Assembly (NCBI GenBank): GCA_017416915.1
Contig: JAFQAN010000029.1
Coordinates: 1 to 64,000, forward strand
Direction of reading: 5' to 3'
Origin: Alistipes sp.
GTDB lineage: Bacteria; Bacteroidota; Bacteroidia; Bacteroidales; Rikenellaceae
DNA: 64,000 bases
Part shown: piece after piece, positions 1-64,000 of the stretch
Layout of the letters: every line of letters starts with the position of its first letter
Position numbering within the stretch: position 1 is the stretch's first letter
Notes under the pieces: model-generated
Database searches by the model: none
The model's input: the letters and a program-made list of their open reading frames with translations, nothing else
What the model was told of the DNA's origin: nothing
Program-made: the position numbers and the translations under genes

Positions 1-31
1 CATCCTGAGCCAGGATCAAACTCTCCATTGT
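1..31 (-). rRNA. rrs: 16S rRNA, 5' end (partial)
   Basis: The reverse complement of positions 5-24 is the universal 27F priming site AGAGTTTGATCCTGGCTCAG, preceded by ACAATGG as in Bacteroidales 16S genes. The gene runs leftward out of the window, so only its first ~30 nt are present. The exact mature 5' end is approximate. Confidence 0.95.
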
Positions 32-194
32 AAAAAAATAAAATGTTTTGTTAGAGTCCTGACTGTTTCATTTTCCTTCTAAGGAAATTGACAGATAAAT
101 ACTACACTTTTTCTCTCAATATAAAAACCAGTAAATCAAAGAACCATTTTTGGTATCACTTTTGCTCTGTATTTTTTCAGAGCGGAAAGTGGTG

Positions 195-226
195 CAAAGG
201 TAAGACATATTTTTGAAACCACCAAA
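195..226 (-). promoter_or_regulatory. rRNA promoter nearest 16S
   Basis: On the minus strand TTTG (226-223), a 20-bp spacer and TACCTTTG (202-195) match the Bacteroidetes -33/-7 consensus. It is one of three promoters repeated in tandem upstream of 16S. Confidence 0.8.
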
Positions 227-304
227 TATTTTGGAAACTTTTTCAAAAAATATTTTTCTAAGAACCTTTTGTGCTACTCGCCGTTTTAGAGGCGAAAGCG
301 GGTG

Positions 305-336
305 CAAAGATAAGACACTTTTTTCAAACCACCAAA
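305..336 (-). promoter_or_regulatory. rRNA promoter, middle
   Basis: Minus strand TTTG (336-333), 20-bp spacer, TATCTTTG (312-305): a full consensus Bacteroidetes sigma-ABfr promoter, about 110 bp upstream of the first one. Confidence 0.85.
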
Positions 337-417
337 TATTTTGGAAACTTTTTTCAAAATATTTCTAAGAACCCTTTTCTGTGCCACCAGAAGCGCGTTG
401 CTTTCTGATTGCGGGTG

Positions 418-448
418 CAAAGGTAGCACTTATTTCTTATCATCCAAA
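418..448 (-). promoter_or_regulatory. rRNA promoter, distal
   Basis: Minus strand TTTG (448-445), 19-bp spacer, TACCTTTG (425-418). It is the third copy of the rRNA promoter, with less flanking similarity than the other two. Confidence 0.75.
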
Positions 449-576
449 CATTTTATTAAAAAAAATACAAAATTCTTACCATTTTTCTGTATTCGGAGCA
501 TATACCTATATTTATATATATAAGGGCAGCAGAAAAGAGAAATAACAAAGGACAGTGGAGGTTTCTTGACGGCGCG

Positions 577-665
577 GCAACAGAGCAACCCGCAAAAGAG
601 TGTTGCGCAATATAGCGGCGCGACAAAAGAGCGACGCCGCAACAGAGCAACCCACAAAAGAGTGT
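577..665. repeat. 27-bp direct repeat (GCAACAGAGCAACCC...)
   Basis: Positions 577-603 and 639-665 are a direct repeat of the form GCAACAGAGCAACCCRCAAA followed by AGAGTGT, with one difference. Between them is the related word GCGACAAAAGAG. The repeat lies between aspA and the rRNA promoters, and similar words recur at 34522-34587. Confidence 0.7.
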
Positions 666-732
666 GCCGCGGACCTACCCTATGGGGAAGATCTGCGGCA
701 CACGATGCAATATGCCGAGCCAACGATGGCTC
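663..732 (-). terminator. Hairpins downstream of aspA
   Basis: Two inverted repeats follow the aspA stop on the minus strand: GAGCCA/TGGCTC (732-717) and TGTGCCGC/GCGGCACA (702-663). The second is followed by CTCTTTTG. The T-run is weak, so the terminator role is an inference. Confidence 0.5.
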
Positions 733-739
733 AAATTAA

Positions 740-2173
740 TTAGCGGCGAGGCTTGATGTCGAGCTTCACGGGCTTAATCATATTCTCGGGCGAGAGGATG
801 GTGTCAAGCTCCTCCTTGGTGAGGATGCCATCTTCGAGTACGATGTCGTAAACGCGACCACCAGTAGCCATAGCCTTCTTCGCAATCTTTGTCGAGTTCT
901 TATAGCCGATGATGGGGTTAAGAGCGGTTACAATACCGAAGCTATCCTGAACATACTTCAAGCACTGCTCCTCGTTTGCCTTGATGCCCTCAACGCAGTT
1001 GATGCGCAGGGTGTCGAAACCGTTCATCATAATCTCTGCCGACTCGAAGCAGCACTGCGCCATAGTAGGCTCCATAGCGTTAAGCTCCATCTGAGCCTCC
1101 TGAGCGCACATAGCCACGCAAGCGTCGTTACCGATAACCTTGTAGCATATCTGGTTCATCACCTCGGGGATAACGGGGTTTACCTTACCAGGCATAATCG
1201 ACGAGCCAGGCTGACGCGCTGGAAGGTCGAACTCGTGGAGACCGCAACGAGGACCCGACGCCAAGAGACGGAGGTCGTTACATATCTTGTTGAGCTTGAT
1301 AGCCACGCGGCGCATTGCCGACGAGTAGCCCACCATACAAGTAGTATCCGACGTAGCTGCTACGAGGTCCTCGGCGAGCTTGATATCCCAGCCAGTAATC
1401 TCGCGCAACGCTGCCACGCACTTCTCCGAGTAGCCAGGCTCCGAGCAGATACCCGTGCCGATAGCCGTAGCACCCATATTCACTGTGAGGAACTCCTCGG
1501 CAGCGAACTCCAAGTTCTTCTTCTCCTCCTTCAATATCTGAGCAAAGGCACCGAAGGTCTGACCAAGCGTCATAGGCACAGCGTCTTCGAGCTGCGTACG
1601 ACCCATCTTCAAGATGTGTGCAAACTCCTTAGCCTTCTTCTCGAACGCCTCGATAAGAAGCTCGAAGTGCTGCATATACTGCTTGTGCGTAGCATAGAGA
1701 CCGAGGTGGATGCCGCAAGGATATGCGTCGTTGGTTGATTGTGAGCAGTTTACGTGGTCGTTTGGTGAGCAGTACTGATACTCGCCAGCCTCGTGGCCCA
1801 TAATCTGCAATGCACGGTTAGCGATAACCTCGTTGGCGTTCATATTGGTAGTAGTACCCGCGCCGCCCTGTATCATATCGCAGGGGAACTGGTCGTGGTG
1901 CTGACCTGCCATAATTTCGAGACACGCCTTCGATATGCCGTCGAACTGCTCGTCGGTAAGCAGACCGAGCTGGTGGTTAGCCTCGGCAGCGCCCAACTTT
2001 GTCATCGCCAAGCCGTTGATGAACAAGGGGTAGTCCGAGAGGTGGAAGCGGCTGATAGGGAAGTTCTCCACACCACGAAGTGTCTGAACACCAAACAGAG
2101 CCTCAACGGGCACCTGCATTTCGCCGATAAGGTCGCTCTCAACGCGCATTTTTCCTGAATACTTAGTTGCCAT
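740..2173 (-). CDS. aspA: Aspartate ammonia-lyase
   Basis: 477-aa cytoplasmic enzyme of the aspartase/fumarase superfamily that deaminates L-aspartate to fumarate and ammonia. The superfamily signature GSSIMPGKVN is at residues 323-332 and contains the catalytic-loop serine. The GGAGTTTNMNANEV block near residue 105 and the STND block near 146 are the other two conserved regions, and the length is normal for AspA. Fumarase class II is the main alternative, but the N-terminus (RVESDLIGEMQVPVEALFGVQT) is aspartase-like. The gene is monocistronic, reads toward the rRNA operon and has its own promoter. In anaerobic Bacteroidales, aspartase feeds fumarate respiration. Confidence 0.95.
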   Translation of the reverse strand: MATKYSGKMRVESDLIGEMQVPVEALFGVQTLRGVENFPISRFHLSDYPLFINGLAMTKLGAAEANHQLGLLTDEQFDGISKACLEIMAGQHHDQFPCDMIQGGAGTTTNMNANEVIANRALQIMGHEAGEYQYCSPNDHVNCSQSTNDAYPCGIHLGLYATHKQYMQHFELLIEAFEKKAKEFAHILKMGRTQLEDAVPMTLGQTFGAFAQILKEEKKNLEFAAEEFLTVNMGATAIGTGICSEPGYSEKCVAALREITGWDIKLAEDLVAATSDTTCMVGYSSAMRRVAIKLNKICNDLRLLASGPRCGLHEFDLPARQPGSSIMPGKVNPVIPEVMNQICYKVIGNDACVAMCAQEAQMELNAMEPTMAQCCFESAEIMMNGFDTLRINCVEGIKANEEQCLKYVQDSFGIVTALNPIIGYKNSTKIAKKAMATGGRVYDIVLEDGILTKEELDTILSPENMIKPVKLDIKPRR

Positions 2174-2235
2174 AGTTTTTTGTTTTATGATTATTTAGTC
2201 ATTTTAAGTCGGTTGCACAACATTCAAATATTATG

Positions 2236-2267
2236 TAAAGGTACGAAAAATTTATTAATTGCGCAAC
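2236..2267 (-). promoter_or_regulatory. aspA promoter
   Basis: Minus strand GTTG (2267-2264), 20-bp spacer, TACCTTTA (2243-2236), about 60 bp upstream of the aspA ATG. One mismatch in each box. Confidence 0.65.
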
Positions 2268-2367
2268 AATTTAGGAAAATTTTGTTTTTCGGCGGGTCGA
2301 GTTTTAACATAGGAGCGTGAAAGCATAGATTTTCTTCCGCCATCGCGCAATGTTAATAGCGTATAGA

Positions 2368-2399
2368 GTTGCACGTTTAGGAAATTATTTTTAATTTTG
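2368..2399 (+). promoter_or_regulatory. Promoter of the 2693-4925 envelope genes
   Basis: GTTG (2368-2371), 20-bp spacer, TAATTTTG (2392-2399). It implies a leader of about 285 nt before the first ATG at 2693. Confidence 0.6.
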
Positions 2400-2500
2400 T
2401 AGTGCTATTGCATAAATAGCCGACATATTTTGATGACAGTGTATTAGCTTTTATTCTTGAACGAAAATGTGGAAGTTTTTGTGAACACAAGAGTAAGCAA

Positions 2501-2563
2501 CACACTCGTCACTCCGTATTGTATAGTTTGGGGTGTTCTACCCCGCACTACGATACGAGTGTG
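2501..2563 (+). other. Long stem-loop in 5' leader
   Basis: CACACTCGT (2501-2509) pairs perfectly with ACGAGTGTG (2555-2563), enclosing a smaller GGGGT/ACCCC hairpin (2530-2544). It lies in the ~285-nt untranslated leader of the lipoprotein gene at 2693. The structure matches no riboswitch I recognise. The rest of 2400-2692 shows no gene. Confidence 0.5.
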
Positions 2564-2692
2564 GGGTATTGTTTATTTGTGTTCGGGTCATTCCACAACC
2601 TTCGTTCAGATAGACTAATCGACTCCACACTTTCTGTTTTATATACCCCACCGCCATAGGAGTTGAGACGGTAAAGTAAAACTAATAACTCT

Positions 2693-3124
2693 ATGAAAAG
2701 ATTTTTACTATTTGCAATTTTAGCTGTTGCTGCATCGTCATGTTCTACACTAAAAAACACAGCTACAACACACGATTTCAATACGAACGCACCCTACACC
2801 GTACCAGTAATTGCAGACTTGGAGGTATCGGGAAATAGAATTATGTACGCCTATGTTCCGCCCAAGAGTGTACAAAACGGAGGGACCCAAAATGCTATCA
2901 ACACAGCCATAAGAGAGGCTCTTGTAACAAACGGTAATGCCGATGTTCTTGTAGGTCTCGAAACTCAAGTGCGATTCAACGCTTTGAAAAAGATTAAGTC
3001 GGTTGTGGTTACAGGCTATCCAGCAAAATACAAGAATTTCAGGCAGTTAGATGAAGAGATATGGTATAATACGCCTTATTTCCACGTGCAGTATGACAAC
3101 TGCAATGCTTCAAAACGCAGATAA
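2693..3124 (+). CDS. Small lipoprotein of unknown function
   Basis: 143 aa. It begins with a clear lipoprotein signal (MKRFLLFAILAVAASSCS, lipobox ASSC, acylated Cys about residue 17), so the mature protein is membrane-anchored. The body (residues 30-143) contains the segment NTAIREALVTNGNADVLVGLE, reminiscent of small periplasmic proteins with an alternating beta-alpha fold, but I do not recognise the family. It is followed 21 nt later by an outer-membrane barrel gene and then another lipoprotein, probably one operon. Base composition is AT-richer than neighbouring core genes. Confidence 0.8.
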   Translation: MKRFLLFAILAVAASSCSTLKNTATTHDFNTNAPYTVPVIADLEVSGNRIMYAYVPPKSVQNGGTQNAINTAIREALVTNGNADVLVGLETQVRFNALKKIKSVVVTGYPAKYKNFRQLDEEIWYNTPYFHVQYDNCNASKRR

Positions 3125-3145
3125 ATTCTCAAAGCGCGCAAAAAA

Positions 3146-4402
3146 ATGAATCGTTATATTTTAACTCTAATACTATCTCTCGTAACACTCTGTTCTTATG
3201 GACAGAGTGGACGACTGATATATGGTTGCGTCTATGGCGAGAAGAAAACACCGCTGCAAGGTGCAAAAATTACAACTCCGCATGGAGACTTAATCTGCAC
3301 GACAGACCAAAATGGGCAGTTCAACGCCCAATCATCTACCTACATCAAGGAGATTGTTGTGCTACATGACGATTATCAAGCAAAGTACGTGAAGGTGGAT
3401 GGCTCCTACCTTATCATCAAGATGAGAGCTGCAATCCAGACCCTCACCAAAACAACAGACGATACGAACGATGCAGAAGAGGTGGAGCAGACTACAAATC
3501 TTATCGCTGAACACAAAGCTCATATAGCAAACGAGCGACGAGCAGCCGCCGAAGAAGCGGCTAAAATCAGAGCCGAAGAGATTGCAAGATTAGACGCGGA
3601 ACGCGCAGCAGCCAAAGCCGAAGCACAAAAGAGACAAGAGATGCGCAAGATAGCGGCCGAAGAAGCGGCTAAAATCAGAGCCGAAGAGATTGCAAGATTA
3701 GATGCAGAACGCGCAGCAGCCAAAGCCGAAGCACAAAAGAGACAAGAGATGCGTAAATCAGAAATCGCAACGATAAATGAGGAGATAGCTGGCTGGCAAA
3801 ACTCCGTATATGTCAATGTATCAAGTTGCGATGACTATGAGCTAGGCGTTATATCTCCGTCAATAGGAATTGAGTATGTAGGCGGCAAACGTTTCAACAA
3901 TGCTTTTTTCCTTGGATTTGGGACAGGTATAGTACTTAATACACATAACCAACGTGAGCCGTATTGGGATAATTGGGTTCTTGCTACGCCCTTATGCTTA
4001 CCTTTGAATCGTGTAAGCATCCCCCTATATATAAACGTGAAACTCTATCTTTCTCGAACACGTTGCCAACCATACATATCGCTATCTTCTGGTTTTAGAT
4101 TCTCTGGGAAGTATCTCTTTGAATTTAGCACCCAAGAGCTTCTCACGTATAATTATGACCCATCTTATTACAACAACCAGCATAGTATAAAATATGGAAC
4201 GAATCAGTATTTTATAACCCCAGGACTTGGATTAGACTATCGATTTAAGTCAGGCACAACACTATCGTTACAAGCGGCTTTTCACGCTATAACAATGCCC
4301 GTTATAAACGACCCATATTTTGTTGGAGCAAAACAAGTAGGACTTATGGTTAATCACAAAATGCGTCCAGGCTACCACGTTCAAATCGGTATTACATTCT
4401 AA
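3146..4402 (+). CDS. Outer-membrane barrel protein with coiled-coil repeat
   Basis: 418 aa with a signal peptide (about residues 1-19, ending CSYG). Residues 20-95 (YGCVYGEKKTPLQGAKITTP...GQFNA) resemble the CarboxypepD-regulatory-like beta-sandwich found at the N-terminus of many Bacteroidetes outer-membrane proteins. Residues 125-210 are a highly charged Ala/Glu/Lys/Arg coiled coil made of two nearly identical 36-residue copies. From about 215 the sequence alternates aromatic and small residues and ends in a terminal Phe (VQIGITF), as in outer-membrane barrels. The specific function is unknown. It is in an operon with two lipoproteins, suggesting an envelope complex. Confidence 0.75.
   Translation: MNRYILTLILSLVTLCSYGQSGRLIYGCVYGEKKTPLQGAKITTPHGDLICTTDQNGQFNAQSSTYIKEIVVLHDDYQAKYVKVDGSYLIIKMRAAIQTLTKTTDDTNDAEEVEQTTNLIAEHKAHIANERRAAAEEAAKIRAEEIARLDAERAAAKAEAQKRQEMRKIAAEEAAKIRAEEIARLDAERAAAKAEAQKRQEMRKSEIATINEEIAGWQNSVYVNVSSCDDYELGVISPSIGIEYVGGKRFNNAFFLGFGTGIVLNTHNQREPYWDNWVLATPLCLPLNRVSIPLYINVKLYLSRTRCQPYISLSSGFRFSGKYLFEFSTQELLTYNYDPSYYNNQHSIKYGTNQYFITPGLGLDYRFKSGTTLSLQAAFHAITMPVINDPYFVGAKQVGLMVNHKMRPGYHVQIGITF
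3548..3757 (+). repeat. 108-bp in-frame tandem duplication
   Basis: Copy 1 (3548-3655) and copy 2 (3656-3757) differ at only a few bases (for example GACGCG versus GATGCA) and encode a 36-residue coiled-coil segment twice. The near identity indicates a recent duplication or ongoing copy-number change. Confidence 0.9.
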
Positions 4403-4412
4403 AAATTTGATT

Positions 4413-4925
4413 ATGAAGAAGATATTATACATCATTGTAATCGTGGCATTACTACCATTGTATTCGGGCTGTTCACGGGAGTATGTGTTTGATTTGGAGG
4501 AGATAAGCACAAACAATAATAACTCTGGCAACAGCAACGGCAATAATAATAACAACAATAATAGCTCTGGAAATAACAACAATAATGGCCCCGTAGTTGT
4601 GCTAACTGCACACACTTGGGGAATTGTAGGTCCAATGAGTAATTGGGATGATATAGCTATGACCATAGTTGATGGCAAGGCTACTGCAATAGTAGAATTC
4701 GAGGCAGGAGATACATTCTGTATACGTGCAGATGGCTTGTGGAATATTTGCTACGGTCATGCTACGGAGAATAAGGATATCATTATTGGCAAAGAGTTTG
4801 AACTGACATACAATGGTAAAAATATGATTATTCCAGCAACTGGCACATACAATATTAGTTTCAGAATCGTGAACAATGTTGCCACGATGAGGGTTGATAT
4901 TAATAGTAACGGCATCTTTGGTTGA
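4413..4925 (+). CDS. Lipoprotein with Asn/Ser-rich linker
   Basis: 170 aa from the ATG at 4413 (a TTG two codons earlier is in frame but less likely). The lipoprotein signal MKKILYIIVIVALLPLYSGC places the acylated Cys at residue 20. Residues 33-58 are a low-complexity Asn/Ser/Gly linker. The rest (TWGIVGPMSNWDDIAMTI...ATGTYNISFRIVNNVATMRVD) resembles a SusE/SusF-type starch-binding outer-membrane domain, a family built on such small beta domains. It lies 10 nt after the barrel gene and ends the operon at a strong terminator. The exact ligand is unknown. Confidence 0.75.
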   Translation: MKKILYIIVIVALLPLYSGCSREYVFDLEEISTNNNNSGNSNGNNNNNNNSSGNNNNNGPVVVLTAHTWGIVGPMSNWDDIAMTIVDGKATAIVEFEAGDTFCIRADGLWNICYGHATENKDIIIGKEFELTYNGKNMIIPATGTYNISFRIVNNVATMRVDINSNGIFG

Positions 4926-5023
4926 TGATGATACTCGTACGCACGGTTGTGGAGTGGGGCGCTACCTCGGATAGTCTATCCGACCTGTTACGAAATAGAG
5001 ACATAGTATTCGAATAAAAGTTG

Positions 5024-5056
5024 GAGACCTGAGATTTTACTCGGGTCTCTTCTTTT
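5024..5056 (+). terminator. Terminator of the 2693-4925 operon
   Basis: GAGACCTGAG (5024-5033) pairs with CTCGGGTCTC (5040-5049), one G-T wobble, followed by TTCTTTT. Confidence 0.85.
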
Positions 5057-5136
5057 GCAGTAGCAACACAAGTAGAGAGGCTTGCAATATGCTTAGCTAA
5101 CGAACGGCTGTATTTTCTATGACTGCGGACAATGCC

Positions 5137-5246
5137 CCAGTCTTTCTCAGGTTTTCTCAGACATTCTCAGTTGTGCGAGTTTGATTGCGGGACTTCGGGA
5201 CTTCGAGACTTCGAAAAAAAGTCTTGTGGTCCCGTGGTCTTGCGGT
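5137..5246. repeat. Fragment of 10-bp/8-bp array module
   Basis: TTTCTCAGGT-like 10-bp units (5137-5176) lead into 8-bp GGGACTTC units (5187-5215) and then the same 8-bp unit inverted (5218-5246). It is the same short-unit module that recurs at 24.0, 38.7, 46.3, 49.6, 51.6 and 60.2 kb, here without the GTAC hairpin element. The remainder of 5057-5574 shows only the promoter below and an untranslated leader. Confidence 0.7.
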
Positions 5247-5350
5247 TGTGGTACAGCATTTCTTGCCGATAACGGCAAATTACGAACACTTTTTGCAAAC
5301 TTTTTTCGGTTTTTCTAACACTTTTAGAAATCATCGCCCATTTTTGATTG

Positions 5351-5358
5351 TATATTTG
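5351..5358 (+). promoter_or_regulatory. -7 box upstream of the gene at 5575
   Basis: TATATTTG (5351-5358) is a perfect -7 element. The -33 region is only T-rich (5322-5325), so the promoter is partial. It would give a ~215-nt leader. Confidence 0.45.
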
Positions 5359-5574
5359 CAGTCGAATATCTACAACATACAACACCCCGAGGCGGGGATG
5401 TCATCCCGAACTTGTGCGACACTATCTCTGCACACAACACCGCACCCGCCACACACCCGTTATCAGCCATAAAACACCCTCTACGGCGCACCAACCGTAG
5501 CCACTCTACGCACCATCGACACAACATATTCGCCCTTTAAGGGGCATTTACCAACCTATTATAACCTATTAACA

Positions 5575-6177
5575 ATGAGAAAGTTTACACTATTTGTGGC
5601 GATAATCGCCACACTTGCCACGCTATGCTGTGGCATCTACATTCACCATCTGCGCGACGAGCAACGACGCCTACTTCGCAACCAGCACTCGCTCCTCGCC
5701 GACATCGACCTATACCGCACCCGCGAGGGCGAGTCCGCCGCGGCGGTAGAGCTACTCGAACTGCGCATCGACGAGTTCCGTGAGCAGCGGGCGCGCGATG
5801 CCGACTACATACGCTCGCTCGACATACGTCTGCGACGCGCCGAGAGCTACGCCAAGAGTGCCTCCGAGAGCCACTACACCGCCACCCTACCGCTACGCGA
5901 CACCATCATCCTGCGAGACACCATACGCGACACGGTGCGCATCTTCGAGTACAACGATGCGTGGAGCAGTATGTCGGGGCATATATCGAACGACACGATA
6001 CGTTACGACCTACGCTCAATCGACACGCTGCGTCAGGTGGTACACCGCGTACCACGCAAGATATGGTTTATCAAGTACGGCACAAAGGCGATACGCCAGG
6101 AGATAACCTCCTCAAACCCACACACGACGCTCGTCTATACCGAGTACATCGAGCTGGAACGCAGGCGAAAGCGATAA
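5575..6177 (+). CDS. Membrane-anchored coiled-coil protein, unknown function
   Basis: 200 aa. One N-terminal transmembrane segment (about residues 5-24) is followed by a charged helical region (25-110, heptad-like Leu/Ile spacing) and a C-terminal region with repeated RDT motifs (LRDTIILRDTIRDTVRIFEYND). The architecture recalls inner-membrane spanin-like or DUF6549-type proteins of Bacteroidales; that link is from memory and tentative. It has its own upstream -7 box and precedes coaD, which has a separate promoter. Codon use is normal for the window. Confidence 0.7.
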   Translation: MRKFTLFVAIIATLATLCCGIYIHHLRDEQRRLLRNQHSLLADIDLYRTREGESAAAVELLELRIDEFREQRARDADYIRSLDIRLRRAESYAKSASESHYTATLPLRDTIILRDTIRDTVRIFEYNDAWSSMSGHISNDTIRYDLRSIDTLRQVVHRVPRKIWFIKYGTKAIRQEITSSNPHTTLVYTEYIELERRRKR

Positions 6178-6255
6178 CCACCCACCCTCTACACCCACCA
6201 TCCAACGCTCTACTCCACTGCCGTTACCCTCCGAGCGAAGCAAATGCGTGTAAAT

Positions 6256-6286
6256 TTTGCATTTACAACAATTATTTGTACTTTTG
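6256..6286 (+). promoter_or_regulatory. coaD promoter
   Basis: TTTG (6256-6259), 19-bp spacer, TACTTTTG (6279-6286), ending 19 bp before the ATG of coaD. Confidence 0.8.
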
Positions 6287-6305
6287 TAGGATAATATAGC
6301 GAACT

Positions 6306-6782
6306 ATGCAGCGAACAGCGATATTTCCAGGGTCATTCGACCCCTTCACACGTGGACACGAGGCTATCGTCAAGGAGGCGCTGTCCATCTTCGACAGGGT
6401 GGTTATCGCCATCGGCTACAACCCTGCCAAGCGTGGTATGCTCAGCGTCGAGAGCCGTAAACGCCTTATTGAGAGCGTATATCAGAACAACGAGCGCGTG
6501 AGCGTTACCACCTACTCCACACTCACGGGCGACGAAGCAGAGCGCGTAGGTGCTACCACAATAATACGTAGCGCACGTAACGCCGCCGACTTCGACTACG
6601 AGCGCACGATGGAGCATGCCAACCGCCACGTATATCCCCACCTTAACACGATAATCATACTCCCGCCCGCCGAGGTGGAGTTCATATCGTCGTCGTTGGT
6701 GAGAGAGCTGCACACGTTCAACCGTCCGTGCGACGAGCTGCTGCCCGAGGGCATACGCCTCGCCGACTACCTAAACGATTAA
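6306..6782 (+). CDS. coaD: Phosphopantetheine adenylyltransferase
   Basis: 158 aa, the usual length for CoaD. It transfers AMP from ATP to 4'-phosphopantetheine, the penultimate step of coenzyme A synthesis. The nucleotidyltransferase signature FPGSFDPFTRGH is at residues 7-18 (H18 and the first HxGH-like element), and the conserved C-terminal ISSSLVRE motif is near residue 128. It heads a likely operon coaD-lpxD-ruvC-tlpA-like; lpxD begins 19 nt downstream. The enzyme is cytoplasmic and normally forms a hexamer. Confidence 0.95.
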   Translation: MQRTAIFPGSFDPFTRGHEAIVKEALSIFDRVVIAIGYNPAKRGMLSVESRKRLIESVYQNNERVSVTTYSTLTGDEAERVGATTIIRSARNAADFDYERTMEHANRHVYPHLNTIIILPPAEVEFISSSLVRELHTFNRPCDELLPEGIRLADYLND

Positions 6783-6801
6783 TAATTAAAACCGAAACAA
6801 T

Positions 6802-7836
6802 ATGCAATTCACAGCAGAGATGATAGCTGGGCTGTTAAACGGCACCATCGTAGGCGACAAAAACGCAACAGTAAGCACCGTATCGTCTATCGACGGCGGC
6901 AAGAGTGGCTCTTTGGCATACCTCACAAATGCTAAGTACGAGCAGTATGTATATACCACCGAGGCATCTATCGTATTGGTGGACAACGCGTTTGAACCCA
7001 AGCAGGAGGTAACCACAACACTTATCAAGGTTGCCAACGTCGGCGAGTGCGTACTCAACCTCTTGGAGATGTATAACGCCACACGACCCCGCAAGACGGG
7101 CATATCGAAGCTCGCCTCGATAAACGAGGCAGCAACAGTGGGCGACAACTGCTACGTGGGCGACTTCACGGTCATCGAGGCGGGCGCAAAGGTTGGTGCC
7201 AACTGCCAGATATATCCACAGTGCTACATTGGCGACAACGTAACAATAGGCGAGGGTACGAAGCTATACCCTGGTGTCAAGATTTACGAGGGTTGTGTCA
7301 TCGGCAAGAACTGCATCCTTCATGCGGGCGTTGTCATCGGCGCCGACGGCTTCGGCTTTGCGCCACGCGCTGACGGCACCTTCGCCAAGATTCCGCAGCT
7401 CGGCAACGTCATCATCGAGGACAACGTAGAGCTTGGTGCCAACACCTGCATCGACCGCGCAAAGACCGACTCGACGATAGTTCGTCAGGGCGTGAAGCTC
7501 GACAACCTCATACAGATAGGCCACAACGTCGAGATTGGCGCAAATACCGTGATGTCGGCACAGGTGGGCATCGCAGGCACATCGAAGGTGGGCGCTAACT
7601 GCTTCGTAGCGGGTCAGGTAGGTGTTGCCGACCACGTAACAATCGGCGACCGCGTGCAGCTCGGCTCGAAGTCAGGCATCGACAAGAATGTCCCCGATGG
7701 CGAGATACGTTTCGGCTACCCAGCACTGCCAGGCTTGCAGTATCACCGCTCGTTTGCCATCTTCCGCCAGCTGCCCGACCTCGCAGCCAAGGTGCGCGAG
7801 TTGGAGAAGCGTCTCAACAGCGAGACAAAGGGTTAA
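6802..7836 (+). CDS. lpxD: UDP-3-O-acylglucosamine N-acyltransferase
   Basis: 344 aa. LpxD adds the N-linked 3-hydroxyacyl chain to UDP-3-O-acylglucosamine in lipid A synthesis. The N-terminal ~100 residues form the uridine-binding domain. Residues ~110-310 are hexapeptide repeats typical of left-handed beta helices (VGDNCYVGDFTVIEAGAKVGANCQIYP...). HAGVVIGADGFGFAP and LDNLIQIGHNVEIG carry the catalytic histidine region. Length is standard. It follows coaD, and in many Bacteroidetes lpxD is followed by lpxC-fabZ; here it is followed by ruvC instead. Confidence 0.95.
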   Translation: MQFTAEMIAGLLNGTIVGDKNATVSTVSSIDGGKSGSLAYLTNAKYEQYVYTTEASIVLVDNAFEPKQEVTTTLIKVANVGECVLNLLEMYNATRPRKTGISKLASINEAATVGDNCYVGDFTVIEAGAKVGANCQIYPQCYIGDNVTIGEGTKLYPGVKIYEGCVIGKNCILHAGVVIGADGFGFAPRADGTFAKIPQLGNVIIEDNVELGANTCIDRAKTDSTIVRQGVKLDNLIQIGHNVEIGANTVMSAQVGIAGTSKVGANCFVAGQVGVADHVTIGDRVQLGSKSGIDKNVPDGEIRFGYPALPGLQYHRSFAIFRQLPDLAAKVRELEKRLNSETKG

Positions 7837-7861
7837 AACCACCATATAGCGAGCTACGTAA

Positions 7862-8473
7862 GTGGAGGAGAACTACAAAATTATGGGTATCGACCCTGGC
7901 ACCAACTATATGGGCTACGGCATAATAGAGATTGTTGCTGGCAAGCCTCAGGCGGTGGTGATGGGCGAGATTGATATGCACAAAATCAAGGATGCGCACC
8001 AGAAGCTACGCTACATCTTCGAGCGTGTGCGCAGCCTCACCGAGGGCTACGCCCCGCAGGAGGTCGCCTTCGAGTCGCCCTTCTTTGGCGAGAACGTGCA
8101 GTCGATGATGAAGCTCGGGCGCGCTCAGGGCGTGGCAATAGCGGCGGTACTCAGCGTAAACGGCGAGACGGCGATTGCCGAGTATGCCCCATCGCGTGTC
8201 AAGCAGGCGATAACGGGTCGCGGCTCGGCAACAAAGCAGCAGGTGGCGACGATGATAAACGCTATGCTCGGCACCGACTACCAGCCGCGCAAGCTCGACG
8301 CCACGGATGGTATGGCTGTTGCACTATGCCACCACTTCACGACGTCGAACGTGCTAACACGGGCGATGGGTGGCGAGAAGCGCAAGGGCTTAGGCGGCGA
8401 CAGCAAGGCGCGCAAGGGCAGCTCGTCGTGGGAGAGCTTCGCGCGTAGCAACCCCGACCGCATAAAGAGATAA
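7862..8473 (+). CDS. ruvC: Holliday junction resolvase RuvC
   Basis: Endonuclease that cuts four-way DNA junctions with RuvAB. The four acidic catalytic residues are visible: D in MGIDPGT, E in VAFESPFFG, and two D in KLDATDGMA. The length of 203 aa includes a Lys/Ser/Gly-rich C-terminal tail (GEKRKGLGGDSKARKGSSS) longer than the E. coli protein. The start is uncertain: GTG at 7862 or ATG at 7883. The GGAGGAG inside the GTG-start region could act as a ribosome-binding site for the ATG. It lies 25 nt after lpxD. Confidence 0.92.
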   Translation: MEENYKIMGIDPGTNYMGYGIIEIVAGKPQAVVMGEIDMHKIKDAHQKLRYIFERVRSLTEGYAPQEVAFESPFFGENVQSMMKLGRAQGVAIAAVLSVNGETAIAEYAPSRVKQAITGRGSATKQQVATMINAMLGTDYQPRKLDATDGMAVALCHHFTTSNVLTRAMGGEKRKGLGGDSKARKGSSSWESFARSNPDRIKR

Positions 8474-8508
8474 TAGGCTTATAACGAATAACTTAAAACG
8501 TGTTAATA

Positions 8509-9573
8509 ATGAGAAGAATTTTTGCATTTCTAAGCTGCGCCGTGCTTCTTTTCGCGTGCGCAGAGACCAAGACTAAGAGCGCTGGCGACAGCGACAAGGT
8601 AGATATGAAGGTAACGGCGGACCTTACGAATGAGCCTCGCCTCAGCGCGGGCGACGAGATTAAACTCGTTGTATCGGGCGATGACGAGGTGCTGGCAACC
8701 GTAACGCTCGATGATAACAAGTGCTTCGAGACCACCATCAACACATATCCGCAGCAGTACGTAAGCCTGCAACACCCCAGCGGCACCGTCGTTGAGCTTC
8801 TCACCGATGGCAAGGACCTTAGCGTATCACAAAACGATGAGGGCAACTGGGAGGTAGTTGGCACACCCTACAACAAGATTATGAACGACTGTATGGCAGA
8901 GCTGCGAAATAGATACAATGCCCTTATGTTCGTTAGCGATGAGGAGAGTGCCAAGGCGCAAATCGACGAGATGGTTACATTCATCGAGCAGACCGTCATC
9001 GACAACAAGGACAACATCGTATCGTTGCAGGTATTGCAGCTGTTGCCTGTATTCAGCGACGATAGCGAGCGCTTTGTCGAGCTATTCAATATGATTGACC
9101 CCAAGTTCGAATACCTCAAACTATATAACAGCACCAAGAGTACCCTTAACGGCGGCGACATCATCGACATCCGCCTTAAAGATATTAACGGCGATGAGGT
9201 ATCGGCTAAGGAGCTGTGCCAGAGCGGCAAGTGGGTGCTTATCGATTTTTGGGCTACGTGGTGCGGTCCTTGCCGCAATGAGATACCCCACCTTGTTGCC
9301 GCCTACGAGAAGTTTGCACCTAAGGGCTTGGAGATATACGGCGTATCACTCGACCGCCCCAATGACGAGCAGAGGTGGAGAGATTTTGTTGCAGCAAACA
9401 AGATGACCTGGGTAAATGTGATGGGCTACGAGGGCGATAGCTGCCCCTCGGCTGACGCCTACAACGTGTCGTCGATACCGACCAACTTCCTCTATTCGCC
9501 CGAGGGTAAGCTCGTAGCTAAGAATCTACGTGGCGAGGAGATAGAAATTATCCTTGCCGAGCATATCAAGTAA
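8509..9573 (+). CDS. TlpA/ResA-like thiol-disulfide lipoprotein
   Basis: 354 aa from the ATG at 8509. A lipoprotein signal (MRRIFAFLSCAVLLFAC) anchors it in the envelope. Residues ~25-210 are an N-terminal beta/helical domain of the DUF4369 type common in Bacteroidetes thioredoxin lipoproteins. Residues ~215-354 form a thioredoxin-like fold with the redox motif WCGPC (Cys 252 and 255) and the cis-Pro segment VSSIPTNFL. It probably reduces or isomerises extracytoplasmic disulfides or supports cytochrome maturation; the substrate is not evident. It is the last gene of the coaD-lpxD-ruvC run. Confidence 0.9.
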   Translation: MRRIFAFLSCAVLLFACAETKTKSAGDSDKVDMKVTADLTNEPRLSAGDEIKLVVSGDDEVLATVTLDDNKCFETTINTYPQQYVSLQHPSGTVVELLTDGKDLSVSQNDEGNWEVVGTPYNKIMNDCMAELRNRYNALMFVSDEESAKAQIDEMVTFIEQTVIDNKDNIVSLQVLQLLPVFSDDSERFVELFNMIDPKFEYLKLYNSTKSTLNGGDIIDIRLKDINGDEVSAKELCQSGKWVLIDFWATWCGPCRNEIPHLVAAYEKFAPKGLEIYGVSLDRPNDEQRWRDFVAANKMTWVNVMGYEGDSCPSADAYNVSSIPTNFLYSPEGKLVAKNLRGEEIEIILAEHIK

Positions 9574-9596
9574 CAAGCTGATAATCAACACATATA

Positions 9597-9628
9597 ATAG
9601 GCATCCTAAATCGGGATGCCTATTTTTT
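9597..9628 (+). terminator. Terminator after TlpA-like gene
   Basis: ATAGGCATCC (9597-9606) and GGATGCCTAT (9614-9623) form a perfect stem followed by six T. Confidence 0.95.
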
Positions 9629-9649
9629 ATAAAAATATTTCACGAAATA

Positions 9650-9681
9650 TTTGCACAGTTCGTTTTTTTGCCCTACATTTG
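9650..9681 (+). promoter_or_regulatory. tRNA-Arg promoter
   Basis: TTTG (9650-9653), 20-bp spacer, TACATTTG (9674-9681), 45 bp before the tRNA. Confidence 0.8.
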
Positions 9682-9726
9682 CACTCGCAAAACGGGACGA
9701 GAGGGTTCCGAGATGCAAAGGTCAAT

Positions 9727-9800
9727 GGCTCCGTAGCTCAACTGAATAGAGTACTTGACTACGGATCAAGCGGTTACAGGTTTGAATCCTGTCGGAGTCA
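9727..9800 (+). tRNA. tRNA-Arg(ACG)
   Basis: 74-nt cloverleaf. The acceptor GGCTCCG pairs with CGGAGTC (one G-U) and is followed by discriminator A. The D arm is GCTC/GAGT, the anticodon stem CTTGA/TCAAG has loop CTACGGA giving anticodon ACG (9761-9763), and the T arm is ACAGG/CCTGT. CCA is not encoded. Confidence 0.95.
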
Positions 9801-9804
9801 CAAG

Positions 9805-9838
9805 AGCGGCAACCAAGAGGTTGCCGCTTTTTGTTTTT
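9805..9838 (+). terminator. tRNA-Arg terminator
   Basis: AGCGGCAACC (9805-9814) and GGTTGCCGCT (9819-9828), a perfect 10-bp stem, followed by TTTTGTTTTT. Confidence 0.95.
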
Positions 9839-9909
9839 GGAGAGAAGCAGAAAAGCGTATCACACACATTGTTGCTTATCATTTCGGCTCAGCGAGAAGC
9901 GCTACGACG

Positions 9910-12168
9910 CTATGCCGCATTGCGGCACTGGGCGATGCGAAGCACAATCCTCTTGCGGCGCAACTCCACCACTACCCTCTCTCCACTCTCAACCTCTCCC
10001 TCGATGAAGAGCTGCGACAGTGGCTGCTCCACGGCACTTACAAGCAGACGCCTCAGCGACCGCGCTCCATATCGCTCGTCGTAGCCCTCCGTGGCGAGGT
10101 GCAGCAGCGCTCGTGGCGTGATGTCGAGCGTTATGCCCACCCGCTCAGCACGGCGCACCAACGCCTCAACCTCAATCTTCACCACACGGCGCATATGCTC
10201 TGCCGTGAGGCTATCAAAGACAATAACGTCGTCCAAGCGATTTAGGAACTCGGGGGCGAAATGCTCCTCGACAGCGGTGCGGTAGCCATCCGCCGTAAGC
10301 GAGGCGGAGCGATGCTCCGTAGTGGCGTAACCAACGCTACGACGATGTTGCATAACACGCTGAGCGCCAATATTCGACGTGAGTATTATGATGGTGTGTC
10401 GGAAGTCGATATGGCGTCCCATACCATCCGTAAGTCGCCCCTCATCGAATATCTGCAACAGGATATTATAGACGTCGCTGTGCGCCTTCTCAATCTCGTC
10501 GAAGAGTACCACCGAGTAGGGGTTGCGGCGCACCGCCTCCGAGAGCTGACCACCCTCGCCATAGCCCACATAGCCTGGCGGCGAGCCTATAAGGCGTGAG
10601 ACGTTGTGCTTCTCGCCATACTCCGACATATCAATACGCACCAGCCCTCGACGCTCGTCGAAGAGCCATTCGGCGATGCTCTTAGCAAGCAGCGTCTTAC
10701 CCACACCCGTAGGACCGACAAAGAGGAAGACACCCCACGGTCGCTGCTCATCCGAGAGACCCGAGCGTGAGCGCACAATGGCGCGAGCAAGGCGCTCGAC
10801 AGCTCTATGCTGCCCCACAACACGCCCTCTAAGATAGCTCTCCAATGTCATAAGACGTCCTCGCTCCGAGGCTGAGAGGCGCTCCACGGGAATACCCGTC
10901 GCCGTATGCACAACACGCTCGATATGTTCACGTTCCACGCTTCGAGCCTCGGCGATACACGCCACCGCACCCGCCTCATCAATGATGTCTATCGCCTTGT
11001 CGGGGAAGTGGCGGTCGGGGATGTAGCGCTCCGCGAGGTCGATGGCATAACGCAGCACCTCATCGCTGTACTCCACGCCGTGATACGAGGCATAGTTGGG
11101 TGCTAAGCGACACAATATATCGTACGTACGCTCGCGCGAGGTAGGCTCCACCACCACACTCTGAAAGCGGCGTTCGAGGGCGGCATCACGCTCGATGGTG
11201 GTGCGGTACTCGTCGGGGGTGGTCGCTCCGATGGTCTGCACCACGCCACGCGCAAGGGCTGGTTTGAGCATATTTGCCACATCCAACGACCCCTGCGTAG
11301 CTCCCGCACCAACGATGGTATGTATCTCGTCGATGAAGATTATCGTATCTCGCTCTCGCTCCAACATTTGCAGCAACTCGTGCATACGCTCCTCGAACTC
11401 GCCGCGAAACTTGGTGCCAGCAATGAGCATCGCCATATCTACAACATATAGCTGCTTTTGCGCTATGCTGCGAGGCACGTTACCCTCGACGATGCGCATT
11501 GCCAAGCCCTCAACGATGGCACTCTTGCCAACGCCAGCCTCTCCTATAAGTATGGGGTTATTCTTCTTGCGTCGTGCCAATATCTGCACCACGCGCTCAA
11601 TCTCGTCGTCGCGCCCGATGACGGGGTCCAGCTCGCCACGAAGAGCGCGCTCGGTGAGGTTGTAGCCAAACTTATCTAACGCCCTCTGAGCCTGCTTCGA
11701 GGGGCGTATATCAAGGATATTGTCGCGCATAAACTCCGAGCCGTCGTCGGCTAAATGCTCCATCGCGGAGCGGATGTCCGCTGCCGAGATACCATACATA
11801 CCTATAAGGTCGGCAAAGGCTGTCGATACATCCGACGCCACCATATAGAGTACGTGGACGGTCGATACACGGCGCGACGACACGCTAAGACGTAGCGTCT
11901 CGCACAGCGCACGGTAGTACTCATCGGGGGTTAGCTCTTCGGCGGTAGGTTGCGACGCAATACGGTGTTCGACACGTCGTAGAAGCTGGTACAGCTCCCA
12001 GTCGTGAACAAGCGATGCAAGCAGTCGATAGGCGAGCGTCGCATCATCGCTAAGTATCTCTAACAGAAGCCTATCGCTATACGAACTCTTAACATTGTCG
12101 CGGCTAAGCTCGAAGCTGAGTCGGGCCACTATCGCTTCGAGCGTCTTCGAAATTTTGGTATTCATCAT
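9910..12168 (-). CDS. clpC: AAA+ unfoldase, ClpA/ClpC family
   Basis: 752 aa. A double-Clp-N domain (residues 1-150) is followed by two AAA+ modules: Walker A GEAGVGKS near 208 with IIFIDEIH, and Walker A GPTGVGKT near 484 with VVLFDEIEKAH. There is no ClpB-type middle coiled coil and no UVR motif, so the architecture is ClpA-like. After the second Walker B, residues VGYATT resemble the VGF ClpP-docking loop of ClpC. It should unfold substrates for ClpP, which is not in the window. The start ATG is doubled (12168 or 12165). It converges with the tRNA-Arg unit; 9839-9909 between them has no hairpin element. Confidence 0.88.
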   Translation of the reverse strand: MMNTKISKTLEAIVARLSFELSRDNVKSSYSDRLLLEILSDDATLAYRLLASLVHDWELYQLLRRVEHRIASQPTAEELTPDEYYRALCETLRLSVSSRRVSTVHVLYMVASDVSTAFADLIGMYGISAADIRSAMEHLADDGSEFMRDNILDIRPSKQAQRALDKFGYNLTERALRGELDPVIGRDDEIERVVQILARRKKNNPILIGEAGVGKSAIVEGLAMRIVEGNVPRSIAQKQLYVVDMAMLIAGTKFRGEFEERMHELLQMLERERDTIIFIDEIHTIVGAGATQGSLDVANMLKPALARGVVQTIGATTPDEYRTTIERDAALERRFQSVVVEPTSRERTYDILCRLAPNYASYHGVEYSDEVLRYAIDLAERYIPDRHFPDKAIDIIDEAGAVACIAEARSVEREHIERVVHTATGIPVERLSASERGRLMTLESYLRGRVVGQHRAVERLARAIVRSRSGLSDEQRPWGVFLFVGPTGVGKTLLAKSIAEWLFDERRGLVRIDMSEYGEKHNVSRLIGSPPGYVGYGEGGQLSEAVRRNPYSVVLFDEIEKAHSDVYNILLQIFDEGRLTDGMGRHIDFRHTIIILTSNIGAQRVMQHRRSVGYATTEHRSASLTADGYRTAVEEHFAPEFLNRLDDVIVFDSLTAEHMRRVVKIEVEALVRRAERVGITLDITPRALLHLATEGYDERYGARSLRRLLVSAVEQPLSQLFIEGEVESGERVVVELRRKRIVLRIAQCRNAA

Positions 12169-12263
12169 ACTCTGTCAATTTAACCATTTTAATCGACAGA
12201 ATAACGATAAAACTTTTAGCTATATTGTATAAATTTTGGAATTAGACTCTTTTCGGTAGAAAA

Positions 12264-12737
12264 TCACTCTTTGCCGAGCTGCTCAACGAGCGTGGCACAG
12301 CCATCCTCCAACAGGTCGAGGACAAGTTCGAAGCCCTCGTGTCCCTCGTAGTAGGGGTCGGGGATGTACGACCAATCGGGGTTGTGGCTGAGAAATTCGC
12401 GGAAGCGGAAAATCTTTTGCTGCGCCTCGCGGTCGGGGGCAAGACGAAACAGCGCCTCGTAGTTGTTGTCGTCCATTGCTATAATCATATCGAAGCGGTC
12501 GAAGTCCTCCTCACGCACCTGACGCGCACGGTGTGTCATCTCGATACCGCGAGCGGCGGCGGCACGGCGCATACGCACATCGGAGCGTTCGCCCGCGTGG
12601 CCACCATACGTACCAGCCGAGTCAATCTCGACGCGATGTGCAAGATTTGCCCTCTCGACCAATCTTCTAAGCATTGCCTCGGCAGCGGGTGAACGGCATA
12701 TATTTCCGAGGCAGACAAACAAAACACGCTGTTTCAT
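12264..12737 (-). CDS. Low-molecular-weight protein-tyrosine phosphatase
   Basis: 157 aa. The P-loop CLGNICRS (Cys9 nucleophile, Arg15) follows the first strand RVLFV, and the general-acid loop DPYYEG is near residue 123, both diagnostic of the LMW-PTP family (Wzb/YwlE-like). It removes phosphate from tyrosine or arginine side chains; the partner is not visible here. The start is the ATG at 12737; a longer reading from TTG at 12755 would overlap the -7 promoter box, so it is rejected. It probably has its own transcript, with the Clp gene 95 nt downstream. Confidence 0.92.
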   Translation of the reverse strand: MKQRVLFVCLGNICRSPAAEAMLRRLVERANLAHRVEIDSAGTYGGHAGERSDVRMRRAAAARGIEMTHRARQVREEDFDRFDMIIAMDDNNYEALFRLAPDREAQQKIFRFREFLSHNPDWSYIPDPYYEGHEGFELVLDLLEDGCATLVEQLGKE

Positions 12738-12752
12738 ACCCTTAATTTTGCA

Positions 12753-12783
12753 CAAAGATAGAGTTTTTTGAGATTTTCACAAA
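12753..12783 (-). promoter_or_regulatory. Promoter of the phosphatase gene
   Basis: Minus strand TTTG (12783-12780), 19-bp spacer, TATCTTTG (12760-12753). It fixes the downstream start at 12737. Confidence 0.85.
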
Positions 12784-12888
12784 GCGTTTAATTGAACAAT
12801 TTTGGCATTTCGTTGAACAGTTCATCACATTTGGCAACATTTTGGCTCTATTGGTTGATTTTGAGGTGCAATGTGGAATAATTTTTTC

Positions 12889-12896
12889 TATCTTTG
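12889..12896 (+). promoter_or_regulatory. -7 box upstream of YtfJ-like gene
   Basis: TATCTTTG at 12889-12896, 43 bp before the ATG. No good -33 box at the right distance, so partial. Confidence 0.5.
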
Positions 12897-12938
12897 CTCC
12901 GTTATTTATGAAATAAAAATCCCTAAAATAGAGATACT

Positions 12939-13463
12939 ATGAAAATGAAAGCACTACTTTTACTCGTTGCAGCCACATTTCTCTTCTCGCTCTCGGCAGA
13001 GGCACAGAGCCTGCCGCGCAAGGTGCGAAATGTAGAGATGCAGGACCTCAACGGCAAGAAGGCTCGTCTGCCGTGGTGGGGCGAGAAGAACCTAATCATC
13101 TTCTATGTCGATCCCGACAAGGCGAAGCAAAACCACGAGTTCACCGTATATCTCGAAGAGAACAAGCGTCTTGCAGGCCCCAACATCGAGGGTTTCGGCA
13201 TCATCAACCTTAAAGATTCGTGGTACCCCGTACCCGACTCTATGGTGCGCCAGATTGCCGAGGCACGTACCGCCAAAAATGGCGCTACTATCGTCTGCGA
13301 CCCCGACCACTGGCTCAGCAGCGCGTGGCGTCTGGGCGACTGTAACGACCACTTCGTGCTGATGCTCGTAAACAAGGCTGGCGAGTTGGTATATATCCAC
13401 AAGGGCGAACTCTCGAAGGCTGACCAAGAGGAGTTCTTGAAGATTGCCGACACGCTTCGATAG
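12939..13463 (+). CDS. Exported YtfJ-like thioredoxin-fold protein
   Basis: 174 aa with a cleavable signal peptide (residues 1-22, ending SAEAQ). The mature part has a thioredoxin-like layout (LPWWGEKNLIIFYVDPDKAKQNHEFT ... ATIVCDPDHWLSSAWRLGDCNDHFVLMLVNKAGELVYIHKGELS). It lacks a CxxC motif and resembles the YtfJ family of periplasmic proteins; this is recognition by eye. The function of the family is poorly known. The downstream barrel gene starts 38 nt after the stop, so the two may be co-transcribed. Confidence 0.75.
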   Translation: MKMKALLLLVAATFLFSLSAEAQSLPRKVRNVEMQDLNGKKARLPWWGEKNLIIFYVDPDKAKQNHEFTVYLEENKRLAGPNIEGFGIINLKDSWYPVPDSMVRQIAEARTAKNGATIVCDPDHWLSSAWRLGDCNDHFVLMLVNKAGELVYIHKGELSKADQEEFLKIADTLR

Positions 13464-13500
13464 CGGGTCGCCAAGTGTGGCACACATACCACTTAGGCTG

Positions 13501-14697
13501 ATGGCACGTCGAGGTTTGATAGTAGCCCTTCTAACACTCTTTGCGGGGACATTGTCGGCGCAAGACTACCCCACCACAACCATCGACACGACATCGCTAA
13601 GTTACACCTATACACCCTTTGACCCGAACGGCGCAAACAAGCGCGGTAAAGCGGGTCAAAGGGTGCTTGATTATCTGTTGGGAGCAACGCCCGCAAACGA
13701 TAAGAGGGCGCGTTTCTCGTTTATCGGCGGTCCTGGCTACTCCACCGAGACGAGCCTTCGCCTCGGCGTCTTGGGGCAGATGTCGTACCGCATAAAAGGG
13801 GCGGACCTCGCAGCACAGCCATCGACCGCTTCGCTATCGGCATCAGTCTCAATAACAGGCTATTACCGCATAGCGCTCACGGGCGATAACTTCTTCCGCA
13901 ACGGCAAACACCGCCTCTCGTACCGTGCCGAGTTTCGCTCACTGCCCACCAAGTTTTGGGGTCTAAGTTTCGATGCCGCGCTGCATAACCCCGTGGGCAG
14001 ATATACCTCGAAACGCTACCTCGTATTGGCACGTTACAGCTATGCGCTGGCACACAACACCTACATCGGAGCATACGCCGACTACCGCTATCTGAACACC
14101 ATTAAGCCCGACGCTAATGCCGTCGCCGCCCTCGGCGACAGCCGCACGAGCGCCTCGGCAGCAGGCATCGGCATAAACCTCGCGTACGACTCACGCGACA
14201 TCACCACCAACGCCACTAAGGGCATCTACGCCGCGGTGGAGGCGATACTACGCCCCGCGTTCACGAATAACATAGGCGACAACCTTTGGCAGCTAAGCGC
14301 CACCTTCGACTACTATCAACCCCTATGGAAGGGCGGCACACTCGCCATAGACATCTACGGCGAGTTCCACTCGGCGCAGACGCCGTGGCTGCTGCGCTCG
14401 GAGCTTGGCGACGACCGCCGTATGCGCGGCTACTACCCTGGACGCTTCAACGGCAACAACCTCATCACCGTACAGGCGGAGCTACGCCAGCGCATCTGGC
14501 AGAGGCTCGGCTGCGCAGTATGGGGCGGTGCAGGCACTACATTCTCGGTGGGCGACGAGTTTAAGTGGGCGAAGGTACTGCCCACCTACGGCGCAGGTCT
14601 GCGCTGGGAGCTTAACCAACATACACACATCCGCTTCGACGCGGGCTTCGGACGCAACAGCTACGCCTTTGTATTGGCCTTCAACGAGGCATTTTAG
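13501..14697 (+). CDS. Outer-membrane beta-barrel, Omp85/surface-antigen-like
   Basis: 398 aa from the ATG at 13501, which gives a proper signal peptide (MARRGLIVALLTLFAGTLSAQ); an upstream TTG at 13444 would overlap the previous gene. Residues 50-398 alternate polar and aromatic residues. They include GGPGYSTETSLRLGVLG, GIGINLAYDSRDITTNATKGIYAAVEA and RMRGYYPGRFNGNNLITVQAELRQRIW, the last resembling the RGY...F block of BamA/TamA-type bacterial surface antigens. No POTRA domains are present. Likely an outer-membrane protein of unknown transport role. Confidence 0.8.
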   Translation: MARRGLIVALLTLFAGTLSAQDYPTTTIDTTSLSYTYTPFDPNGANKRGKAGQRVLDYLLGATPANDKRARFSFIGGPGYSTETSLRLGVLGQMSYRIKGADLAAQPSTASLSASVSITGYYRIALTGDNFFRNGKHRLSYRAEFRSLPTKFWGLSFDAALHNPVGRYTSKRYLVLARYSYALAHNTYIGAYADYRYLNTIKPDANAVAALGDSRTSASAAGIGINLAYDSRDITTNATKGIYAAVEAILRPAFTNNIGDNLWQLSATFDYYQPLWKGGTLAIDIYGEFHSAQTPWLLRSELGDDRRMRGYYPGRFNGNNLITVQAELRQRIWQRLGCAVWGGAGTTFSVGDEFKWAKVLPTYGAGLRWELNQHTHIRFDAGFGRNSYAFVLAFNEAF

Positions 14698-14812
14698 ACA
14701 AACACCGCATCGCCGCTCGGCATATCGCCCATTTTTCAACACATCATCACTACGAAGGCTATCTGCGGCACACTTTTTAGGCGTTAAAGCCTCTCAATTA
14801 ATATTTTTTTCG

Positions 14813-14820
14813 TATCTTTG
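14813..14820 (+). promoter_or_regulatory. -7 box of nadE
   Basis: TATCTTTG, 66 bp before the nadE ATG. The -33 region is not well conserved. Confidence 0.55.
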
Positions 14821-14886
14821 TCGCGTGTTAGCTATACCTATGGTATAGAACACGCAATTTTCGACGAAAAATTATACGGTTAAGAG

Positions 14887-16473
14887 ATGAAGATAGCATT
14901 AGCTCAGCTCAACTACACTGTCGGCGACATCGCCGCCAACACAGCAAAGATTATCGCCGCCATCGTTCGTGCCAAGAACGAGGGTGCTGATTTGGTGGTA
15001 TTTGCAGAGTTTGCCGTGAGCGGCACTCCCGCATACGGACTACTCACCAAGACCACATTTCTGACGCTCTGCGAGGAGGCAATCGAGGACATCGCCTCGG
15101 AGTGCCGCGGCATCGCCGCCATCATCGGCACACCCTACCTCACTGCCGAGGGTCCTATCAGCGCTGCCGCATACATCGACTCGGAGGGTCAGATAGAGTA
15201 TATCGGCAAGCGCTACGTTACAGCCCGCCGCGAGATGGGCTACATCGTAGGCTCGTCGATAGGCAGCCAGACGGTGTGCATCGCCGGAAACAAGGTGCGC
15301 GTGGTAATAGGCGACGACCTCAGCCGTATGGAGGAGCTTGAAGATGACGAGGTAGCAATCATCTCTATCAACGCACGTCGCTATGGAAAGGGCATTATGA
15401 CACGCCGCTTCGACAAGATGAGCCGTATGGCATTTGCCGAGGATAAAAATATCGTGCTTATAAACCAGGTGGGTGGCGCTGGCGACATCGTCTATGATGG
15501 TACGTCGGGTATCATCAACAGCGAGGGTAAGCTCGAACTGCTGCTCAACAGCTTCGAGGAGGACTTCCGCATCTTCGACACCAACGCCGACAACAAGCCC
15601 TTCGACGTGCCGTTTACCACCTATAACGACCGTACACGCATGATATACAAGGCCGCCTGCTTGGGTCTTCGCGACTACTTCTTGAAGAACGGCTACTCGA
15701 AGGCGTGTGTAGGTCTGTCGGGCGGTATCGACTCGGCGGTTGTCGCCTGCTTAGCCGTAGGCGCGCTCGGCAAGGAGAATGTACGTGTGCTGCTTATGCC
15801 CTCGCCCTTCTCGCCCGACCAGAGCGTCGAGGATGCCAAGCTGCTTGCCGAAAATCTCGGTGTAGAGTACAGCGTATTGCCCATAGATGCGGCATACGAG
15901 GCTATGGTCGAGACACTAAAACCCGTCATCGGCGGTACGGAGTTTGATGCCACGGAGGAGAACATCCAGTCGCGCATACGTACCACGATGCTTATGGCCT
16001 TGCAGAACAAGACGGGATATATGCTGCTCAACTCGTCGAATAAGAGTGAGAATGCCCTCGGCTGGTGTACGCTCTATGGCGACACGGCGGGTACGTTCAG
16101 CCCTACGGGCGACCTCTACAAGGGCGAAATTTATGACCTTGCCCGCTACATCAACGCCACCTTCGGCGACATCATCCCCGACGTGATTATCGACAAAGAG
16201 CCATCGTCGGAGCTGCGTCCCAACCAAAAGGATAGCGACTACCTGCCCCCCTACGAAGTTATCGACGCCATACTCTTCCGTATGATTGAGAAGCATCAGC
16301 ACCGTGAGGAGATTATCAACGCAGGCTTCGACTCTGAGGTTGTCGAGAAGATACACTCTATGATTATGCGCAATGAGAAGAAGCGTTATCAGTTTCCGCC
16401 CGTATTGCGTCTATCGCCCTGTGCCTTTGGCCACGAGTGGCTTATGCCCCTGGTAAACCACTACGGCGACTAA
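14887..16473 (+). CDS. nadE: NAD+ synthetase with N-terminal amidase-like domain
   Basis: 528 aa. Residues 1-250 are a nitrilase/glutaminase-type domain and residues ~260-528 the ATP-pyrophosphatase NAD synthase domain, with P-loop GLSGGIDSAVVA near 275. The reaction is amidation of deamido-NAD to NAD. The glutaminase Glu (VVFAEFAVSG, about residue 41) and Lys (IGKRYV) are visible. At the nucleophile position the sequence reads VRVVIGDDLS, so the expected Cys of the ICED-type motif is Gly (about residue 142). The protein may therefore use free ammonia, or the domain may be degenerate. This is an eye alignment. Confidence 0.9.
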   Translation: MKIALAQLNYTVGDIAANTAKIIAAIVRAKNEGADLVVFAEFAVSGTPAYGLLTKTTFLTLCEEAIEDIASECRGIAAIIGTPYLTAEGPISAAAYIDSEGQIEYIGKRYVTARREMGYIVGSSIGSQTVCIAGNKVRVVIGDDLSRMEELEDDEVAIISINARRYGKGIMTRRFDKMSRMAFAEDKNIVLINQVGGAGDIVYDGTSGIINSEGKLELLLNSFEEDFRIFDTNADNKPFDVPFTTYNDRTRMIYKAACLGLRDYFLKNGYSKACVGLSGGIDSAVVACLAVGALGKENVRVLLMPSPFSPDQSVEDAKLLAENLGVEYSVLPIDAAYEAMVETLKPVIGGTEFDATEENIQSRIRTTMLMALQNKTGYMLLNSSNKSENALGWCTLYGDTAGTFSPTGDLYKGEIYDLARYINATFGDIIPDVIIDKEPSSELRPNQKDSDYLPPYEVIDAILFRMIEKHQHREEIINAGFDSEVVEKIHSMIMRNEKKRYQFPPVLRLSPCAFGHEWLMPLVNHYGD

Positions 16474-16591
16474 TAGCTAACTACACCCGAGACCACAAAA
16501 GCAGTTAAGACCCGCTCATTGTAGCAGAGACACTGAATAATACCCGAGACCCTAATAGCAACCGAGACCCCGAATCGCACCCGAAAGCGCT

Positions 16592-17011
16592 ATGAGCAAC
16601 ACCATCCAACATCGAGGCACTGTCGAACGCATCGACCACGACACGGTATTTGTCGCAGTCGAGCAGCAGACGGCGTGTGCTGGCTGCCACGCTAAGTCGG
16701 TATGTAGTGTAGGAGGTGCCGAGCGACGTATTATCGAGGTGGTAACGCCCTATGCGTCGAGCTACGAGGTGGGCGAGAGGGTTATCGTGGCACTGCTACG
16801 AAATAGTATGGGGCTGTCATCCATAATTTGGGGCTATGTGATGCCCTTAGTGGTGCTGCTCGTGGTACTCTTCGGGGCAAAGCTCTTGGGCGCTGAGGAT
16901 GGCGTAGCTGCCTTAGCTACACTCCTGAGCATAGCCCTCTACTACGTAGCGCTGTACTTGGCGCGAAGCTATTTTGCAAGAAAGATACAATTTACAATTA
17001 TAAAAGAGTAA
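16592..17011 (+). CDS. rseC: RseC/SoxR-reducing-system family membrane protein
   Basis: 139 aa. The N-terminal Cys-rich segment (CAGCHAKSVCSVGG, residues 29-42) and two transmembrane helices (about 75-95 and 102-124) match the RseC/RsxC-associated family. In Bacteroidales this gene usually heads the rnf operon, as here: its stop codon TAA overlaps the ATG of rnfB by one base, implying translational coupling. The family is linked to keeping redox-sensor clusters reduced; its direct role is unproven. The 118 bp before it contain three CCGAGACC words but no clear promoter. Confidence 0.85.
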   Translation: MSNTIQHRGTVERIDHDTVFVAVEQQTACAGCHAKSVCSVGGAERRIIEVVTPYASSYEVGERVIVALLRNSMGLSSIIWGYVMPLVVLLVVLFGAKLLGAEDGVAALATLLSIALYYVALYLARSYFARKIQFTIIKE

Positions 17012-17994
17012 TGAACGAACTATTATTGACAGTCCTGACACTGAGCGTGTTGGGAGTTCTGCTGGCAATCGTCCTCTACTTCGTAGCACAGAAGTTCAAG
17101 GTGGAGGAGGACCCTCGTATCGACGAGGTGGAGAAGATGTTGCCAGGAGCTAACTGTGGTGGCTGTGGCTTTGCTGGTTGCCGCGCTATGGCGGAGGCTA
17201 TGGTCAAGAACGACGACATTTCAGCATTGTACTGCCCCGTAGGCGGCGCAGATGTGATGAAGGCGGCAGCGGGCTTTTTGGGCAAGTCTGCACCCGAGAA
17301 GAGTCCACAGGTGGCAACGATGCGCTGCGGCGGCACGTGCGCCAAGCGTCCCAAGGTAAACCACTACGACGGTGCGAAGAGTTGTGCCGTGGTAAACACC
17401 TTCTACGTGGGCGAGTCGGCGTGTGCTTTTGGCTGCTTGGGCTATGGCGACTGTGTGGATAGCTGTCAGTTTGGTGCTTTGAGCCTCAACCCCGAGACAG
17501 GCTTGGTAGAGGTAGATGCCTCGAAGTGTACGGCGTGTGGTGCCTGCGTTAAGGCGTGTCCCAAGGGTCTTATCGAGTTACGCAAGAAGTGGCCCAAGGA
17601 CCGTGCTATATATGTCGCTTGCCGCTCGAAGAGCCGCGGCGCGGTGGTGATGAAGGCTTGCAAGGCGGGATGTATCGGCTGTGGCAAGTGCGAGAAGGTG
17701 TGTGCCTTTGGTGCCATTACAATCGACAGCTGCTTGGCATATATCGACCCCGATAAGTGCAAACTATGCCGCAAGTGCGTGAACGAGTGTCCCACGGGCG
17801 CTATACATATCGTGAATATGGACCCCCTGCCCAAAGAGCCGAAGGTGGCAAAGCCAGCATCGGTAGCGGCTACGGATGTAGCCACGCAGAAGCCCGCATC
17901 GAAGCCCGTTGTGGAGGTAAAAGCGGAGGTAAAGGCAGAGGCAAAAGCGGAGGCAAAGGCAGAAACGAAATCTGACGTCGTAAATAAGGAGTAA
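17011..17994 (+). CDS. rnfB: Rnf complex subunit B (iron-sulfur protein)
   Basis: 327 aa. One N-terminal transmembrane helix (residues 5-25) is followed by the RnfB cluster motif GANCGGCGFAGC (about 48-59) and ferredoxin-type 4Cys motifs CTACGACVKAC, CIGCGKCEKVC and CKLCRKCVNEC. RnfB takes electrons from reduced ferredoxin into the membrane complex that transfers them to NAD+ while pumping Na+ or H+. The C-terminal ~60 residues are a Pro/Ala/Lys/Glu tail with imperfect KAEAKAE repeats, likely a flexible extension. Second gene of the operon. Confidence 0.95.
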   Translation: MNELLLTVLTLSVLGVLLAIVLYFVAQKFKVEEDPRIDEVEKMLPGANCGGCGFAGCRAMAEAMVKNDDISALYCPVGGADVMKAAAGFLGKSAPEKSPQVATMRCGGTCAKRPKVNHYDGAKSCAVVNTFYVGESACAFGCLGYGDCVDSCQFGALSLNPETGLVEVDASKCTACGACVKACPKGLIELRKKWPKDRAIYVACRSKSRGAVVMKACKAGCIGCGKCEKVCAFGAITIDSCLAYIDPDKCKLCRKCVNECPTGAIHIVNMDPLPKEPKVAKPASVAATDVATQKPASKPVVEVKAEVKAEAKAEAKAETKSDVVNKE

Positions 17995-17996
17995 GT

Positions 17997-19343
17997 ATGA
18001 AGACATTTCCCATAGGCGGTATTCATCCGTCGGATAACAAGAGGTGGAGCAAGGATAAGTCTATCGAGCGTATGGAGCTACCCGACGAGGTGGCTATACC
18101 TATGATACAGCATATAGGAGCGCCGTCGGTACCTGTGGTCGCAAAGGGCGACAAGGTCCTTACGGGTCAGCTTATTGGTCAGGCGGGAGGCTTCGTCTCG
18201 GCAAACATACACTCGCCCATATCGGGTACGGTAACGGCGGTGGACATCTTCCCCAACGGTCAAGGTCTTCGTCGCCAGATGGTTGTCATCAAGCGCGAGG
18301 GTGATGAGTGGATGCCCGAGATTGACCGCTCGACAGAGCTAAAACGAGAGTGTACGCTCTCGCCCTCCGAGATTATCGCGAAGGTACGCGATGCAGGTGT
18401 GGTGGGTATGGGTGGTGCAACCTTCCCCACACACGTAAAGCTCTCGGTACCCGATGGTCAGAAGGCAGAGATACTCATCATCAACGGCGTGGAGTGCGAG
18501 CCATACCTCACCTCCGACTACCGCACGATGTTGGAGCGTGGCGAGGAGCTTTTAACAGGTGTCGAGATACTTATGCGCGCCCTCAACGTGGAGCGTGGCG
18601 TGATAGGTGTCGAGAACAACAAGCCCGACGCCATAGCACACCTTAAAGAGTTGGTCGTAAAGGGCAACTACCGCGGCGTGGAGATTATGCCGCTCAAAAC
18701 GCGCTACCCGCAGGGTGGCGAGAAGCAGCTCATAGCGGCTGTTACGGGACGTCAGGTAGCACCTCCCCCCGCACTGCCTATCTCGGTAGGTGCGGTGGTA
18801 TGCAACGCCTCGACAGCCGTGGCGGTATATGAGGCTGTGCAGAAGAATAAGCCGCTCATCGAGCGCGTGGTAACCGTTACGGGCAAGGAGCTAAAAGAGA
18901 CGCACAACTTCCTCGTACGCTTCGGCACTAAGCTCAACACGCTATTGGAGCGCGCAGGAGGTCTTCCCGATGGCGATGTCAAGGTACTCAACGGTGGTCC
19001 TATGATGGGACGTGCCATTGTCGATACATCGGCACCGCTTATCAAGGGCTGCTCGGGAATCACCGTAATATCGGGTACACAGACGCCGCGTGGCGAGGAG
19101 GCACAGTGTATCAAGTGTGCTAAGTGTGTGGCAGCCTGCCCTATGGGCTTAGAGCCATACCTGCTCTCGAAGTTGGCACGTCGCAAGATGTGGGACAAGG
19201 CGGAGGAGCATAACACGGTGGACTGCATCGAGTGCGGCTGCTGCTCATATACCTGTCCGTCGTTCCTGCCACTGCTGGACTACATACGCATCGGCAAGCA
19301 GACGGTGATGGGCATCATACGTGCGCGCGCCATTAAGAAATAG
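17997..19343 (+). CDS. rnfC: Rnf complex subunit C
   Basis: 448 aa. Peripheral NADH/FMN- and iron-sulfur-binding subunit of the Rnf ferredoxin:NAD+ oxidoreductase. Its N-terminal barrel-sandwich segment (IHPSDNK...) is followed by the NADH/FMN domain (GMGGATFPTHVKL, INGVECEPYLTSD) and the SLBB-like domain. Two 4Fe-4S motifs follow near the C-terminus, CIKCAKCVAACP and CIECGCCSYTCP. It starts 2 nt after rnfB and lacks the long repeat tail of the E. coli RsxC protein. Confidence 0.95.
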   Translation: MKTFPIGGIHPSDNKRWSKDKSIERMELPDEVAIPMIQHIGAPSVPVVAKGDKVLTGQLIGQAGGFVSANIHSPISGTVTAVDIFPNGQGLRRQMVVIKREGDEWMPEIDRSTELKRECTLSPSEIIAKVRDAGVVGMGGATFPTHVKLSVPDGQKAEILIINGVECEPYLTSDYRTMLERGEELLTGVEILMRALNVERGVIGVENNKPDAIAHLKELVVKGNYRGVEIMPLKTRYPQGGEKQLIAAVTGRQVAPPPALPISVGAVVCNASTAVAVYEAVQKNKPLIERVVTVTGKELKETHNFLVRFGTKLNTLLERAGGLPDGDVKVLNGGPMMGRAIVDTSAPLIKGCSGITVISGTQTPRGEEAQCIKCAKCVAACPMGLEPYLLSKLARRKMWDKAEEHNTVDCIECGCCSYTCPSFLPLLDYIRIGKQTVMGIIRARAIKK

Positions 19344-19381
19344 TGTAACGAAACGAAAACGAAAAGATAAAAGATAGAGTT

Positions 19382-20353
19382 ATGGCAACTAAAATTTTTG
19401 CTGCTCCCTCACCCCATATCCACGGTGGCGAAACCACACGCCGCATAATGGGTGATGTGGTGTTGGCACTTATCCCAGCGCTCGCCGTGTCGTGCTACAT
19501 CCTGGGACTAAGAGTACTGCTTATCACGGCTGTTTCGGTGGCTGGCTGCGTGGTATTCGAGTACCTCATACAGCGCTTCCTGCTTAAAGGACGCACCACC
19601 ATAGGCGACCTCTCGGCAGTTGTTACGGGCGTTATTCTGGCATTCAACCTGCCGTTGGGTATTCCGTTGTGGATAGTGCTTATCGGTGCGCTGGTGGCTA
19701 TCGGCGTTGGCAAGATGACCTTTGGCGGCTTGGGTTGCAACCCCTTTAACCCCGCCCTCACGGGACGTATCTTCCTACTTATCGCCTACCCCGTGCAGAT
19801 GACCGACTGGACCACGGGCGTCCCCGAGAAGATGCTCGATGCCGACACCCTCACAGGCTCTACGATGCTCGCCGACGTCAAGGCGGGTCTTTACAGCGTC
19901 AGCGAGGTGGACTTCTTCCAGATGTTCGGCGGACATATGAACGGCTCGATGGGTGAGATTGGCTCGTTTGCCCTTATCCTCGGCGGTCTGTATCTCTTGT
20001 GGCGCAGAGTTATCACGTGGCATATTCCCGTCGCTATTCTCGGCACTATGGCACTGTTTGCCGCTATTGTAGGCTTGGAGCAGGGCGGCGACATCATCTG
20101 GCAGATGCCTCTGTTCCACATCTTGGCAGGTGGCGCGCTGCTCGGTGCTATATTTATGGCTACCGACTACTCGACATCGCCTATGACACATAAGGGTATG
20201 GTTATCTACGGCGTGGGTATCGGTCTGCTGACGATGATTATCCGTCTGTGGGGTGCCTATCCCGAGGGTATGTCGTTTGCGATATTTATTATGAATGCCG
20301 CAACACCCCTAATAAACAAGTATTGTCGTCCTAAACGCTTCGGCACAAAGTAG
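19382..20353 (+). CDS. rnfD: Rnf complex subunit D
   Basis: 323 aa integral membrane protein of the NqrB/RnfD family with about eight to nine hydrophobic segments. The covalent-FMN region reads DTLTGSTML near residue 160, with the Thr of GST in the position of the flavin-bearing Thr of SGAT-type motifs. The conserved GGLGCNPFNPALTGR motif lies near 120. It forms the ion-translocating core with RnfA and RnfE. It starts 38 nt after rnfC. Confidence 0.95.
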   Translation: MATKIFAAPSPHIHGGETTRRIMGDVVLALIPALAVSCYILGLRVLLITAVSVAGCVVFEYLIQRFLLKGRTTIGDLSAVVTGVILAFNLPLGIPLWIVLIGALVAIGVGKMTFGGLGCNPFNPALTGRIFLLIAYPVQMTDWTTGVPEKMLDADTLTGSTMLADVKAGLYSVSEVDFFQMFGGHMNGSMGEIGSFALILGGLYLLWRRVITWHIPVAILGTMALFAAIVGLEQGGDIIWQMPLFHILAGGALLGAIFMATDYSTSPMTHKGMVIYGVGIGLLTMIIRLWGAYPEGMSFAIFIMNAATPLINKYCRPKRFGTK

Positions 20354-20366
20354 TGGAGGTAGGAGT

Positions 20367-21137
20367 ATGAAGAGTTCATTGAAAAATATGGTATTGGTGC
20401 TATTTACCATTACCGCCGTATCGGCATTTTTGGTCGCTCTGGTAAACGACCTAACGAAAGATACTATCGAGCAGAAGAGGCAGCAGACCGAGGATTTGGC
20501 AAAGTTGGAGGTGCTTCCCGCCTACGATGGCGAGGTGGAGCTGATTGACACGGTACGTAAGATTAGCGACTTCGAGGTGGTCGTTACCACCGTCAAGAAG
20601 AGCGATGGCGAGACTTTGGGCTATGCCGTTAAGGCTCCGAGCATCACGCGTAATGGCTATGCCGACCGCATAACGCTTATGGTGGGCTTCGTCGAGCAGG
20701 AGGACAGCACAACGCTTATCAGCGGCGTTAAGGTACTCTCGCAGAAGGAGACCCCAGGTCTGGGAGCAAATATGATTAAACCCGACAACAAGCTCGAAGC
20801 GAGCATCAAGCGTCAGCCCAACCCCGCGAAGTTAGTCTTCAAGGTTAAGAAGGATGATGCGTCGGGCTCGTTCGACGCACTCACAGGCTCGACAATATCG
20901 TCGCGCGCCTACGTCAATGCCGTAGAGACCGCCTATGCGGGCTATCTATGGGCTACGGGGCGTCTCGACCTGTCGAAGGAGGCCATCGAGTCGGCACCCT
21001 CGGGCGCAAGCGCCCCCTCGAACAAGGGTGCTGAGGATGTAGCGGCTACGGGCGCTACGACCGTAGAGGAGTGTGGCGAAGAGCTAAATAGTAACGTAGA
21101 GCCTGAGGCTCAGAAAGGAGAGCTAAGCAATGAGTAA
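20367..21137 (+). CDS. rnfG: Rnf complex subunit G
   Basis: 256 aa. An N-terminal membrane helix (7-28) is followed by an extracytoplasmic FMN-binding domain. DALTGSTISSRAYVNAV (about 172-188) is the flavin attachment motif, the Thr before ISS being the expected covalent site. A low-complexity Ala/Ser/Glu tail follows residue 205. It overlaps rnfE by 8 nt (ATGAGTAA), indicating coupled translation. It carries electrons within the Rnf complex. Confidence 0.94.
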   Translation: MKSSLKNMVLVLFTITAVSAFLVALVNDLTKDTIEQKRQQTEDLAKLEVLPAYDGEVELIDTVRKISDFEVVVTTVKKSDGETLGYAVKAPSITRNGYADRITLMVGFVEQEDSTTLISGVKVLSQKETPGLGANMIKPDNKLEASIKRQPNPAKLVFKVKKDDASGSFDALTGSTISSRAYVNAVETAYAGYLWATGRLDLSKEAIESAPSGASAPSNKGAEDVAATGATTVEECGEELNSNVEPEAQKGELSNE

Positions 21138-21711
21138 GCTGCAACTAATCACTAAGGGCATCCTCAAAGAGAACCCCACCTTCGTTCTGGTGCTGGGTAT
21201 GTGTCCTACGCTCGGTGTAACATCATCGGCAATCAACGGTATGGGTATGGGTGTTGCCACTATGGCGGTACTTATCCTCTCGAATATGGCTATCTCGCTT
21301 ATCAAGAACTTTATCCCCGCCAAGGTGCGTATTCCCGCATTTATCGTGGTCATCGCCTCGTTCGTAACCATTATCGAGATGCTTATGCAGGCGTACGTAC
21401 CCTCGCTCTATGCATCTCTGGGTGTGTTTATCCCGCTTATCGTGGTAAACTGCGTCATCTTAGGTCGCGCCGAGGCTTTCGCCTCGAAGAATGGCGTCTT
21501 CGACTCGGCACTCGACGGCATTGGCATCGGCTTAGGCTTCACGCTCTCGCTGACGGTTGTCGGCGCTGTGCGCGAGATTCTTGGCTCGGGCACTATCTTC
21601 GGCTACACGCTCGTAGAGGATGTTATGCCACTAATCTTCATCCTTGCGCCAGGAGGCTTTATGGTACTTGGCTACCTTATGGTACTGTTTAATAAAATTG
21701 CAAAACGATAG
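21130..21711 (+). CDS. rnfE: Rnf complex subunit E
   Basis: 193-aa integral membrane protein with six predicted helices, of the RnfA/RnfE/NqrDE family. The NPTFVLVLGMCPTLGVTSSA and LVVNCVILGRAEAFA segments are characteristic half-repeats; the Cys in each belongs to the intramembrane iron-sulfur site described for the family. It pairs with RnfA in inverted topology. Start overlaps the end of rnfG. Confidence 0.95.
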   Translation: MSKLQLITKGILKENPTFVLVLGMCPTLGVTSSAINGMGMGVATMAVLILSNMAISLIKNFIPAKVRIPAFIVVIASFVTIIEMLMQAYVPSLYASLGVFIPLIVVNCVILGRAEAFASKNGVFDSALDGIGIGLGFTLSLTVVGAVREILGSGTIFGYTLVEDVMPLIFILAPGGFMVLGYLMVLFNKIAKR

Positions 21712-21716
21712 TTGAT

Positions 21717-22370
21717 ATGCAGACAATAACAAATATATCGCAAGAGATATTGGAGGCTTTTGCCTCGTCGGAGGTCATCACCACGCCTATCACCCTCACG
21801 GCAATTGTCATCGGCGCAATATTCGTAAATAACGTAGTGCTGTCGCAGTTCCTCGGCATCTGCCCCTTCCTCGGCGTATCGTCGAAGGTAGGCACTGCCG
21901 CAGGTATGGGTATGGCGGTAACCTTCGTTATGGCACTCGCATCGTTGGTTACGTGGTGCTTGCAGGAGTATGTCCTCGAACAATTCGGCATCGAGTATAT
22001 GCAGACCATCGTCTTTATCTTGGTCATCGCGGCGCTGGTGCAGATGGTCGAGATTATACTTAAAAAGGTGTCGCCTGCACTCTATCAGGCATTGGGTATC
22101 TTCCTGCCGCTTATCACCACCAACTGCGCCGTGCTGGGTGTCGCTATTCTGATGGTGCAGAAGGAGTTTTCACTGCTTATGGGCGTTGTCTTCTCGGTGG
22201 CTACGGCACTCGGCTTCGCCCTCGCAATGATACTCTTTGCAGGTCTTCGTGAACGCCTCGAAGTGGAGGACGTCCCCGCAGGGCTGCGCGGCGTGCCTAT
22301 CGCACTTATCACCGCAAGCCTCTTGGCAATGGCATTTATGGGCTTTGCCAACGTTGTACCCCTGCCGTAA
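21717..22370 (+). CDS. rnfA: Rnf complex subunit A
   Basis: 217 aa, six hydrophobic helices. FVNNVVLSQFLGICPFLGVSS and TTNCAVLGVAIL are the paired Cys-containing motifs homologous to those of RnfE. The N-terminus carries about 20 residues before the usual start point of the family (MQTITNISQEILEAF). It starts 5 nt after rnfE and is the last of the standard BCDGEA order. The 76 bp after it contain a run of nine G (22387-22395). Confidence 0.95.
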   Translation: MQTITNISQEILEAFASSEVITTPITLTAIVIGAIFVNNVVLSQFLGICPFLGVSSKVGTAAGMGMAVTFVMALASLVTWCLQEYVLEQFGIEYMQTIVFILVIAALVQMVEIILKKVSPALYQALGIFLPLITTNCAVLGVAILMVQKEFSLLMGVVFSVATALGFALAMILFAGLRERLEVEDVPAGLRGVPIALITASLLAMAFMGFANVVPLP

Positions 22371-22446
22371 TCGACGTCGCGCGATAGGGGGGGGGAAATA
22401 GATATTGTAGTGAGCGAAAAAAAACATACGTACAACACTAACCTAT

Positions 22447-23136
22447 ATGAAACGTCAAGACCTATACTTCGCTATTGTAATGTTGGCTATCTTTCTGCCC
22501 TTCTTCCTCTCGGCAGACCTCTACGCCGCATATAAGGAGTTCAACGCTGAACACTCTATGATTATGGCCTTTGCCAAGTTCGCCCTGCTCTCGACACTCG
22601 GCGAGATGCTCGGTTGCCGCATATCTACGGGCAACTATACACACCCCACCTTTGGCGTTGCGCCACGTATGGTGGTGTGGGGTCTGTTGGGTATGGCTAT
22701 CTCGATGGCGATGACCGTATTCTCGGCGGGTATCCCAGCCTTTATCGCAAGTATGGGCGGCGAGGAGCTTGTTGCCGACTTTATGAGGGAGGGTGTCAGC
22801 CTCGGCAAGTTCGTCGTGGCATTGTCAATATCGGTGATGATGAATACCTTCTTCGCCCCCGTGTTTATGACCTTCCATAAGATTACCGACGCACATATCG
22901 CCGAGTGTGGCGGCTCGCTTAAAGCCCTTATTACGCCGATACCTATGCTGCGCCTTATCAAGGGTATCAACTGGGATGTGCAGTGGGGCTTCATCTTTAA
23001 GAAGACCATCCCGCTCTTCTGGTATCCCGCACACACCATTACGTTTATGCTACCTGGCGAGCTGCGCGTCCTCTTTGCCGCACTGCTGGGCGTAGCACTG
23101 GGCGTGATACTCGCTATCGGTCTGAAAAAGAGATAG
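22447..23136 (+). CDS. Mpv17/PMP22-like integral membrane protein
   Basis: 229 aa with about four to five hydrophobic segments. The C-terminal region INWDVQWGFIFKKTIPLFWYPAHTITFMLPGELRVLFAALLGV follows the W...W...P.FWxPAH...F..P...R pattern of the Mpv17/PMP22 family (recognised by eye). Function in bacteria is unknown. It follows rnfA on the same strand after 76 bp and may be the last gene of the Rnf transcript, though no terminator or promoter between them is clear. Confidence 0.7.
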   Translation: MKRQDLYFAIVMLAIFLPFFLSADLYAAYKEFNAEHSMIMAFAKFALLSTLGEMLGCRISTGNYTHPTFGVAPRMVVWGLLGMAISMAMTVFSAGIPAFIASMGGEELVADFMREGVSLGKFVVALSISVMMNTFFAPVFMTFHKITDAHIAECGGSLKALITPIPMLRLIKGINWDVQWGFIFKKTIPLFWYPAHTITFMLPGELRVLFAALLGVALGVILAIGLKKR

Positions 23137-23205
23137 CGAAATGGCTGATAATGAGCGTATATAGTTTTAGCTTATCGCATTATAAGAAATCGTTAAGGAA
23201 AAACT

Positions 23206-23236
23206 ATTGCAGAACGAGAAAAAGCTCTTATATTTG
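23206..23236 (+). promoter_or_regulatory. Rubrerythrin promoter
   Basis: ATTG (23206-23209), 19-bp spacer, TATATTTG (23229-23236), 64 bp before the ATG. Confidence 0.7.
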
Positions 23237-23299
23237 CATCAGGAACGGAAACAAAGAGAATAACACAGAGATTATTAACACCTTAAAACTATTAAGATT

Positions 23300-23851
23300 A
23301 TGGCAAAGAAATGGATTTGTTCGGTATGTGGATATATTCACGAGGGAGCTGAGGCACCTGAGCAGTGCCCCTTGTGCAAGGTAGGCAAAGATCGCTTCGA
23401 GGAGATGAAGGAGGAGGGCTCGGCTCTCGAATTTGTTACGGAGCATAAGATTGGCGACGGCAAGGTTGATAACGCCGAGATTTTGGAGGGTCTGAATAAC
23501 CACTTTATGGGCGAGTGTACCGAGGTAGGTATGTACTTGGCTATGAGCCGTCAGGCAGACCGCGAGGGCTACCCCGAGATTGCCGAGGCCTTCAAGCGCT
23601 ACGCATTCGAGGAGGCAGAGCACGCGTCGAAGTTCGCTGAGCTGTTGGGCGACTGCGTATGGGACACCAAGACCAACTTGGAGAAGCGTATGAACGCCGA
23701 GAGCGGTGCTTGCGCAGATAAGATGCGTATTGCAGCGTTGGCAAAGCAGCACAACTACGACGCTATCCACGACACGGTACACGAGATGGCTAAGGATGAG
23801 GCTCGCCACGGCAAGGGCTTTGAGGGTCTCTACAACCGCTACTTCAAATAG
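23300..23851 (+). CDS. rbr: Rubrerythrin (NADH peroxidase type)
   Basis: 183 aa. The N-terminal rubredoxin-like domain has [20 protein letters not shown] (two CxxC, residues 8-27). It is followed by a ferritin-like diiron four-helix domain with carboxylate motifs [25 protein letters not shown] and DEARHGKGF. The rubredoxin-first order marks the reverse or NigY-like rubrerythrin class rather than the classical C-terminal one. It scavenges hydrogen peroxide in anaerobes. Monocistronic with its own promoter and terminator. Confidence 0.93.
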
Positions 23852-23871
23852 TCTCGGACTAACAATATAAG

Positions 23872-23910
23872 AACTGCCGCTCGGGGTCTTCCGAGCGGCA
23901 GTTTTGTTTT
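23872..23910 (+). terminator. Rubrerythrin terminator
   Basis: AACTGCCGCTCGG (23872-23884) pairs with CCGAGCGGCAGTT (23891-23903), followed by TTGTTTT. Confidence 0.95.
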
Positions 23911-23980
23911 GTAGGAGGCGGTGTTGGCTTTGGGAGAGAGGATGGCAGGACAATAAGAGCGACGAAGGATGGCTGGGTGG

Positions 23981-24214
23981 CGCGATTGACTGTGGCGCGC
24001 GATTACTGAGAAAGACTGGGAACGCCTGAGAAAGTCTGGGAATGACTGGGAGGCTCGCCAACGGGACCACGGGACTGCGAGACTACGAGACCACGGGACT
24101 ACGGGACTACGAGACTACGGGACTGCGAGACAACGAGACCACGGGACACATAAAAAACGCAGACGTTCTCAGGTGCGCGAGGCTGTGCGTGGCTGTGCGT
24201 GGCTGTGCGTGGCA
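23981..24214 (+). repeat. Array module 1 (10-bp, 8-bp, 10-bp units)
   Basis: 10-bp units like ACTGGGAAYG (about 24005-24052) are followed by the spacer GCTCGCCAACG, then about ten 8-bp units of GAGACTAC/GGGACTGC type (24063-24147). A tail with GTTCTCAGGT and three GGCTGTGCGT units (to 24214) then runs directly into the GTAC hairpin element. The module has no coding capacity. Confidence 0.85.
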
Positions 24215-24344
24215 GCTTGGCGTCAGAAGGGTTGCAGATGTGTTCTATCGCAAAAGAGAGTACCGTGGGATAGTACTAAAACGTACAGCCCACGGTACTC
24301 TACTTTTTGGGATAGGACGCAGATGCGCCCTTATCACGCCAAGC
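24215..24344 (+). repeat. GTAC three-hairpin element E1
   Basis: The outer stem GCTTGGCGT (24215-24223) pairs perfectly with ACGCCAAGC (24336-24344). The central hairpin is AGAGTACCGTGGG/CCCACGGTACTCT (24257-24269/24289-24301) with apex GTAC-TAAAAC-GTAC. A third hairpin has an AGAT loop (GGACGC-AGAT-GCGCCC). The element ends 2 nt before the stop codon of the convergent CoA-transferase gene. Confidence 0.9.
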
Positions 24345-24346
24345 TA

Positions 24347-25660
24347 CTACTTCATATAGTTCTTTACGTAGTGGTGATGCGAGCCGTAACGGTTGAAGGC
24401 TGCCTCATCCAACGCCTCCTGTGCTGAGGGGTGAGCAACAGAGATTATAAGGCGCGCGCGCTCCTGCAAGCTCTTGCCATAGAGATCCACAGCACCATTC
24501 TCGGTTACAAACCAGTGGATGTGGTTACGGGTGGTAACAACACCTGCACCCTGGCTCAACATATCTGAAATCTTTGATACACCCTTGTTGGTGATTGAGG
24601 GCATTGCGATAATAGCCTTACCACCCTTAGAGAGCGAAGCACCATAGATGAAGTCCACCTGACCACCTACGCCCGAGTAGAACTTACAACCCAGAGAGTC
24701 GGCACATACCTGACCGGTAATATCGACTTGGAGCGCCGAGTTGATGGCGGTAACCTTGTCGTTCTTAGCGATGACGAAGGGGTCGTTGGTGTAGCCTACG
24801 TCCATCATCAATACGCCAGGGTTGTCGTCGATGAAGTCGTAAACCTTCTGCGAACCCATAAGGAAGGTAGATACCATCTTGCCCTTATCGATATTCTTCA
24901 AAGCGCCGTTGATAACGCCCTTCTCAACGAGGGGAAGCACACCGTCAGCGAACATCTCGGTATGAACACCGAGGTTCTTGTGGTTGCCGAGCTGCGCAAG
25001 TACGGCGTTAGGAATAGCGCCGATACCCATCTGCAAGGTAGCACCATCCTCGATAAGACCTGCACAGAGGTTACCAATCTTGGTCTCTACCTCGTTGGGA
25101 GTGGTGAAGTGTGCCTCTTCGAGTGGCTGGTCGTCCTCAACAAAGAAGTTAATCTTCGACGAGTGAATCATAGCATCACCAAACGAGCGGGGAACATACT
25201 TATTTACCACAGCAATAACGTAGTCGGCGCACTCAACAGCTGCCAACGTAGCATCCACCGAGGTACCGAGCGACACGTAACCGTGCTTGTCGGGACGCGA
25301 CACCTGAATCATAGCCACGTTACAGGGTACAGCGCCCGAACGATAGAGCTTCTGTGTCTCGCTGAGGAAGATTGGAATATAGTCAGCAAAGCCGCTCTGC
25401 GTAACCTTACGTACGTTGCCACCTACGAAGAAAGAGTCGAGCTGGAATACACCCTCAAACTCGGGGTCAGCGTAGGGAGCAGGACCCTCGGTGTGGAGGT
25501 GGTGGATGTGAACATCCTTAAACTCGCCATTGCGGCCGCGGTCGCACATAGCCTTGATGAGGCACTGGGGAGCAGATGCCACAGAGCTAAGGTGAATATG
25601 ATCACCCGACTTGATACACTTAACAGCCTCAGCTGCAGTTGTAAACTTAATGTTGTTCAT
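24347..25660 (-). CDS. Acetyl-CoA hydrolase/CoA-transferase family enzyme
   Basis: 437 aa, family I CoA-transferase of the acetyl-CoA hydrolase / 4-hydroxybutyrate CoA-transferase (Cat1/Cat2/AbfT) type. The catalytic Glu sits in GVHTEMFADGV (about residue 235), and the CoA-binding GVGGQVDFIYGASLS loop is near 335. It moves CoA between short-chain acids, for example acetate with butyrate, succinate or 4-hydroxybutyrate; the acyl specificity cannot be read from sequence alone. It starts 28 nt after infB on the same strand, so it may be transcribed with the rimP-nusA-infB operon, an unusual partner. Confidence 0.9.
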   Translation of the reverse strand: MNNIKFTTAAEAVKCIKSGDHIHLSSVASAPQCLIKAMCDRGRNGEFKDVHIHHLHTEGPAPYADPEFEGVFQLDSFFVGGNVRKVTQSGFADYIPIFLSETQKLYRSGAVPCNVAMIQVSRPDKHGYVSLGTSVDATLAAVECADYVIAVVNKYVPRSFGDAMIHSSKINFFVEDDQPLEEAHFTTPNEVETKIGNLCAGLIEDGATLQMGIGAIPNAVLAQLGNHKNLGVHTEMFADGVLPLVEKGVINGALKNIDKGKMVSTFLMGSQKVYDFIDDNPGVLMMDVGYTNDPFVIAKNDKVTAINSALQVDITGQVCADSLGCKFYSGVGGQVDFIYGASLSKGGKAIIAMPSITNKGVSKISDMLSQGAGVVTTRNHIHWFVTENGAVDLYGKSLQERARLIISVAHPSAQEALDEAAFNRYGSHHHYVKNYMK

Positions 25661-25688
25661 GTCTTTAAGCTTTATTTAGGTTAATTAA

Positions 25689-28445
25689 CTATTTACGTTT
25701 TACCTCCACCTGCTCGTAGCCCTCGATAATATCGCCCACGCGAACATCGTTGTACGACTCGATGTTAAGACCGCAATCCTGACCCACGGTAACCTCCTTG
25801 ACGTCGTCCTTGAAGCGGCGCAACGAGCCGAGCTTACCTGTGTAGATGACGATACCATCACGGATGACACGTATGGGCGTGTTGCGCTGCATCTTACCCT
25901 CACGCACAATACATCCAGCAACGGTACCCACCTTCGAGATTTTGAAGGTCTCCAATACCTCCGTAGAGCATACTATCTCCTCCTTCATCACAGGCTCCAA
26001 CATACCCTCGATAGCGTCCTTAATCTCGTTGATAGCATCGTAGATAATCGAGTAGAGACGAATATCAATCTGCTCCTTCTCGGCAGCCTTACGTGCTGCC
26101 GCCGAGGGACGTACCTGGAAGCCGACGATGATGGCGTTAGAGGCCGCAGCAAGCAGTACGTCAGACTCCGAAATCTGACCCACCGCCGAGTGGATGACAT
26201 TCACCTGAACGCTCTCCTTAGAGAGCTTGATGAGCGAGCCAGACATAGCCTCCACCGAGCCATCCACATCACCCTTGACGATGATGTTAAGCTCCTTGAA
26301 CGAGCCGATAGCGATACGGCGACCAATCTCGTCGAGTGTTACGTGCTTCTGCGTCATTATGCCCTGCATACGCTGCAACTGCTCACGCTTGTTGGCAATC
26401 TCGCGCGCCGAGCGGTCGTCCTCCATAACGTTGAACGAGTCGCCCGCCTGTGGCGCACCGTTGAGACCAAGCACCTGCACAGGTGTTGAGGGTCCCGCCT
26501 CGGTAACCTTCTGACCATTCTCGTCGAACATCGCCTTAACACGACCTGTGTATGTTCCCGAGAGCAGCACATCGCCAACGCGCAACGTACCGTTCTGCAC
26601 CATAATCGTTGCCACATAGCCACGACCCTTGTCGAGCATCGACTCGATGACAGCACCCGACGCCTTGCGGTTGGGGTTGGCTTTGAGTTCGAGCATCTCC
26701 GCCTCCAACAGCACCTTTTCGAGGAGCTTGTCGAGGTTCATACCCTTCTTCGCCGACACCTCCTGGCTCTGATACTTACCGCCCCAATCCTCTACGAGGT
26801 AGTTCATCTGCGAAAGCTGCTCCTTGATATGGTCGGGGTTAGCCTGCGGCTTATCTATCTTGTTGATGGCGAACACCATAGGCACACCTGCTGCCGATGC
26901 GTGGTTGATTGCCTCAACCGTCTGGGGCATCACGCTATCGTCGGCAGCGACGATGATAATCGCCACATCGGTCATCTTAGCACCACGGGCGCGCATAGCG
27001 GTAAACGCCTCGTGTCCTGGGGTGTCAAGGAAGGTAATCTTCTGACCGTTAAGCTCCACCGAGTAGGCGCCGATATGCTGTGTGATACCTCCCGCCTCGC
27101 CCGCGGTAACGTTGGTCTTACGTATGTTGTCGAGTAGCGACGTCTTACCGTGATCGACGTGTCCCATAACCGTAACAATCGGGGGACGTGGCACGAGGTC
27201 CTCCTCGCTATCGACATCTGTCTCGATAGCCTCCTGTATCTCCACCGATACGAACTCCACAGAGAAGCCGAACTCCTCGGCAACGACCACCAGGGCCTCG
27301 GCGTCGAGACGCTGGTTGATAGATACCATAAGACCGAGGTTCATACACGCCGAGATAACCTCCATCGGCGATACGTTCATCATCGTAGCCAGCTCACTCA
27401 CGGTAACAAACTCCGTTACTTTGAGTACGCTGCGCTCCATCTGCTCGCGCTCCATCTCCTCGTTCATACGCTCACGTACCTCCTCGCGCTTCTCCTTGCG
27501 GTACTTCGCGCCCTTGGACTTAGTACCCTTCGCCGTCAGACGTGCCAACGTATCCTTAATCTGCTTCTGTACCTCCTCGTCCGACACCTCGGGGCGTACG
27601 ATGGGCTTGGGTTGCTGCTTCTGCTTCTTCTGCTTCTTATTGTTGTTGGCATTGGGCTGCTGAGCGTTGTTGCCGCCAGCATTGTTGTTGCCCTTGTTGC
27701 CACCCTTCTCTGGCTTGTTACCCTTGTTGCCCGCCTTGTTAATATCTACCTTCTCCTTGTCGAGGCGCTTGCGCTTGTGCTTGCCACCAGGCACCATATT
27801 AGACACGTCCATAGTACCCAGAATCTTAGGACCACCAAGCTGCTCTACCTGAGGACGATAGACACTATCGCGCTTAGGCTCTTCTGCTACGGGAGCGGGA
27901 GCGGGAGCAGGTGCAGGCTTCTCAACCTTAGGCTGAGGCTTAGGCTCCTCCACCTTGGGCTGGGGCTTAGCCTCCTCGCGCTTAGGCTCTTCTACGACGG
28001 GCTGGGGCTTAGGCTCCTCCTTCTTGGGCTGGGTCTCCTCTTTCTTTGCAGGCTCCTCAGCCTTTGCTGGCTCAGGCTTCTTGCCGCCGAGGTCTATCTT
28101 ACCCAAAATCTTGGGACCGCGCACCTCGTCCTTTACGCTGATGACGTTGCTCTTAATGACTACCTCTTCGTCATCACCCTCGTCGCCCCTCTGTGCTGGC
28201 GAGTCGATGCTCACGGTTGTCTGCTTCTGCTGTATGCGCTCACGTATGGCGTTGCGCTCATTGCCCGACTGTCGATTCGAGCCAAACTCCTTCTCCAATG
28301 CGGCATATACCTCGGGGGTTACTGGCGACGAGGGCGAGCAGTCGCTCTGCAAGCCCTTGCGTTGGAGGTAGTCGGCGAGGGTGTTAAATCCCACCTTAAA
28401 CTCCTTAGCAACCTGTATAAGCCTTATCTTTTTACTGTTATCCAT
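25689..28445 (-). CDS. infB: Translation initiation factor IF-2
   Basis: 918 aa GTPase that delivers initiator tRNA to the 30S subunit. The N-terminus has the IF2_N helical segment ([25 protein letters not shown]). It is followed by a ~250-residue Pro/Glu/Lys/Ala and then Asn/Gly/Lys-rich linker (repeated EEPKPQP words). The G domain holds GHVDHGKT (about 426), DTPGHEAF and NKID, and domains II-IV complete the C-terminal half. Part of the conserved rimP-nusA-infB order, 26 nt after nusA. Confidence 0.97.
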
Positions 28446-28471
28446 CTAAATCTCCTTTCGTTAATCGTTCA

Positions 28472-29704
28472 CTACTCTTCAAACTCGGCTTTGAGGATAG
28501 CCACCACAGCCTCTGCCTGCTCCACTTCGAGGTCGGCACGCGATGCAATCTCCTCTACGGGCAGCTCCAACACGCTCTTTGCCGTGTCGCAGCCAGCAGC
28601 TTTGAGAGCCTCGATAATCCAGCCCTCAATCTCGTCGGCAAACTCCGTGAGTGCCACATCCTCCTCCTCAATCTCACGATATACGTCGATGTCGTAGCCT
28701 GTGAGCATCTTCGAGAGGCGGATGTTGAGACCACCCTTACCGATAGCCAACGACACCTCCTCGGGTTTGAGATATACGGCGGCTGTCTTCTTCTCCTCGT
28801 CGATGGTGATTGTCGAAATCTTTGCGGGGTTCAACGAGCGCTGAATCATCAGCGAGGTGTTCGCCGTGAAGTTTACCACGTCGATATTCTCGTTGCGCAG
28901 CTCCTTTACGATGTTGTAGATACGTGCGCCCTTCATACCTACGCAAGCACCTACGGGGTCGATGCGGTCGTCGTACGACTCTACGGCAACCTTAGCTCTC
29001 TCGCCAGGGATGCGGGCGATACGCTTGATGGTGATAAGACCATCGTATATCTCGGGTACCTCCTGCTCGAAGAGGCGCTCCAAGAACTGGTTGTCCGAAC
29101 GAGAAAGGATGATGCGGGGCTGGTTGTTGTTCATCTCGACGCTCTTGACGATGGCGCGGATGGTGTCGCCCTTACGGTAGAAGTCGTTGGGTATCTGCTC
29201 CATCTTGGGCAGTACGAGGTCGTTGTCCTCGTCATCGCGTACCAACACCTCCTTCTTCCACACCTGATATACCTCGCCCGATACAATCTCGCCGACCTTC
29301 TCAGAGTACTTCTCGAAGAGCGCAGCCTTCTCCAAGTCGAGGATGCGTGATGCGAGGTTTTGGCGTAGCGACAGCACGGCACGACGACCAAACTGTGTCA
29401 TATCAATCTGATCGACATACTCATCGCCAATCTCGTATGTTGAGTCGATAGCCTTCACCTCCGAGAGCGAAATCTCGGTGTTCACATTCTCCACGGCACC
29501 GTCCTCTACCACGATACGGTTGCGCCAAATCTCCAAGTCGCCCTTCTCGGGGTTGATAATAACGTCGAAGTTCTCATCGCTCTCGAACTGCTTTTGCAAG
29601 GCGTGGCGGAAGACATCCTCCAATACGCCGATAAGTGTTGAGTTGTCGATGTTCTTCAACTCTTTGAACTCAGCAAAGTTGCTGATAAGATTAACGTACT
29701 TCAT
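28472..29704 (-). CDS. nusA: Transcription elongation/termination factor NusA
   Basis: 410 aa. An N-terminal RNA-polymerase-binding domain is followed by an S1 domain (VGEIVSGEVYQVWKKEVLV...) and two KH domains (IPGERAKVAVESYDDRIDPVGACVGMKGARI; SLAIGKGGLNIRLSKMLTGYDID). The acidic C-terminal segment is short. The protein modulates pausing, termination and antitermination. Translated from ATG at 29704. It lies between rimP and infB, but the spacer to rimP is 341 bp and filled with repeats. Confidence 0.97.
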   Translation of the reverse strand: MKYVNLISNFAEFKELKNIDNSTLIGVLEDVFRHALQKQFESDENFDVIINPEKGDLEIWRNRIVVEDGAVENVNTEISLSEVKAIDSTYEIGDEYVDQIDMTQFGRRAVLSLRQNLASRILDLEKAALFEKYSEKVGEIVSGEVYQVWKKEVLVRDDEDNDLVLPKMEQIPNDFYRKGDTIRAIVKSVEMNNNQPRIILSRSDNQFLERLFEQEVPEIYDGLITIKRIARIPGERAKVAVESYDDRIDPVGACVGMKGARIYNIVKELRNENIDVVNFTANTSLMIQRSLNPAKISTITIDEEKKTAAVYLKPEEVSLAIGKGGLNIRLSKMLTGYDIDVYREIEEEDVALTEFADEIEGWIIEALKAAGCDTAKSVLELPVEEIASRADLEVEQAEAVVAILKAEFEE

Positions 29705-29750
29705 CTTTGTTGTATATTTTATTTGTTTGTATTTCTTGGTTTTTGTTTTA

Positions 29751-29872
29751 GGGAGGTTAGGGAATTTAGAGAGATTAGGGAGATTAGAGATTTTATCCGT
29801 TACTCGCTAAATCCGCTTCTGCCCTTACTTAAATTCCTTAAATTCTCTAAGTTCTCTAAATTCTCTATAATG
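29751..29872. repeat. Inverted 9-bp arrays between nusA and rimP
   Basis: About five units of GGGAGATTA type (29751-29795) are followed by about five units of TAAATTCTC type (29829-29872), the approximate reverse complement. The region could fold into a long hairpin inside the rimP-nusA transcript. No gene is visible. Confidence 0.75.
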
Positions 29873-29883
29873 TCTTCGGTCCT

Positions 29884-30034
29884 CAGACAAGTCCAACGCA
29901 GAAATATCCCCTCCTCTTGGTGGTAAATTTGTTTTTGAGGCGGGTAGTTCAAGGCGGACGCTGGATGAAAAACCGCAGTTTACTTGACGTAAATGAGGAT
30001 TTTTCAGACGAGTCCAACGCCGAAATATCCCCTC
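29884..30034. repeat. 30-bp direct repeat pair
   Basis: 29884-29913 and 30005-30034 match at 28 of 30 positions (CAGACRAGTCCAACGCMGAA followed by ATATCCCCTC). They bracket a 91-bp segment with the words CTTGACGTAAATGAGGA and AACCGCAGTTTA. It may be a copy of a dispersed intergenic repeat; the second copy touches the end of rimP. Confidence 0.75.
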
Positions 30035-30045
30035 AAAAGCAAATT

Positions 30046-30513
30046 TTACTTGAAGTCGAGATACTCTTTGGTATACTTTATCTCCGCCCACGCGTAGCTC
30101 TTCGACACCAACACCGTCTGCTTACGCTTCTTACCCTCGACGAGCTGCTTCTCCTCGTATGAGATGACTATGCCGTCGTCGGTTACCTCGTCGAGCTTCG
30201 CCAATAGCTTGATGCCGTCGTTGAGCAACACCTCCACAGACCGTCCCACAATCTTGCGATACTGACGTATCTGTTTTAGCTCCGAGCCGATGCCTGCCGA
30301 TGCCACCATCAGCGCAAAGTCCTCCACCTCACGGTCCAACTCCTCCTCTATGGCACGGTTGAGTGCCGCACAATCCTCCAATTTCACCGCCGTATCGCTG
30401 TCGATGAGCAGCTCAATCTCGCCCATTGGCGACACCTTGCACTCCACGACAAAGAGGTCGCTGCCCTCCAAGTGCTTCTCGGCAATTTCTATAACTCTCT
30501 TAGCCTCAATCAT
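30046..30513 (-). CDS. rimP: Ribosome maturation factor RimP
   Basis: 155 aa. RimP assists late 30S subunit assembly. N-terminal alpha/beta domain (GSDLFVVECKVSPMGEIELLIDSDTAVKLEDCAALNRAIEEELDRE, with DFALMVASAGIGSELK) and C-terminal SH3-like domain (KIVGRSVEVLLNDGIKLLAKLDEVTDDGIVI) fit the DUF150/YhbC family. It heads the conserved rimP-nusA-infB operon. Confidence 0.94.
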   Translation of the reverse strand: MIEAKRVIEIAEKHLEGSDLFVVECKVSPMGEIELLIDSDTAVKLEDCAALNRAIEEELDREVEDFALMVASAGIGSELKQIRQYRKIVGRSVEVLLNDGIKLLAKLDEVTDDGIVISYEEKQLVEGKKRKQTVLVSKSYAWAEIKYTKEYLDFK

Positions 30514-30568
30514 ATATCTTTCAACAAATCATTAATTTCACCCACCGTCTTCACTCTAAGCACGAAAT

Positions 30569-30589
30569 AAGGGGACTCTCCGTCCCCTT
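30569..30589 (-). other. Leader hairpin of the rimP operon
   Basis: AAGGGGAC/GTCCCCTT (30569-30576/30582-30589) lies between the rimP promoter and start codon. On the transcript it is followed by ATTTCG, too few U for a strong terminator. It could be an attenuator. Confidence 0.4.
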
Positions 30590-30610
30590 ACTTTCCGCTC
30601 AATAACACCG

Positions 30611-30641
30611 CAAAGATAGGGATATTTTCTTAAACTACCAA
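30611..30641 (-). promoter_or_regulatory. rimP operon promoter
   Basis: Minus strand TTGG (30641-30638), 19-bp spacer, TATCTTTG (30618-30611), about 100 bp before rimP. Confidence 0.75.
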
Positions 30642-30712
30642 TATATATAGGTATTTTTTGACATTTTTTTGTTCGTAGCGCCGAGGTGCGAGGGTAAAAA
30701 TAGATTGGATAT

Positions 30713-30743
30713 TTTGTTTTCTCATTTCGACATCGTATATTTG
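30713..30743 (+). promoter_or_regulatory. panB promoter
   Basis: TTTG (30713-30716), 19-bp spacer, TATATTTG (30736-30743), 33 bp before the ATG. Confidence 0.85.
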
Positions 30744-30775
30744 CACTAAATAACACTAACAAGAACAGTTGTAAT

Positions 30776-31591
30776 ATGTCAGTTGAAAGCACCGTAAGAG
30801 CAGTTACCACACTGCGTCTTACCGAGATGAAGCAGCGCGGCGAGAAGATTGCCATGCTCACATCGTATGATTACTCCATGGCAAAGATTGTTGATAAGGC
30901 GGGTGTCGATGTGATACTTGTCGGCGACTCGGCAGCCAACGTTATGGCGGGCTACGAGACCACCCTGCCCATCACTCTCGATATGATGATATACCACGCC
31001 AAGTCGGTTGTACGTGCTGTGCAGCGCGCCTTGGTTGTCGTTGATTTGCCCTTCGGAACGTATCAGGGCAACTCGAAGGTCGCCCTCGACTCGGCAGTGC
31101 GCATTATGAAGGAGACCGAGGCAGATGCCGTGAAGTTGGAGGGTGGCGAGGAGGTCATCGAGTCTATAAACCGTATCCTCTCGGCGGGTATCCCCGTTAT
31201 GGGACACCTCGGACTCACGCCCCAGTCGATACATAAGTTCGGCACGTATAACGTGCGCGCCAAGGATGAGGCAGAGGCAGATAAGCTGGTGCGCGATGCC
31301 CACCTATTGGAGGAGGCGGGATGCTTTGCGGTGGTCTTGGAGAAGATTCCCGCATCGCTCGGTAGGCGCGTGTCGGAGGAGCTACACATTCCCACCATCG
31401 GCATCGGCGCGGGTGGCGCTACCGACGGTCAGGTACTCGTCGCACACGATATGTTGGGCATCACACAGGCGTTCTCGCCCCGTTTTTTACGCCGTTATGC
31501 CGACCTCGGAACAACTATCTCGGAGGCGGTAGGACACTATGTCGATGATGTCAAAAGTCGCGACTTCCCCAACGAGAAGGAGCAGTACTAA
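30776..31591 (+). CDS. panB: 3-methyl-2-oxobutanoate hydroxymethyltransferase
   Basis: 271 aa. It adds a hydroxymethyl group from 5,10-methylene-tetrahydrofolate to 2-oxoisovalerate to give ketopantoate in pantothenate synthesis. The family signatures are visible: [45 protein letters not shown] (metal-binding Asp of VGDS), VKLEGG and [18 protein letters not shown]. Length is standard. It is monocistronic with its own promoter and terminator. With coaD in the same window, the CoA pathway is partly represented. Confidence 0.96.
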
Positions 31592-31609
31592 ACGACTCAC
31601 AATCGTCTA

Positions 31610-31648
31610 AACGCCCTCGGAAGCGACCGCTTTCGGGGCGTTTTTTTA
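31610..31648 (+). terminator. panB terminator
   Basis: AACGCCC...GAAGCG and CGCTTTC..GGGCGTT form a strong stem (31610-31641), followed by seven or more T. The AT-rich stretch 31649-32007 beyond it holds no gene or recognisable signal. Confidence 0.9.
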
Positions 31649-32007
31649 TTCGCTGAGGAGATAACAAATGTATGTAGGCAGATTTTCGTTGATAAAATTA
31701 CCATTTTTACCTATAATTACACAAAAACATACCATATTTACAAAAAAGAGCAATAGACCAAAGTTGTCCTATTAGAACAATAGTAAAATATCGTATCGGC
31801 GGGAAGTCCTCTGTTTAGGCAACTTACGAATTATACCTATCGACTATAAAGTAGCAATACATACCAATATTGCTTATCGCCAAATAGAACATCAAAATTT
31901 CGCATTTAGAACAATTAAATAAAAATCAGTATTGATTTCTAATAAGTTACAAATGTATCAAATAGGGTATCATTTGTTGCACAATACAAATTTGACAGGT
32001 AAAAGTT

Positions 32008-32038
32008 TTTGTAAACGGTAAAAAAGCATATACCTTTG
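32008..32038 (+). promoter_or_regulatory. Promoter of fimbrillin operon
   Basis: TTTG (32008-32011), 19-bp spacer, TACCTTTG (32031-32038), 77 bp before the small peptide gene. Confidence 0.85.
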
Positions 32039-32115
32039 CCGCCGATTTCTTTTTTGTGAGTGAGCGATATGTGTGTGATACCTATGTAGAATATAAATAT
32101 AAAACCCAAATAGAG

Positions 32116-32238
32116 ATGTTTAAGAAGAGTTTCATTTGCGACTACGAAAGCCCCGTGATGGAGGTAGTAGAGATAGCCCTCGAAGGCGGTTATCAAATTA
32201 GCGGCGTGATTGGCGACCACGAAGAGGAGGATATGTAA
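32116..32238 (+). CDS. 40-residue acidic peptide upstream of fimbrillin
   Basis: MFKKSFICDY then ESPVMEVVEIALEGGYQISG and a C-terminal GDHEEEDM. Short peptides with a KK...P..EVVEI.LE core and an acidic tail are common just upstream of surface lipoprotein genes in Bacteroidales; their function is unknown to me. The ATG at 32116 is chosen because an earlier GTG (32056) would add a poorly hydrophobic, unusual N-terminus. It lies 12 nt before the lipoprotein ATG and is surely co-transcribed with it. Confidence 0.65.
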   Translation: MFKKSFICDYESPVMEVVEIALEGGYQISGVIGDHEEEDM

Positions 32239-32250
32239 AAAGGTTTGGTT

Positions 32251-34323
32251 ATGAAGAGATTTTTTAGCACTATTGCGACACTCGTACTTGCAGCAAGCAC
32301 CCTGTCGTGTTCTCAAAATTTCGACGAGATAAACATATCGAACAATGTAGAGGAGTCGTTCTACTTCGAGGTTAGCGGCGGCGTTGGCGACAGCACCCGT
32401 GCCGTATTCGACACCGACTCGAACGGCGCACCCCTGAAATCGATGTCGTGGGAAGCTGACGACAAGATAGGTCTCAGCATCTACACCTCGGACCAGTGGG
32501 GCAACAAGACGGTATTGGATAACAACAAGCCGTTTGCACTCGACTCGGAGGGACACTTTGCAGGTACTATATCGCAGGACCCCGCAAGCCGCACGGCAGA
32601 CTGGACGATGCTCGCCTACTACCCCTACACCGAGACAAATCGTGATTATAGCGCTTGGGCAAGCACGTGGTCGGTGACGCTACCCATAACGCAGACGCAG
32701 TGCGACGCCCACCACTCAAACTACAAGAACATCTCGCTCTTCGTAAGCGAGCCTACGGTATATGCTGCTGACGACACATCGCGTGCCAAGCTGACCTTTG
32801 TCGATCAGTTTGCGACGTTGCGCTTCTTGGTGAGCGCCGACGAGAGCCTCGACAGCGAGGTTAAGGAGTACCTTGCCGCTACGCCCATCACACAGGCAAA
32901 GGTATATGTCGCCTACAACGACAGCTCGAAGCTGCCCTACCAATATAGTGTCGAAGATGCGCAGACGGCACTCTCGGGCGAGGGTACGTACAACTACGTG
33001 GACAAGACATTCTCTATCGCGCAGTGGGGCTCGGTAGCAAAATATGTAGATGTAGTAATCGAGGATATCGAGATTAAGGCCACTGCCGACAACAAGACCT
33101 ATATTTGGGCTGTTGTAGCGCCCTTTACGCTCAGCGACCAGCAGCTTCTTGTTGCGGAGTTCACCGCTGGCGAGCAGACCTTCACCTATACCTACGACCG
33201 CGATGGCGAGTTTAAGTTTGTGGGCAACAAGCTCTACAACTTCAAGAACGTGAAGATTGGCAACAACAGCATCAAGCCTAAACCCGCCGTTACCACCGAG
33301 GATAGCATCCTTGGCGTCACGAAGGTTGCCACCGAGGGTCATAACTACCCCATCAAGGCAACACTTACTATGTCGGCAGCGCTGCCCTCGGGTCTTAATG
33401 TCAACGACTTCGACTACTACATCCGCTACGGCTACTGCACCGAGGAGGAGCATAGCGGCACGGAGGTAGCCCACAGCGCCGAGACGGCAGACGAGGTTGT
33501 CTGGGCAGACGAGGTTGTCTCGGGCTGGTCGGAGAGCAACTATACCGCCACAAGCTACAATAGCGAGCAGACGTCAGAGCTTACCACAGTGCTTCTCAAA
33601 CGCGAGGTTAGCGACCAAACTATCCTCAGCGCAGGCTTTGCCGAGGGTCGAGTACCCGCATATCAGGCATACGCCGTATCGAAGACGGACGGCAAAGTTT
33701 ACTACGGAAATATTGTCCACGTGGACCTCAACCCCAATATCTACTCGTTCGAGAACGACGTGCAAGAGGTAGCATCATACAGCGAGGATGGTAACGAAAC
33801 CAACTCGCGCTTCCGCTTCACGCTCCCCGAGCAGTATGCAGTGTGGATGTTCAACGGACAGGTGGATACACGTACCTCGATGCGTATGTACCGCCGCGAG
33901 ATTTCGGAGGATAAGCGCGATGAGATTAGCGAGCTTGCTGCTGCCGGCACGCTTACCTCAGAGGATTTGTATAACGCCACTACCGCCGAGTCGGGCCAAG
34001 AGGTGTGGAATATCGACGATAAGGGCAACCCTCCCTACGACTTTACGGGCTACGTTATCGACTATTGGCTGACATCGGGCGGCTACCTCGAAAACTACAC
34101 TATGAACTTTGGCCATATCCAGCACTATACAAACGGCTCGGTAGATGGTTACGTAGCGGGTCGCAATGCCGGCGATGACCACCCCTACGACCGTGATGAG
34201 TGGGGTGTATGGAGCTACGTGATGCAGGCTTACGACAAGTCATCTGGCGAGCTTGTATGGGTACAGTCATCGTGGTTCCGCTTGGTGGATGCATCGGTAG
34301 ATTTGACAGGCATTCAGGGCTAA
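32251..34323 (+). CDS. Fimbrillin-family surface lipoprotein
   Basis: 690 aa from ATG 32251. The signal MKRFFSTIATLVLAASTLSC is a type II lipoprotein signal (Cys at about 20). Residues 35-340 match the fimbrillin A/Mfa-like layout: TRAVFDT..., SMSWEADDKIGLSIYTSD, a central beta-sandwich and ANDKTYIWAVVAPF-like strands. The C-terminal half (350-690) is a separate beta-rich region beginning around VTKVATEGHNYPIKATLTMS, with no recognised family. Likely a pilus or surface adhesin component exported as a lipoprotein and processed at the surface. It is followed by a strong terminator. Confidence 0.78.
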   Translation: MKRFFSTIATLVLAASTLSCSQNFDEINISNNVEESFYFEVSGGVGDSTRAVFDTDSNGAPLKSMSWEADDKIGLSIYTSDQWGNKTVLDNNKPFALDSEGHFAGTISQDPASRTADWTMLAYYPYTETNRDYSAWASTWSVTLPITQTQCDAHHSNYKNISLFVSEPTVYAADDTSRAKLTFVDQFATLRFLVSADESLDSEVKEYLAATPITQAKVYVAYNDSSKLPYQYSVEDAQTALSGEGTYNYVDKTFSIAQWGSVAKYVDVVIEDIEIKATADNKTYIWAVVAPFTLSDQQLLVAEFTAGEQTFTYTYDRDGEFKFVGNKLYNFKNVKIGNNSIKPKPAVTTEDSILGVTKVATEGHNYPIKATLTMSAALPSGLNVNDFDYYIRYGYCTEEEHSGTEVAHSAETADEVVWADEVVSGWSESNYTATSYNSEQTSELTTVLLKREVSDQTILSAGFAEGRVPAYQAYAVSKTDGKVYYGNIVHVDLNPNIYSFENDVQEVASYSEDGNETNSRFRFTLPEQYAVWMFNGQVDTRTSMRMYRREISEDKRDEISELAAAGTLTSEDLYNATTAESGQEVWNIDDKGNPPYDFTGYVIDYWLTSGGYLENYTMNFGHIQHYTNGSVDGYVAGRNAGDDHPYDRDEWGVWSYVMQAYDKSSGELVWVQSSWFRLVDASVDLTGIQG

Positions 34324-34343
34324 CAACAACATAAGCATAAGCA

Positions 34344-34383
34344 GCACAACCCGGGCGTAATTGCTCGGGTTGTGTTGTTTTTT
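34344..34383 (+). terminator. Fimbrillin operon terminator
   Basis: CACAACCCG (34345-34353) and CGGGTTGTG (34366-34374) pair, followed by TTGTTTTTT. Confidence 0.92.
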
Positions 34384-34390
34384 AGGAGTC

Positions 34391-34457
34391 TAGACGACGG
34401 GACTACGAGACGACGGGACTACGAGAACGATAGCAAATGGAGGTTTCTCGTAGTCCC
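34391..34457. repeat. 8-bp array with perfect inverted repeat
   Basis: GACGACGGGACTACGA units (34394-34426) are followed by their inversion. GGGACTACGAGA (34415-34426) and TCTCGTAGTCCC (34446-34457) form a 12-bp perfect stem with a 19-nt loop. It is the same 8-bp unit as in the larger modules. Confidence 0.75.
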
Positions 34458-34521
34458 GCTCATTTTACGCTAAGCCTCAAAGAGATACATCGCAAAGAGC
34501 GAGATAAGAGAGAGAGCAAAA

Positions 34522-34587
34522 GGCGTAACAGAGGGGCAACAAAAGGGGCGACAAAAGAGACGTAGCAAGAGGGGCAACAAAGGGCGT
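34522..34587 (+). repeat. ~12-bp purine-rich array
   Basis: Repeated GGGGCAACAAAA/GGGGCGACAAAAGAG words. They share vocabulary with the 577-665 repeat upstream of the rRNA promoters. No coding capacity. Confidence 0.6.
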
Positions 34588-34648
34588 CCAGCCACTGCGC
34601 CTACGCAGACAAAAGCGTGTATCGCCACCGCCAATTTTCGCTACTATT

Positions 34649-34678
34649 TTTGTTATTTCAATTAATTATGTATCTTTG
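34649..34678 (+). promoter_or_regulatory. Nitroreductase-beta-galactosidase promoter
   Basis: TTTG (34649-34652), 18-bp spacer, TATCTTTG (34671-34678), 19 bp before ATG 34698. It excludes the longer GTG start at 34617. Confidence 0.75.
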
Positions 34679-34697
34679 TAGATACAAATACTCTATT

Positions 34698-35330
34698 ATG
34701 GCAGATAACTACTTGGAGAAGAAGATGGAGGACTACCACGCACAGCCCGCCGTACGCCGCCAGCGCACAGCGTCGCTACGCCGTCTGTTGCTCCACAACC
34801 GTAGCTACCGCGGCTACGACACCTCGTTTAAGGTGCGCGAAGACCAACTACGCAAGATTATCGAGGTGGCGACACTCTGCCCCTCGGCACGCAACCAACA
34901 GGTGTTGCGCTTCCGCCCCGTCTTGGACGATGAGGCGGACATTGTCCTTAACCACATACGTCTGGGTGGCGCTCTGCCCGAGCTACACCTCCCCTTTGCG
35001 GGTACGGAGCCTCGCGCCTTTATCGTCATCTGCTCGACGGTCGAGGAGTCGAAATATGTGGATATGGACCTCGGCATTGTGGCGCAGTCTATGTTACTGC
35101 AAGCCACCGAGATAGGCTTGGGTGGTATCTGCATCGGGGCCTTCGACCACGAGGCACTCAAAGAGCGACTGTCGCTACGTTATGAGCCACTGTTGGTGCT
35201 TGCCATAGGTCGTCCCAACGAGCATATCGAGTTAGTAGAGTGCCGCGAGGGCGACCCTCTGAGCTACTACCGTGAGGCGGGAGTACACTACGTACCGAAG
35301 ATTACAGTTGATAACCTTTTACTTAAATAA
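34698..35330 (+). CDS. Nitroreductase-family flavoprotein
   Basis: 210 aa from ATG 34698. The FMN-binding arrangement is that of the nitroreductase family: LRRLLLHNRSYRGYD near the N-terminus, ATLCPSARNQQVLRF (the CPSxxNxQ-like flavin contact) and DLGIVAQSMLLQATEIGLGGICIGAFD. It probably reduces nitro compounds or quinones with NAD(P)H; the natural substrate is not evident. It precedes a beta-galactosidase gene by only 6 nt, so the two form an operon, with no obvious metabolic link. Confidence 0.88.
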   Translation: MADNYLEKKMEDYHAQPAVRRQRTASLRRLLLHNRSYRGYDTSFKVREDQLRKIIEVATLCPSARNQQVLRFRPVLDDEADIVLNHIRLGGALPELHLPFAGTEPRAFIVICSTVEESKYVDMDLGIVAQSMLLQATEIGLGGICIGAFDHEALKERLSLRYEPLLVLAIGRPNEHIELVECREGDPLSYYREAGVHYVPKITVDNLLLK

Positions 35331-38456
<3,126 letters not shown>

Positions 38457-38583
38457 CTTGGCGTGATAAGGGGTCGATTGCGTCCCCTAACAAAAAATGC
38501 CGCCAATGGGACGTACGTTCAAGTACTACCCATCGACGGCATTTTTGCCGAGTGTAGCACTCGGCACCCTTCTGACACCAAGC
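38457..38583 (-). repeat. GTAC three-hairpin element E2 (inverted orientation)
   Basis: It starts directly after the beta-galactosidase stop codon. The outer stem is CTTGGCGT (38457-38464) with ACACCAAG. Inside are an AGGGG/CCCCT hairpin, the central hairpin AAAAATGCCG..ATGGG/CCCAT..CGGCATTTTT (38493-38546) with apex GTAC-GTTCAA-GTAC, and GCCGAGTG-TAG-CACTCGGC (38547-38565). T- and A-runs flank the central stem, suiting bidirectional termination. Confidence 0.88.
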
Positions 38584-38768
38584 TGCCTCGCGCGACTGGG
38601 AACACCTGAGAACGACTGGGAACACCTGAGAACGACTGAGTTTTTCTGCGGCTACTGACAACGCGCCCGGCTATTCTCAGTCTTTCTCAGCCATTCTTAG
38701 TCCCGCAGTCCCGCCGTCTCGTCGTTCCGCCGTCCCGCCGTCCCGCAATCAGGCGCGTTCCCACGAGG
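38584..38768 (-). repeat. Array module 2 (inverted)
   Basis: Reading the minus strand: 8-bp GGGACGGC/GAGACGGC units (about 38751-38700), then GCTGAGAAAGACTGAGAATA-like units, then CGTTCTCAGGTGTTCCCAGT units, and CGCGAGGCAG leading into element E2. The order of parts is the same as in the plus-strand modules. Confidence 0.8.
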
Positions 38769-38769
38769 G

Positions 38770-39855
38770 TTACTTCCTGCGCAGCTTGCTTACAAACTCC
38801 TCATACTCAGCCGTAAGCGACTGCATAAGGCTCTTTACCGACTCTATCTTCTCGGCACGCCAAGCATTCGCCCCCGCAAAGGCGTAGCCCTGCTCCAAGC
38901 GACCCTTGAAGGCGTTATACAGCGCCAACATTATGCAGTAGGGGCTATGCACCACGTCGCACGTGCGTATGCAGTTGAAGGCGCACTGCTTCGGCTTTTT
39001 AAGTCCCTCCTTCACGCTCTCCAAAAACGAGCTGCGCACAGCGCGCCCGGGCATACCCACAGGGCTTTGGATAATCTCGATATCCTGCTCCGTGGCGTTG
39101 ATGTACGCCTCCTTGAAGCGTATGTCGGCATCGCACTCCTCGGTAGTTACGAAGCGTGTTCCCATCTGCACGCCCTCGGCACCAAGCTCCATTATGCGAT
39201 AGATGTCCTCGCCCGTATAGATGCCGCCCGCAGCGATAACGGGTATGTGGCAGTCGTGCTCGTTGGCGAACTTCTCGACGGTATCGACAACCTGAGGTAC
39301 GGTATGCTCCAAGCTGAACTCCTCGGCAAAAATCTGGTCGTTCTTATAGCCGAGGTGTCCGCCTGCCTTAGGACCTTCGACGACGATGGCGTCGGGCGTA
39401 TAGCGGTACTCCGACCACCACTTCTCGCAAAGCAGCTTCGCAGCCCTCGCCGACGAGACGATAGGGGCGAGCTTCGTCTTTGCGCCCTCGGTCAAAAACG
39501 AGGGCAGGTTGAGCGGCAGACCTGCACCCGAGAAGATGATGTCGGCGCGCTCCTTAACCGCCGTGCGCACCATATCCGCAAAGTTGGTCATAGCAACCAT
39601 AACATTTACGCCGATGATGCCCTTAGTCCTCTCGCGCGCCTTGCGCAACTCCTCCTTCAAACCCACAATGGCCGACTCTGCAACGCTCAGCTTCGCATCC
39701 TTGTATATAAGTCCCAAGCCCGCCGACGATATCACGCCGACGCCACCCTCGTTAGCTACCGCTGAGGCGAGTCCCGAGAGCGATATGCCTACACCCATAC
39801 CGCCCTGCACGATGGGTAGCGAGGCGATAAGGTCTCCGATTTTCAGTGATTTCAT
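38770..39855 (-). CDS. Nitronate monooxygenase / 2-nitropropane dioxygenase-like enzyme
   Basis: 361 aa from ATG 39855 (MKSLKIGDL); the longer reading to 39990 runs through promoter-like and terminator sequence. FMN-dependent TIM barrel: IVQGGMGVGISLSGLASAVANEGGVGVISSAG at the N-terminus, GVNVMVA, AIVVEGPKAGGHLGY and AAGGIYTGEDI..MELGAEGVQMGTRF. This matches the NMO/FabK-like family. An extra Cys-rich segment near the C-terminus (AFNCIRTCDVVHSPYC) is seen in Bacteroidales homologues. The substrate could be a nitronate, or the enzyme may act as an enoyl reductase; FabK is a real alternative. Confidence 0.85.
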   Translation of the reverse strand: MKSLKIGDLIASLPIVQGGMGVGISLSGLASAVANEGGVGVISSAGLGLIYKDAKLSVAESAIVGLKEELRKARERTKGIIGVNVMVAMTNFADMVRTAVKERADIIFSGAGLPLNLPSFLTEGAKTKLAPIVSSARAAKLLCEKWWSEYRYTPDAIVVEGPKAGGHLGYKNDQIFAEEFSLEHTVPQVVDTVEKFANEHDCHIPVIAAGGIYTGEDIYRIMELGAEGVQMGTRFVTTEECDADIRFKEAYINATEQDIEIIQSPVGMPGRAVRSSFLESVKEGLKKPKQCAFNCIRTCDVVHSPYCIMLALYNAFKGRLEQGYAFAGANAWRAEKIESVKSLMQSLTAEYEEFVSKLRRK

Positions 39856-39891
39856 ATTGTTGTTGTAATGTTTAATGAATAAATATGTTCG

Positions 39892-39899
39892 CAAATATA
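39892..39899 (-). promoter_or_regulatory. -7 box of the nitronate monooxygenase gene
   Basis: Minus strand TATATTTG (39899-39892), 37 bp before ATG. No good -33 at standard spacing. Confidence 0.45.
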
Positions 39900-39904
39900 C
39901 AAAC

Positions 39905-39950
39905 ATTAAAACAAAATTATACCGCCAAAAATGAATTTTAGCGGTATAAT
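39905..39950 (-). terminator. queA terminator
   Basis: ATTATACCGC (39950-39941) pairs with GCGGTATAAT (39925-39916), perfect 10 bp, followed on the minus strand by TTTGTTTT. Confidence 0.88.
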
Positions 39951-39998
39951 TTACTATTTGATATTTTTGCAATATTCCGTTTTTGACCAATATTAATC

Positions 39999-41219
39999 CT
40001 ATCTCGATACTTTTAGTAGCGATGAGTCGCCATAGCTCAAAAATCTGAAATCGTTATTTAGCGCATAGTCATAAATCTTGTGCCAATCATCTCCCACATA
40101 GGCACCAACCAAAAGCAACAGCGTCGATTTGGGCTGGTGAAAATTCGTAATTATGTAGCTCACTACGCGGAAGCGGTAGCCAAGCGGCGTAATCATTATC
40201 TCGGTCGCCGCCTTCAACTGCGTAAGGCTGTTACTCGACATATACTCCGCAATGGCGCGTAACGCCTCCTCTCCCGAAAACTCTGCGGGGATGTCGTATA
40301 GCTCCCACTGACCTACGGCGCGCTCGGTATCGGGTGTGCCATAGTTGCGTATGCGCCAGCCGAGCGCCGTGAGCGACTCCAACGTACGCACCGAGGTAGT
40401 GCCTACGGCGGTGATATTGTCGATATTTTGCAGCAGATGCTCCACTGTGGCGAGCGTTACGGAGAAGTGTTCGGTGTGCATACTATGCTTCGCGGCATTC
40501 TCATCCTTGACGGGGAGGAATGTGCCTGCCCCCACGTGCAGCGTTACCTCATCGAAGCTGACGCCCCTCTCGCCAAGCGACGCAATAAGTTCGGGCGTGA
40601 AGTGCAGACCCGCCGTAGGTGCTGCCACCGACCCCTCGTAGCGGGCATAGACGGTCTGATAGCGCGTATTGTCCAACTCCTCGCTGTCGCGGTTGAGATA
40701 TGGCGGGATAGGTATGCGTCCGAGGCGCTCCAACAGCTCGCCAAAGGTGCAGTCTTCGCTCCAACGCAGACGCACGATATGCTCACGTGTACCACGCTCC
40801 ACAATCTCGGCACGTACGCTATGCGACGTGCCATCTGCCGTATAGTCGATGCCGACCTCCCCCTCCTTCCACTTTTTGAGGTTACCCACGATGCAGCTCC
40901 ACTCCGCCTCGCCCCTAATGGCGAAGGCGCGCTCATAGTCGGCGGGGTTGTGAGGCTCCAAGCAGAAGACCTCGACACGTGCGCCAGAGGCCTTGTGCAT
41001 AACCATACGCGCGCGCACTACGCGCGTGTTATTAAACACAAGTGTCGTGCCTCGGGCGAGGAAGTCGCCCAACGCGCAAAAGTGGCTCTGGGTGATAGCA
41101 CCGTTGTCATATACGAGTAGCTTCGAGTCGCTGCGCCTCGCCAAAGGGAACTTAGCGATACGCTCATCGGGCAGCGGGTAGTCGAAGTCATTTATTGAGA
41201 TATGTCGCTCTACGCTCAT
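39999..41219 (-). CDS. queA: S-adenosylmethionine:tRNA ribosyltransferase-isomerase
   Basis: 406 aa. QueA transfers and isomerises the ribosyl group of SAM to the preQ1 base of tRNA, giving epoxyqueuosine. The family motifs are visible: FDYPLPDERIAKFPL, LLVYDNG, RVVRARM, PTAGLHFTPEL, EVTLHVGAGTFLPV, HSMHTEHF and ITNFHQPKSTLLLLVGA. It is somewhat longer than E. coli QueA (356 aa), with extra residues in the middle. It reads in the same direction as the DPP7 gene upstream but has its own promoter. Confidence 0.95.
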   Translation of the reverse strand: MSVERHISINDFDYPLPDERIAKFPLARRSDSKLLVYDNGAITQSHFCALGDFLARGTTLVFNNTRVVRARMVMHKASGARVEVFCLEPHNPADYERAFAIRGEAEWSCIVGNLKKWKEGEVGIDYTADGTSHSVRAEIVERGTREHIVRLRWSEDCTFGELLERLGRIPIPPYLNRDSEELDNTRYQTVYARYEGSVAAPTAGLHFTPELIASLGERGVSFDEVTLHVGAGTFLPVKDENAAKHSMHTEHFSVTLATVEHLLQNIDNITAVGTTSVRTLESLTALGWRIRNYGTPDTERAVGQWELYDIPAEFSGEEALRAIAEYMSSNSLTQLKAATEIMITPLGYRFRVVSYIITNFHQPKSTLLLLVGAYVGDDWHKIYDYALNNDFRFLSYGDSSLLKVSR

Positions 41220-41242
41220 CCTAAATATAAGTTTTTTCGTCG

Positions 41243-41276
41243 CAAAGGTAGAAAAAAAGTGGGGTTATGCCACAAC
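41243..41276 (-). promoter_or_regulatory. queA promoter
   Basis: Minus strand GTTG (41276-41273), 22-bp spacer, TACCTTTG (41250-41243), 23 bp before ATG. The -33 overlaps the DPP7 terminator stem. Confidence 0.6.
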
Positions 41277-41284
41277 ATAACCCC
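41252..41284 (-). terminator. DPP7 terminator
   Basis: Minus strand GGGGTTATG (41284-41276) pairs with CATAACCCC (41269-41261), followed by ACTTTTTTT. Confidence 0.9.
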
Positions 41285-41310
41285 AATATTTTTGCTGTGA
41301 GGACGCTTTA

Positions 41311-43392
41311 CTACTTAATCGTAAGCTCGTCGAGGAGCCAGCCAGCACCTGCAAACTTGTCGATGATGAAGAGTACGTAGCGGGCATCAACAACGATGGT
41401 GCGCTGCAACTCTGGCTCGAAAGCTACGTCGCCCGACATCGCCTCCCAGTTGCCGTCGAATGCCAAGCCGATAAGCTCACCCTTGGCGTTGAGTACGGGC
41501 GAACCCGAGTTACCGCCCGTAATATCGCAGTTGGCGAGGAATGCCACGGGAAGCTCTCCGTTACGGTCGGCATAGCGACCATAATCCCTCTTGGCGTGTA
41601 GCTCCTTCAAGCGCTCTGGCACGGTAAACTCCACAGGATTAGACTTATCCTCCTTGGCAATGACACCATCGAGGGTGGTGTAGTGCTTGTAAATGACGCC
41701 GTCGGCAGGGCTATATGGCAGCACGTTACCGTAGGTAAGACGTAGCGTAAAGTTTGCATCCGACGCCCACGCCTTGTCGGGCTGCATCATCATCAAGCCC
41801 TTGATATAGAGGCGATGACCCTCCGCAAAGCGCTGGTTGGCAGCCATTATCTCGGGGCGTAACTCACTATAAAGCGTTGCCACCGACGTTGCCAGCTCGT
41901 AGAGCGGGTCGGAAACGATTAGCTCCTCGGAATTCTCCGCCTCGTTGAGCTTGTTGATGCACTCTGCCGAAGTGAAGATGCTATTGTCGTACAACCAATC
42001 GACATAGGCGTCGCTATTGCCACCAAACTCGGCGTCAATCTTCTGGTATATCGTGGGCAGCACGGTGTTATTCTCGCGGTAGATGGTAAACATACGCTTA
42101 GCAACATCTCTATCAACGTCGGCGTTGAAGTCCTTGTAGAACTGCTCCGTCTCGTTTCTGTCCTGTATATACATCACCTGAATAAGCTCTACCGACTGCA
42201 AGAATGCCTCCGAGAGGTACTGCATCGTAGCCTTCTTATCGGCACACGACGTTACCGACTCCTCGATTATCGAGAGTGCATCGATGTAGCGCTCCTCGGG
42301 CAGGGTGTTGGCATTTGCCCACGCCTGGAACTCTGCCTCCTGCTTAGCCTTCTTATCGCGAACTTTCAGCTTCTCGATGCCGCGCGACATACCGATAGAG
42401 TTCTTCCAGTAGTTCGACGAACGCGCATACTTCGAGTCGTACTGTATGCGGATAGCCTGATTAGAGTTCATCCACTTGCGGAGTATCTTCTGACGCTCAC
42501 CACGGATGTAGATGCGCTGCGGGTTGTCCACCTCCAACATATAGTCTATCTCGTGCGATGTCATATAGCGCTCGGTAGAGCCTGGGAAGCCCATAATCAT
42601 TGCGAAGTCGCCCTCCTCGATGCCTTTGAGCGATATGTTGAGCCACTTCTCTGCCTTGTAGGGTACGTTATCCTCAGAGTATGCTGCGGGGCGGTTATCC
42701 TTGTTGGCATATACACGGAAGATTGAGAAGTCGCCCGTGTGGCGAGGCCACATCCAGTTGTCGGTATCGCCACCAAACTTACCGATAGACGAGGGAGGAG
42801 TACCCACTAAGCGGATGTCGGTATATACCTCATGCACAAACGCAAAGAACTGATTGCCACCAAAGAACGAGGGAATGATAATCTCCATACCCGGGTACTC
42901 CGCCTCCAAACGCTCGATGGTAGCCGCTTTATTCTTATTGACAATGCTCTCATACTCCTGCTGAGAGGCAGTCGAGGGTATTGAACCAACGATATCTGGC
43001 GTAACGTCGAAGATGTGGCGTACGAAGCGCACTTCGAGGCCCTCGGCAGGCAGCTCCTCAGAGCGGTTAGCGGCCCAAAAGCCGTCGGCAAGGTAGTCGT
43101 GTTCTACCGACGATAGCTTCTGAATAGCGTCGTAGCCGCAGTGGTGGTTGGTGAAGAGCAGACCATCGGGCGACACAATCTCACCCGTACAGCCACCGCC
43201 GAAGATGACAATAGCATCCTTCAACGACGACTTATCGGCCGAATATATATCCTCGGCAGAGAGCTTACAGCCGTGTGCCTTCATATCCTTGCTGTTCATT
43301 TTCTTGATGTAGGGCAACAGCCACATACCCTCGTCGGCAACTGCCGTAAAGGTGATGCCCACGGCAGCCAACAGTGCAAAAAGTCTTTTCAT
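41311..43392 (-). CDS. dpp7: S46-family dipeptidyl-peptidase, DPP7 type
   Basis: 693 aa with a signal peptide (MKRLFALLAAVGITFTAVAD). Chymotrypsin-like S46 exopeptidase that removes dipeptides in the periplasm. The catalytic His is in TNHHCGYDA (about 82-85), Asp in the WPRHTGDFSIFRVYA region, and Ser629 in GGNSGSPVL. The specificity position in GLAFDGNW is Gly647; Gly here marks DPP7 (hydrophobic P1), whereas DPP11 has Arg (acidic P1). It supports peptide-fermenting nutrition together with aspartase and glutamate dehydrogenase. Confidence 0.93.
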   Translation of the reverse strand: MKRLFALLAAVGITFTAVADEGMWLLPYIKKMNSKDMKAHGCKLSAEDIYSADKSSLKDAIVIFGGGCTGEIVSPDGLLFTNHHCGYDAIQKLSSVEHDYLADGFWAANRSEELPAEGLEVRFVRHIFDVTPDIVGSIPSTASQQEYESIVNKNKAATIERLEAEYPGMEIIIPSFFGGNQFFAFVHEVYTDIRLVGTPPSSIGKFGGDTDNWMWPRHTGDFSIFRVYANKDNRPAAYSEDNVPYKAEKWLNISLKGIEEGDFAMIMGFPGSTERYMTSHEIDYMLEVDNPQRIYIRGERQKILRKWMNSNQAIRIQYDSKYARSSNYWKNSIGMSRGIEKLKVRDKKAKQEAEFQAWANANTLPEERYIDALSIIEESVTSCADKKATMQYLSEAFLQSVELIQVMYIQDRNETEQFYKDFNADVDRDVAKRMFTIYRENNTVLPTIYQKIDAEFGGNSDAYVDWLYDNSIFTSAECINKLNEAENSEELIVSDPLYELATSVATLYSELRPEIMAANQRFAEGHRLYIKGLMMMQPDKAWASDANFTLRLTYGNVLPYSPADGVIYKHYTTLDGVIAKEDKSNPVEFTVPERLKELHAKRDYGRYADRNGELPVAFLANCDITGGNSGSPVLNAKGELIGLAFDGNWEAMSGDVAFEPELQRTIVVDARYVLFIIDKFAGAGWLLDELTIK

Positions 43393-43430
43393 CTTGTTGG
43401 TTATAGTTTAGTTAATCATATTTCTTATAG

Positions 43431-43438
43431 CAAAGGTA
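43431..43438 (-). promoter_or_regulatory. -7 box of dpp7
   Basis: Minus strand TACCTTTG (43438-43431), 38 bp before ATG. -33 not evident. Confidence 0.5.
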
Positions 43439-43480
43439 CGACAAAAATATTAAAAAAATTGTATCGCCCACAAAAAAATA

Positions 43481-43548
43481 TGACAAACAGATGACATTGT
43501 GGCACTTGACACGGTCAGCACTCTGTCTAAATGTCGCTACGTATGACA
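43481..43548 (+). promoter_or_regulatory. Cluster of TGACA boxes upstream of clpB
   Basis: TGACA occurs at 43481, 43492, 43507 and 43544; the third forms a short palindrome TGACA-CG-GTCA (43507-43517). A related palindrome lies upstream of groES. It is a possible chaperone-gene operator, by comparison of only two sites. Confidence 0.35.
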
Positions 43549-43638
43549 TAACAGCAGATAGTTGTGTTGTGGCAGAAGATTTGCGCGTCGAGCGAATAGA
43601 CCAAATAAACGATAAACAATAACTAAAAAAATAAGAGT

Positions 43639-46230
43639 ATGAACATTAATTCATTAACTATCAAGGCGCAGGAGCTGTTGCAGGGCGCAATGGCTCTGGC
43701 GCGTGAGCGTAAGCAGCAGTCTGTCGAGGCGGTGCATATCCTCGCCGCCGCAACCACGGAGGATGACTCGTTGGTGAGCTTCCTTATCGGTCGTAGTGGG
43801 GGCAACCTCGCCGCGATACGTAGGGAGTGCGCCGAGCAGATAGCACGTCTGCCACGTGTGGAGACCTCGGAGGATAATAGCTACTTCTCGCGTGAGGCGT
43901 CGCTTATCATTCAGCGCGCCGTAGATTTCACGCGAGACTTTTCGGACCGCTATGCCTCGGTGGAGCATATAGCGTTGGCTATTGCCGCCGAACGCTCCTC
44001 GGCCCGCGACATACTGCATCGTAACGGCGTGAGCGAAAAGGAGTTGAAGGAGGCGATAAAGGAGTTTCGCAAGGGCGAGACAATATCGTCGCCCACCGAG
44101 AGTATGGAGTTCGACGCACTGGGCAAGTACGCCATAAACCTCAACGAGGGGGCGCGTACATGCAAGCAAGAACCCGTCATTGGACGCGACGCGGAGATAC
44201 GCCGTGTGCTGCAAATTCTCTCGCGCCGCACTAAGAATAACCCCATCCTCGTCGGCGAGGCGGGCGTGGGTAAGACAGCTATTGCCGAGGGCATTGCCCA
44301 CCGCATCGTCGATGGCGATGTCCCCGAAAACCTCAAAAACAAGACCCTCTACTCGCTCGATATGGGAGCGCTGATTGCAGGAGCTAAGTACAAGGGCGAG
44401 TTCGAAGAGCGATTGAAGGCTGTGGTTAAGGAGGTTACGGCTGCCGAGGGCGAGGTGCTGCTCTTCATCGACGAGATACACACGCTCGTCGGTGCGGGCA
44501 AGAGCGACGGTGCGATGGATGCCGCAAACATCCTAAAACCAGCCCTTGCACGTGGTGAGCTGCGCACCATCGGTGCCACAACGCTCGACGAGTACCAAAA
44601 ATACTTCGAGAAGGACAAGGCGTTAGAGCGTCGTTTCCAGAAGGTTATGGTCGATGAGCCGACGATGGAAGATGCCGTTTCGATTATGCGAGGCTTGAAG
44701 GAGCGCTACGAAAACCACCACCGCGTGCGCATCAAGGATGAGGCTATCGTGGCATCTGTCGAGCTGTCGCACCGCTACATCACCGACCGCTTTCTGCCCG
44801 ATAAGGCTATCGACCTTGTCGATGAGGCGGCATCGCGACTGCGCTTGGAGATGAACTCCGTACCCGAGCAGATTGACCAGCTCGACCGCCGCATACGTCA
44901 GCTCGAAATAGAGCGCGAGGCGATACGTCGCGAGAATGACAAGGAGCGCATCGCTAAGCTCGACGCCGAGATTGCCGAGCAGAAGGCATCCTACACCGCG
45001 CTACGTGCCAAGTGGCAGGCAGAGCGCGACCGTCTGCACGAGTTACAGAAGGCAAAGGAGCAGATTGAGCGCGCCAAGATTGAGGCACAACAGGCGGAGC
45101 GCAGCGGCGACTACGGGCGCGTGGCAGAGCTACGCTATGGCACTATCGTCGAGTTGGAGAAGAGGGTGGCAGCACTCGAAGAGGAGTTGCGCCTAAGTGC
45201 CTCTACGGCAATGATAAAGGAGGAGGTGTCGGCAGACGACATCGCCGAGGTGGTGTCGCGCTGGACGGGCATCCCCGTAAGCCGTATGCTCGCCTCGGAG
45301 CGCGAGAAGCTACTCAATATGGAGAGCGAGCTACACCGCAGGGTGGTGGGACAGGATGTCGCTATCGAGGCGGTGTCGGATGCCGTGCGACGCTCGCGCG
45401 CAGGTCTGAGCGACGGTCGCCGACCGATAGGCTCGTTCATCTTCCTCGGCACTACGGGTACGGGTAAGACCGAGCTGGCAAAGACGCTCGCCGAGTTCCT
45501 CTTCAACGATGACCAGATGCTCACACGCATAGATATGTCGGAGTATCAGGAGCGCCACAGCGTCTCGCGCCTTGTGGGAGCGCCTCCTGGATATGTGGGC
45601 TACGACGAGGGCGGACAACTCACCGAGGCGGTACGCCGCAAGCCATACTCGGTGGTGCTGCTCGACGAGATTGAGAAGGCACATCCCGACGTCTTCAACA
45701 TCTTGTTGCAGGTACTCGATGACGGACGCCTTACCGATAACAAGGGACGCACCGTCGATTTCCGCAACACCATAATCATTATGACCTCAAATATGGGGTC
45801 TCACATCATCTCGGAGCGCTTTGCTGCGGCGGGCGATGAACCCTCCGAGGAGGTCGTTGAGCGCACCAAGGAGGAGGTCTTGGAGCTTATGAAGCAGCAC
45901 CTCAAACCCGAGTTTTTGAACCGTATCGACGAGATTGTTATGTTTGAGCCATTGGGACGCAAGGCGGTTGAGCAGATAGTGGATATGCAGCTACGCTCTG
46001 TCGCTAACCTCCTACACGACAACGGCATAGAACTAATATATACTGCCGCGGCACGTCGCCATATCGCCCAAGCAGGCTTCGACCCGCTCTATGGCGCTCG
46101 ACCCATCAAGCGATGCATACAGCGCGAGGTTGTAAACGAGCTGTCGAAGCGCATCCTTGCGGGCGACATCGACCGCACAAAGCCGATAAGATTGGATGCC
46201 GATGGCGACAGGCTTACCTTCTCGGCATAG
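43639..46230 (+). CDS. clpB: Disaggregase ClpB
   Basis: 863 aa, standard ClpB length. N domain (1-145), AAA-1 with Walker A GEAGVGKT (about 206) and [13 protein letters not shown], and a middle coiled-coil domain (about 400-525, rich in Glu/Arg/Lys). AAA-2 has Walker A GTTGTGKT (about 603, slightly unusual for the family's GPTGVGKT) and [14 protein letters not shown], followed by the C-terminal domain. It rescues aggregated proteins with DnaK. There is no ClpP-docking loop. No standard -7 box is obvious upstream; a TGACA cluster is present instead. Confidence 0.96.
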
Positions 46231-46242
46231 GCGCGCGGGATA

Positions 46243-46520
46243 GTGGCGCAGCTGAGAGTGGCTGAGAAAGACTGGGAAAGACTGAGAAAGACTGAGAAAG
46301 ACTGAGAAAGACTGAGAAAGACTGAGAACGGCTGGGAACGGCTGAGAACGGCTGTGTTTTTCAGGGGACTTCGGGACTGCGAAACTGCGGGACTGCGGGA
46401 CTTCGAGACTGCGGGACTGCGGGACTTCGAGATAATGCGGGTTATGCCCGCATTATTTTTTGCAGTCTTGTCGTCTCGTTGTCTCGTCGGCGCGCCTCCC
46501 AGTCAATCGCGCGCTCCATC
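46243..46520. repeat. Array module 3 with inverted right arm
   Basis: About ten 10-bp units of GACTGAGAAA type (46255-46351) are followed by about nine 8-bp GGGACTGC/GAGACTGC units (46363-46431), a terminator hairpin, and then an inverted short copy of the module start (46465-46517, containing GGCGCGCC and CAATCGCGCGC). It lies between clpB and a co-oriented gene and has no GTAC element. Confidence 0.85.
46432..46462 (+). terminator. clpB terminator
   Basis: ATAATGCGGG (46432-46441) pairs perfectly with CCCGCATTAT (46447-46456), followed by TTTTT. It sits inside the repeat module. Confidence 0.9.
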
Positions 46521-46682
46521 CACTCCAAAAGACCAAAAAACCACTTTTCCGCACCCCTCTTACTCTAACCAAAATTACTTTTTTCACCCCTCCTTATAAC
46601 TACTTACCGCTTAAAAGCAGAATAAATGTTGCATAAATGCAAGAAACTCGCCATATTATGTAGGAGTTATGCAAAACTTTAC

Positions 46683-46690
46683 TATCTTTG
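46683..46690 (+). promoter_or_regulatory. -7 box of the surface lipoprotein gene
   Basis: TATCTTTG, 62 bp before ATG 46753; it excludes the upstream in-frame start at 46669. -33 is weak. Confidence 0.55.
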
Positions 46691-46752
46691 CAACTGTGAG
46701 TACTGCGCAATATAGACGCGACAACTACACTAAAAACCAAATAATTATTTTT

Positions 46753-49497
46753 ATGAAAAACTTTTTTACCCATTTCTTTGCGGTAATCGCACTTGTAGCA
46801 GGTGTGGCGACTGTGGCTTGTACGCCCGAAGACCCACTTACCCCCAGTGCCGATGCTACCGTAAACGTTGAGCTTGTTTCGGCAGATCAAATCTCTGCAA
46901 CGCTCAAAATTACCGTTCAGGGCATCTCAGATTTTGCCTACTTGATGAGCGACAAGGATGACCTCGAAGCCTTCCAAATTATCGGCTCGGGCGAGAAGGT
47001 AACGGTTAGCGACACCTCAAAACCCCAGTCGTTCGACATCAAGATTGAAGATTTGGCGCCCTCGACAAACTACACCCTGCTAGTGGCTGCTCACGTCGTT
47101 GGCGGCGAGTTCTACGACGAGGTTGTCAAGGCGGAGTTCTCTACCACAGGTTTTGGTCAGGCACTTACCGTCATTGAGCAGATGTACGACGGCTTCAAAG
47201 TACACCTCACCATCCCCGAGGATGTTAAGCAGCGTGGCAATGCCATTCGCTACACGACAGCTTGTTTGCCTATGTTCAACTTGCAGTTGCAGAGAGAGTT
47301 CTTCCCTCAGGATATGCTTATGACCAACGCAGGTCAGGTAACCGAGACCGACAAGACCATCATCTACGACGAGGAGCACAACGTTCCGCGTGATGAGAAT
47401 GGCGACATTATTATCGACGAGGATGGCTTGTATGAGACATTTAGCGATCCTAAGACTCCTGGTGAGCCAGGCGTGTTCCTTGCAGGTGAGTTCTCGTGGT
47501 ACCACTTGCAGGAGTATGATCCCGAGCTTGGTCCTGGCAACAAGGATACAGGTCCATTTGGTTGGGGCGAGGGCTGGTTTGTAGCCGAGTACGACTACGC
47601 ATCGTTCGTCCCCGTATGGGATAGCCCCGACTTCGAGCCTTTGATGAGCGAGGAGTTCTGGACAGGCTACTACGAGCGTATTCAGGTTGATTGCTTGCCT
47701 CCTCAGCCTATGAAAGGCAATGTTGAGATTGAGGTATCGGATAAGAAGCCTATCGACGCCCTTATCCGCTTTACGCCCGATGATAGTGTGCTGATGTATA
47801 GCCTCTATATCGTTGAGGAGAGCGAGTATCAGGTAAACGTGTTGCCGTTGCTCAACAACAACGAGGAGTATATGCAGTGGTTCACAGCATCGTACTTCGC
47901 TATATTCAACGGTCCTACGATGACTGTTACCGACGGTTCTGCTACCGAGATATACCTCTCTGACTGGTATATCGACACCAAGAGCTATGCAGGTAAGACC
48001 TTCCGTGTATTTGTTACTGGTATGGGCGATATGTATGGACATACTCAGTGCTTCAACACTACCCAGTTCACTCTTCCCGAGAAGACGTTACCCGCACCCG
48101 AGGTTACCGTTACGGCTGTCGAGAGTAGCGACCCATACTCTATCACCTTCAACATCCGCAACACCAGCCCAGATGGTCAGCAGATTACCGAGGCTAAGTT
48201 CGTATGTAACTACGTTCGCGAGTTCAACACTATCCTGAATAGTTACAGCTACAACTCACTCTTGGAGCAGCTCGGTTATCCGTTTGGTCCTCAGGAGATA
48301 CAGGCAATTAATAGCTCTAAGGGCTTCGACCTCACCTTCACCAGCCGTGAGAACGCTACATCGCGTGTTGCCGTATTGGTTTACAACTGGGAGGGTACGT
48401 CGAACAACGTAAATGCCTCGATGTCGCCCGCCGTATGCGAGTACACCACGCCTCGTGCGCCCTACCGTCCTAAGGTGAACTCATCGCTGTTTACCGAGCT
48501 ACTTGGCGAGTGGGAGGCTACGGCATCTATGCGTAAGTATGTCGCTTCGGAGGATGGCAACGGTGGCACGTGGGAGGCTGACGGCACACAGACAAGCCCT
48601 GTAACCATCGCTGCGGGCGTTGAATACCCCGAGACACTTCCCAATAGCGTTTACGACACCTACGATAAGGCAGGCTTGTCGAAGTCTGAGACCGACGCTC
48701 TTTATACGGAGTTCAAGAAGCTCGCTAAGGATTACAACAACCGCACCCGTGGCTTCAACCGTCTGTTGTGCCTCGGCTACAACTTCACATCTAAGGAGTA
48801 TATGCTCGACTTGGTAGCTACGCCTTTCGACCTCTTCTGCGACGAGGAGTATGGCGCTGCCGACCTTAGCTTACTCTTCTACGACTTCGGTCCTAAGTGG
48901 AACTTGGAGATTGACCAGGATGGCTCGGTATGGTTGCCTCTCGATATGGAGCGCGAGTTCCCGATGGCAACTTGGAACTTCGGTATGGACTACACCTTCT
49001 ATATGTTCGGTATCGGCACTGAGACCTACATCGGTGGTCCGTTGTACAACCAGAAGGGCGAGCTGCTTACCGACGCGCGCTTCCCCGTGGAGGTATCGGA
49101 TGACCGCAACACCATCACCATCAAGCCTATCGAATATACCGACTCTAATGGCAAGAAGGAGACCTACTATCCTTGCATAGCACAGTTGCAGAATGGTCAG
49201 GCGTCGCCTCTTATGCCCTGCATTGGCGGCGATGTTGTCTTGAAGCGTAAGAGCGGTGCTAAGAGCTCTTCTACCTCTATCACGCCTCGTGGTAGCTACG
49301 AGCAGGCTGAGGCAATAAATGGTCTTAATGGCTATGTAGCTAAGCCTATGGCACGTCCTCACACGATGACACCTATGGATGTAGAGCTTATGGTTGATTA
49401 TAAGCGCATCGAGCTTGAAGAGCGTGTTGAGGCAGGCTCGGAGGGCTTCAACAAGCGTGTTGATAAGATGTTCGAGGAGCTTTACGGCATCAAGTAG
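46753..49497 (+). CDS. Large surface lipoprotein with FN3-like domain
   Basis: 914 aa from ATG 46753. Lipoprotein signal MKNFFTHFFAVIALVAGVATVAC. Residues ~32-130 (VNVELVSADQISATLKITVQG...LAPSTNYTLLVAAHVVGG) read like a fibronectin type III domain, and a second similar stretch begins around residue 430 (APEVTVTAVESSDPYSITFNI). The rest is beta-rich and acidic without a family I recognise. The C-terminus is helical (ELMVDYKRIELEERVEAGSEGFNKRVDKMFEELYGIK). It uses GTT/GCT/GGT-type codons more than neighbouring core genes, suggesting high expression or a distinct origin. Likely a surface binding or processing protein. Confidence 0.75.
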   Translation: MKNFFTHFFAVIALVAGVATVACTPEDPLTPSADATVNVELVSADQISATLKITVQGISDFAYLMSDKDDLEAFQIIGSGEKVTVSDTSKPQSFDIKIEDLAPSTNYTLLVAAHVVGGEFYDEVVKAEFSTTGFGQALTVIEQMYDGFKVHLTIPEDVKQRGNAIRYTTACLPMFNLQLQREFFPQDMLMTNAGQVTETDKTIIYDEEHNVPRDENGDIIIDEDGLYETFSDPKTPGEPGVFLAGEFSWYHLQEYDPELGPGNKDTGPFGWGEGWFVAEYDYASFVPVWDSPDFEPLMSEEFWTGYYERIQVDCLPPQPMKGNVEIEVSDKKPIDALIRFTPDDSVLMYSLYIVEESEYQVNVLPLLNNNEEYMQWFTASYFAIFNGPTMTVTDGSATEIYLSDWYIDTKSYAGKTFRVFVTGMGDMYGHTQCFNTTQFTLPEKTLPAPEVTVTAVESSDPYSITFNIRNTSPDGQQITEAKFVCNYVREFNTILNSYSYNSLLEQLGYPFGPQEIQAINSSKGFDLTFTSRENATSRVAVLVYNWEGTSNNVNASMSPAVCEYTTPRAPYRPKVNSSLFTELLGEWEATASMRKYVASEDGNGGTWEADGTQTSPVTIAAGVEYPETLPNSVYDTYDKAGLSKSETDALYTEFKKLAKDYNNRTRGFNRLLCLGYNFTSKEYMLDLVATPFDLFCDEEYGAADLSLLFYDFGPKWNLEIDQDGSVWLPLDMEREFPMATWNFGMDYTFYMFGIGTETYIGGPLYNQKGELLTDARFPVEVSDDRNTITIKPIEYTDSNGKKETYYPCIAQLQNGQASPLMPCIGGDVVLKRKSGAKSSSTSITPRGSYEQAEAINGLNGYVAKPMARPHTMTPMDVELMVDYKRIELEERVEAGSEGFNKRVDKMFEELYGIK

Positions 49498-49591
49498 TAT
49501 GATGTGATAAGGGGGCGCACTTGCCCCCTAACAAAAAGAGCCGTCGATGGGCAGTACTTTGACGTACACTCCATCGACGGCTCTTTTTTTT
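49498..49591 (-). repeat. GTAC element E3 (partial, inverted)
   Basis: Directly after the lipoprotein stop: GTGATAAG, then an AAGGGGGC/GCCCCCT hairpin, then a perfect 18-bp stem AAAAAGAGCCGTCGATGG/CCATCGACGGCTCTTTTT (49533-49550/49571-49588) with apex GTAC-TTTGAC-GTAC. The third hairpin and far outer arm are missing. It would act as a strong terminator for the upstream gene. Confidence 0.88.
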
Positions 49592-49596
49592 GAATA

Positions 49597-49780
49597 GGGC
49601 GCGCGATTGGCTGAGGGGCGCGCGATTGACTGGGAATGACTGAGAACGCCTAGGAAAGACTGGGAGGCGCGCCAACGGTCCGACAAGACTACGAGACGAC
49701 GAGACTGCGAGAACACTTAAAACACAGGCGTTCTCAGGCATTCTCAGTCGTGCGAGACTGTGCGAGGCTGTGCGAGGCAG
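49597..49780 (+). repeat. Array module 4
   Basis: GCGCGCGATTGACTGGGAAT-type start with 10-bp units (49597-49665), GGCGCGCCAACG spacer, 8-bp GAGACGAC units (about 49684-49712), then GGCGTTCTCAGGCATTCTCA and GTGCGAGGCT units leading into element E4a. Confidence 0.85.
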
Positions 49781-49904
49781 CTTGGCGTCAGAGTGGTGCA
49801 GCTGTGTCGCCGATAAAGAGATTGGGCTGGATGGATAGTACTGAGCGTACATTCCATTCAGCCCAATGATTGAGGCGGCGCAGATGCGCCGCTATCACGA
49901 CAAG
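49781..49904 (+). repeat. GTAC three-hairpin element E4a
   Basis: Outer arms CTTGGCGT and ACGACAAG. The central hairpin is ATTGGGCTGGATGGA/TCCATTCAGCCCAAT (49821-49835/49853-49867, one G-T pair) with apex GTAC-TGAGC-GTAC, followed by the GGCGGCGC-AGAT-GCGCCGC hairpin. Confidence 0.88.
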
Positions 49905-49906
49905 GG

Positions 49907-50032
49907 CTTGGCGTCAGAAGGGTGCCGAGTGCTACACTCGGCAAAAAAGCCGTCGATGGGTAGTACTAAAGCGTACGTCCCATTGACGGCATTTTTTGTT
50001 AGGGGACGCAATCGACCCCTTATCACGCCAAG
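49907..50032 (+). repeat. GTAC three-hairpin element E4b
   Basis: It begins two bases (GG) after E4a. Outer arms CTTGGCGT and ACGCCAAG pair fully. Hairpins: GCCGAGTG-CTA-CACTCGGC (49924-49942), GCCGTCGATGGG/CCCATTGACGGC (49949-49960/49979-49990) with apex GTAC-TAAAGC-GTAC, and AGGGG/CCCCT. A leftover terminal box TTATCACGACAAG (50034-50046) follows and touches the greA stop codon. Confidence 0.88.
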
Positions 50033-50046
50033 ATTATCACGACAAG

Positions 50047-50523
50047 CTAAATTGAGATATTAAGTATCTCCAACTTCAACACCCCTGCGGGTACCTGCAC
50101 CTCAACTACATCGCCAACCTTCTTGCCCAGTAGTGCCTTGGCAATAGGTGTGCCGATAGCGAGCTTGCCCTCGCGAAGGTTTGCCTCGTTCTCCGATACG
50201 ATGGTGTACTCCACCTCGCGCTTCACGTTGTGGTTGAGCAACTTCACGCGGCTGAGTATCTGCACCTTTGAGGTGTCAATCTTCGACTCGTCGATGATAC
50301 GAGCCTTCGACAGGGTGTTTTCGAGCTGCGCAATACGCATTTCGAGCAGACCCTGCGCCTCGCGCGCTGCGTCGTACTCGGCATTCTCCGAGAGGTCGCC
50401 CTTGTCGCGAGCCTCGGCAATAGCTTGTGCTGCTGCGGGACGCTCAACAGAGAGCATATGGTTTAGCTCCTCTTTAAGCTTGTTCATACCCTCCGCAGTA
50501 AGGTAGATAATCTCTTTACTCAT
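50047..50523 (-). CDS. greA: Transcription elongation factor GreA
   Basis: 158 aa, standard length. The N-terminal antiparallel coiled coil (YLTAEGMNKLKEELNHMLSVERPAAAQAIAEARDKGDLSENAEYDAAREAQGLLEMRIAQLE) carries the acidic DLSENAEYDAA tip that enters the polymerase secondary channel. The C-terminal FKBP-like domain (VGDVVEVQVPAGVLKLEILNISI) completes it. It rescues backtracked RNA polymerase. Monocistronic with a clear promoter. Confidence 0.96.
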   Translation of the reverse strand: MSKEIIYLTAEGMNKLKEELNHMLSVERPAAAQAIAEARDKGDLSENAEYDAAREAQGLLEMRIAQLENTLSKARIIDESKIDTSKVQILSRVKLLNHNVKREVEYTIVSENEANLREGKLAIGTPIAKALLGKKVGDVVEVQVPAGVLKLEILNISI

Positions 50524-50614
50524 AGTCTATAATTTTAATTTTTTTATTTTCGGTAAGCATAAAAAAATAATGAATCCCAATCCGATATAGATTAGAACTC
50601 CTTCAAATGTGAGA

Positions 50615-50646
50615 CAAAGGTAGAACGAATTTTTCGAATTGGCAAA
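50615..50646 (-). promoter_or_regulatory. greA promoter
   Basis: Minus strand TTTG (50646-50643), 20-bp spacer, TACCTTTG (50622-50615), giving a leader of about 85 nt. Confidence 0.85.
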
Positions 50647-50735
50647 TTTTTTCGACACAAAGTGTGCCACGTAGGCGTCTCACAACTATTTTATATGGAG
50701 GCACGGCACAATAAGTTGTATTTGTTATTCAAAAA

Positions 50736-50767
50736 TTTGGATAAATGCTTTTTTTATCTTAAATTTG
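50736..50767 (+). promoter_or_regulatory. Promoter of the four-helix membrane protein gene
   Basis: TTTG (50736-50739), 20-bp spacer, TAAATTTG (50760-50767), ~100-nt leader. Confidence 0.8.
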
Positions 50768-50869
50768 TTCTTGATAACAACCTGTTTATGTTTGGATGCC
50801 GCTGTGTGCGACGTCGAATACCCCCGCACGAGGAGACATTTATTATTAACCAATAAAAATTTTTAAGTT

Positions 50870-51406
50870 ATGGATTTGAAGAAACTTACTCCCGATTTCA
50901 ACGCTTTGGGCAAGACTAACTTTGCTAACCCCACCGTTGATACTAAGAACATTTTCGGCGTTGCGGCATTGGTTGCGTCGCTGCTGATGGTAGTATTCGT
51001 ATTCTGCCCCTGGTTTGGTATGGCTGCTGAGGGTGTGTCTGTTAGCCGTCTTGGTATCACATTGTGGTATGGTATTTTGGGCTTTATCTTTGCGTTGGCA
51101 ACCCTCTGCTTCTCACTCTATAAGCACTACAACTTCGCGTTCTTCTCGTCGCTTGTATGCGTATTGATGGGTATCTTGGGTATGGCTTGCTACGCATCAC
51201 TGTCGAAAGATGGTGTAACTATTGATGCCGAGTACATTAAGCTCGCTGTTAAGGCTGCTAAGATGGCTGGTGCAGAGCTTGGTATTGATGTTAATATTAT
51301 TCGTTGGGGTTCTATCCTCTACTTCTTGTCGGCATTGGTTGCTGCTGCTGGCTCGTTCTGCGCCGCTGTTGGCTTGACCTGCAAGGCTTGCGCTAATAAG
51401 GAGTAG
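50870..51406 (+). CDS. Four-helix membrane protein, unknown function
   Basis: 178 aa with four hydrophobic segments (about residues 28-50, 63-84, 88-110 and 145-170). The N-terminal 27 residues are polar (MDLKKLTPDFNALGKTNFAN...) and the C-terminus ends CKACANKE. I do not recognise the family. Codon choice (GGT, GCT, GTT, CGT) is that of highly expressed genes and differs from most neighbours. Strong promoter and strong terminator also point to an abundant product. Monocistronic. Confidence 0.75.
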   Translation: MDLKKLTPDFNALGKTNFANPTVDTKNIFGVAALVASLLMVVFVFCPWFGMAAEGVSVSRLGITLWYGILGFIFALATLCFSLYKHYNFAFFSSLVCVLMGILGMACYASLSKDGVTIDAEYIKLAVKAAKMAGAELGIDVNIIRWGSILYFLSALVAAAGSFCAAVGLTCKACANKE

Positions 51407-51455
51407 TGATTATGGGAAACATTTGTAGAAATTGTGGCGCGATACGATAAATAGG

Positions 51456-51485
51456 AAAAAGTGTCCTTCGGGACACTTTTTTTTT
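51456..51485 (+). terminator. Terminator of the membrane protein gene
   Basis: AAAAAGTGTCC-TTCG-GGACACTTTTT (51456-51481) with a UUCG tetraloop and a long T-run. Confidence 0.96.
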
Positions 51486-51517
51486 GTTGGCAGCCCAGCC
51501 GAGAGAGGGGATGATGC

Positions 51518-51752
51518 GGCGACGGGACGACGGGATGACTGAAAGGCGCGCGATTGACTGAGAATGACTGGGAATGACTGGGAATGACTGGGAATGACTG
51601 GGTAGCGCGCCAACGAGACTACGAGACTGCGGGACGACGAGACGACGAGACGACGAGACCACGGGACTGCGAGACTGCGAGACTACCTGAAAAACTCAGG
51701 TGTTCTCAGGCATTCCCAGCCGTGCGAGGCTGTGCGAGGCAGTGCGAGGCAG
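51518..51752 (+). repeat. Array module 5
   Basis: A short 8-bp piece (51518-51535) comes first. Then GCGCGCGATTGACTGAGAAT opens five 10-bp units of GACTGGGAAT (51551-51604), GCGCGCCAACG follows, about nine 8-bp units (GAGACTAC, GGGACGAC; 51616-51686), then GTTCTCAGGCATTCCCAGCC and three GTGCGAGGC units. Confidence 0.87.
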
Positions 51753-51919
51753 CATGGCGTCAGAGTGCTACACACGCTCAGCAGCGAGATAAATTTTTGT
51801 CAGAAGGGATTAGATGTGGTGCTATCCCGAAAGATGGCTGGATGGGGGTGTACTTGGGCGTACATCCCCATTCAGACAGATGAGGGTAGTGCCGCAGATA
51901 ACCCCTTATCACAAAAATT
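51753..51919 (+). repeat. GTAC element E5b, preceded by truncated E5a
   Basis: 51753-51788 is the 5' part of one element (ATGGCGTCAGAGTG then a hairpin arm), cut off. E5b proper (51792-51919) has a different outer stem, AATTTTTGT/ACAAAAATT, still perfectly paired. It contains GGGAT/ATCCC and CTGGATGGGG/CCCCATTCAG hairpins with apex GTAC-TTGGGC-GTAC. Confidence 0.85.
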
Positions 51920-51920
51920 G

Positions 51921-52044
51921 CTTGGCGTGAGAGTGGTGCAGATGTGTCGCCGATAAAGAGATTGGGCTGGATGGATAGTACTGAGCGTACATTCCATTCA
52001 GCCCAATGATTGAGGCGGCGCAGATGCGCCGCTATAACGTCAAG
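51921..52044 (+). repeat. GTAC three-hairpin element E5c
   Basis: Outer arms CTTGGCGT and ACGTCAAG (one G-T). The central stem and apex (GTAC-TGAGC-GTAC) are nearly identical to E4a, so it is the same subtype. Confidence 0.87.
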
Positions 52045-52046
52045 GG

Positions 52047-52173
52047 CTTGGCGTCAGAAGTCGTGAGATGTGGTGCATCGCAAAAGAGAGTACCACGGGA
52101 TAGTACTAAAACGTACAGCCCGTGGTACTCTACTTTTTGGGATGTGCCGCAGATTGCGGCTTATCACGCCAAG
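52047..52173 (+). repeat. GTAC three-hairpin element E5d
   Basis: Two bases after E5c. The outer stem CTTGGCGT/ACGCCAAG is perfect. The central stem AGAGTACCACGGG/CCCGTGGTACTCT (52087-52099/52119-52131) is perfect and has apex GTAC-TAAAAC-GTAC; the last hairpin is GCCGCA-GAT-TGCGGC. It ends 3 nt before the groL stop codon. Confidence 0.9.
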
Positions 52174-52176
52174 CAA

Positions 52177-53811
52177 CTACATCATTCCTCCCATCCCTGC
52201 TGCACCTGCTGGCATACCTGGAAGAGGATTGTCCTCCTTCTTCTCAGCCAATACACACTCCGTGGTGAGGAACATCGAGGCGATAGATGCCGCATTCTCC
52301 AACGCTACGCGCGACACCTTCGTCGGGTCGATGATACCCGCAGCAAGCATATCCTCGTAGCGGTCGTCGCGAGCGTTATAGCCAAAGGCTCCGCTGCCCT
52401 CCTTAACCTTGTTTACCACTACCGAACCCTCGCCACCAGCATTGGCTACAATCTGGCGCAAAGGCTCCTCGATGGCGCGCTTAACAATCTGAATACCTGT
52501 GGTCTGGTCGTCATTCTCGCCCTTTAAGCCCTCCAACGACTCCACAGCGCGGATGTAGGCTACGCCACCACCAGGCACGATACCCTCCTCGACAGCGGCA
52601 CGTGTAGCTGCCAATGCATCATCGACACGGTCCTTCTTCTCCTTCATCTCTACCTCGGTAGCAGCACCTACGTAGAGTACCGCAACACCACCTGCGAGCT
52701 TCGCCAAGCGCTCCTGCAACTTCTCGCGGTCGTAGTCCGACGTAGCAACGTCGATAGAGGCGCGAATCTGCTGAACACGTGCAGCGATAGCCTCCTTCGA
52801 GCCTGCACCATCGACGATGGTGGTGTTCTCCTTATTGAGCGTTACCTTATCTGCCGTGCCGAGAGCTTCGAGACCAGCCTCCTCAATCTTCATACCCTTA
52901 TCTGCCGAGATTACCGTAGCACCCGTAAGCGTTGCTATATCCTCCAACATCTCCTTGCGGCGGTCGCCGAAGCCAGGCGCCTTACAAGCGGCAATCTTCA
53001 ACGTGCCACGCAACTTATTGACAACCAACGCCGACAGCGCCTCGCCATCGACATCCTCGGCGATGATAAGCAGCGAGCGGCCGCTCTGTGCCACAGGCTC
53101 CAAGATACCCATAATCTCCTTCATCGTAGATACCTTCTTGTCGGTGATGAGGATGTAGGGCTTGTCGAGCTGTGCCTCCATCTTCTCGGTGTCGGTGATG
53201 AAGTATGCCGAGATATAGCCACGGTCGAACTGCATACCCTCGACAACATCTACGTGAGTCTCAGTACCCTTAGCCTCCTCAACGGTGATGACACCCTCGT
53301 TATTCACCTTAGCCATAGCCTCGGCGATGAGCTTACCAATCTTCTTGTCGTTATTTGCCGAGATGGTTGCCACCTGCTCAATCTTATCGAAGTCCGAGCC
53401 TACAACCTGGCTCTGCTTTTTGAGCGACTCCACGACCTTCTCAACAGCAGCGTCAATACCACGTTTGAGGTCCATAGGGTTAGCACCAGCGGTAACATTC
53501 TTGATACCTACTGAGATAAGCGACTGCGCCAAGACCGTTGCCGTGGTGGTACCATCACCAGCGTCGTCATTGGTCTTCGATGCCACCTCGCGCACCATCT
53601 GCGCACCCATATTGGCAAACGTATCCTCCAACTCTACCTCCTTGGCCACGGTAACGCCATCTTTGGTTACCTGCGGCGCACCGAACTTCTTGTCGATGAT
53701 GACGTTACGTCCCTTAGGACCGAGCGTTACCTTCACGGCATTGCACAACGCATCAACACCCTCTTTGAGAAGCTCACGAGCCTCTACGTTATATCTAATC
53801 TCCTTTGCCAT
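52177..53811 (-). CDS. groL: Chaperonin GroEL (60 kDa)
   Basis: 544 aa. The ATP-binding [11 protein letters not shown] block (about 86-96), the [12 protein letters not shown] segment (about 404) and the GGM-rich C-terminal tail ([14 protein letters not shown]) are all present. It forms double heptameric rings that fold proteins with GroES. It follows groS by 21 nt on the same strand and ends beside a GTAC element. Confidence 0.98.
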
Positions 53812-53832
53812 AATATTCTCTGAATTAAAAAG

Positions 53833-54105
53833 TTACTCGATTACTGCGATAATATCCGACTGCTTCATAACGAGGTAGTCCTCGCCCTCGTAGCTAAGCT
53901 CCGTGCCTGCATACTTGCCATACATCACCACGTCGCCAACCTTGACCTCCATCTTGACCTCCGAGGTACCAGGACCTGCGGCTACAATCTTACCCATCAA
54001 GGGCTTCTCCTTTGCTGTGTCGGGGATGAAGAGACCGCCTGCGGTCTTCTCCTCTGCCGGATTGGGCTTTACCAATACACGGTCCGAAAGTGGTTTTACT
54101 GCCAT
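53833..54105 (-). CDS. groS: Co-chaperonin GroES (10 kDa)
   Basis: 90 aa, typical Gro[35 protein letters not shown] with the mobile loop around residues 18-33, then [34 protein letters not shown]. It caps GroEL. First gene of groS-groL. No standard TAnnTTTG box is obvious in the 158 bp upstream. Confidence 0.97.
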
Positions 54106-54226
54106 AATAGTCTTCTGTTTTATTGTTTATAGTTAATTTTCTGTTTTACCGCCGTAGGTCAATCTTTATGCCAAACACTCCGCAAAGAGCATTTTGCCAC
54201 CGTCGTACCTCGGTTTACGGCGTGCG

Positions 54227-54243
54227 ACTGACATTTTGTCAGT
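54227..54243 (-). promoter_or_regulatory. Palindrome upstream of groES
   Basis: ACTGACA-TTT-TGTCAGT (54227-54243), a 7-bp perfect inverted repeat about 120 bp upstream of groS. It shares the TGACA word with the clpB upstream cluster. Possible operator or rarA terminator; unproven. Confidence 0.35.
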
Positions 54244-54263
54244 TGCCGAGGGGCGTCCCAAGA

Positions 54264-55544
54264 CTACTTGTCGTACTTATCGCCCCAGAGCTGACGCATA
54301 CGCTCCGCTATCTTCTGTTCCTGTCCATTCTGCTCGTTGGGCGTATAGAAACGTGTGCCACTCAGCGACTCGGGCAGGAACTCCTGCTTCACAAAGCTCC
54401 CCGCGAAGTCGTGGGCATACTTATACTCGGCACCGTAGCCCAACTCGCCCATCAGACGTGTGGGGGCGTTGCGCAGATGTAGCGGCACGGGGCGGTTTGT
54501 GGTGTCGTGTTCGACCATTTGAAGTGCCTTATTTATAGCCATATACGCCGAGTTGCTCTTAGGGCTTGTTGCGAGGTATATGGTCGTCTCCGCCAGCGTG
54601 ATACGCGCCTCGGGCATACCTATCTTATGCACCGTGTCGAAGCAGGCATTTGCCAACAGCAGTGCATTGGGGTTGGCAAGACCTATATCCTCCGAGGCGA
54701 GGATGACCAAGCGGCGGGCGATAAAGCGAGGCTCCTCGCCACCTGCCAACATACGCGCGAGGTAGTAGATGGCGGCATTGGGGTCGCTACCACGCACCGA
54801 CTTGATAAAGGCGGATATGACGTCGTAGTGCTGCTCCCCCGACTTGTCGTAGAGCGCTATGTTCTGTTGTAGGCACTCGGTAACACGCTCATCGTCAATG
54901 ACAATATCGCCATCCGACGCACCTACGATAATATCTATAATGTTGAGCAACTTACGGGCGTCGCCTCCCGAGAAGCGGAACAACGCCTCGGTCTCGCGCA
55001 CCTCGATATTTCGGTTTTTAAGCTCCTCGTCGCTGCTCAGCGCGCGGTCGAGCAGCATCTGCAACTCGCCATCGTTCATCGGCTTCAACACATATACCTG
55101 GCAGCGGCTCAGCAGCGGCGAGATAACCTCGAACGAGGGGTTTTCGGTGGTGGCGCCTATGAGCGTAACGATGCCCTGCTCCACGGCGCCGAGCAGCGAG
55201 TCTTGCTGCGACTTGTTGAAGCGGTGTATCTCGTCGATGAAGAGGAAGGCGGGACGAGCGTTGAACAGGTGTTGGTTTTTCGCCTTGTCGATGACCTCTC
55301 TGACATCCTTGACACCCGACGTAACAGCCGAGAGGGTGTAGAAGGGGCGGTCGAGGGCTTTGGCAACAATCTTCGCCAACGTGGTTTTGCCCACACCAGG
55401 AGGACCCCACAGGATAAACGAGGGGACGCTACCCGAGGCTATAAACTTGCGAAAGACGCCATTGTCGCCGACCAAATGTTTCTGTCCTATGTAGTCGTCG
55501 AGACCCTGCGGACGCAGACGCTCGGCTAAGGGTTGATGTGCCAT
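54264..55544 (-). CDS. rarA: Replication-associated recombination ATPase RarA (MgsA)
   Basis: 426 aa from ATG 55544 (MAHQPLAERLRPQGLDDYIGQKHLVG). AAA+ clamp-loader-like ATPase with Walker A GPPGVGKT, Walker B FIDEIHRFNKSQQD, sensor GATTENPSFEV, and the C-terminal tetramerisation region (GSDPNAAIYYLARMLAGGEEPRFIARRLVILASEDIGLANP). It acts at stalled replication forks. The start is about 60 nt after the transporter gene's end region on the same strand. Confidence 0.95.
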   Translation of the reverse strand: MAHQPLAERLRPQGLDDYIGQKHLVGDNGVFRKFIASGSVPSFILWGPPGVGKTTLAKIVAKALDRPFYTLSAVTSGVKDVREVIDKAKNQHLFNARPAFLFIDEIHRFNKSQQDSLLGAVEQGIVTLIGATTENPSFEVISPLLSRCQVYVLKPMNDGELQMLLDRALSSDEELKNRNIEVRETEALFRFSGGDARKLLNIIDIIVGASDGDIVIDDERVTECLQQNIALYDKSGEQHYDVISAFIKSVRGSDPNAAIYYLARMLAGGEEPRFIARRLVILASEDIGLANPNALLLANACFDTVHKIGMPEARITLAETTIYLATSPKSNSAYMAINKALQMVEHDTTNRPVPLHLRNAPTRLMGELGYGAEYKYAHDFAGSFVKQEFLPESLSGTRFYTPNEQNGQEQKIAERMRQLWGDKYDK

Positions 55545-55559
55545 ACTTTGAGATATTAA

Positions 55560-55587
55560 GGGCTGCCCACACCATCGAGAGCAGCCC
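55560..55587 (-). terminator. Hairpin between transporter gene and rarA
   Basis: GGGCTGC/GCAGCCC (55560-55566/55581-55587) lies just downstream of the transporter stop and upstream of rarA. It has few T after it, so it may be a weak terminator. Confidence 0.45.
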
Positions 55588-55607
55588 ACAATAGTTGGTT
55601 GTTGCTA

Positions 55608-56891
55608 CTAATGTTTGACCTCGCCAAGCTTGTCGGGTTCGTGCTTATAGCGGAACAGCACCCAGAAGGCGAGAGCCACAACGAGGGCATAGCCCGCGAA
55701 GATGAGCCACGTGGTACTCCACCCCTCAATCTGCGCCACGGGGGTCTGCTGCGACAGCACGAAGTGATCGACAACCGCCTGAGCGCCGAGAGTGCCTATC
55801 GTAGCACCAATACCGTTGGTCATAATCATAAACAGACCCTGCGCCGACGAGCGTATCGAGGCATCCGTCTCGTTGTTCACAAAGAGTGAGCCTGAGATAT
55901 TGAAGAAGTCGAACGCCACGCCATAGACAACCATCGAGAGGATAAACATCCACACGCCACCGCCAGGGTTGCCAAGACCGAAGAGACCGAAGCGCAACAC
56001 CCACGCAAACATTGCGATAAGCATCACCGTCTTGATGCCATAGCGTTTAAGGAAGAAGGGGATAAGCAGGATGCAGAGCGTCTCGGACACCTGCGACAGC
56101 GATATTAGCGCGTTGGCGTGCTGAGCTGCAAACGTATCGGCATACTCCGGAATAGCCTCGTACGAGGTGATAAAGGTGTTGGCAAAGCCGTTTGTTATCT
56201 GCAACGACACGCCGAGTAACATCGAGAAGATGAAGAACATCGCCATCTTCTTCTCCTTGAAGAGCGCAAAGGCACGAAGACCCAACGCCTCGACAAACGA
56301 CTTTTTCTGCGTCGAGGTATTCACAGGACAAGTGGGCAGTGTGAAGGCGTAGCCCGCAAGCAAAATGCCGATGATTGCACTCTGATAGAACTGCTCATAG
56401 GTAGCCTGGAAACCTGCAAAATCGCAGAGGAGCATAGCGCATATAAAGCCCACAGTACCCCACACACGAATAGGCGGGAATGCCGTAACGGTGTCGAGAC
56501 CACTCTTCTCCAAGGCGGTGTATGCCACCGAGTTAGAGAGCGCCAAGGTGGGCATATAGAAGGCTACGCTAAGCGTATATAGCGTCAGGAGCAGACGAAG
56601 ATTCGTAGCCCCCGCAGCGCTTTGGATGGTGTACGCAGCACCAGCCATAAAGATTGCCGCAAGCAGGTGGCAGATGCCCAACAGACGCTGTGCCTGTATC
56701 TTTCTGTCGGCAATGATACCGATGATTGCGGGCATAAAGAGCGAGACAATACCCTGCATAGCATAGAAGATACCGATATTTTTGGCAAAGCCGAGACCTG
56801 CAAGCATCGTACCCATAGAGGTAAGATATGAACCCCACACTGCGAACTGCAAGAAGTTCATAACGATTAATCGAGATTTAATACTATTCAT
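55608..56891 (-). CDS. MFS nucleoside:proton symporter (NupG/XapB-like)
   Basis: 427-aa membrane protein with about 12 hydrophobic segments. The N-terminal KSRLIVMNFLQFAVWGSYLTSMGTML, the loop ADRKIQAQRLLGICHL and the motif LSNSVAYTALEKSG...FPPIRVWGTVGFI are typical of the nucleoside:H+ symporter (NHS) family. It likely imports ribo- or deoxyribonucleosides. It has an upstream TATCTTTG box and lies divergently next to the tRNA-Gln gene. Confidence 0.88.
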   Translation of the reverse strand: MNSIKSRLIVMNFLQFAVWGSYLTSMGTMLAGLGFAKNIGIFYAMQGIVSLFMPAIIGIIADRKIQAQRLLGICHLLAAIFMAGAAYTIQSAAGATNLRLLLTLYTLSVAFYMPTLALSNSVAYTALEKSGLDTVTAFPPIRVWGTVGFICAMLLCDFAGFQATYEQFYQSAIIGILLAGYAFTLPTCPVNTSTQKKSFVEALGLRAFALFKEKKMAMFFIFSMLLGVSLQITNGFANTFITSYEAIPEYADTFAAQHANALISLSQVSETLCILLIPFFLKRYGIKTVMLIAMFAWVLRFGLFGLGNPGGGVWMFILSMVVYGVAFDFFNISGSLFVNNETDASIRSSAQGLFMIMTNGIGATIGTLGAQAVVDHFVLSQQTPVAQIEGWSTTWLIFAGYALVVALAFWVLFRYKHEPDKLGEVKH

Positions 56892-56940
56892 AATCAGTAT
56901 TTTATATTATTATTTTGCTTACTCACTGCAAAAAGTTTAA

Positions 56941-56948
56941 CAAAGATA
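56941..56948 (-). promoter_or_regulatory. -7 box of the nucleoside transporter gene
   Basis: Minus strand TATCTTTG (56948-56941), 49 bp before ATG. -33 not at standard spacing. Confidence 0.5.
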
Positions 56949-56969
56949 TGAAAAATTTTTGCAATTTTC

Positions 56970-57000
56970 TTTGCAAATCAAAATAAATGTTCTACTTTTG
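56970..57000 (+). promoter_or_regulatory. tRNA-Gln promoter
   Basis: TTTG (56970-56973), 19-bp spacer, TACTTTTG (56993-57000), 18 bp before the tRNA. Confidence 0.8.
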
Positions 57001-57018
57001 CATCGTCAAAACAAATAT

Positions 57019-57089
57019 TGGGCTATGGTGTAATGGTAACACTACAGATTCTGGTCCTGTCATTCTTGGTTCGAATCCAGGTAGCCCAA
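57019..57089 (+). tRNA. tRNA-Gln(CTG)
   Basis: 71 nt. Acceptor TGGGCTA/TAGCCCA with discriminator A, D arm GTGT/ACAC, anticodon stem ACAGA/CCTGT with an A-C mismatch at the loop-closing pair, loop TTCTGGT giving anticodon CTG (57051-57053), T arm CTTGG/CCAGG. CCA is not encoded. Confidence 0.93.
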
Positions 57090-57094
57090 CTAAG

Positions 57095-57126
57095 AGCGGT
57101 CTTCTTTTTGAGGACTGCTTTTTTTG
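57095..57126 (+). terminator. tRNA-Gln terminator
   Basis: AGCGGTCTTC (57095-57104) pairs with GAGGACTGCT (57110-57119, two G-T pairs) before a T7 run. Confidence 0.88.
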
Positions 57127-57435
57127 TGTGGTTACGGGTGGTGGTTGGGTGTTTAAGGGCGTAGGCGAACGATTTCTTAGCGCTTGCAAATGCTCTGCGA
57201 GCATCTATGCAGGTGTAGTGCTTTGATTGTTGCAAGCAACACATAGCACTGCACTCGCATAGCAGCAAGCTGTTTTTGCAAGCGACATTCGACAATATGG
57301 CTACATCCATTGTTGGACTGCCTAATTCTCGCGGGGGATGGTTGAGCCGATATGATAGTGATTTATTGCTCGACCTGCGGTCTGCGCCTTTTTTTAGCGG
57401 TATCGGCTCCACTTCGAAAATGACTTTTCGAAGTA

Positions 57436-57454
57436 CGAATCCAGGTAGCCCAAC
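57436..57454 (+). pseudogene. tRNA-Gln 3' remnant
   Basis: CGAATCCAGGTAGCCCAAC repeats the last part of the tRNA-Gln (T loop to acceptor) without the rest of the gene. It starts one base after a perfect inverted repeat, ACTTCGAAAA/TTTTCGAAGT (57411-57420/57425-57434). Confidence 0.85.
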
Positions 57455-57457
57455 TAA

Positions 57458-57490
57458 GAGCGGTCTTCTTTTGAAGATCGCTTTTTTTTT
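57458..57490 (+). terminator. Duplicated tRNA terminator
   Basis: AGCGGTCTTC-TTTT-GAAGATCGCT followed by nine T: the second copy of the tRNA-Gln terminator, with better pairing than the first. Confidence 0.8.
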
Positions 57491-57636
57491 GTGTGGTTAC
57501 GGGTGGTGGTTGGGTATCGAGGCTGGGTCAAATTGTATTATAGCGCTTGCAAATGCTCTGCGAGCATCTATGCAGGTGTAGTGCTTTGATTGTTGCAAGC
57601 AACACATAGCACTGCACCTACCACGCTCGATGGCAC

Positions 57637-58038
57637 TCAACCTCGCGCAACGTCCCCCAGCTTAATCTCGATATTATCGCCCGACCACTGATTGATAAGC
57701 AGTCTGCGATTATAGACCACACTATCGCCATGGCTGATGCTAACAGCTACCTCAAAGGGCGCACTATCAGCAACAATACGCGACTCGGGAAGCGTGTTGG
57801 GGACTATATATATATATAAGGTAAGCGCATCGCCAGCAGCACCCTCTACAACAGTGCGGCGAGGGCGCTTATACCCTGCGGGGGCTGAGCTAAGCTGAGA
57901 GCCTACCGCCGCAACATCATCCGTGTAGGCGATATACCCCACTCGACTACCATCGGCACGCACCTCGCCCGAAAGAGCAAGATTGTAGCGCCAAAACTCC
58001 CGATAATCACACTCAATAGAGATACGATATGGTGCCAT
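57637..58038 (-). CDS. Hypothetical protein
   Basis: 133 aa, no signal peptide and no membrane segment. The composition looks like a real, beta-rich protein (MAPYRISIECDYREFWRYNLALSGEV ... ALTLYIYIVPNTLPESRIV ... SISHGDSVVYNRRLLINQWSGDNIEIKLGD). I do not recognise a family. It converges with the duplicated tRNA region and diverges from the DUF177 gene. A weak TATTTTTG box lies upstream (58087-58080 on the minus strand). Codon use agrees with the window. Confidence 0.55.
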   Translation of the reverse strand: MAPYRISIECDYREFWRYNLALSGEVRADGSRVGYIAYTDDVAAVGSQLSSAPAGYKRPRRTVVEGAAGDALTLYIYIVPNTLPESRIVADSAPFEVAVSISHGDSVVYNRRLLINQWSGDNIEIKLGDVARG

Positions 58039-58094
58039 AATGCGAAAAATATTTTATCATTTTACGTAAAACTTTGCTACAAAAATAATAATAA

Positions 58095-58126
58095 TTTGCA
58101 GATTTTGGTTTTTTGTTGTAAATTTG
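58095..58126 (+). promoter_or_regulatory. DUF177-rpmF-plsX promoter
   Basis: TTTG (58095-58098), 20-bp spacer, TAAATTTG (58119-58126), 19 bp before ATG 58145. Confidence 0.85.
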
Positions 58127-58144
58127 CAGACTAATTGTGCTGAA

Positions 58145-58720
58145 ATGAAGCAAATTATGTTGTACCGAATACCTTACAAAGGACTCAAAGCAGGAAGCTA
58201 TGACTTTGATTTTCAGGTAGATGACGCCCTATTTGAGGCGTACGACCGTGAGGAGATAAAGGGTGGCAAGTGCGAGGTGCGCGTAAAGCTCGACCGCAAA
58301 GAGACGATGTTGGAGCTTAACGTCATCATCTCAGGAGAGGTAATTTGTGAGTGCGACCGTTGTTTGGAAGATTGCGCAGTGGCTGTGGACTACGTAGGCG
58401 ACTTAGTAGTTAAGTTCTCGGACGAGATTGACGACTACGACGGCGAGGTGATGTGGTTATCGCCTACCGAAGATACACTCGACCTCACGCAGTACATATA
58501 CGAGAGCATAGTGCTATCACTACCCTACCGCCGCGTACATCCCGACGGCGAGTGCAACCCCGAGATGATAGCGGCACTAAACACTATAAGCGAGGAGGAG
58601 TTCGAGCGCATAGTGGCAGAGGCCGACAGCGAGGAGGAGGGCGACGAAGTGATGCTCAACGAGGATAACCGCGAACTACTCGAAAAGTTGAAGCGCCAAC
58701 TGGAAGAGGGCGCAGAGTAG
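58145..58720 (+). CDS. yceD: DUF177/YceD-family protein
   Basis: 191 aa from ATG 58145 (a second ATG at 58157 is possible). The middle contains the family's cysteine pair in VICECDRCLEDCAV, followed by the acidic EIDDYDGEVMWLSPTEDTLDLTQYIYESIVLSLPYRRVHPDG block. It is linked to 23S rRNA accumulation in other organisms. It stands in the conserved order DUF177-rpmF-plsX. Its C-terminal ~40 residues are highly acidic. Confidence 0.92.
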   Translation: MKQIMLYRIPYKGLKAGSYDFDFQVDDALFEAYDREEIKGGKCEVRVKLDRKETMLELNVIISGEVICECDRCLEDCAVAVDYVGDLVVKFSDEIDDYDGEVMWLSPTEDTLDLTQYIYESIVLSLPYRRVHPDGECNPEMIAALNTISEEEFERIVAEADSEEEGDEVMLNEDNRELLEKLKRQLEEGAE

Positions 58721-58827
58721 TGGCGATAACCCAAAAGAATAGATATAGTTGTCGCGTCGCGGGGCTTATCCGTCAGGCACCGAGGCAGACAAAAACGAAA
58801 CATAAAACTTAAAAATTATATTGTAAG

Positions 58828-59013
58828 ATGGCACATCCTAAACACAAAGTCTCTTCTACACGTCGAGACAAGAGAAGAACTCACTACAAGGCAGTAGTTC
58901 CTACCGTAGTTACCTGCTCGAACTGTGGTTCAGCAGTACTCTACCACCGCGTATGTCCCGAGTGCGGCTTCTATCGCGGTAAGCTCGCAATCGAGAAGAA
59001 GGCAGCTGAGTAG
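58828..59013 (+). CDS. rpmF: 50S ribosomal protein L32
   Basis: 61 aa: MAHPKHKVSSTRRDKRRTHY at the start, with the zinc-ribbon Cys pairs CSNCG and CPECG. A component of the large subunit near the peptidyl-transferase region. It is 107 nt after the DUF177 gene and upstream of plsX. Confidence 0.97.
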   Translation: MAHPKHKVSSTRRDKRRTHYKAVVPTVVTCSNCGSAVLYHRVCPECGFYRGKLAIEKKAAE

Positions 59014-59029
59014 TCTTCAAAACGTAGAA

Positions 59030-59066
59030 AGGGGCACACCGCAAAGGCGGTAGTGCTTCTTTTTGT
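59030..59066 (+). terminator. Hairpin between rpmF and plsX
   Basis: GCACACCGC and GCGGTAGTGC form an imperfect stem (59034-59055) followed by TTCTTTTTG. It may be a partial terminator that lowers plsX expression relative to rpmF. Confidence 0.65.
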
Positions 59067-59128
59067 TTTATGCGCCTACCACGTAGCAGCGTAGAGCGCA
59101 TCAGGTGTATAACAAAAAACCAAAAGTT

Positions 59129-60166
59129 ATGATAAAGATAGGTATCGATGCTATGGGCGGCGACTTCGCTCCCGAGGTAGCTGTCGAGGGCGCTGTGGCA
59201 GCATTGCAGAAGATTGGCAGCGACAGCCGCATTGTCCTCTTCGGCGACAAGGCACGTATCGAGGAGCTGTTAGCAAAGCACAACTGCCCCGCTACCAACT
59301 TCGACATCGTAGCCACAACACAGCTTATCGAGATGGGCGACCACCCCGCAAAGGCATTCGTTGCCAAGTCGGATTCGAGCATCACCGTAGGCTTCAAATA
59401 CCTCGCCGAGGGTAAGATTGATGGCTTCGCAAGTGCTGGCTCAACAGGCGCAATGATGGTAGGCTCGATGCAGGTGATTAAGCCCATCGAGGGTGTCATA
59501 CGCCCAGTATTGGCAACGCTCATACCCACAATATCGCCCACAAAGGGCATACAGCGCGGTATCCTTATGGACGTGGGTCTCAACGTAGATGCTAAGCCCG
59601 AGGTGCTGGCGCAATATGGTCTGCTCGGCTCGATATACGCTAAGTCGGTACTCGGCTTGGAGAACCCCCGTGTGTCGCTGCTTAACATTGGCGAGGAGGA
59701 GGGCAAGGGTAATGCCCAGTCGAAGGCTACATACGAGCTGATGAAGGCAGACGGTCGCTACAACTTCACGGGTAATGTCGAGGCATCGTACATCTTCACA
59801 GGCAAAATCGCCGATGTTGTCGTTGCCGACGCCTTCGTGGGTAACAGCATCCTCAAAATGGCAGAGGCCCTATACCGCATCAACTTCCGCTTGGGTGGCG
59901 GCAAGCCCCGCGTGAAGAACTTCTTGCGCCCCATACTCGGTCGCATCATACCTAAGCTATACTGGCAGAACGACTTCTGGGAGGCAATGAACGGCGAGAG
60001 CGTTGGCGGCTTGCAGGTTATGGGCATCAACGCCCCCGTGGTTATCGGCCACGGCAGCTCGTCGGCGCGCGCTATATGCTCGATGATTCTCGCCTTGGAG
60101 CGCGACATCAGAGGTAACTACCCCGCACATCTGCGCGAGGCGCTCAAAGAACACAACGAACAATAG
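59129..60166 (+). CDS. plsX: Phosphate acyltransferase PlsX
   Basis: 345 aa from ATG 59129 (IKIGIDAMGGDFAPEVAVEG). PlsX converts acyl-ACP to acyl-phosphate for phospholipid synthesis. Conserved segments include DAMGGD, GDHPAKAFVAKSDSSITVG, FASAGSTGAMMVG, LLNIGEEEGKGN and VVADAFVGNSILKMAE. It follows rpmF as usual, but fabH, the common next gene, is absent; a terminator and repeat region follow. Confidence 0.96.
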   Translation: MIKIGIDAMGGDFAPEVAVEGAVAALQKIGSDSRIVLFGDKARIEELLAKHNCPATNFDIVATTQLIEMGDHPAKAFVAKSDSSITVGFKYLAEGKIDGFASAGSTGAMMVGSMQVIKPIEGVIRPVLATLIPTISPTKGIQRGILMDVGLNVDAKPEVLAQYGLLGSIYAKSVLGLENPRVSLLNIGEEEGKGNAQSKATYELMKADGRYNFTGNVEASYIFTGKIADVVVADAFVGNSILKMAEALYRINFRLGGGKPRVKNFLRPILGRIIPKLYWQNDFWEAMNGESVGGLQVMGINAPVVIGHGSSSARAICSMILALERDIRGNYPAHLREALKEHNEQ

Positions 60167-60168
60167 TT

Positions 60169-60196
60169 AAAAGCCTGCTTCGAGCAGGCTTTTTTA
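60169..60196 (+). terminator. plsX terminator
   Basis: AAGCCTGCT-TCG-AGCAGGCTT (60171-60191) followed by TTTT. Confidence 0.92.
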
Positions 60197-60200
60197 TTAA

Positions 60201-60345
60201 GGGGGGGGGAGAGGGCGAGAGGACGAGAGGACGAGAGGACGAGAGGGCGCACCAACGAGACTGCGGGACAACGGGACAACAGAAAAACACAGGCGTTCTC
60301 AGACATTCTCAGGCGTTCTCAGTCGTGCGTGGCTGCGCGTGGCAA
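60201..60345 (+). repeat. Array module 6
   Basis: A G9 tract, GAGAGGAC units (60211-60246), GGCGCACCAACG spacer, GAGACTGC/GGGACAAC units, then GGCGTTCTCA-type 10-bp units and GTGCGTGGCT, leading into element E6a. The GACTGGGAAT part is missing here. Confidence 0.8.
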
Positions 60346-60470
60346 CTTGGCGTCAGAGTGGTGCAGCTACAACGCTCGGCGAATTTCGAGCCGATGGGCT
60401 GTACTAAGGCGTACTGCCCATTGGCGAGATAATTCGTTAGCGGAAGTAGATGCGCCGCTATCACGTCAAG
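60346..60470 (+). repeat. GTAC element E6a
   Basis: Outer arms CTTGGCGT and ACGTCAAG. The central hairpin GCCGATGGGC/GCCCATTGGC has apex GTAC-TAAGGC-GTAC. The last hairpin carries the TAGATGCGCC words. Confidence 0.83.
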
Positions 60471-60472
60471 GG

Positions 60473-60596
60473 CTTGGTGTCAGAGTGGTGTAGCAGTGTC
60501 GCCGATAAAGAGATTGGGCTGGATGGATAGTACTATGCGTACATTCCATTCAGCCCAATGATTGAGGCGGCGCTGATGCGCCGCTATCACGACAAG
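60473..60596 (+). repeat. GTAC element E6b
   Basis: Outer arms CTTGGTGT and ACGACAAG. The stem is of the same subtype as E4a and E5c, with apex GTAC-TATGC-GTAC. Confidence 0.85.
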
Positions 60597-60599
60597 ATG

Positions 60600-60726
60600 A
60601 ATTTTTGTCAGAAGGGGTTAGATGTGGTGCTATCCCGAAAGATGACTGGATGGGGGTGTACTTGGCGTACATCCCCATTCAGGCAGATGAGGGCAGTGCC
60701 GCAGATAGCCCCTTATCACAAAAATT
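60600..60726 (+). repeat. GTAC element E6c
   Basis: Outer stem AATTTTTGT/ACAAAAATT (60600-60608/60718-60726), perfectly paired and the same as in E5b. Apex GTAC-TTGGC-GTAC. Confidence 0.87.
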
Positions 60727-60727
60727 G

Positions 60728-60852
60728 CTTGGTGGGAGAAGGGTGCAGATGTGTTCTATCGCAAATGAAAGTACCGTGGGATAGTACAAAACGTACAGCC
60801 CACGGTACTTTACTTTTGGGATAGGACGCAGATGCGCCCTTATCTCGCTAAG
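60728..60852 (+). repeat. GTAC element E6d
   Basis: Central stem AAAGTACCGTGGG/CCCACGGTACTTT (60768-60780/60799-60811), perfect 13 bp, apex GTAC-AAAAC-GTAC. The outer arms (CTTGGTGG and TCGCTAAG) are degenerate. It ends 3 nt before the gdhA stop codon. Confidence 0.87.
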
Positions 60853-60855
60853 TTA

Positions 60856-62199
60856 TTAGATGATACCCTGCTCCAACATAGCCTGAGCTACCTTCATGAA
60901 ACCTGCAACGTTAGCACCCTTAACATAGTTGATAGTGCCATCGGGCTGCTGACCATACTTCACGCAAGCCTCGTGGATAGACTCCATAATGAAGTGAAGC
61001 TTCTCATCAACCTCCTTGCCTGCCCACGAAAGGTGCATACAGTTCTGAGTCATCTCCAAACCAGAAGTTGCTACACCACCAGCATTAACTGCCTTACCAG
61101 GAGCGAAGAGGATACCTGCCGACTGGAATGTGTGGATAGCCTCGGGAGTACAACCCATATTAGAAACCTCAGCGCAGCACCAAGTACCGTTAGCCAAAAG
61201 CTCCTTAGCGTCATCGCCGTTCAACTCGTTCTGGAATGCGCAAGGCAATGCGATGTCGCACTTAACAGACCAAGCCTTCTTACCTGCGGTAAACTTACAA
61301 GCCTCGGGGAACTTAGTAGCCATATCCTCAACCTTGTTGCGGTTAGAAGAGCGCATAACAAGCATATAGTCAATCATCTCGTTGGTGATACCGCCAGGAA
61401 TCTCGCAAACACCGTCGGGACCAGAGATAGCAACAACCTTTGCGCCAAGCTCAACAGCCTTCTGAGAAGCACCCCAAGCTACGTTACCGAAACCTGATAC
61501 AGCAACGGTCTTGCCTGCGATGTTCTTACCAGCCTTAGCCAACATATGCTCAACGAAATACAAAGCACCATAACCAGTAGCCTCGGGACGGAGGATAGAG
61601 CCACCCCAAGTCATACCCTTACCAGTCAATACGCCAGTGTGGTACTTGCGAGCAAGCTTCTGATACATACCGTTGAGGAAGCCAATCTCACGGCCACCAA
61701 CGCCTACGTCGCCTGCGGGAACGTCGGTATCAACACCGATGTTGTTCCACAACTCCTGCATAAATGCCTGGCAGAAACGCATAATCTCAGCGTCTGACTT
61801 GCCAACGGGGTTGAAGTCGGCACCACCCTTAGCGCCACCCATAGGAAGGGTAGTCAATGCGTTCTTGAAGGTCTGCTCGAAACCGAGGAACTTCAACATT
61901 GAAGGATTAACAGCGGGGTGGAAACGCAAACCGCCCTTGTAGGGACCGATAGCCGAGTTGAACTGTACACGGTAGCCGAGGTTGGTCTGTACCTCACCGT
62001 TGTCATCTACCCACGTTACGCGGAAAGTGAAGATACGATCAGGCTCTACGATACGCTCAACGATCTTTGCCTTCTCGAACTCGGGGTGCTGGTTGTAAAC
62101 CTCCTCGATTGACTCCAATACCTCCTGAACCGCCTGCAAGTACTCGCTCTCGCCAGGGTGCTTGGCCTCCAAATTGGCCATAATAACTTTTACATCCAT
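60856..62199 (-). CDS. gdhA: Glutamate dehydrogenase (NADP-type)
   Basis: 447 aa, the hexameric small-subunit class. It interconverts glutamate with 2-oxoglutarate and ammonia. The catalytic-Lys region reads PMGGAKGGADFNP (about 125), then PAGDVGVGGREIG and VAVSGFGNVAWGA (Rossmann fold). Length and motif style fit the NADP-dependent GdhA. Codon use suggests strong expression. It has its own leader and promoter. Confidence 0.96.
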   Translation of the reverse strand: MDVKVIMANLEAKHPGESEYLQAVQEVLESIEEVYNQHPEFEKAKIVERIVEPDRIFTFRVTWVDDNGEVQTNLGYRVQFNSAIGPYKGGLRFHPAVNPSMLKFLGFEQTFKNALTTLPMGGAKGGADFNPVGKSDAEIMRFCQAFMQELWNNIGVDTDVPAGDVGVGGREIGFLNGMYQKLARKYHTGVLTGKGMTWGGSILRPEATGYGALYFVEHMLAKAGKNIAGKTVAVSGFGNVAWGASQKAVELGAKVVAISGPDGVCEIPGGITNEMIDYMLVMRSSNRNKVEDMATKFPEACKFTAGKKAWSVKCDIALPCAFQNELNGDDAKELLANGTWCCAEVSNMGCTPEAIHTFQSAGILFAPGKAVNAGGVATSGLEMTQNCMHLSWAGKEVDEKLHFIMESIHEACVKYGQQPDGTINYVKGANVAGFMKVAQAMLEQGII

Positions 62200-62282
62200 A
62201 GTTTTAGTTAAGTTAAAAGGTTAAAATAATGTATTAATATAGCTGTTTTTCTATTTTTTGTATCTTCTCGTTGCACCATCTC

Positions 62283-62309
62283 TTGGCACACATCCTCATA
62301 GTGCGCCAA
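62283..62309 (-). other. Hairpin in gdhA leader
   Basis: TTGGCACAC/GTGCGCCAA (62283-62291/62301-62309), 9 bp with one G-T pair, immediately downstream of the -7 box TATATTTG (62326-62319, minus strand) in the gdhA 5' leader. It may stabilise the mRNA. Confidence 0.45.
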
Positions 62310-62318
62310 ACAATAATA

Positions 62319-62326
62319 CAAATATA
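62319..62326 (-). promoter_or_regulatory. -7 box of gdhA
   Basis: Minus strand TATATTTG. The -33 is not clear. It gives a ~110-nt leader. Confidence 0.5.
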
Positions 62327-62445
62327 AGAATATTATTCGAGATTAGCACCCTTCGCCCCCTCTTTTTTTCAACTATCGGCACTTTATGCCACTATATTTC
62401 AAAAAAGCGATATTCCTACGGTGCTAACTCCCGCTCTGCGCAGCC

Positions 62446-63540
62446 TTAGACGAAGGGCAGACGTACCACCTCAGCCTTCAACAGACGACCGCGTACCTCG
62501 ACAGCAATCTGGGTACCTGCCTTAGCGAAGGCGGGCTTAACATAACCCATACCGATACCAATCTTCAAGCAGGGCGACATCGTTCCCGACGTTACGTGGC
62601 CGATGTGGTTACCCTCCAAGTCGCACAAGGGGTACTCGTGGCGGGGTACACCACGGTCGATAAGCTTGAAGCCTACGAGCTTGCGCTCTACACCCTCCTT
62701 CTTCTGACGCTCCATAAGCTCACGGTCGATGAACGGCTTGTTATCGACAAACTTAGTGAGCCAGTTGAGACCTGCCTCGATAGGCGATGTGGTGTCGTCG
62801 ATGTCGTTGCCATAGAGGCAGAAGCCCTTCTCCAAACGCAAGGTGTCGCGAGCGCCAAGACCGATATTCTTCAAGCCGAACTCCTCGCCAGCCTTCCACA
62901 TAGCCTCCCAGATGGTGTCGGCATCCTCGTTATACATATATATCTCGCAGCCACCCGAGCCAGTGTAGCCCGTAGTCGAGAGGATAACCTCGCAACCTGC
63001 CACCTTGCAAATCTTGAAGGTGTAGTACTCCATATCCTCAACCTGCTCCTCGGTCATCTTCTGCACAAGCTTCATAGCCAAAGGACCCTGAATAGCGAGC
63101 TGTGCGGTCTTCGACGAGCTGTTCTCCAACTCCTCGCCAGCCTTCATACCGAAAGCCTCGCCCTGGCGGCAGATATGCTCCCAATCCTTCTGCTCGTTGG
63201 CAGCATTCACGCAGAGCATATACTTCTGAGAGTTGATGCGATATACCAACACATCATCAACGATACCGCCACGACCATTAGGCATAGTGGTATATTGCAC
63301 CTTGCCATCGTAGAGGTCGGCAACATTGTTGGTGGTGATGCGCTGCAAGAACTCCGTAGCGCGGGGTCCCTTAACCCAAATCTCGCCCATATGGCTCACG
63401 TCGAACACGCCGCACTTCTCGCGAACGTTGATATGCTCGTCGTTGATGCCCGAGAACTCGATGGGCATATTGTATCCTGCAAACTCCGCCATCTTGGCAC
63501 CATTAGCAAGGTGATACTTGGTAAAAGCTGTTGTTTTCAT
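62446..63540 (-). CDS. gcvT: Aminomethyltransferase (glycine cleavage T protein)
   Basis: 364 aa. It transfers the methylene group from the aminomethyl-lipoyl H protein to tetrahydrofolate, releasing ammonia. Typical motifs: [75 protein letters not shown] and [21 protein letters not shown]. The other gcv genes are not in the window. The upstream gene, a partial acetyltransferase, reads in the same direction 130 bp away. Confidence 0.96.
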
Positions 63541-63572
63541 CGGTTTTACTGGTTTTATTTAGTTAATAATTT

Positions 63573-63629
63573 GTTGTCGTCTGTCGTCGTCTATTGTCGT
63601 CTGTTGTCGTCTGTTGTCGTCTGTCGTCA
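63573..63629. repeat. 10-bp array upstream of gcvT
   Basis: About six units of TTGTCGTCTG type between the acetyltransferase stop and gcvT start. Another short-unit intergenic array, one helical turn per unit. Confidence 0.75.
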
Positions 63630-63670
63630 ATATGGTCAATTATCGCCATTAGTCGTCTGTGGGGTTGCCG

Positions 63671-64000
63671 TTAGTCGTTGCTGGCTGTTTGCGACTGCTC
63701 GGCGGCTGCCTCCTCGCCCTTAGGACGCGGCTTGAAGCCCACACGTGGGCAGCGCGTAAACTCCTTGGTGCGGTCAAAGAGGTAGCGGTAGGTGGTGTGT
63801 ACCTTATGCTTGCGGGCGCAGATGTAGCGCTCGACCATACGGTTCATCACGGGGTTGAAGTCGCCAATCCACGCAAACTCGATGGTGCGGTACTGATTCT
63901 TGTCCGTACGCACATAGTTGTCGAGCATCGCCTTCATAAAGCCCGACTCGACACCCTTGCCCTGGAACTCGGGGGTGATGCCAAAGATGATGGCAAAGAC
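63671..64000 (-). CDS. GNAT-like acetyltransferase, C-terminal part
   Basis: The gene enters from the right edge; only the last ~109 residues are present. The segment VFAIIFGITPEFQGKGVESG contains the acetyl-CoA-binding Q-G-K-G-V loop of GNAT N-acetyltransferases. It continues MKAMLDNYVRTDKNQYRTIEFAWIGDFNPVMNRMVE with the family's typical final strand around residue 75. An acidic/Gln tail (GEEAAAEQSQTASND) ends it. The substrate is unknown; the start lies outside the window. Confidence 0.75.
   Translation of the reverse strand, partial: VFAIIFGITPEFQGKGVESGFMKAMLDNYVRTDKNQYRTIEFAWIGDFNPVMNRMVERYICARKHKVHTTYRYLFDRTKEFTRCPRVGFKPRPKGEEAAAEQSQTASND

Follow-up and report, generated by a model that had tools for sequence, protein, structure and literature searches.

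Hairpin repeats of gut Alistipes and related Bacteroidales mostly lie antisense at stop codons and in line with replication

Repeats in the window and in related genomes

The 64-kb window (the whole stretch of DNA analysed here, 64,000 nt) carries repeated copies of a hairpin-forming sequence, several ending within a few nucleotides of a gene. This raises the question of what kind of element they represent and why they are found where genes stop. The repeats are DNA units of ~125-130 nt (full units, 125-131 nt), typically forming a single long imperfect hairpin, and are present in many genomes of gut Alistipes and relatives. Twelve units, eleven full and one truncated, were identified in the window, grouped in six arrays, with ten on the + strand and two on the - strand (38455-38583 and 49500-49591). 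These are the twelve copies listed in a preliminary description of this DNA, all present where it placed them, the copy reported at 49498 being the truncated unit; the fragments it noted at 51753 and 50034 were confirmed.

The first array is a single full unit (24215..24345, +), its 3' end 1 nt from the stop codon of an opposite-strand gene of the acetyl-CoA hydrolase/transferase family (24347-25660). The second is a full unit of the three-hairpin subfamily in the minority orientation (38455..38583, -), overlapping the stop codon of a + strand gene of the beta-galactosidase family (35337-38456). The third, also on the - strand, is 5'-truncated (49500..49591, profile positions 36-128) and lies 2 nt past the stop codon of a + strand gene with no Pfam family (46669-49497); in the reading direction of this gene it presents a hairpin followed by eight T. 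The fourth array is a pair on the + strand, the distal full unit (49780..49905) being without T tracts and the gene-proximal full unit (49906..50034) possessing T tracts past the central hairpin on both strands; a remnant of a unit 3' end (50035..50044, +) then adjoins the stop codon of the GreA gene (50047-50523, -). In the fifth, a remnant of a unit 5' end with its leader (AGCGAGAT; 51753..51791, +, read by eye) precedes three full + units (51792..51919, with AATTTTTG arms; 51920..52045; 52046..52174), the last 2 nt from the stop codon of the chaperonin (Cpn60) gene (52177-53811, -). The sixth consists of four full + units (60345..60471; 60472..60598; 60600..60726, again with AATTTTTG arms; 60727..60854) and ends 1 nt from a Glu/Leu/Phe/Val dehydrogenase family gene (60856-62199, -), on its stop-codon side. 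A 5' tract of 10-mers and 8-mers lies ahead of the first array (23990..24214, +, limits approximate and set by eye); further 5' tracts, also with approximate limits, were located at 38584..38765 (-, belonging to the - array), 49592..49779 (+), 51530..51752 (+) and 60200..60344 (+).

A covariance model search, as proposed in the preliminary description, identified copies far outside the window: at least 86 distinct places were matched in the same genome, and matches were obtained in 115 of 268 genomes of the host family and in four further genomes of the order. On contig C5 of the source genome, 24 units amount to ~3 kb versus 14.7 kb of other intergenic DNA, and several contigs of this genome start or stop inside units. 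The same gene (greA and others) is occupied in some species and empty in others.

An Rfam scan of the window at gathering cut-offs returned two tRNAs only and nothing at the units, and two loci scanned permissively yielded two matches, both far below cut-offs (among them MIR840 on one unit, at 28.7 bits where the cut-off is 150); for Rfam, this supports the earlier view that the element matches no familiar RNA family. No description of these repeats was found in open-licence literature searched by title and abstract start. A table in PMC2864571 includes some motifs without an Rfam number; on the literature search and Rfam, with those motifs outside the comparison, we consider the family undescribed. 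Carriage by phages or plasmids was rejected, as one dimer had no match in phage or plasmid collections and one exact 36-base pattern had none in viral contigs.

Fold and strand asymmetry

Units usually fold into a single long, rod-like hairpin whose mismatches are conserved and whose apex is UAC...GUA. In the alignment, double changes support 25 of 36 pairs, demonstrating compensatory evolution of the fold, and comparison with dinucleotide shuffles (five units folded as DNA and four as RNA, both strands) gave z values of -6.2 to -12.4, with 0/200 shuffles as good in each case. The outer arms pair, as had been claimed. The three hairpins first proposed as the general fold are confined to one subfamily (GCCGAGTGC...GCACTCGGC), a copy of which has a three-hairpin, four-way junction as its minimum-energy RNA fold; even within this subfamily the rod competes (unit 49906 is a rod as RNA and three hairpins as DNA), and representatives of other subfamilies form a single long rod. 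The GTAC-N5/6-GTAC apex, described as invariant, is found in 12/12 window copies but not in all copies elsewhere: ATAC...GTAT replaces the GTAC pair in 2 of 21 aligned units, with pairing kept. Internal loops are conserved across families, and the conserved mismatched motifs GUCA/UCAC and AGAU/CAGAU are remote from the central hairpin.

G-U pairs outnumber A-C pairs on the strand antisense to the gene (+) in 80/80 full units, and in all 25 measured in other lineages; at one locus of another genus (L193) it is the - strand that folds better. In the upstream tracts the two strands do not clearly differ in fold energy (+ lower by >1 kcal in 18/32 and 17/27 stretches, higher in 12 and 10; the same comparison of control intergenic stretches gave 45 and 59 of 114). 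Mutational strand bias was rejected on this basis as the source of the G-U excess, a partial argument in that fold energy was compared and not G-U and A-C counts.

Placement at stop codons and alignment with replication

With genes called by a simple open-reading-frame method, 52 of 64 arrays have their 3' end no more than 17 nt from the stop codon of an ORF on the opposite strand, compared to 6.2% of random intergenic points; for 12 of the 64, no stop codon was found within 40 nt. Abutment of a stop codon was seen in 14/25 loci of other lineages, and also in loci outside the host family. Arrays occupy convergent gaps in 32 of 63 cases (31/63 lie elsewhere), versus 80 of 616 neighbouring gene pairs. 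The units are mostly oriented antisense with their 3' end at the stop codon, an arrangement that may stem from selection, insertion specificity or both.

At exact junctions, arm type and the third base of the stop codon are associated. The junction stop codons are TAA or TAG in 50/52 cases and TGA in 2/52, and target duplication was not demonstrated in this comparison. TA is not a strict target since two junctions read TGA, and the depletion of TGA at junctions is not significant (p 0.25 and 0.66).

The orientation of the arrays follows replication in 54/64 cases against 55% leading-strand genes (p 6e-7). On one 3.8-Mb contig, 19/19 units are oriented with replication; in genome G051, GC skew is negative in 8/9 stretches for the 10 + units and positive in 11/11 for the 9 - units. 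Truncation affects 7 of 10 minority-orientation arrays and 2 of 54 others (p 6e-6).

Terminator-like features and a possible transcript boundary

A folding-based finder identified a hairpin and T tract in the direction of the gene in 36/52 arrays; 16/52 had no accepted hairpin-T tract, and 12/52 had none inside or beyond. In the 200 nt that follow, this finder called another terminator-like site in 16/52 arrays, versus 56/108 element-free transcript ends and 45/300 random windows. It was adopted because a first, stricter finder (short loops) misses hairpins that are interrupted by an internal loop beneath the apex; that finder placed a site inside units in 2/52 arrays and beyond in 7/52 (controls: 61/115 ends without the element and 23/400 random windows). 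T tracts on both strands occur in 20/28 gene-proximal versus 3/33 distal units of genome G000. This excess was set aside because many G000 loci were chosen by similarity to one dimer and because it is absent from genome G017 (6/9 versus 6/10).

The units are tentatively interpreted as non-coding palindromes scattered through genomes of Bacteroidales (mostly Alistipes), akin to ERIC, REP and RUP and retained as a module where transcription units end; this is our best explanation, held at somewhat less than even confidence for the kind of element, its entry at stop codons and its boundary role taken together. Entry would occur at the stop codon, mostly after TA, with the first base of the element completing the codon (TA+A ahead of TTTG-type arms, TA+G ahead of CTTGG arms), and the inserting enzyme would probably be replication-coupled. 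A resident unit would bound the gene at its 3' end. In the transcript of this gene the usual terminator would be replaced by the central hairpin, in many cases accompanied by a T tract ~85 nt past the stop codon; in that of a convergent neighbour the better-folding strand would form a still more stable rod, halting antisense read-through. Copies with the better-folding strand on the lagging-strand template would be unstable, and so lost or truncated.

This explanation draws on the abutment of stop codons, the replication-aligned orientation and the truncation of minority arrays, the hairpin-T tracts and the counts of terminator-like sites behind them, the frequency of convergent gaps, the G-U asymmetry, the filled and empty sites and the link of arm type with the stop codon. 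Against it, the GUCA/UCAC and AGAU/CAGAU motifs are unexplained by termination. Also counted against it are the 16/52 arrays without a hairpin-T tract, the 2/52 accepted inside units by the stricter finder, the two TGA junctions, the 31/63 outside convergent gaps, the 12/64 without a stop codon within 40 nt, locus L193 with its better-folding - strand, and the fact that no + strand promoter was seen (see below).

Mobilisation and alternative explanations

The search for a mobilising enzyme covered Y1_Tnp, DDE_3 and RVT_1. Y1_Tnp (RAYT), the REP-associated transposase that the preliminary description suggested looking for, was not found in the source genome (assembly 93% complete); it occurs in 5/268 host-family genomes, one of them among the 115 with elements, and was rejected as the mover for lack of association. 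The IS630-type transposase (DDE_3) was rejected likewise, being above cut-off in 4/268 host-family genomes, of which G273 has elements, and not found in the source genome.

A purely selfish single-strand DNA element without any host function is a somewhat less probable alternative; its enzyme would recognise one strand in its folded hairpin form and insert it while the DNA is being replicated. This insertion chemistry would give both the strand and the stop-codon orientation, and the replication polarity, the junction pattern, the strand-specific fold and the outer arms, which by eye differ in part between genomes (CTTGG is common in G000 and AATTTC in G017), are all in keeping with such an element. 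However, in most copies it is the worse-folding strand that is exposed as lagging-strand template, such an element should also hit intergenic sites remote from stop codons, and the two transposases are as rare in the host family as given above. Furthermore, the site at one 1200-aa gene is filled in G000, G017 and G022, with a different unit type in G000, which points to long residence.

It is improbable that the better-folding (+) strand is a free-standing small RNA, a rod with C-C and tandem G-A mismatches that binds protein. The G-U pairs of this strand in 80/80 and 25/25 units and the internal loops conserved across families speak for such an RNA. TAnnTTTG is a promoter word of Bacteroidetes, and no promoter for the + strand was seen with it: it lies upstream on this strand in only 4/25 tandem and 3/39 other arrays, versus 14/25 and 2/39 on the opposite strand. 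Moreover, a free RNA gene does not need a position tied to the stop codon of its neighbour. A retroelement, with + RNA copied from a nick past the stop codon, would account for antisense copies, the fixed 3' end and the 5'-truncated gene-proximal remnants, but is very unlikely, as RVT_1 was not found in the source genome and does not track the elements (36/115 genomes with them, 48/153 without), on which ground reverse transcriptase was rejected as the mover.

Comparison with known systems

ERIC forms a long hairpin. The Alistipes repeats resemble it in length (~125-130 versus 127 bp) and intergenic location, but differ in their tandem arrays, subfamilies with compensatory pairing, antisense placement at stop codons and replication polarity. 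A comparison of one dimer with an E. coli genome collection (11-base words, E up to 0.01) gave no match that would indicate ERIC homology. ERIC (IRU) is described in PMC2229807 as a 127-bp intergenic repeat which in Yersinia is co-transcribed and lowers the stability of the upstream transcript, orientation being crucial.

REPs are reported to be 20-40 bp long with a GTAG or CGTC tag, and the GTAG type often supplies the TAG stop codon of flanking ORFs (PMC3733652). An earlier study quoted in PMC12306157 proposed 260/496 E. coli REPs as translational regulators, effective up to 15 nt from the stop codon; the newer count given there is 446/4,072. The present units are likewise palindromic, present in many copies and close to stop codons (52/64 arrays), but are 125-131 nt long, have no GTAG/CGTC tag at their foot (alignments, by eye), and are accompanied by RAYT neither in the source genome nor, beyond 5/268 genomes, in the host family. 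The earlier proposal of a structured RNA, a REP-like mobile element or both is supported in part: G-U pairs on one strand favour RNA, and palindromy and nearness to stop codons fit REP, while no + strand promoter and no Y1_Tnp in the genome were seen.

RUP (107 bp) has TA in its target sites and is presumed to rely on IS630-Spn1, acting in trans, for its movement (PMC2229807). The units differ from it and from other IS630-moved MITEs in the scarcity of DDE_3 (4/268 genomes, none in the source genome) and in that TA at junctions is not strict. Porphyromonas gingivalis, host of the BrickBuilt MITE, belongs to the Bacteroidales. BrickBuilt, as described in PMC4596501, has a minisatellite tract of a 23-nt tandem unit inside an inverted-repeat element and lies 49-591 nt from the nearest coding sequences. 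In the Alistipes family, by contrast, the tract consists of 8- and 10-mers, and hairpin units lie directly at stop codons. Integron attC sites are folded imperfect palindromes behind stop codons, with the antisense strand as the active fold; in the window, the genes flanking the units include housekeeping genes (GreA, Cpn60) and do not form a cassette array.

Significance

The repeats might constitute a new class of mobile structured element, although we consider this rather unlikely: one strand would fold, insertion would be coupled to the replication fork and to gene ends, antisense at leading-strand stop codons, by an enzyme unlike the RAYT, IS630 and reverse-transcriptase systems, and the host would use the element as a transcript end. 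The units are numerous (at least 86 places in the source genome) and break assemblies. If they serve as transcript ends, they would define the 3' UTRs of many genes. Placement by two rules at once, the stop codon and the direction of the fork, provides a natural system in which to ask why unrelated palindromes such as REPs cluster at stop codons, and also offers a way to look for the missing mobilising enzyme.

Structure of the units

Six arrays in the window, with starts at 24215, 38455, 49500, 49780, 51792 and 60345, contain twelve units, eleven measuring about 125-131 nt and one truncated to 92; two of the arrays lie on the - strand, and short unit remnants were found at 50035 and 51753. 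Folded singly, these units are well above shuffled sequence in stability (z -6.2 to -12.4). The three-hairpin fold of the preliminary description holds for some copies of the GCCGAGTGC...GCACTCGGC subfamily and fails for most other subfamilies, whose representatives form one long rod.

A sequence-based alignment of 21 units picked at <88% mutual likeness (hybrid unit L038:2128 having been dropped from 22) yielded 36 pairs, both sides being changed in 25 of them. On the derived structure 91.9% of cells pair (shuffles, 74.0%), and covariation scores 0.503, slid structures reaching 0.06-0.12; both scores are favoured, the structure having been taken from the same alignment. By eye, mismatches are conserved at GUCA/UCAC (C-C), at AGAU/CAGAU (tandem G-A) and at the apex; two of the aligned units have AUAC/GUAU there in place of GUAC/GUAC. 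Two units (2128-2253 of locus L038 and 2129-2252 of locus L035) appear by eye to be hybrids, the left half belonging to one subfamily and the right half to another, with mismatched outer arms, a sign of recombination between units.

Distribution

The nearest relatives of the window's GreA in named genomes are those of Alistipes MAGs (96, 94 and 93% identity), and the window is assigned to Alistipes on that basis. One dimer query gave at least 73 BLAST matches in the own genome, opposite-strand images included (40 of 136 candidates scored). The covariance model gave at least 149 matches both there and in genome G017 (150 candidates scored each, opposite-strand images possible), with at least 86 distinct unit places in the own genome, where units also stand at the start or end of several contigs. 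Across the family, 115 of 268 genomes were matched at E 1e-4 or better; 105 of them belong to the window's genus, the remaining 10 to two other genera. An order-wide draw of 393 genomes (own included) added four matched genomes outside the family, with full-length and partly tandem elements.

Placement at stop codons and turnover

Placement was surveyed for 64 arrays in 785 kb of two genomes (the window with contigs C5 and C20 of the own genome; C11, C8 and C21 of G017). In 52 arrays an opposite-strand ORF of at least 90 codons has its stop codon at -8 to 17 nt relative to the 3' end of the array, and in 28 of these at 0 or 1; the same proximity occurs at 6.2% of random intergenic points on a random strand, using the same ORF list with its spurious ORFs. 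The other 12 arrays have no such stop within 40 nt. Convergent gaps hold 32 of 63 arrays, compared with 80 of 616 neighbouring gene pairs overall, and a divergent gap holds one. Stop abutment was also seen in 14 of 25 loci of other lineages, and L186, L188 and L191, three loci from outside the family, have an ORF ending on a stop codon that is part of a GTGATAA or TTATAA of the element itself.

Both filled and empty sites were identified at orthologous genes. A unit follows greA in L069, L074 and the window; G017, L067 and L068 instead have what looks by eye like an ordinary terminator, and no unit occurs within the stretch shown in L070-L073, L075 and L082. Genes of 410 and 477 aa are filled in G017; the 75 nt shown for the own genome contain no unit. 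The site of a 1200-aa gene is filled in the own genome, G017 and G022, the own unit being truncated and of another type.

Where the junction is exact (distance 0 or 1), TTTG, TTTC and TTTTTG arms accompany TAA and CTTGG arms accompany TAG; TGA stands at two G017 junctions. We read this pattern to mean that the element would enter at the stop codon, in most cases behind the TA, and itself supply the third base. Stop codons TAA/TAG/TGA number 23/0/2 in filled and 152/77/15 in other genes of G017, and 18/9/0 and 153/122/25, respectively, in the own genome; the TGA depletion at filled genes of these genomes is not significant.

Orientation and strand asymmetry

In 54 of 64 arrays, skew at fourfold sites places the unit's + strand, antisense to the abutting gene, on the lagging-sense strand; the leading strand carries 342 of 622 genes (p 6e-7 for arrays against genes). 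Seven of the ten minority arrays are truncated, compared with two of the 54 majority arrays with a truncated unit. On contigs of the own genome with at least three of the unit places listed, 70 follow their contig's majority orientation and two the other. On a 3.79 Mb contig of genome G051, nine - units fall at 1.81-2.25 Mb and ten + units at positions under 1.11 Mb or over 3.25 Mb, excluding a weak hit that is the reverse-strand image of a unit already listed. All 11 stretches of 1.25-2.85 Mb have positive GC skew; of the nine elsewhere, eight have negative skew and the ninth is near zero (+0.009).

With G-U and A-C weighted equally in the pairing score, the + strand of 80 full units (79 distinct, from similarity-chosen loci) averages 5.2 G-U and 0.86 A-C; G-U exceeds A-C in all 80, and + is the stabler RNA in 70. 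Thirty loci of six other genomes were fetched by covariance model, and the 25 measured (five genomes) gave 25/25 in both respects; L193, L195 and L208 (cut at contig ends), L203 (a reverse-strand image) and L212 (a neighbour unit of an array already counted) were omitted. Locating units by motif in 29 of the loci succeeded in 11 (that of L221 far off the hit, those of L199 and L212 being one unit), with G-U greater in nine and equal in two; in L193 the G-U count is 4 against 3 and the - strand folds better. Among 11 units of other families, eight have more G-U than A-C and three have equal numbers, + being stabler in all. In stretches directly upstream of arrays the two strands do not clearly differ in fold energy. 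The better fold of the antisense strand could reflect selection for its RNA, made by transcription from a convergent neighbour, selection for a folded DNA strand, or selection against strong folding of the lagging template.

Function and mobilization

Read in gene direction, a hairpin followed by a T tract occurs inside 36 of the 52 stop-abutting arrays, and a further terminator-like site in the next 200 nt in 16, compared with 56 of 108 element-free transcript ends and 45 of 300 random windows. The element therefore probably takes the terminator's place in many cases, not all; 12 of the 52 have such a site neither inside nor in the next 200 nt.

Y1_Tnp (the RAYT domain), RVT_1 (reverse transcriptase) and DDE_3 (IS630-type) were rejected as the mover, their presence not tracking the elements in family-wide counts; the argument rests on these counts, as absence from the own assembly, 93% complete, is by itself no proof.

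Tandem tracts and other repeats

Arrays of G017, another species (L166-L184, on C11, C8 and C21), have a 5' tract of different words. Purine 10-mers, GATAGGGAA for example, are followed by pyrimidine 10-mers complementary to them, many arrays having TATCAC at the centre between the two; the period is 10 bp, about one helical turn, and a leader like CACCTCAATCAGCGCAC often precedes the first unit. In the window, tracts resembling the pre-array ones lie behind genes at approximately 46242-46500, 34393-34465 and 5127-5262, with no hairpin unit; they consist of 10-mers, CTGAGAAAGA for example, and 8-mers, GGGACTGC for example, and have complementary stretches. Several stretches within 57069-57617, including an identical one of 77 bp and the end of the tRNA at 57019-57089, are repeated about 364 bp apart, and a 108-bp tandem repeat, about 97% alike, lies at 3544-3756 within the open reading frame 3146-4402.

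Comparison with known repeats

The nearest known systems are ERIC by size, REPs by closeness to stop codons and RUP by TA target; none of the three matches all the defining features tested. The novelty lies in the combination of subfamilies with compensatory change, antisense placement against stop codons, tandem arrays and fork polarity.
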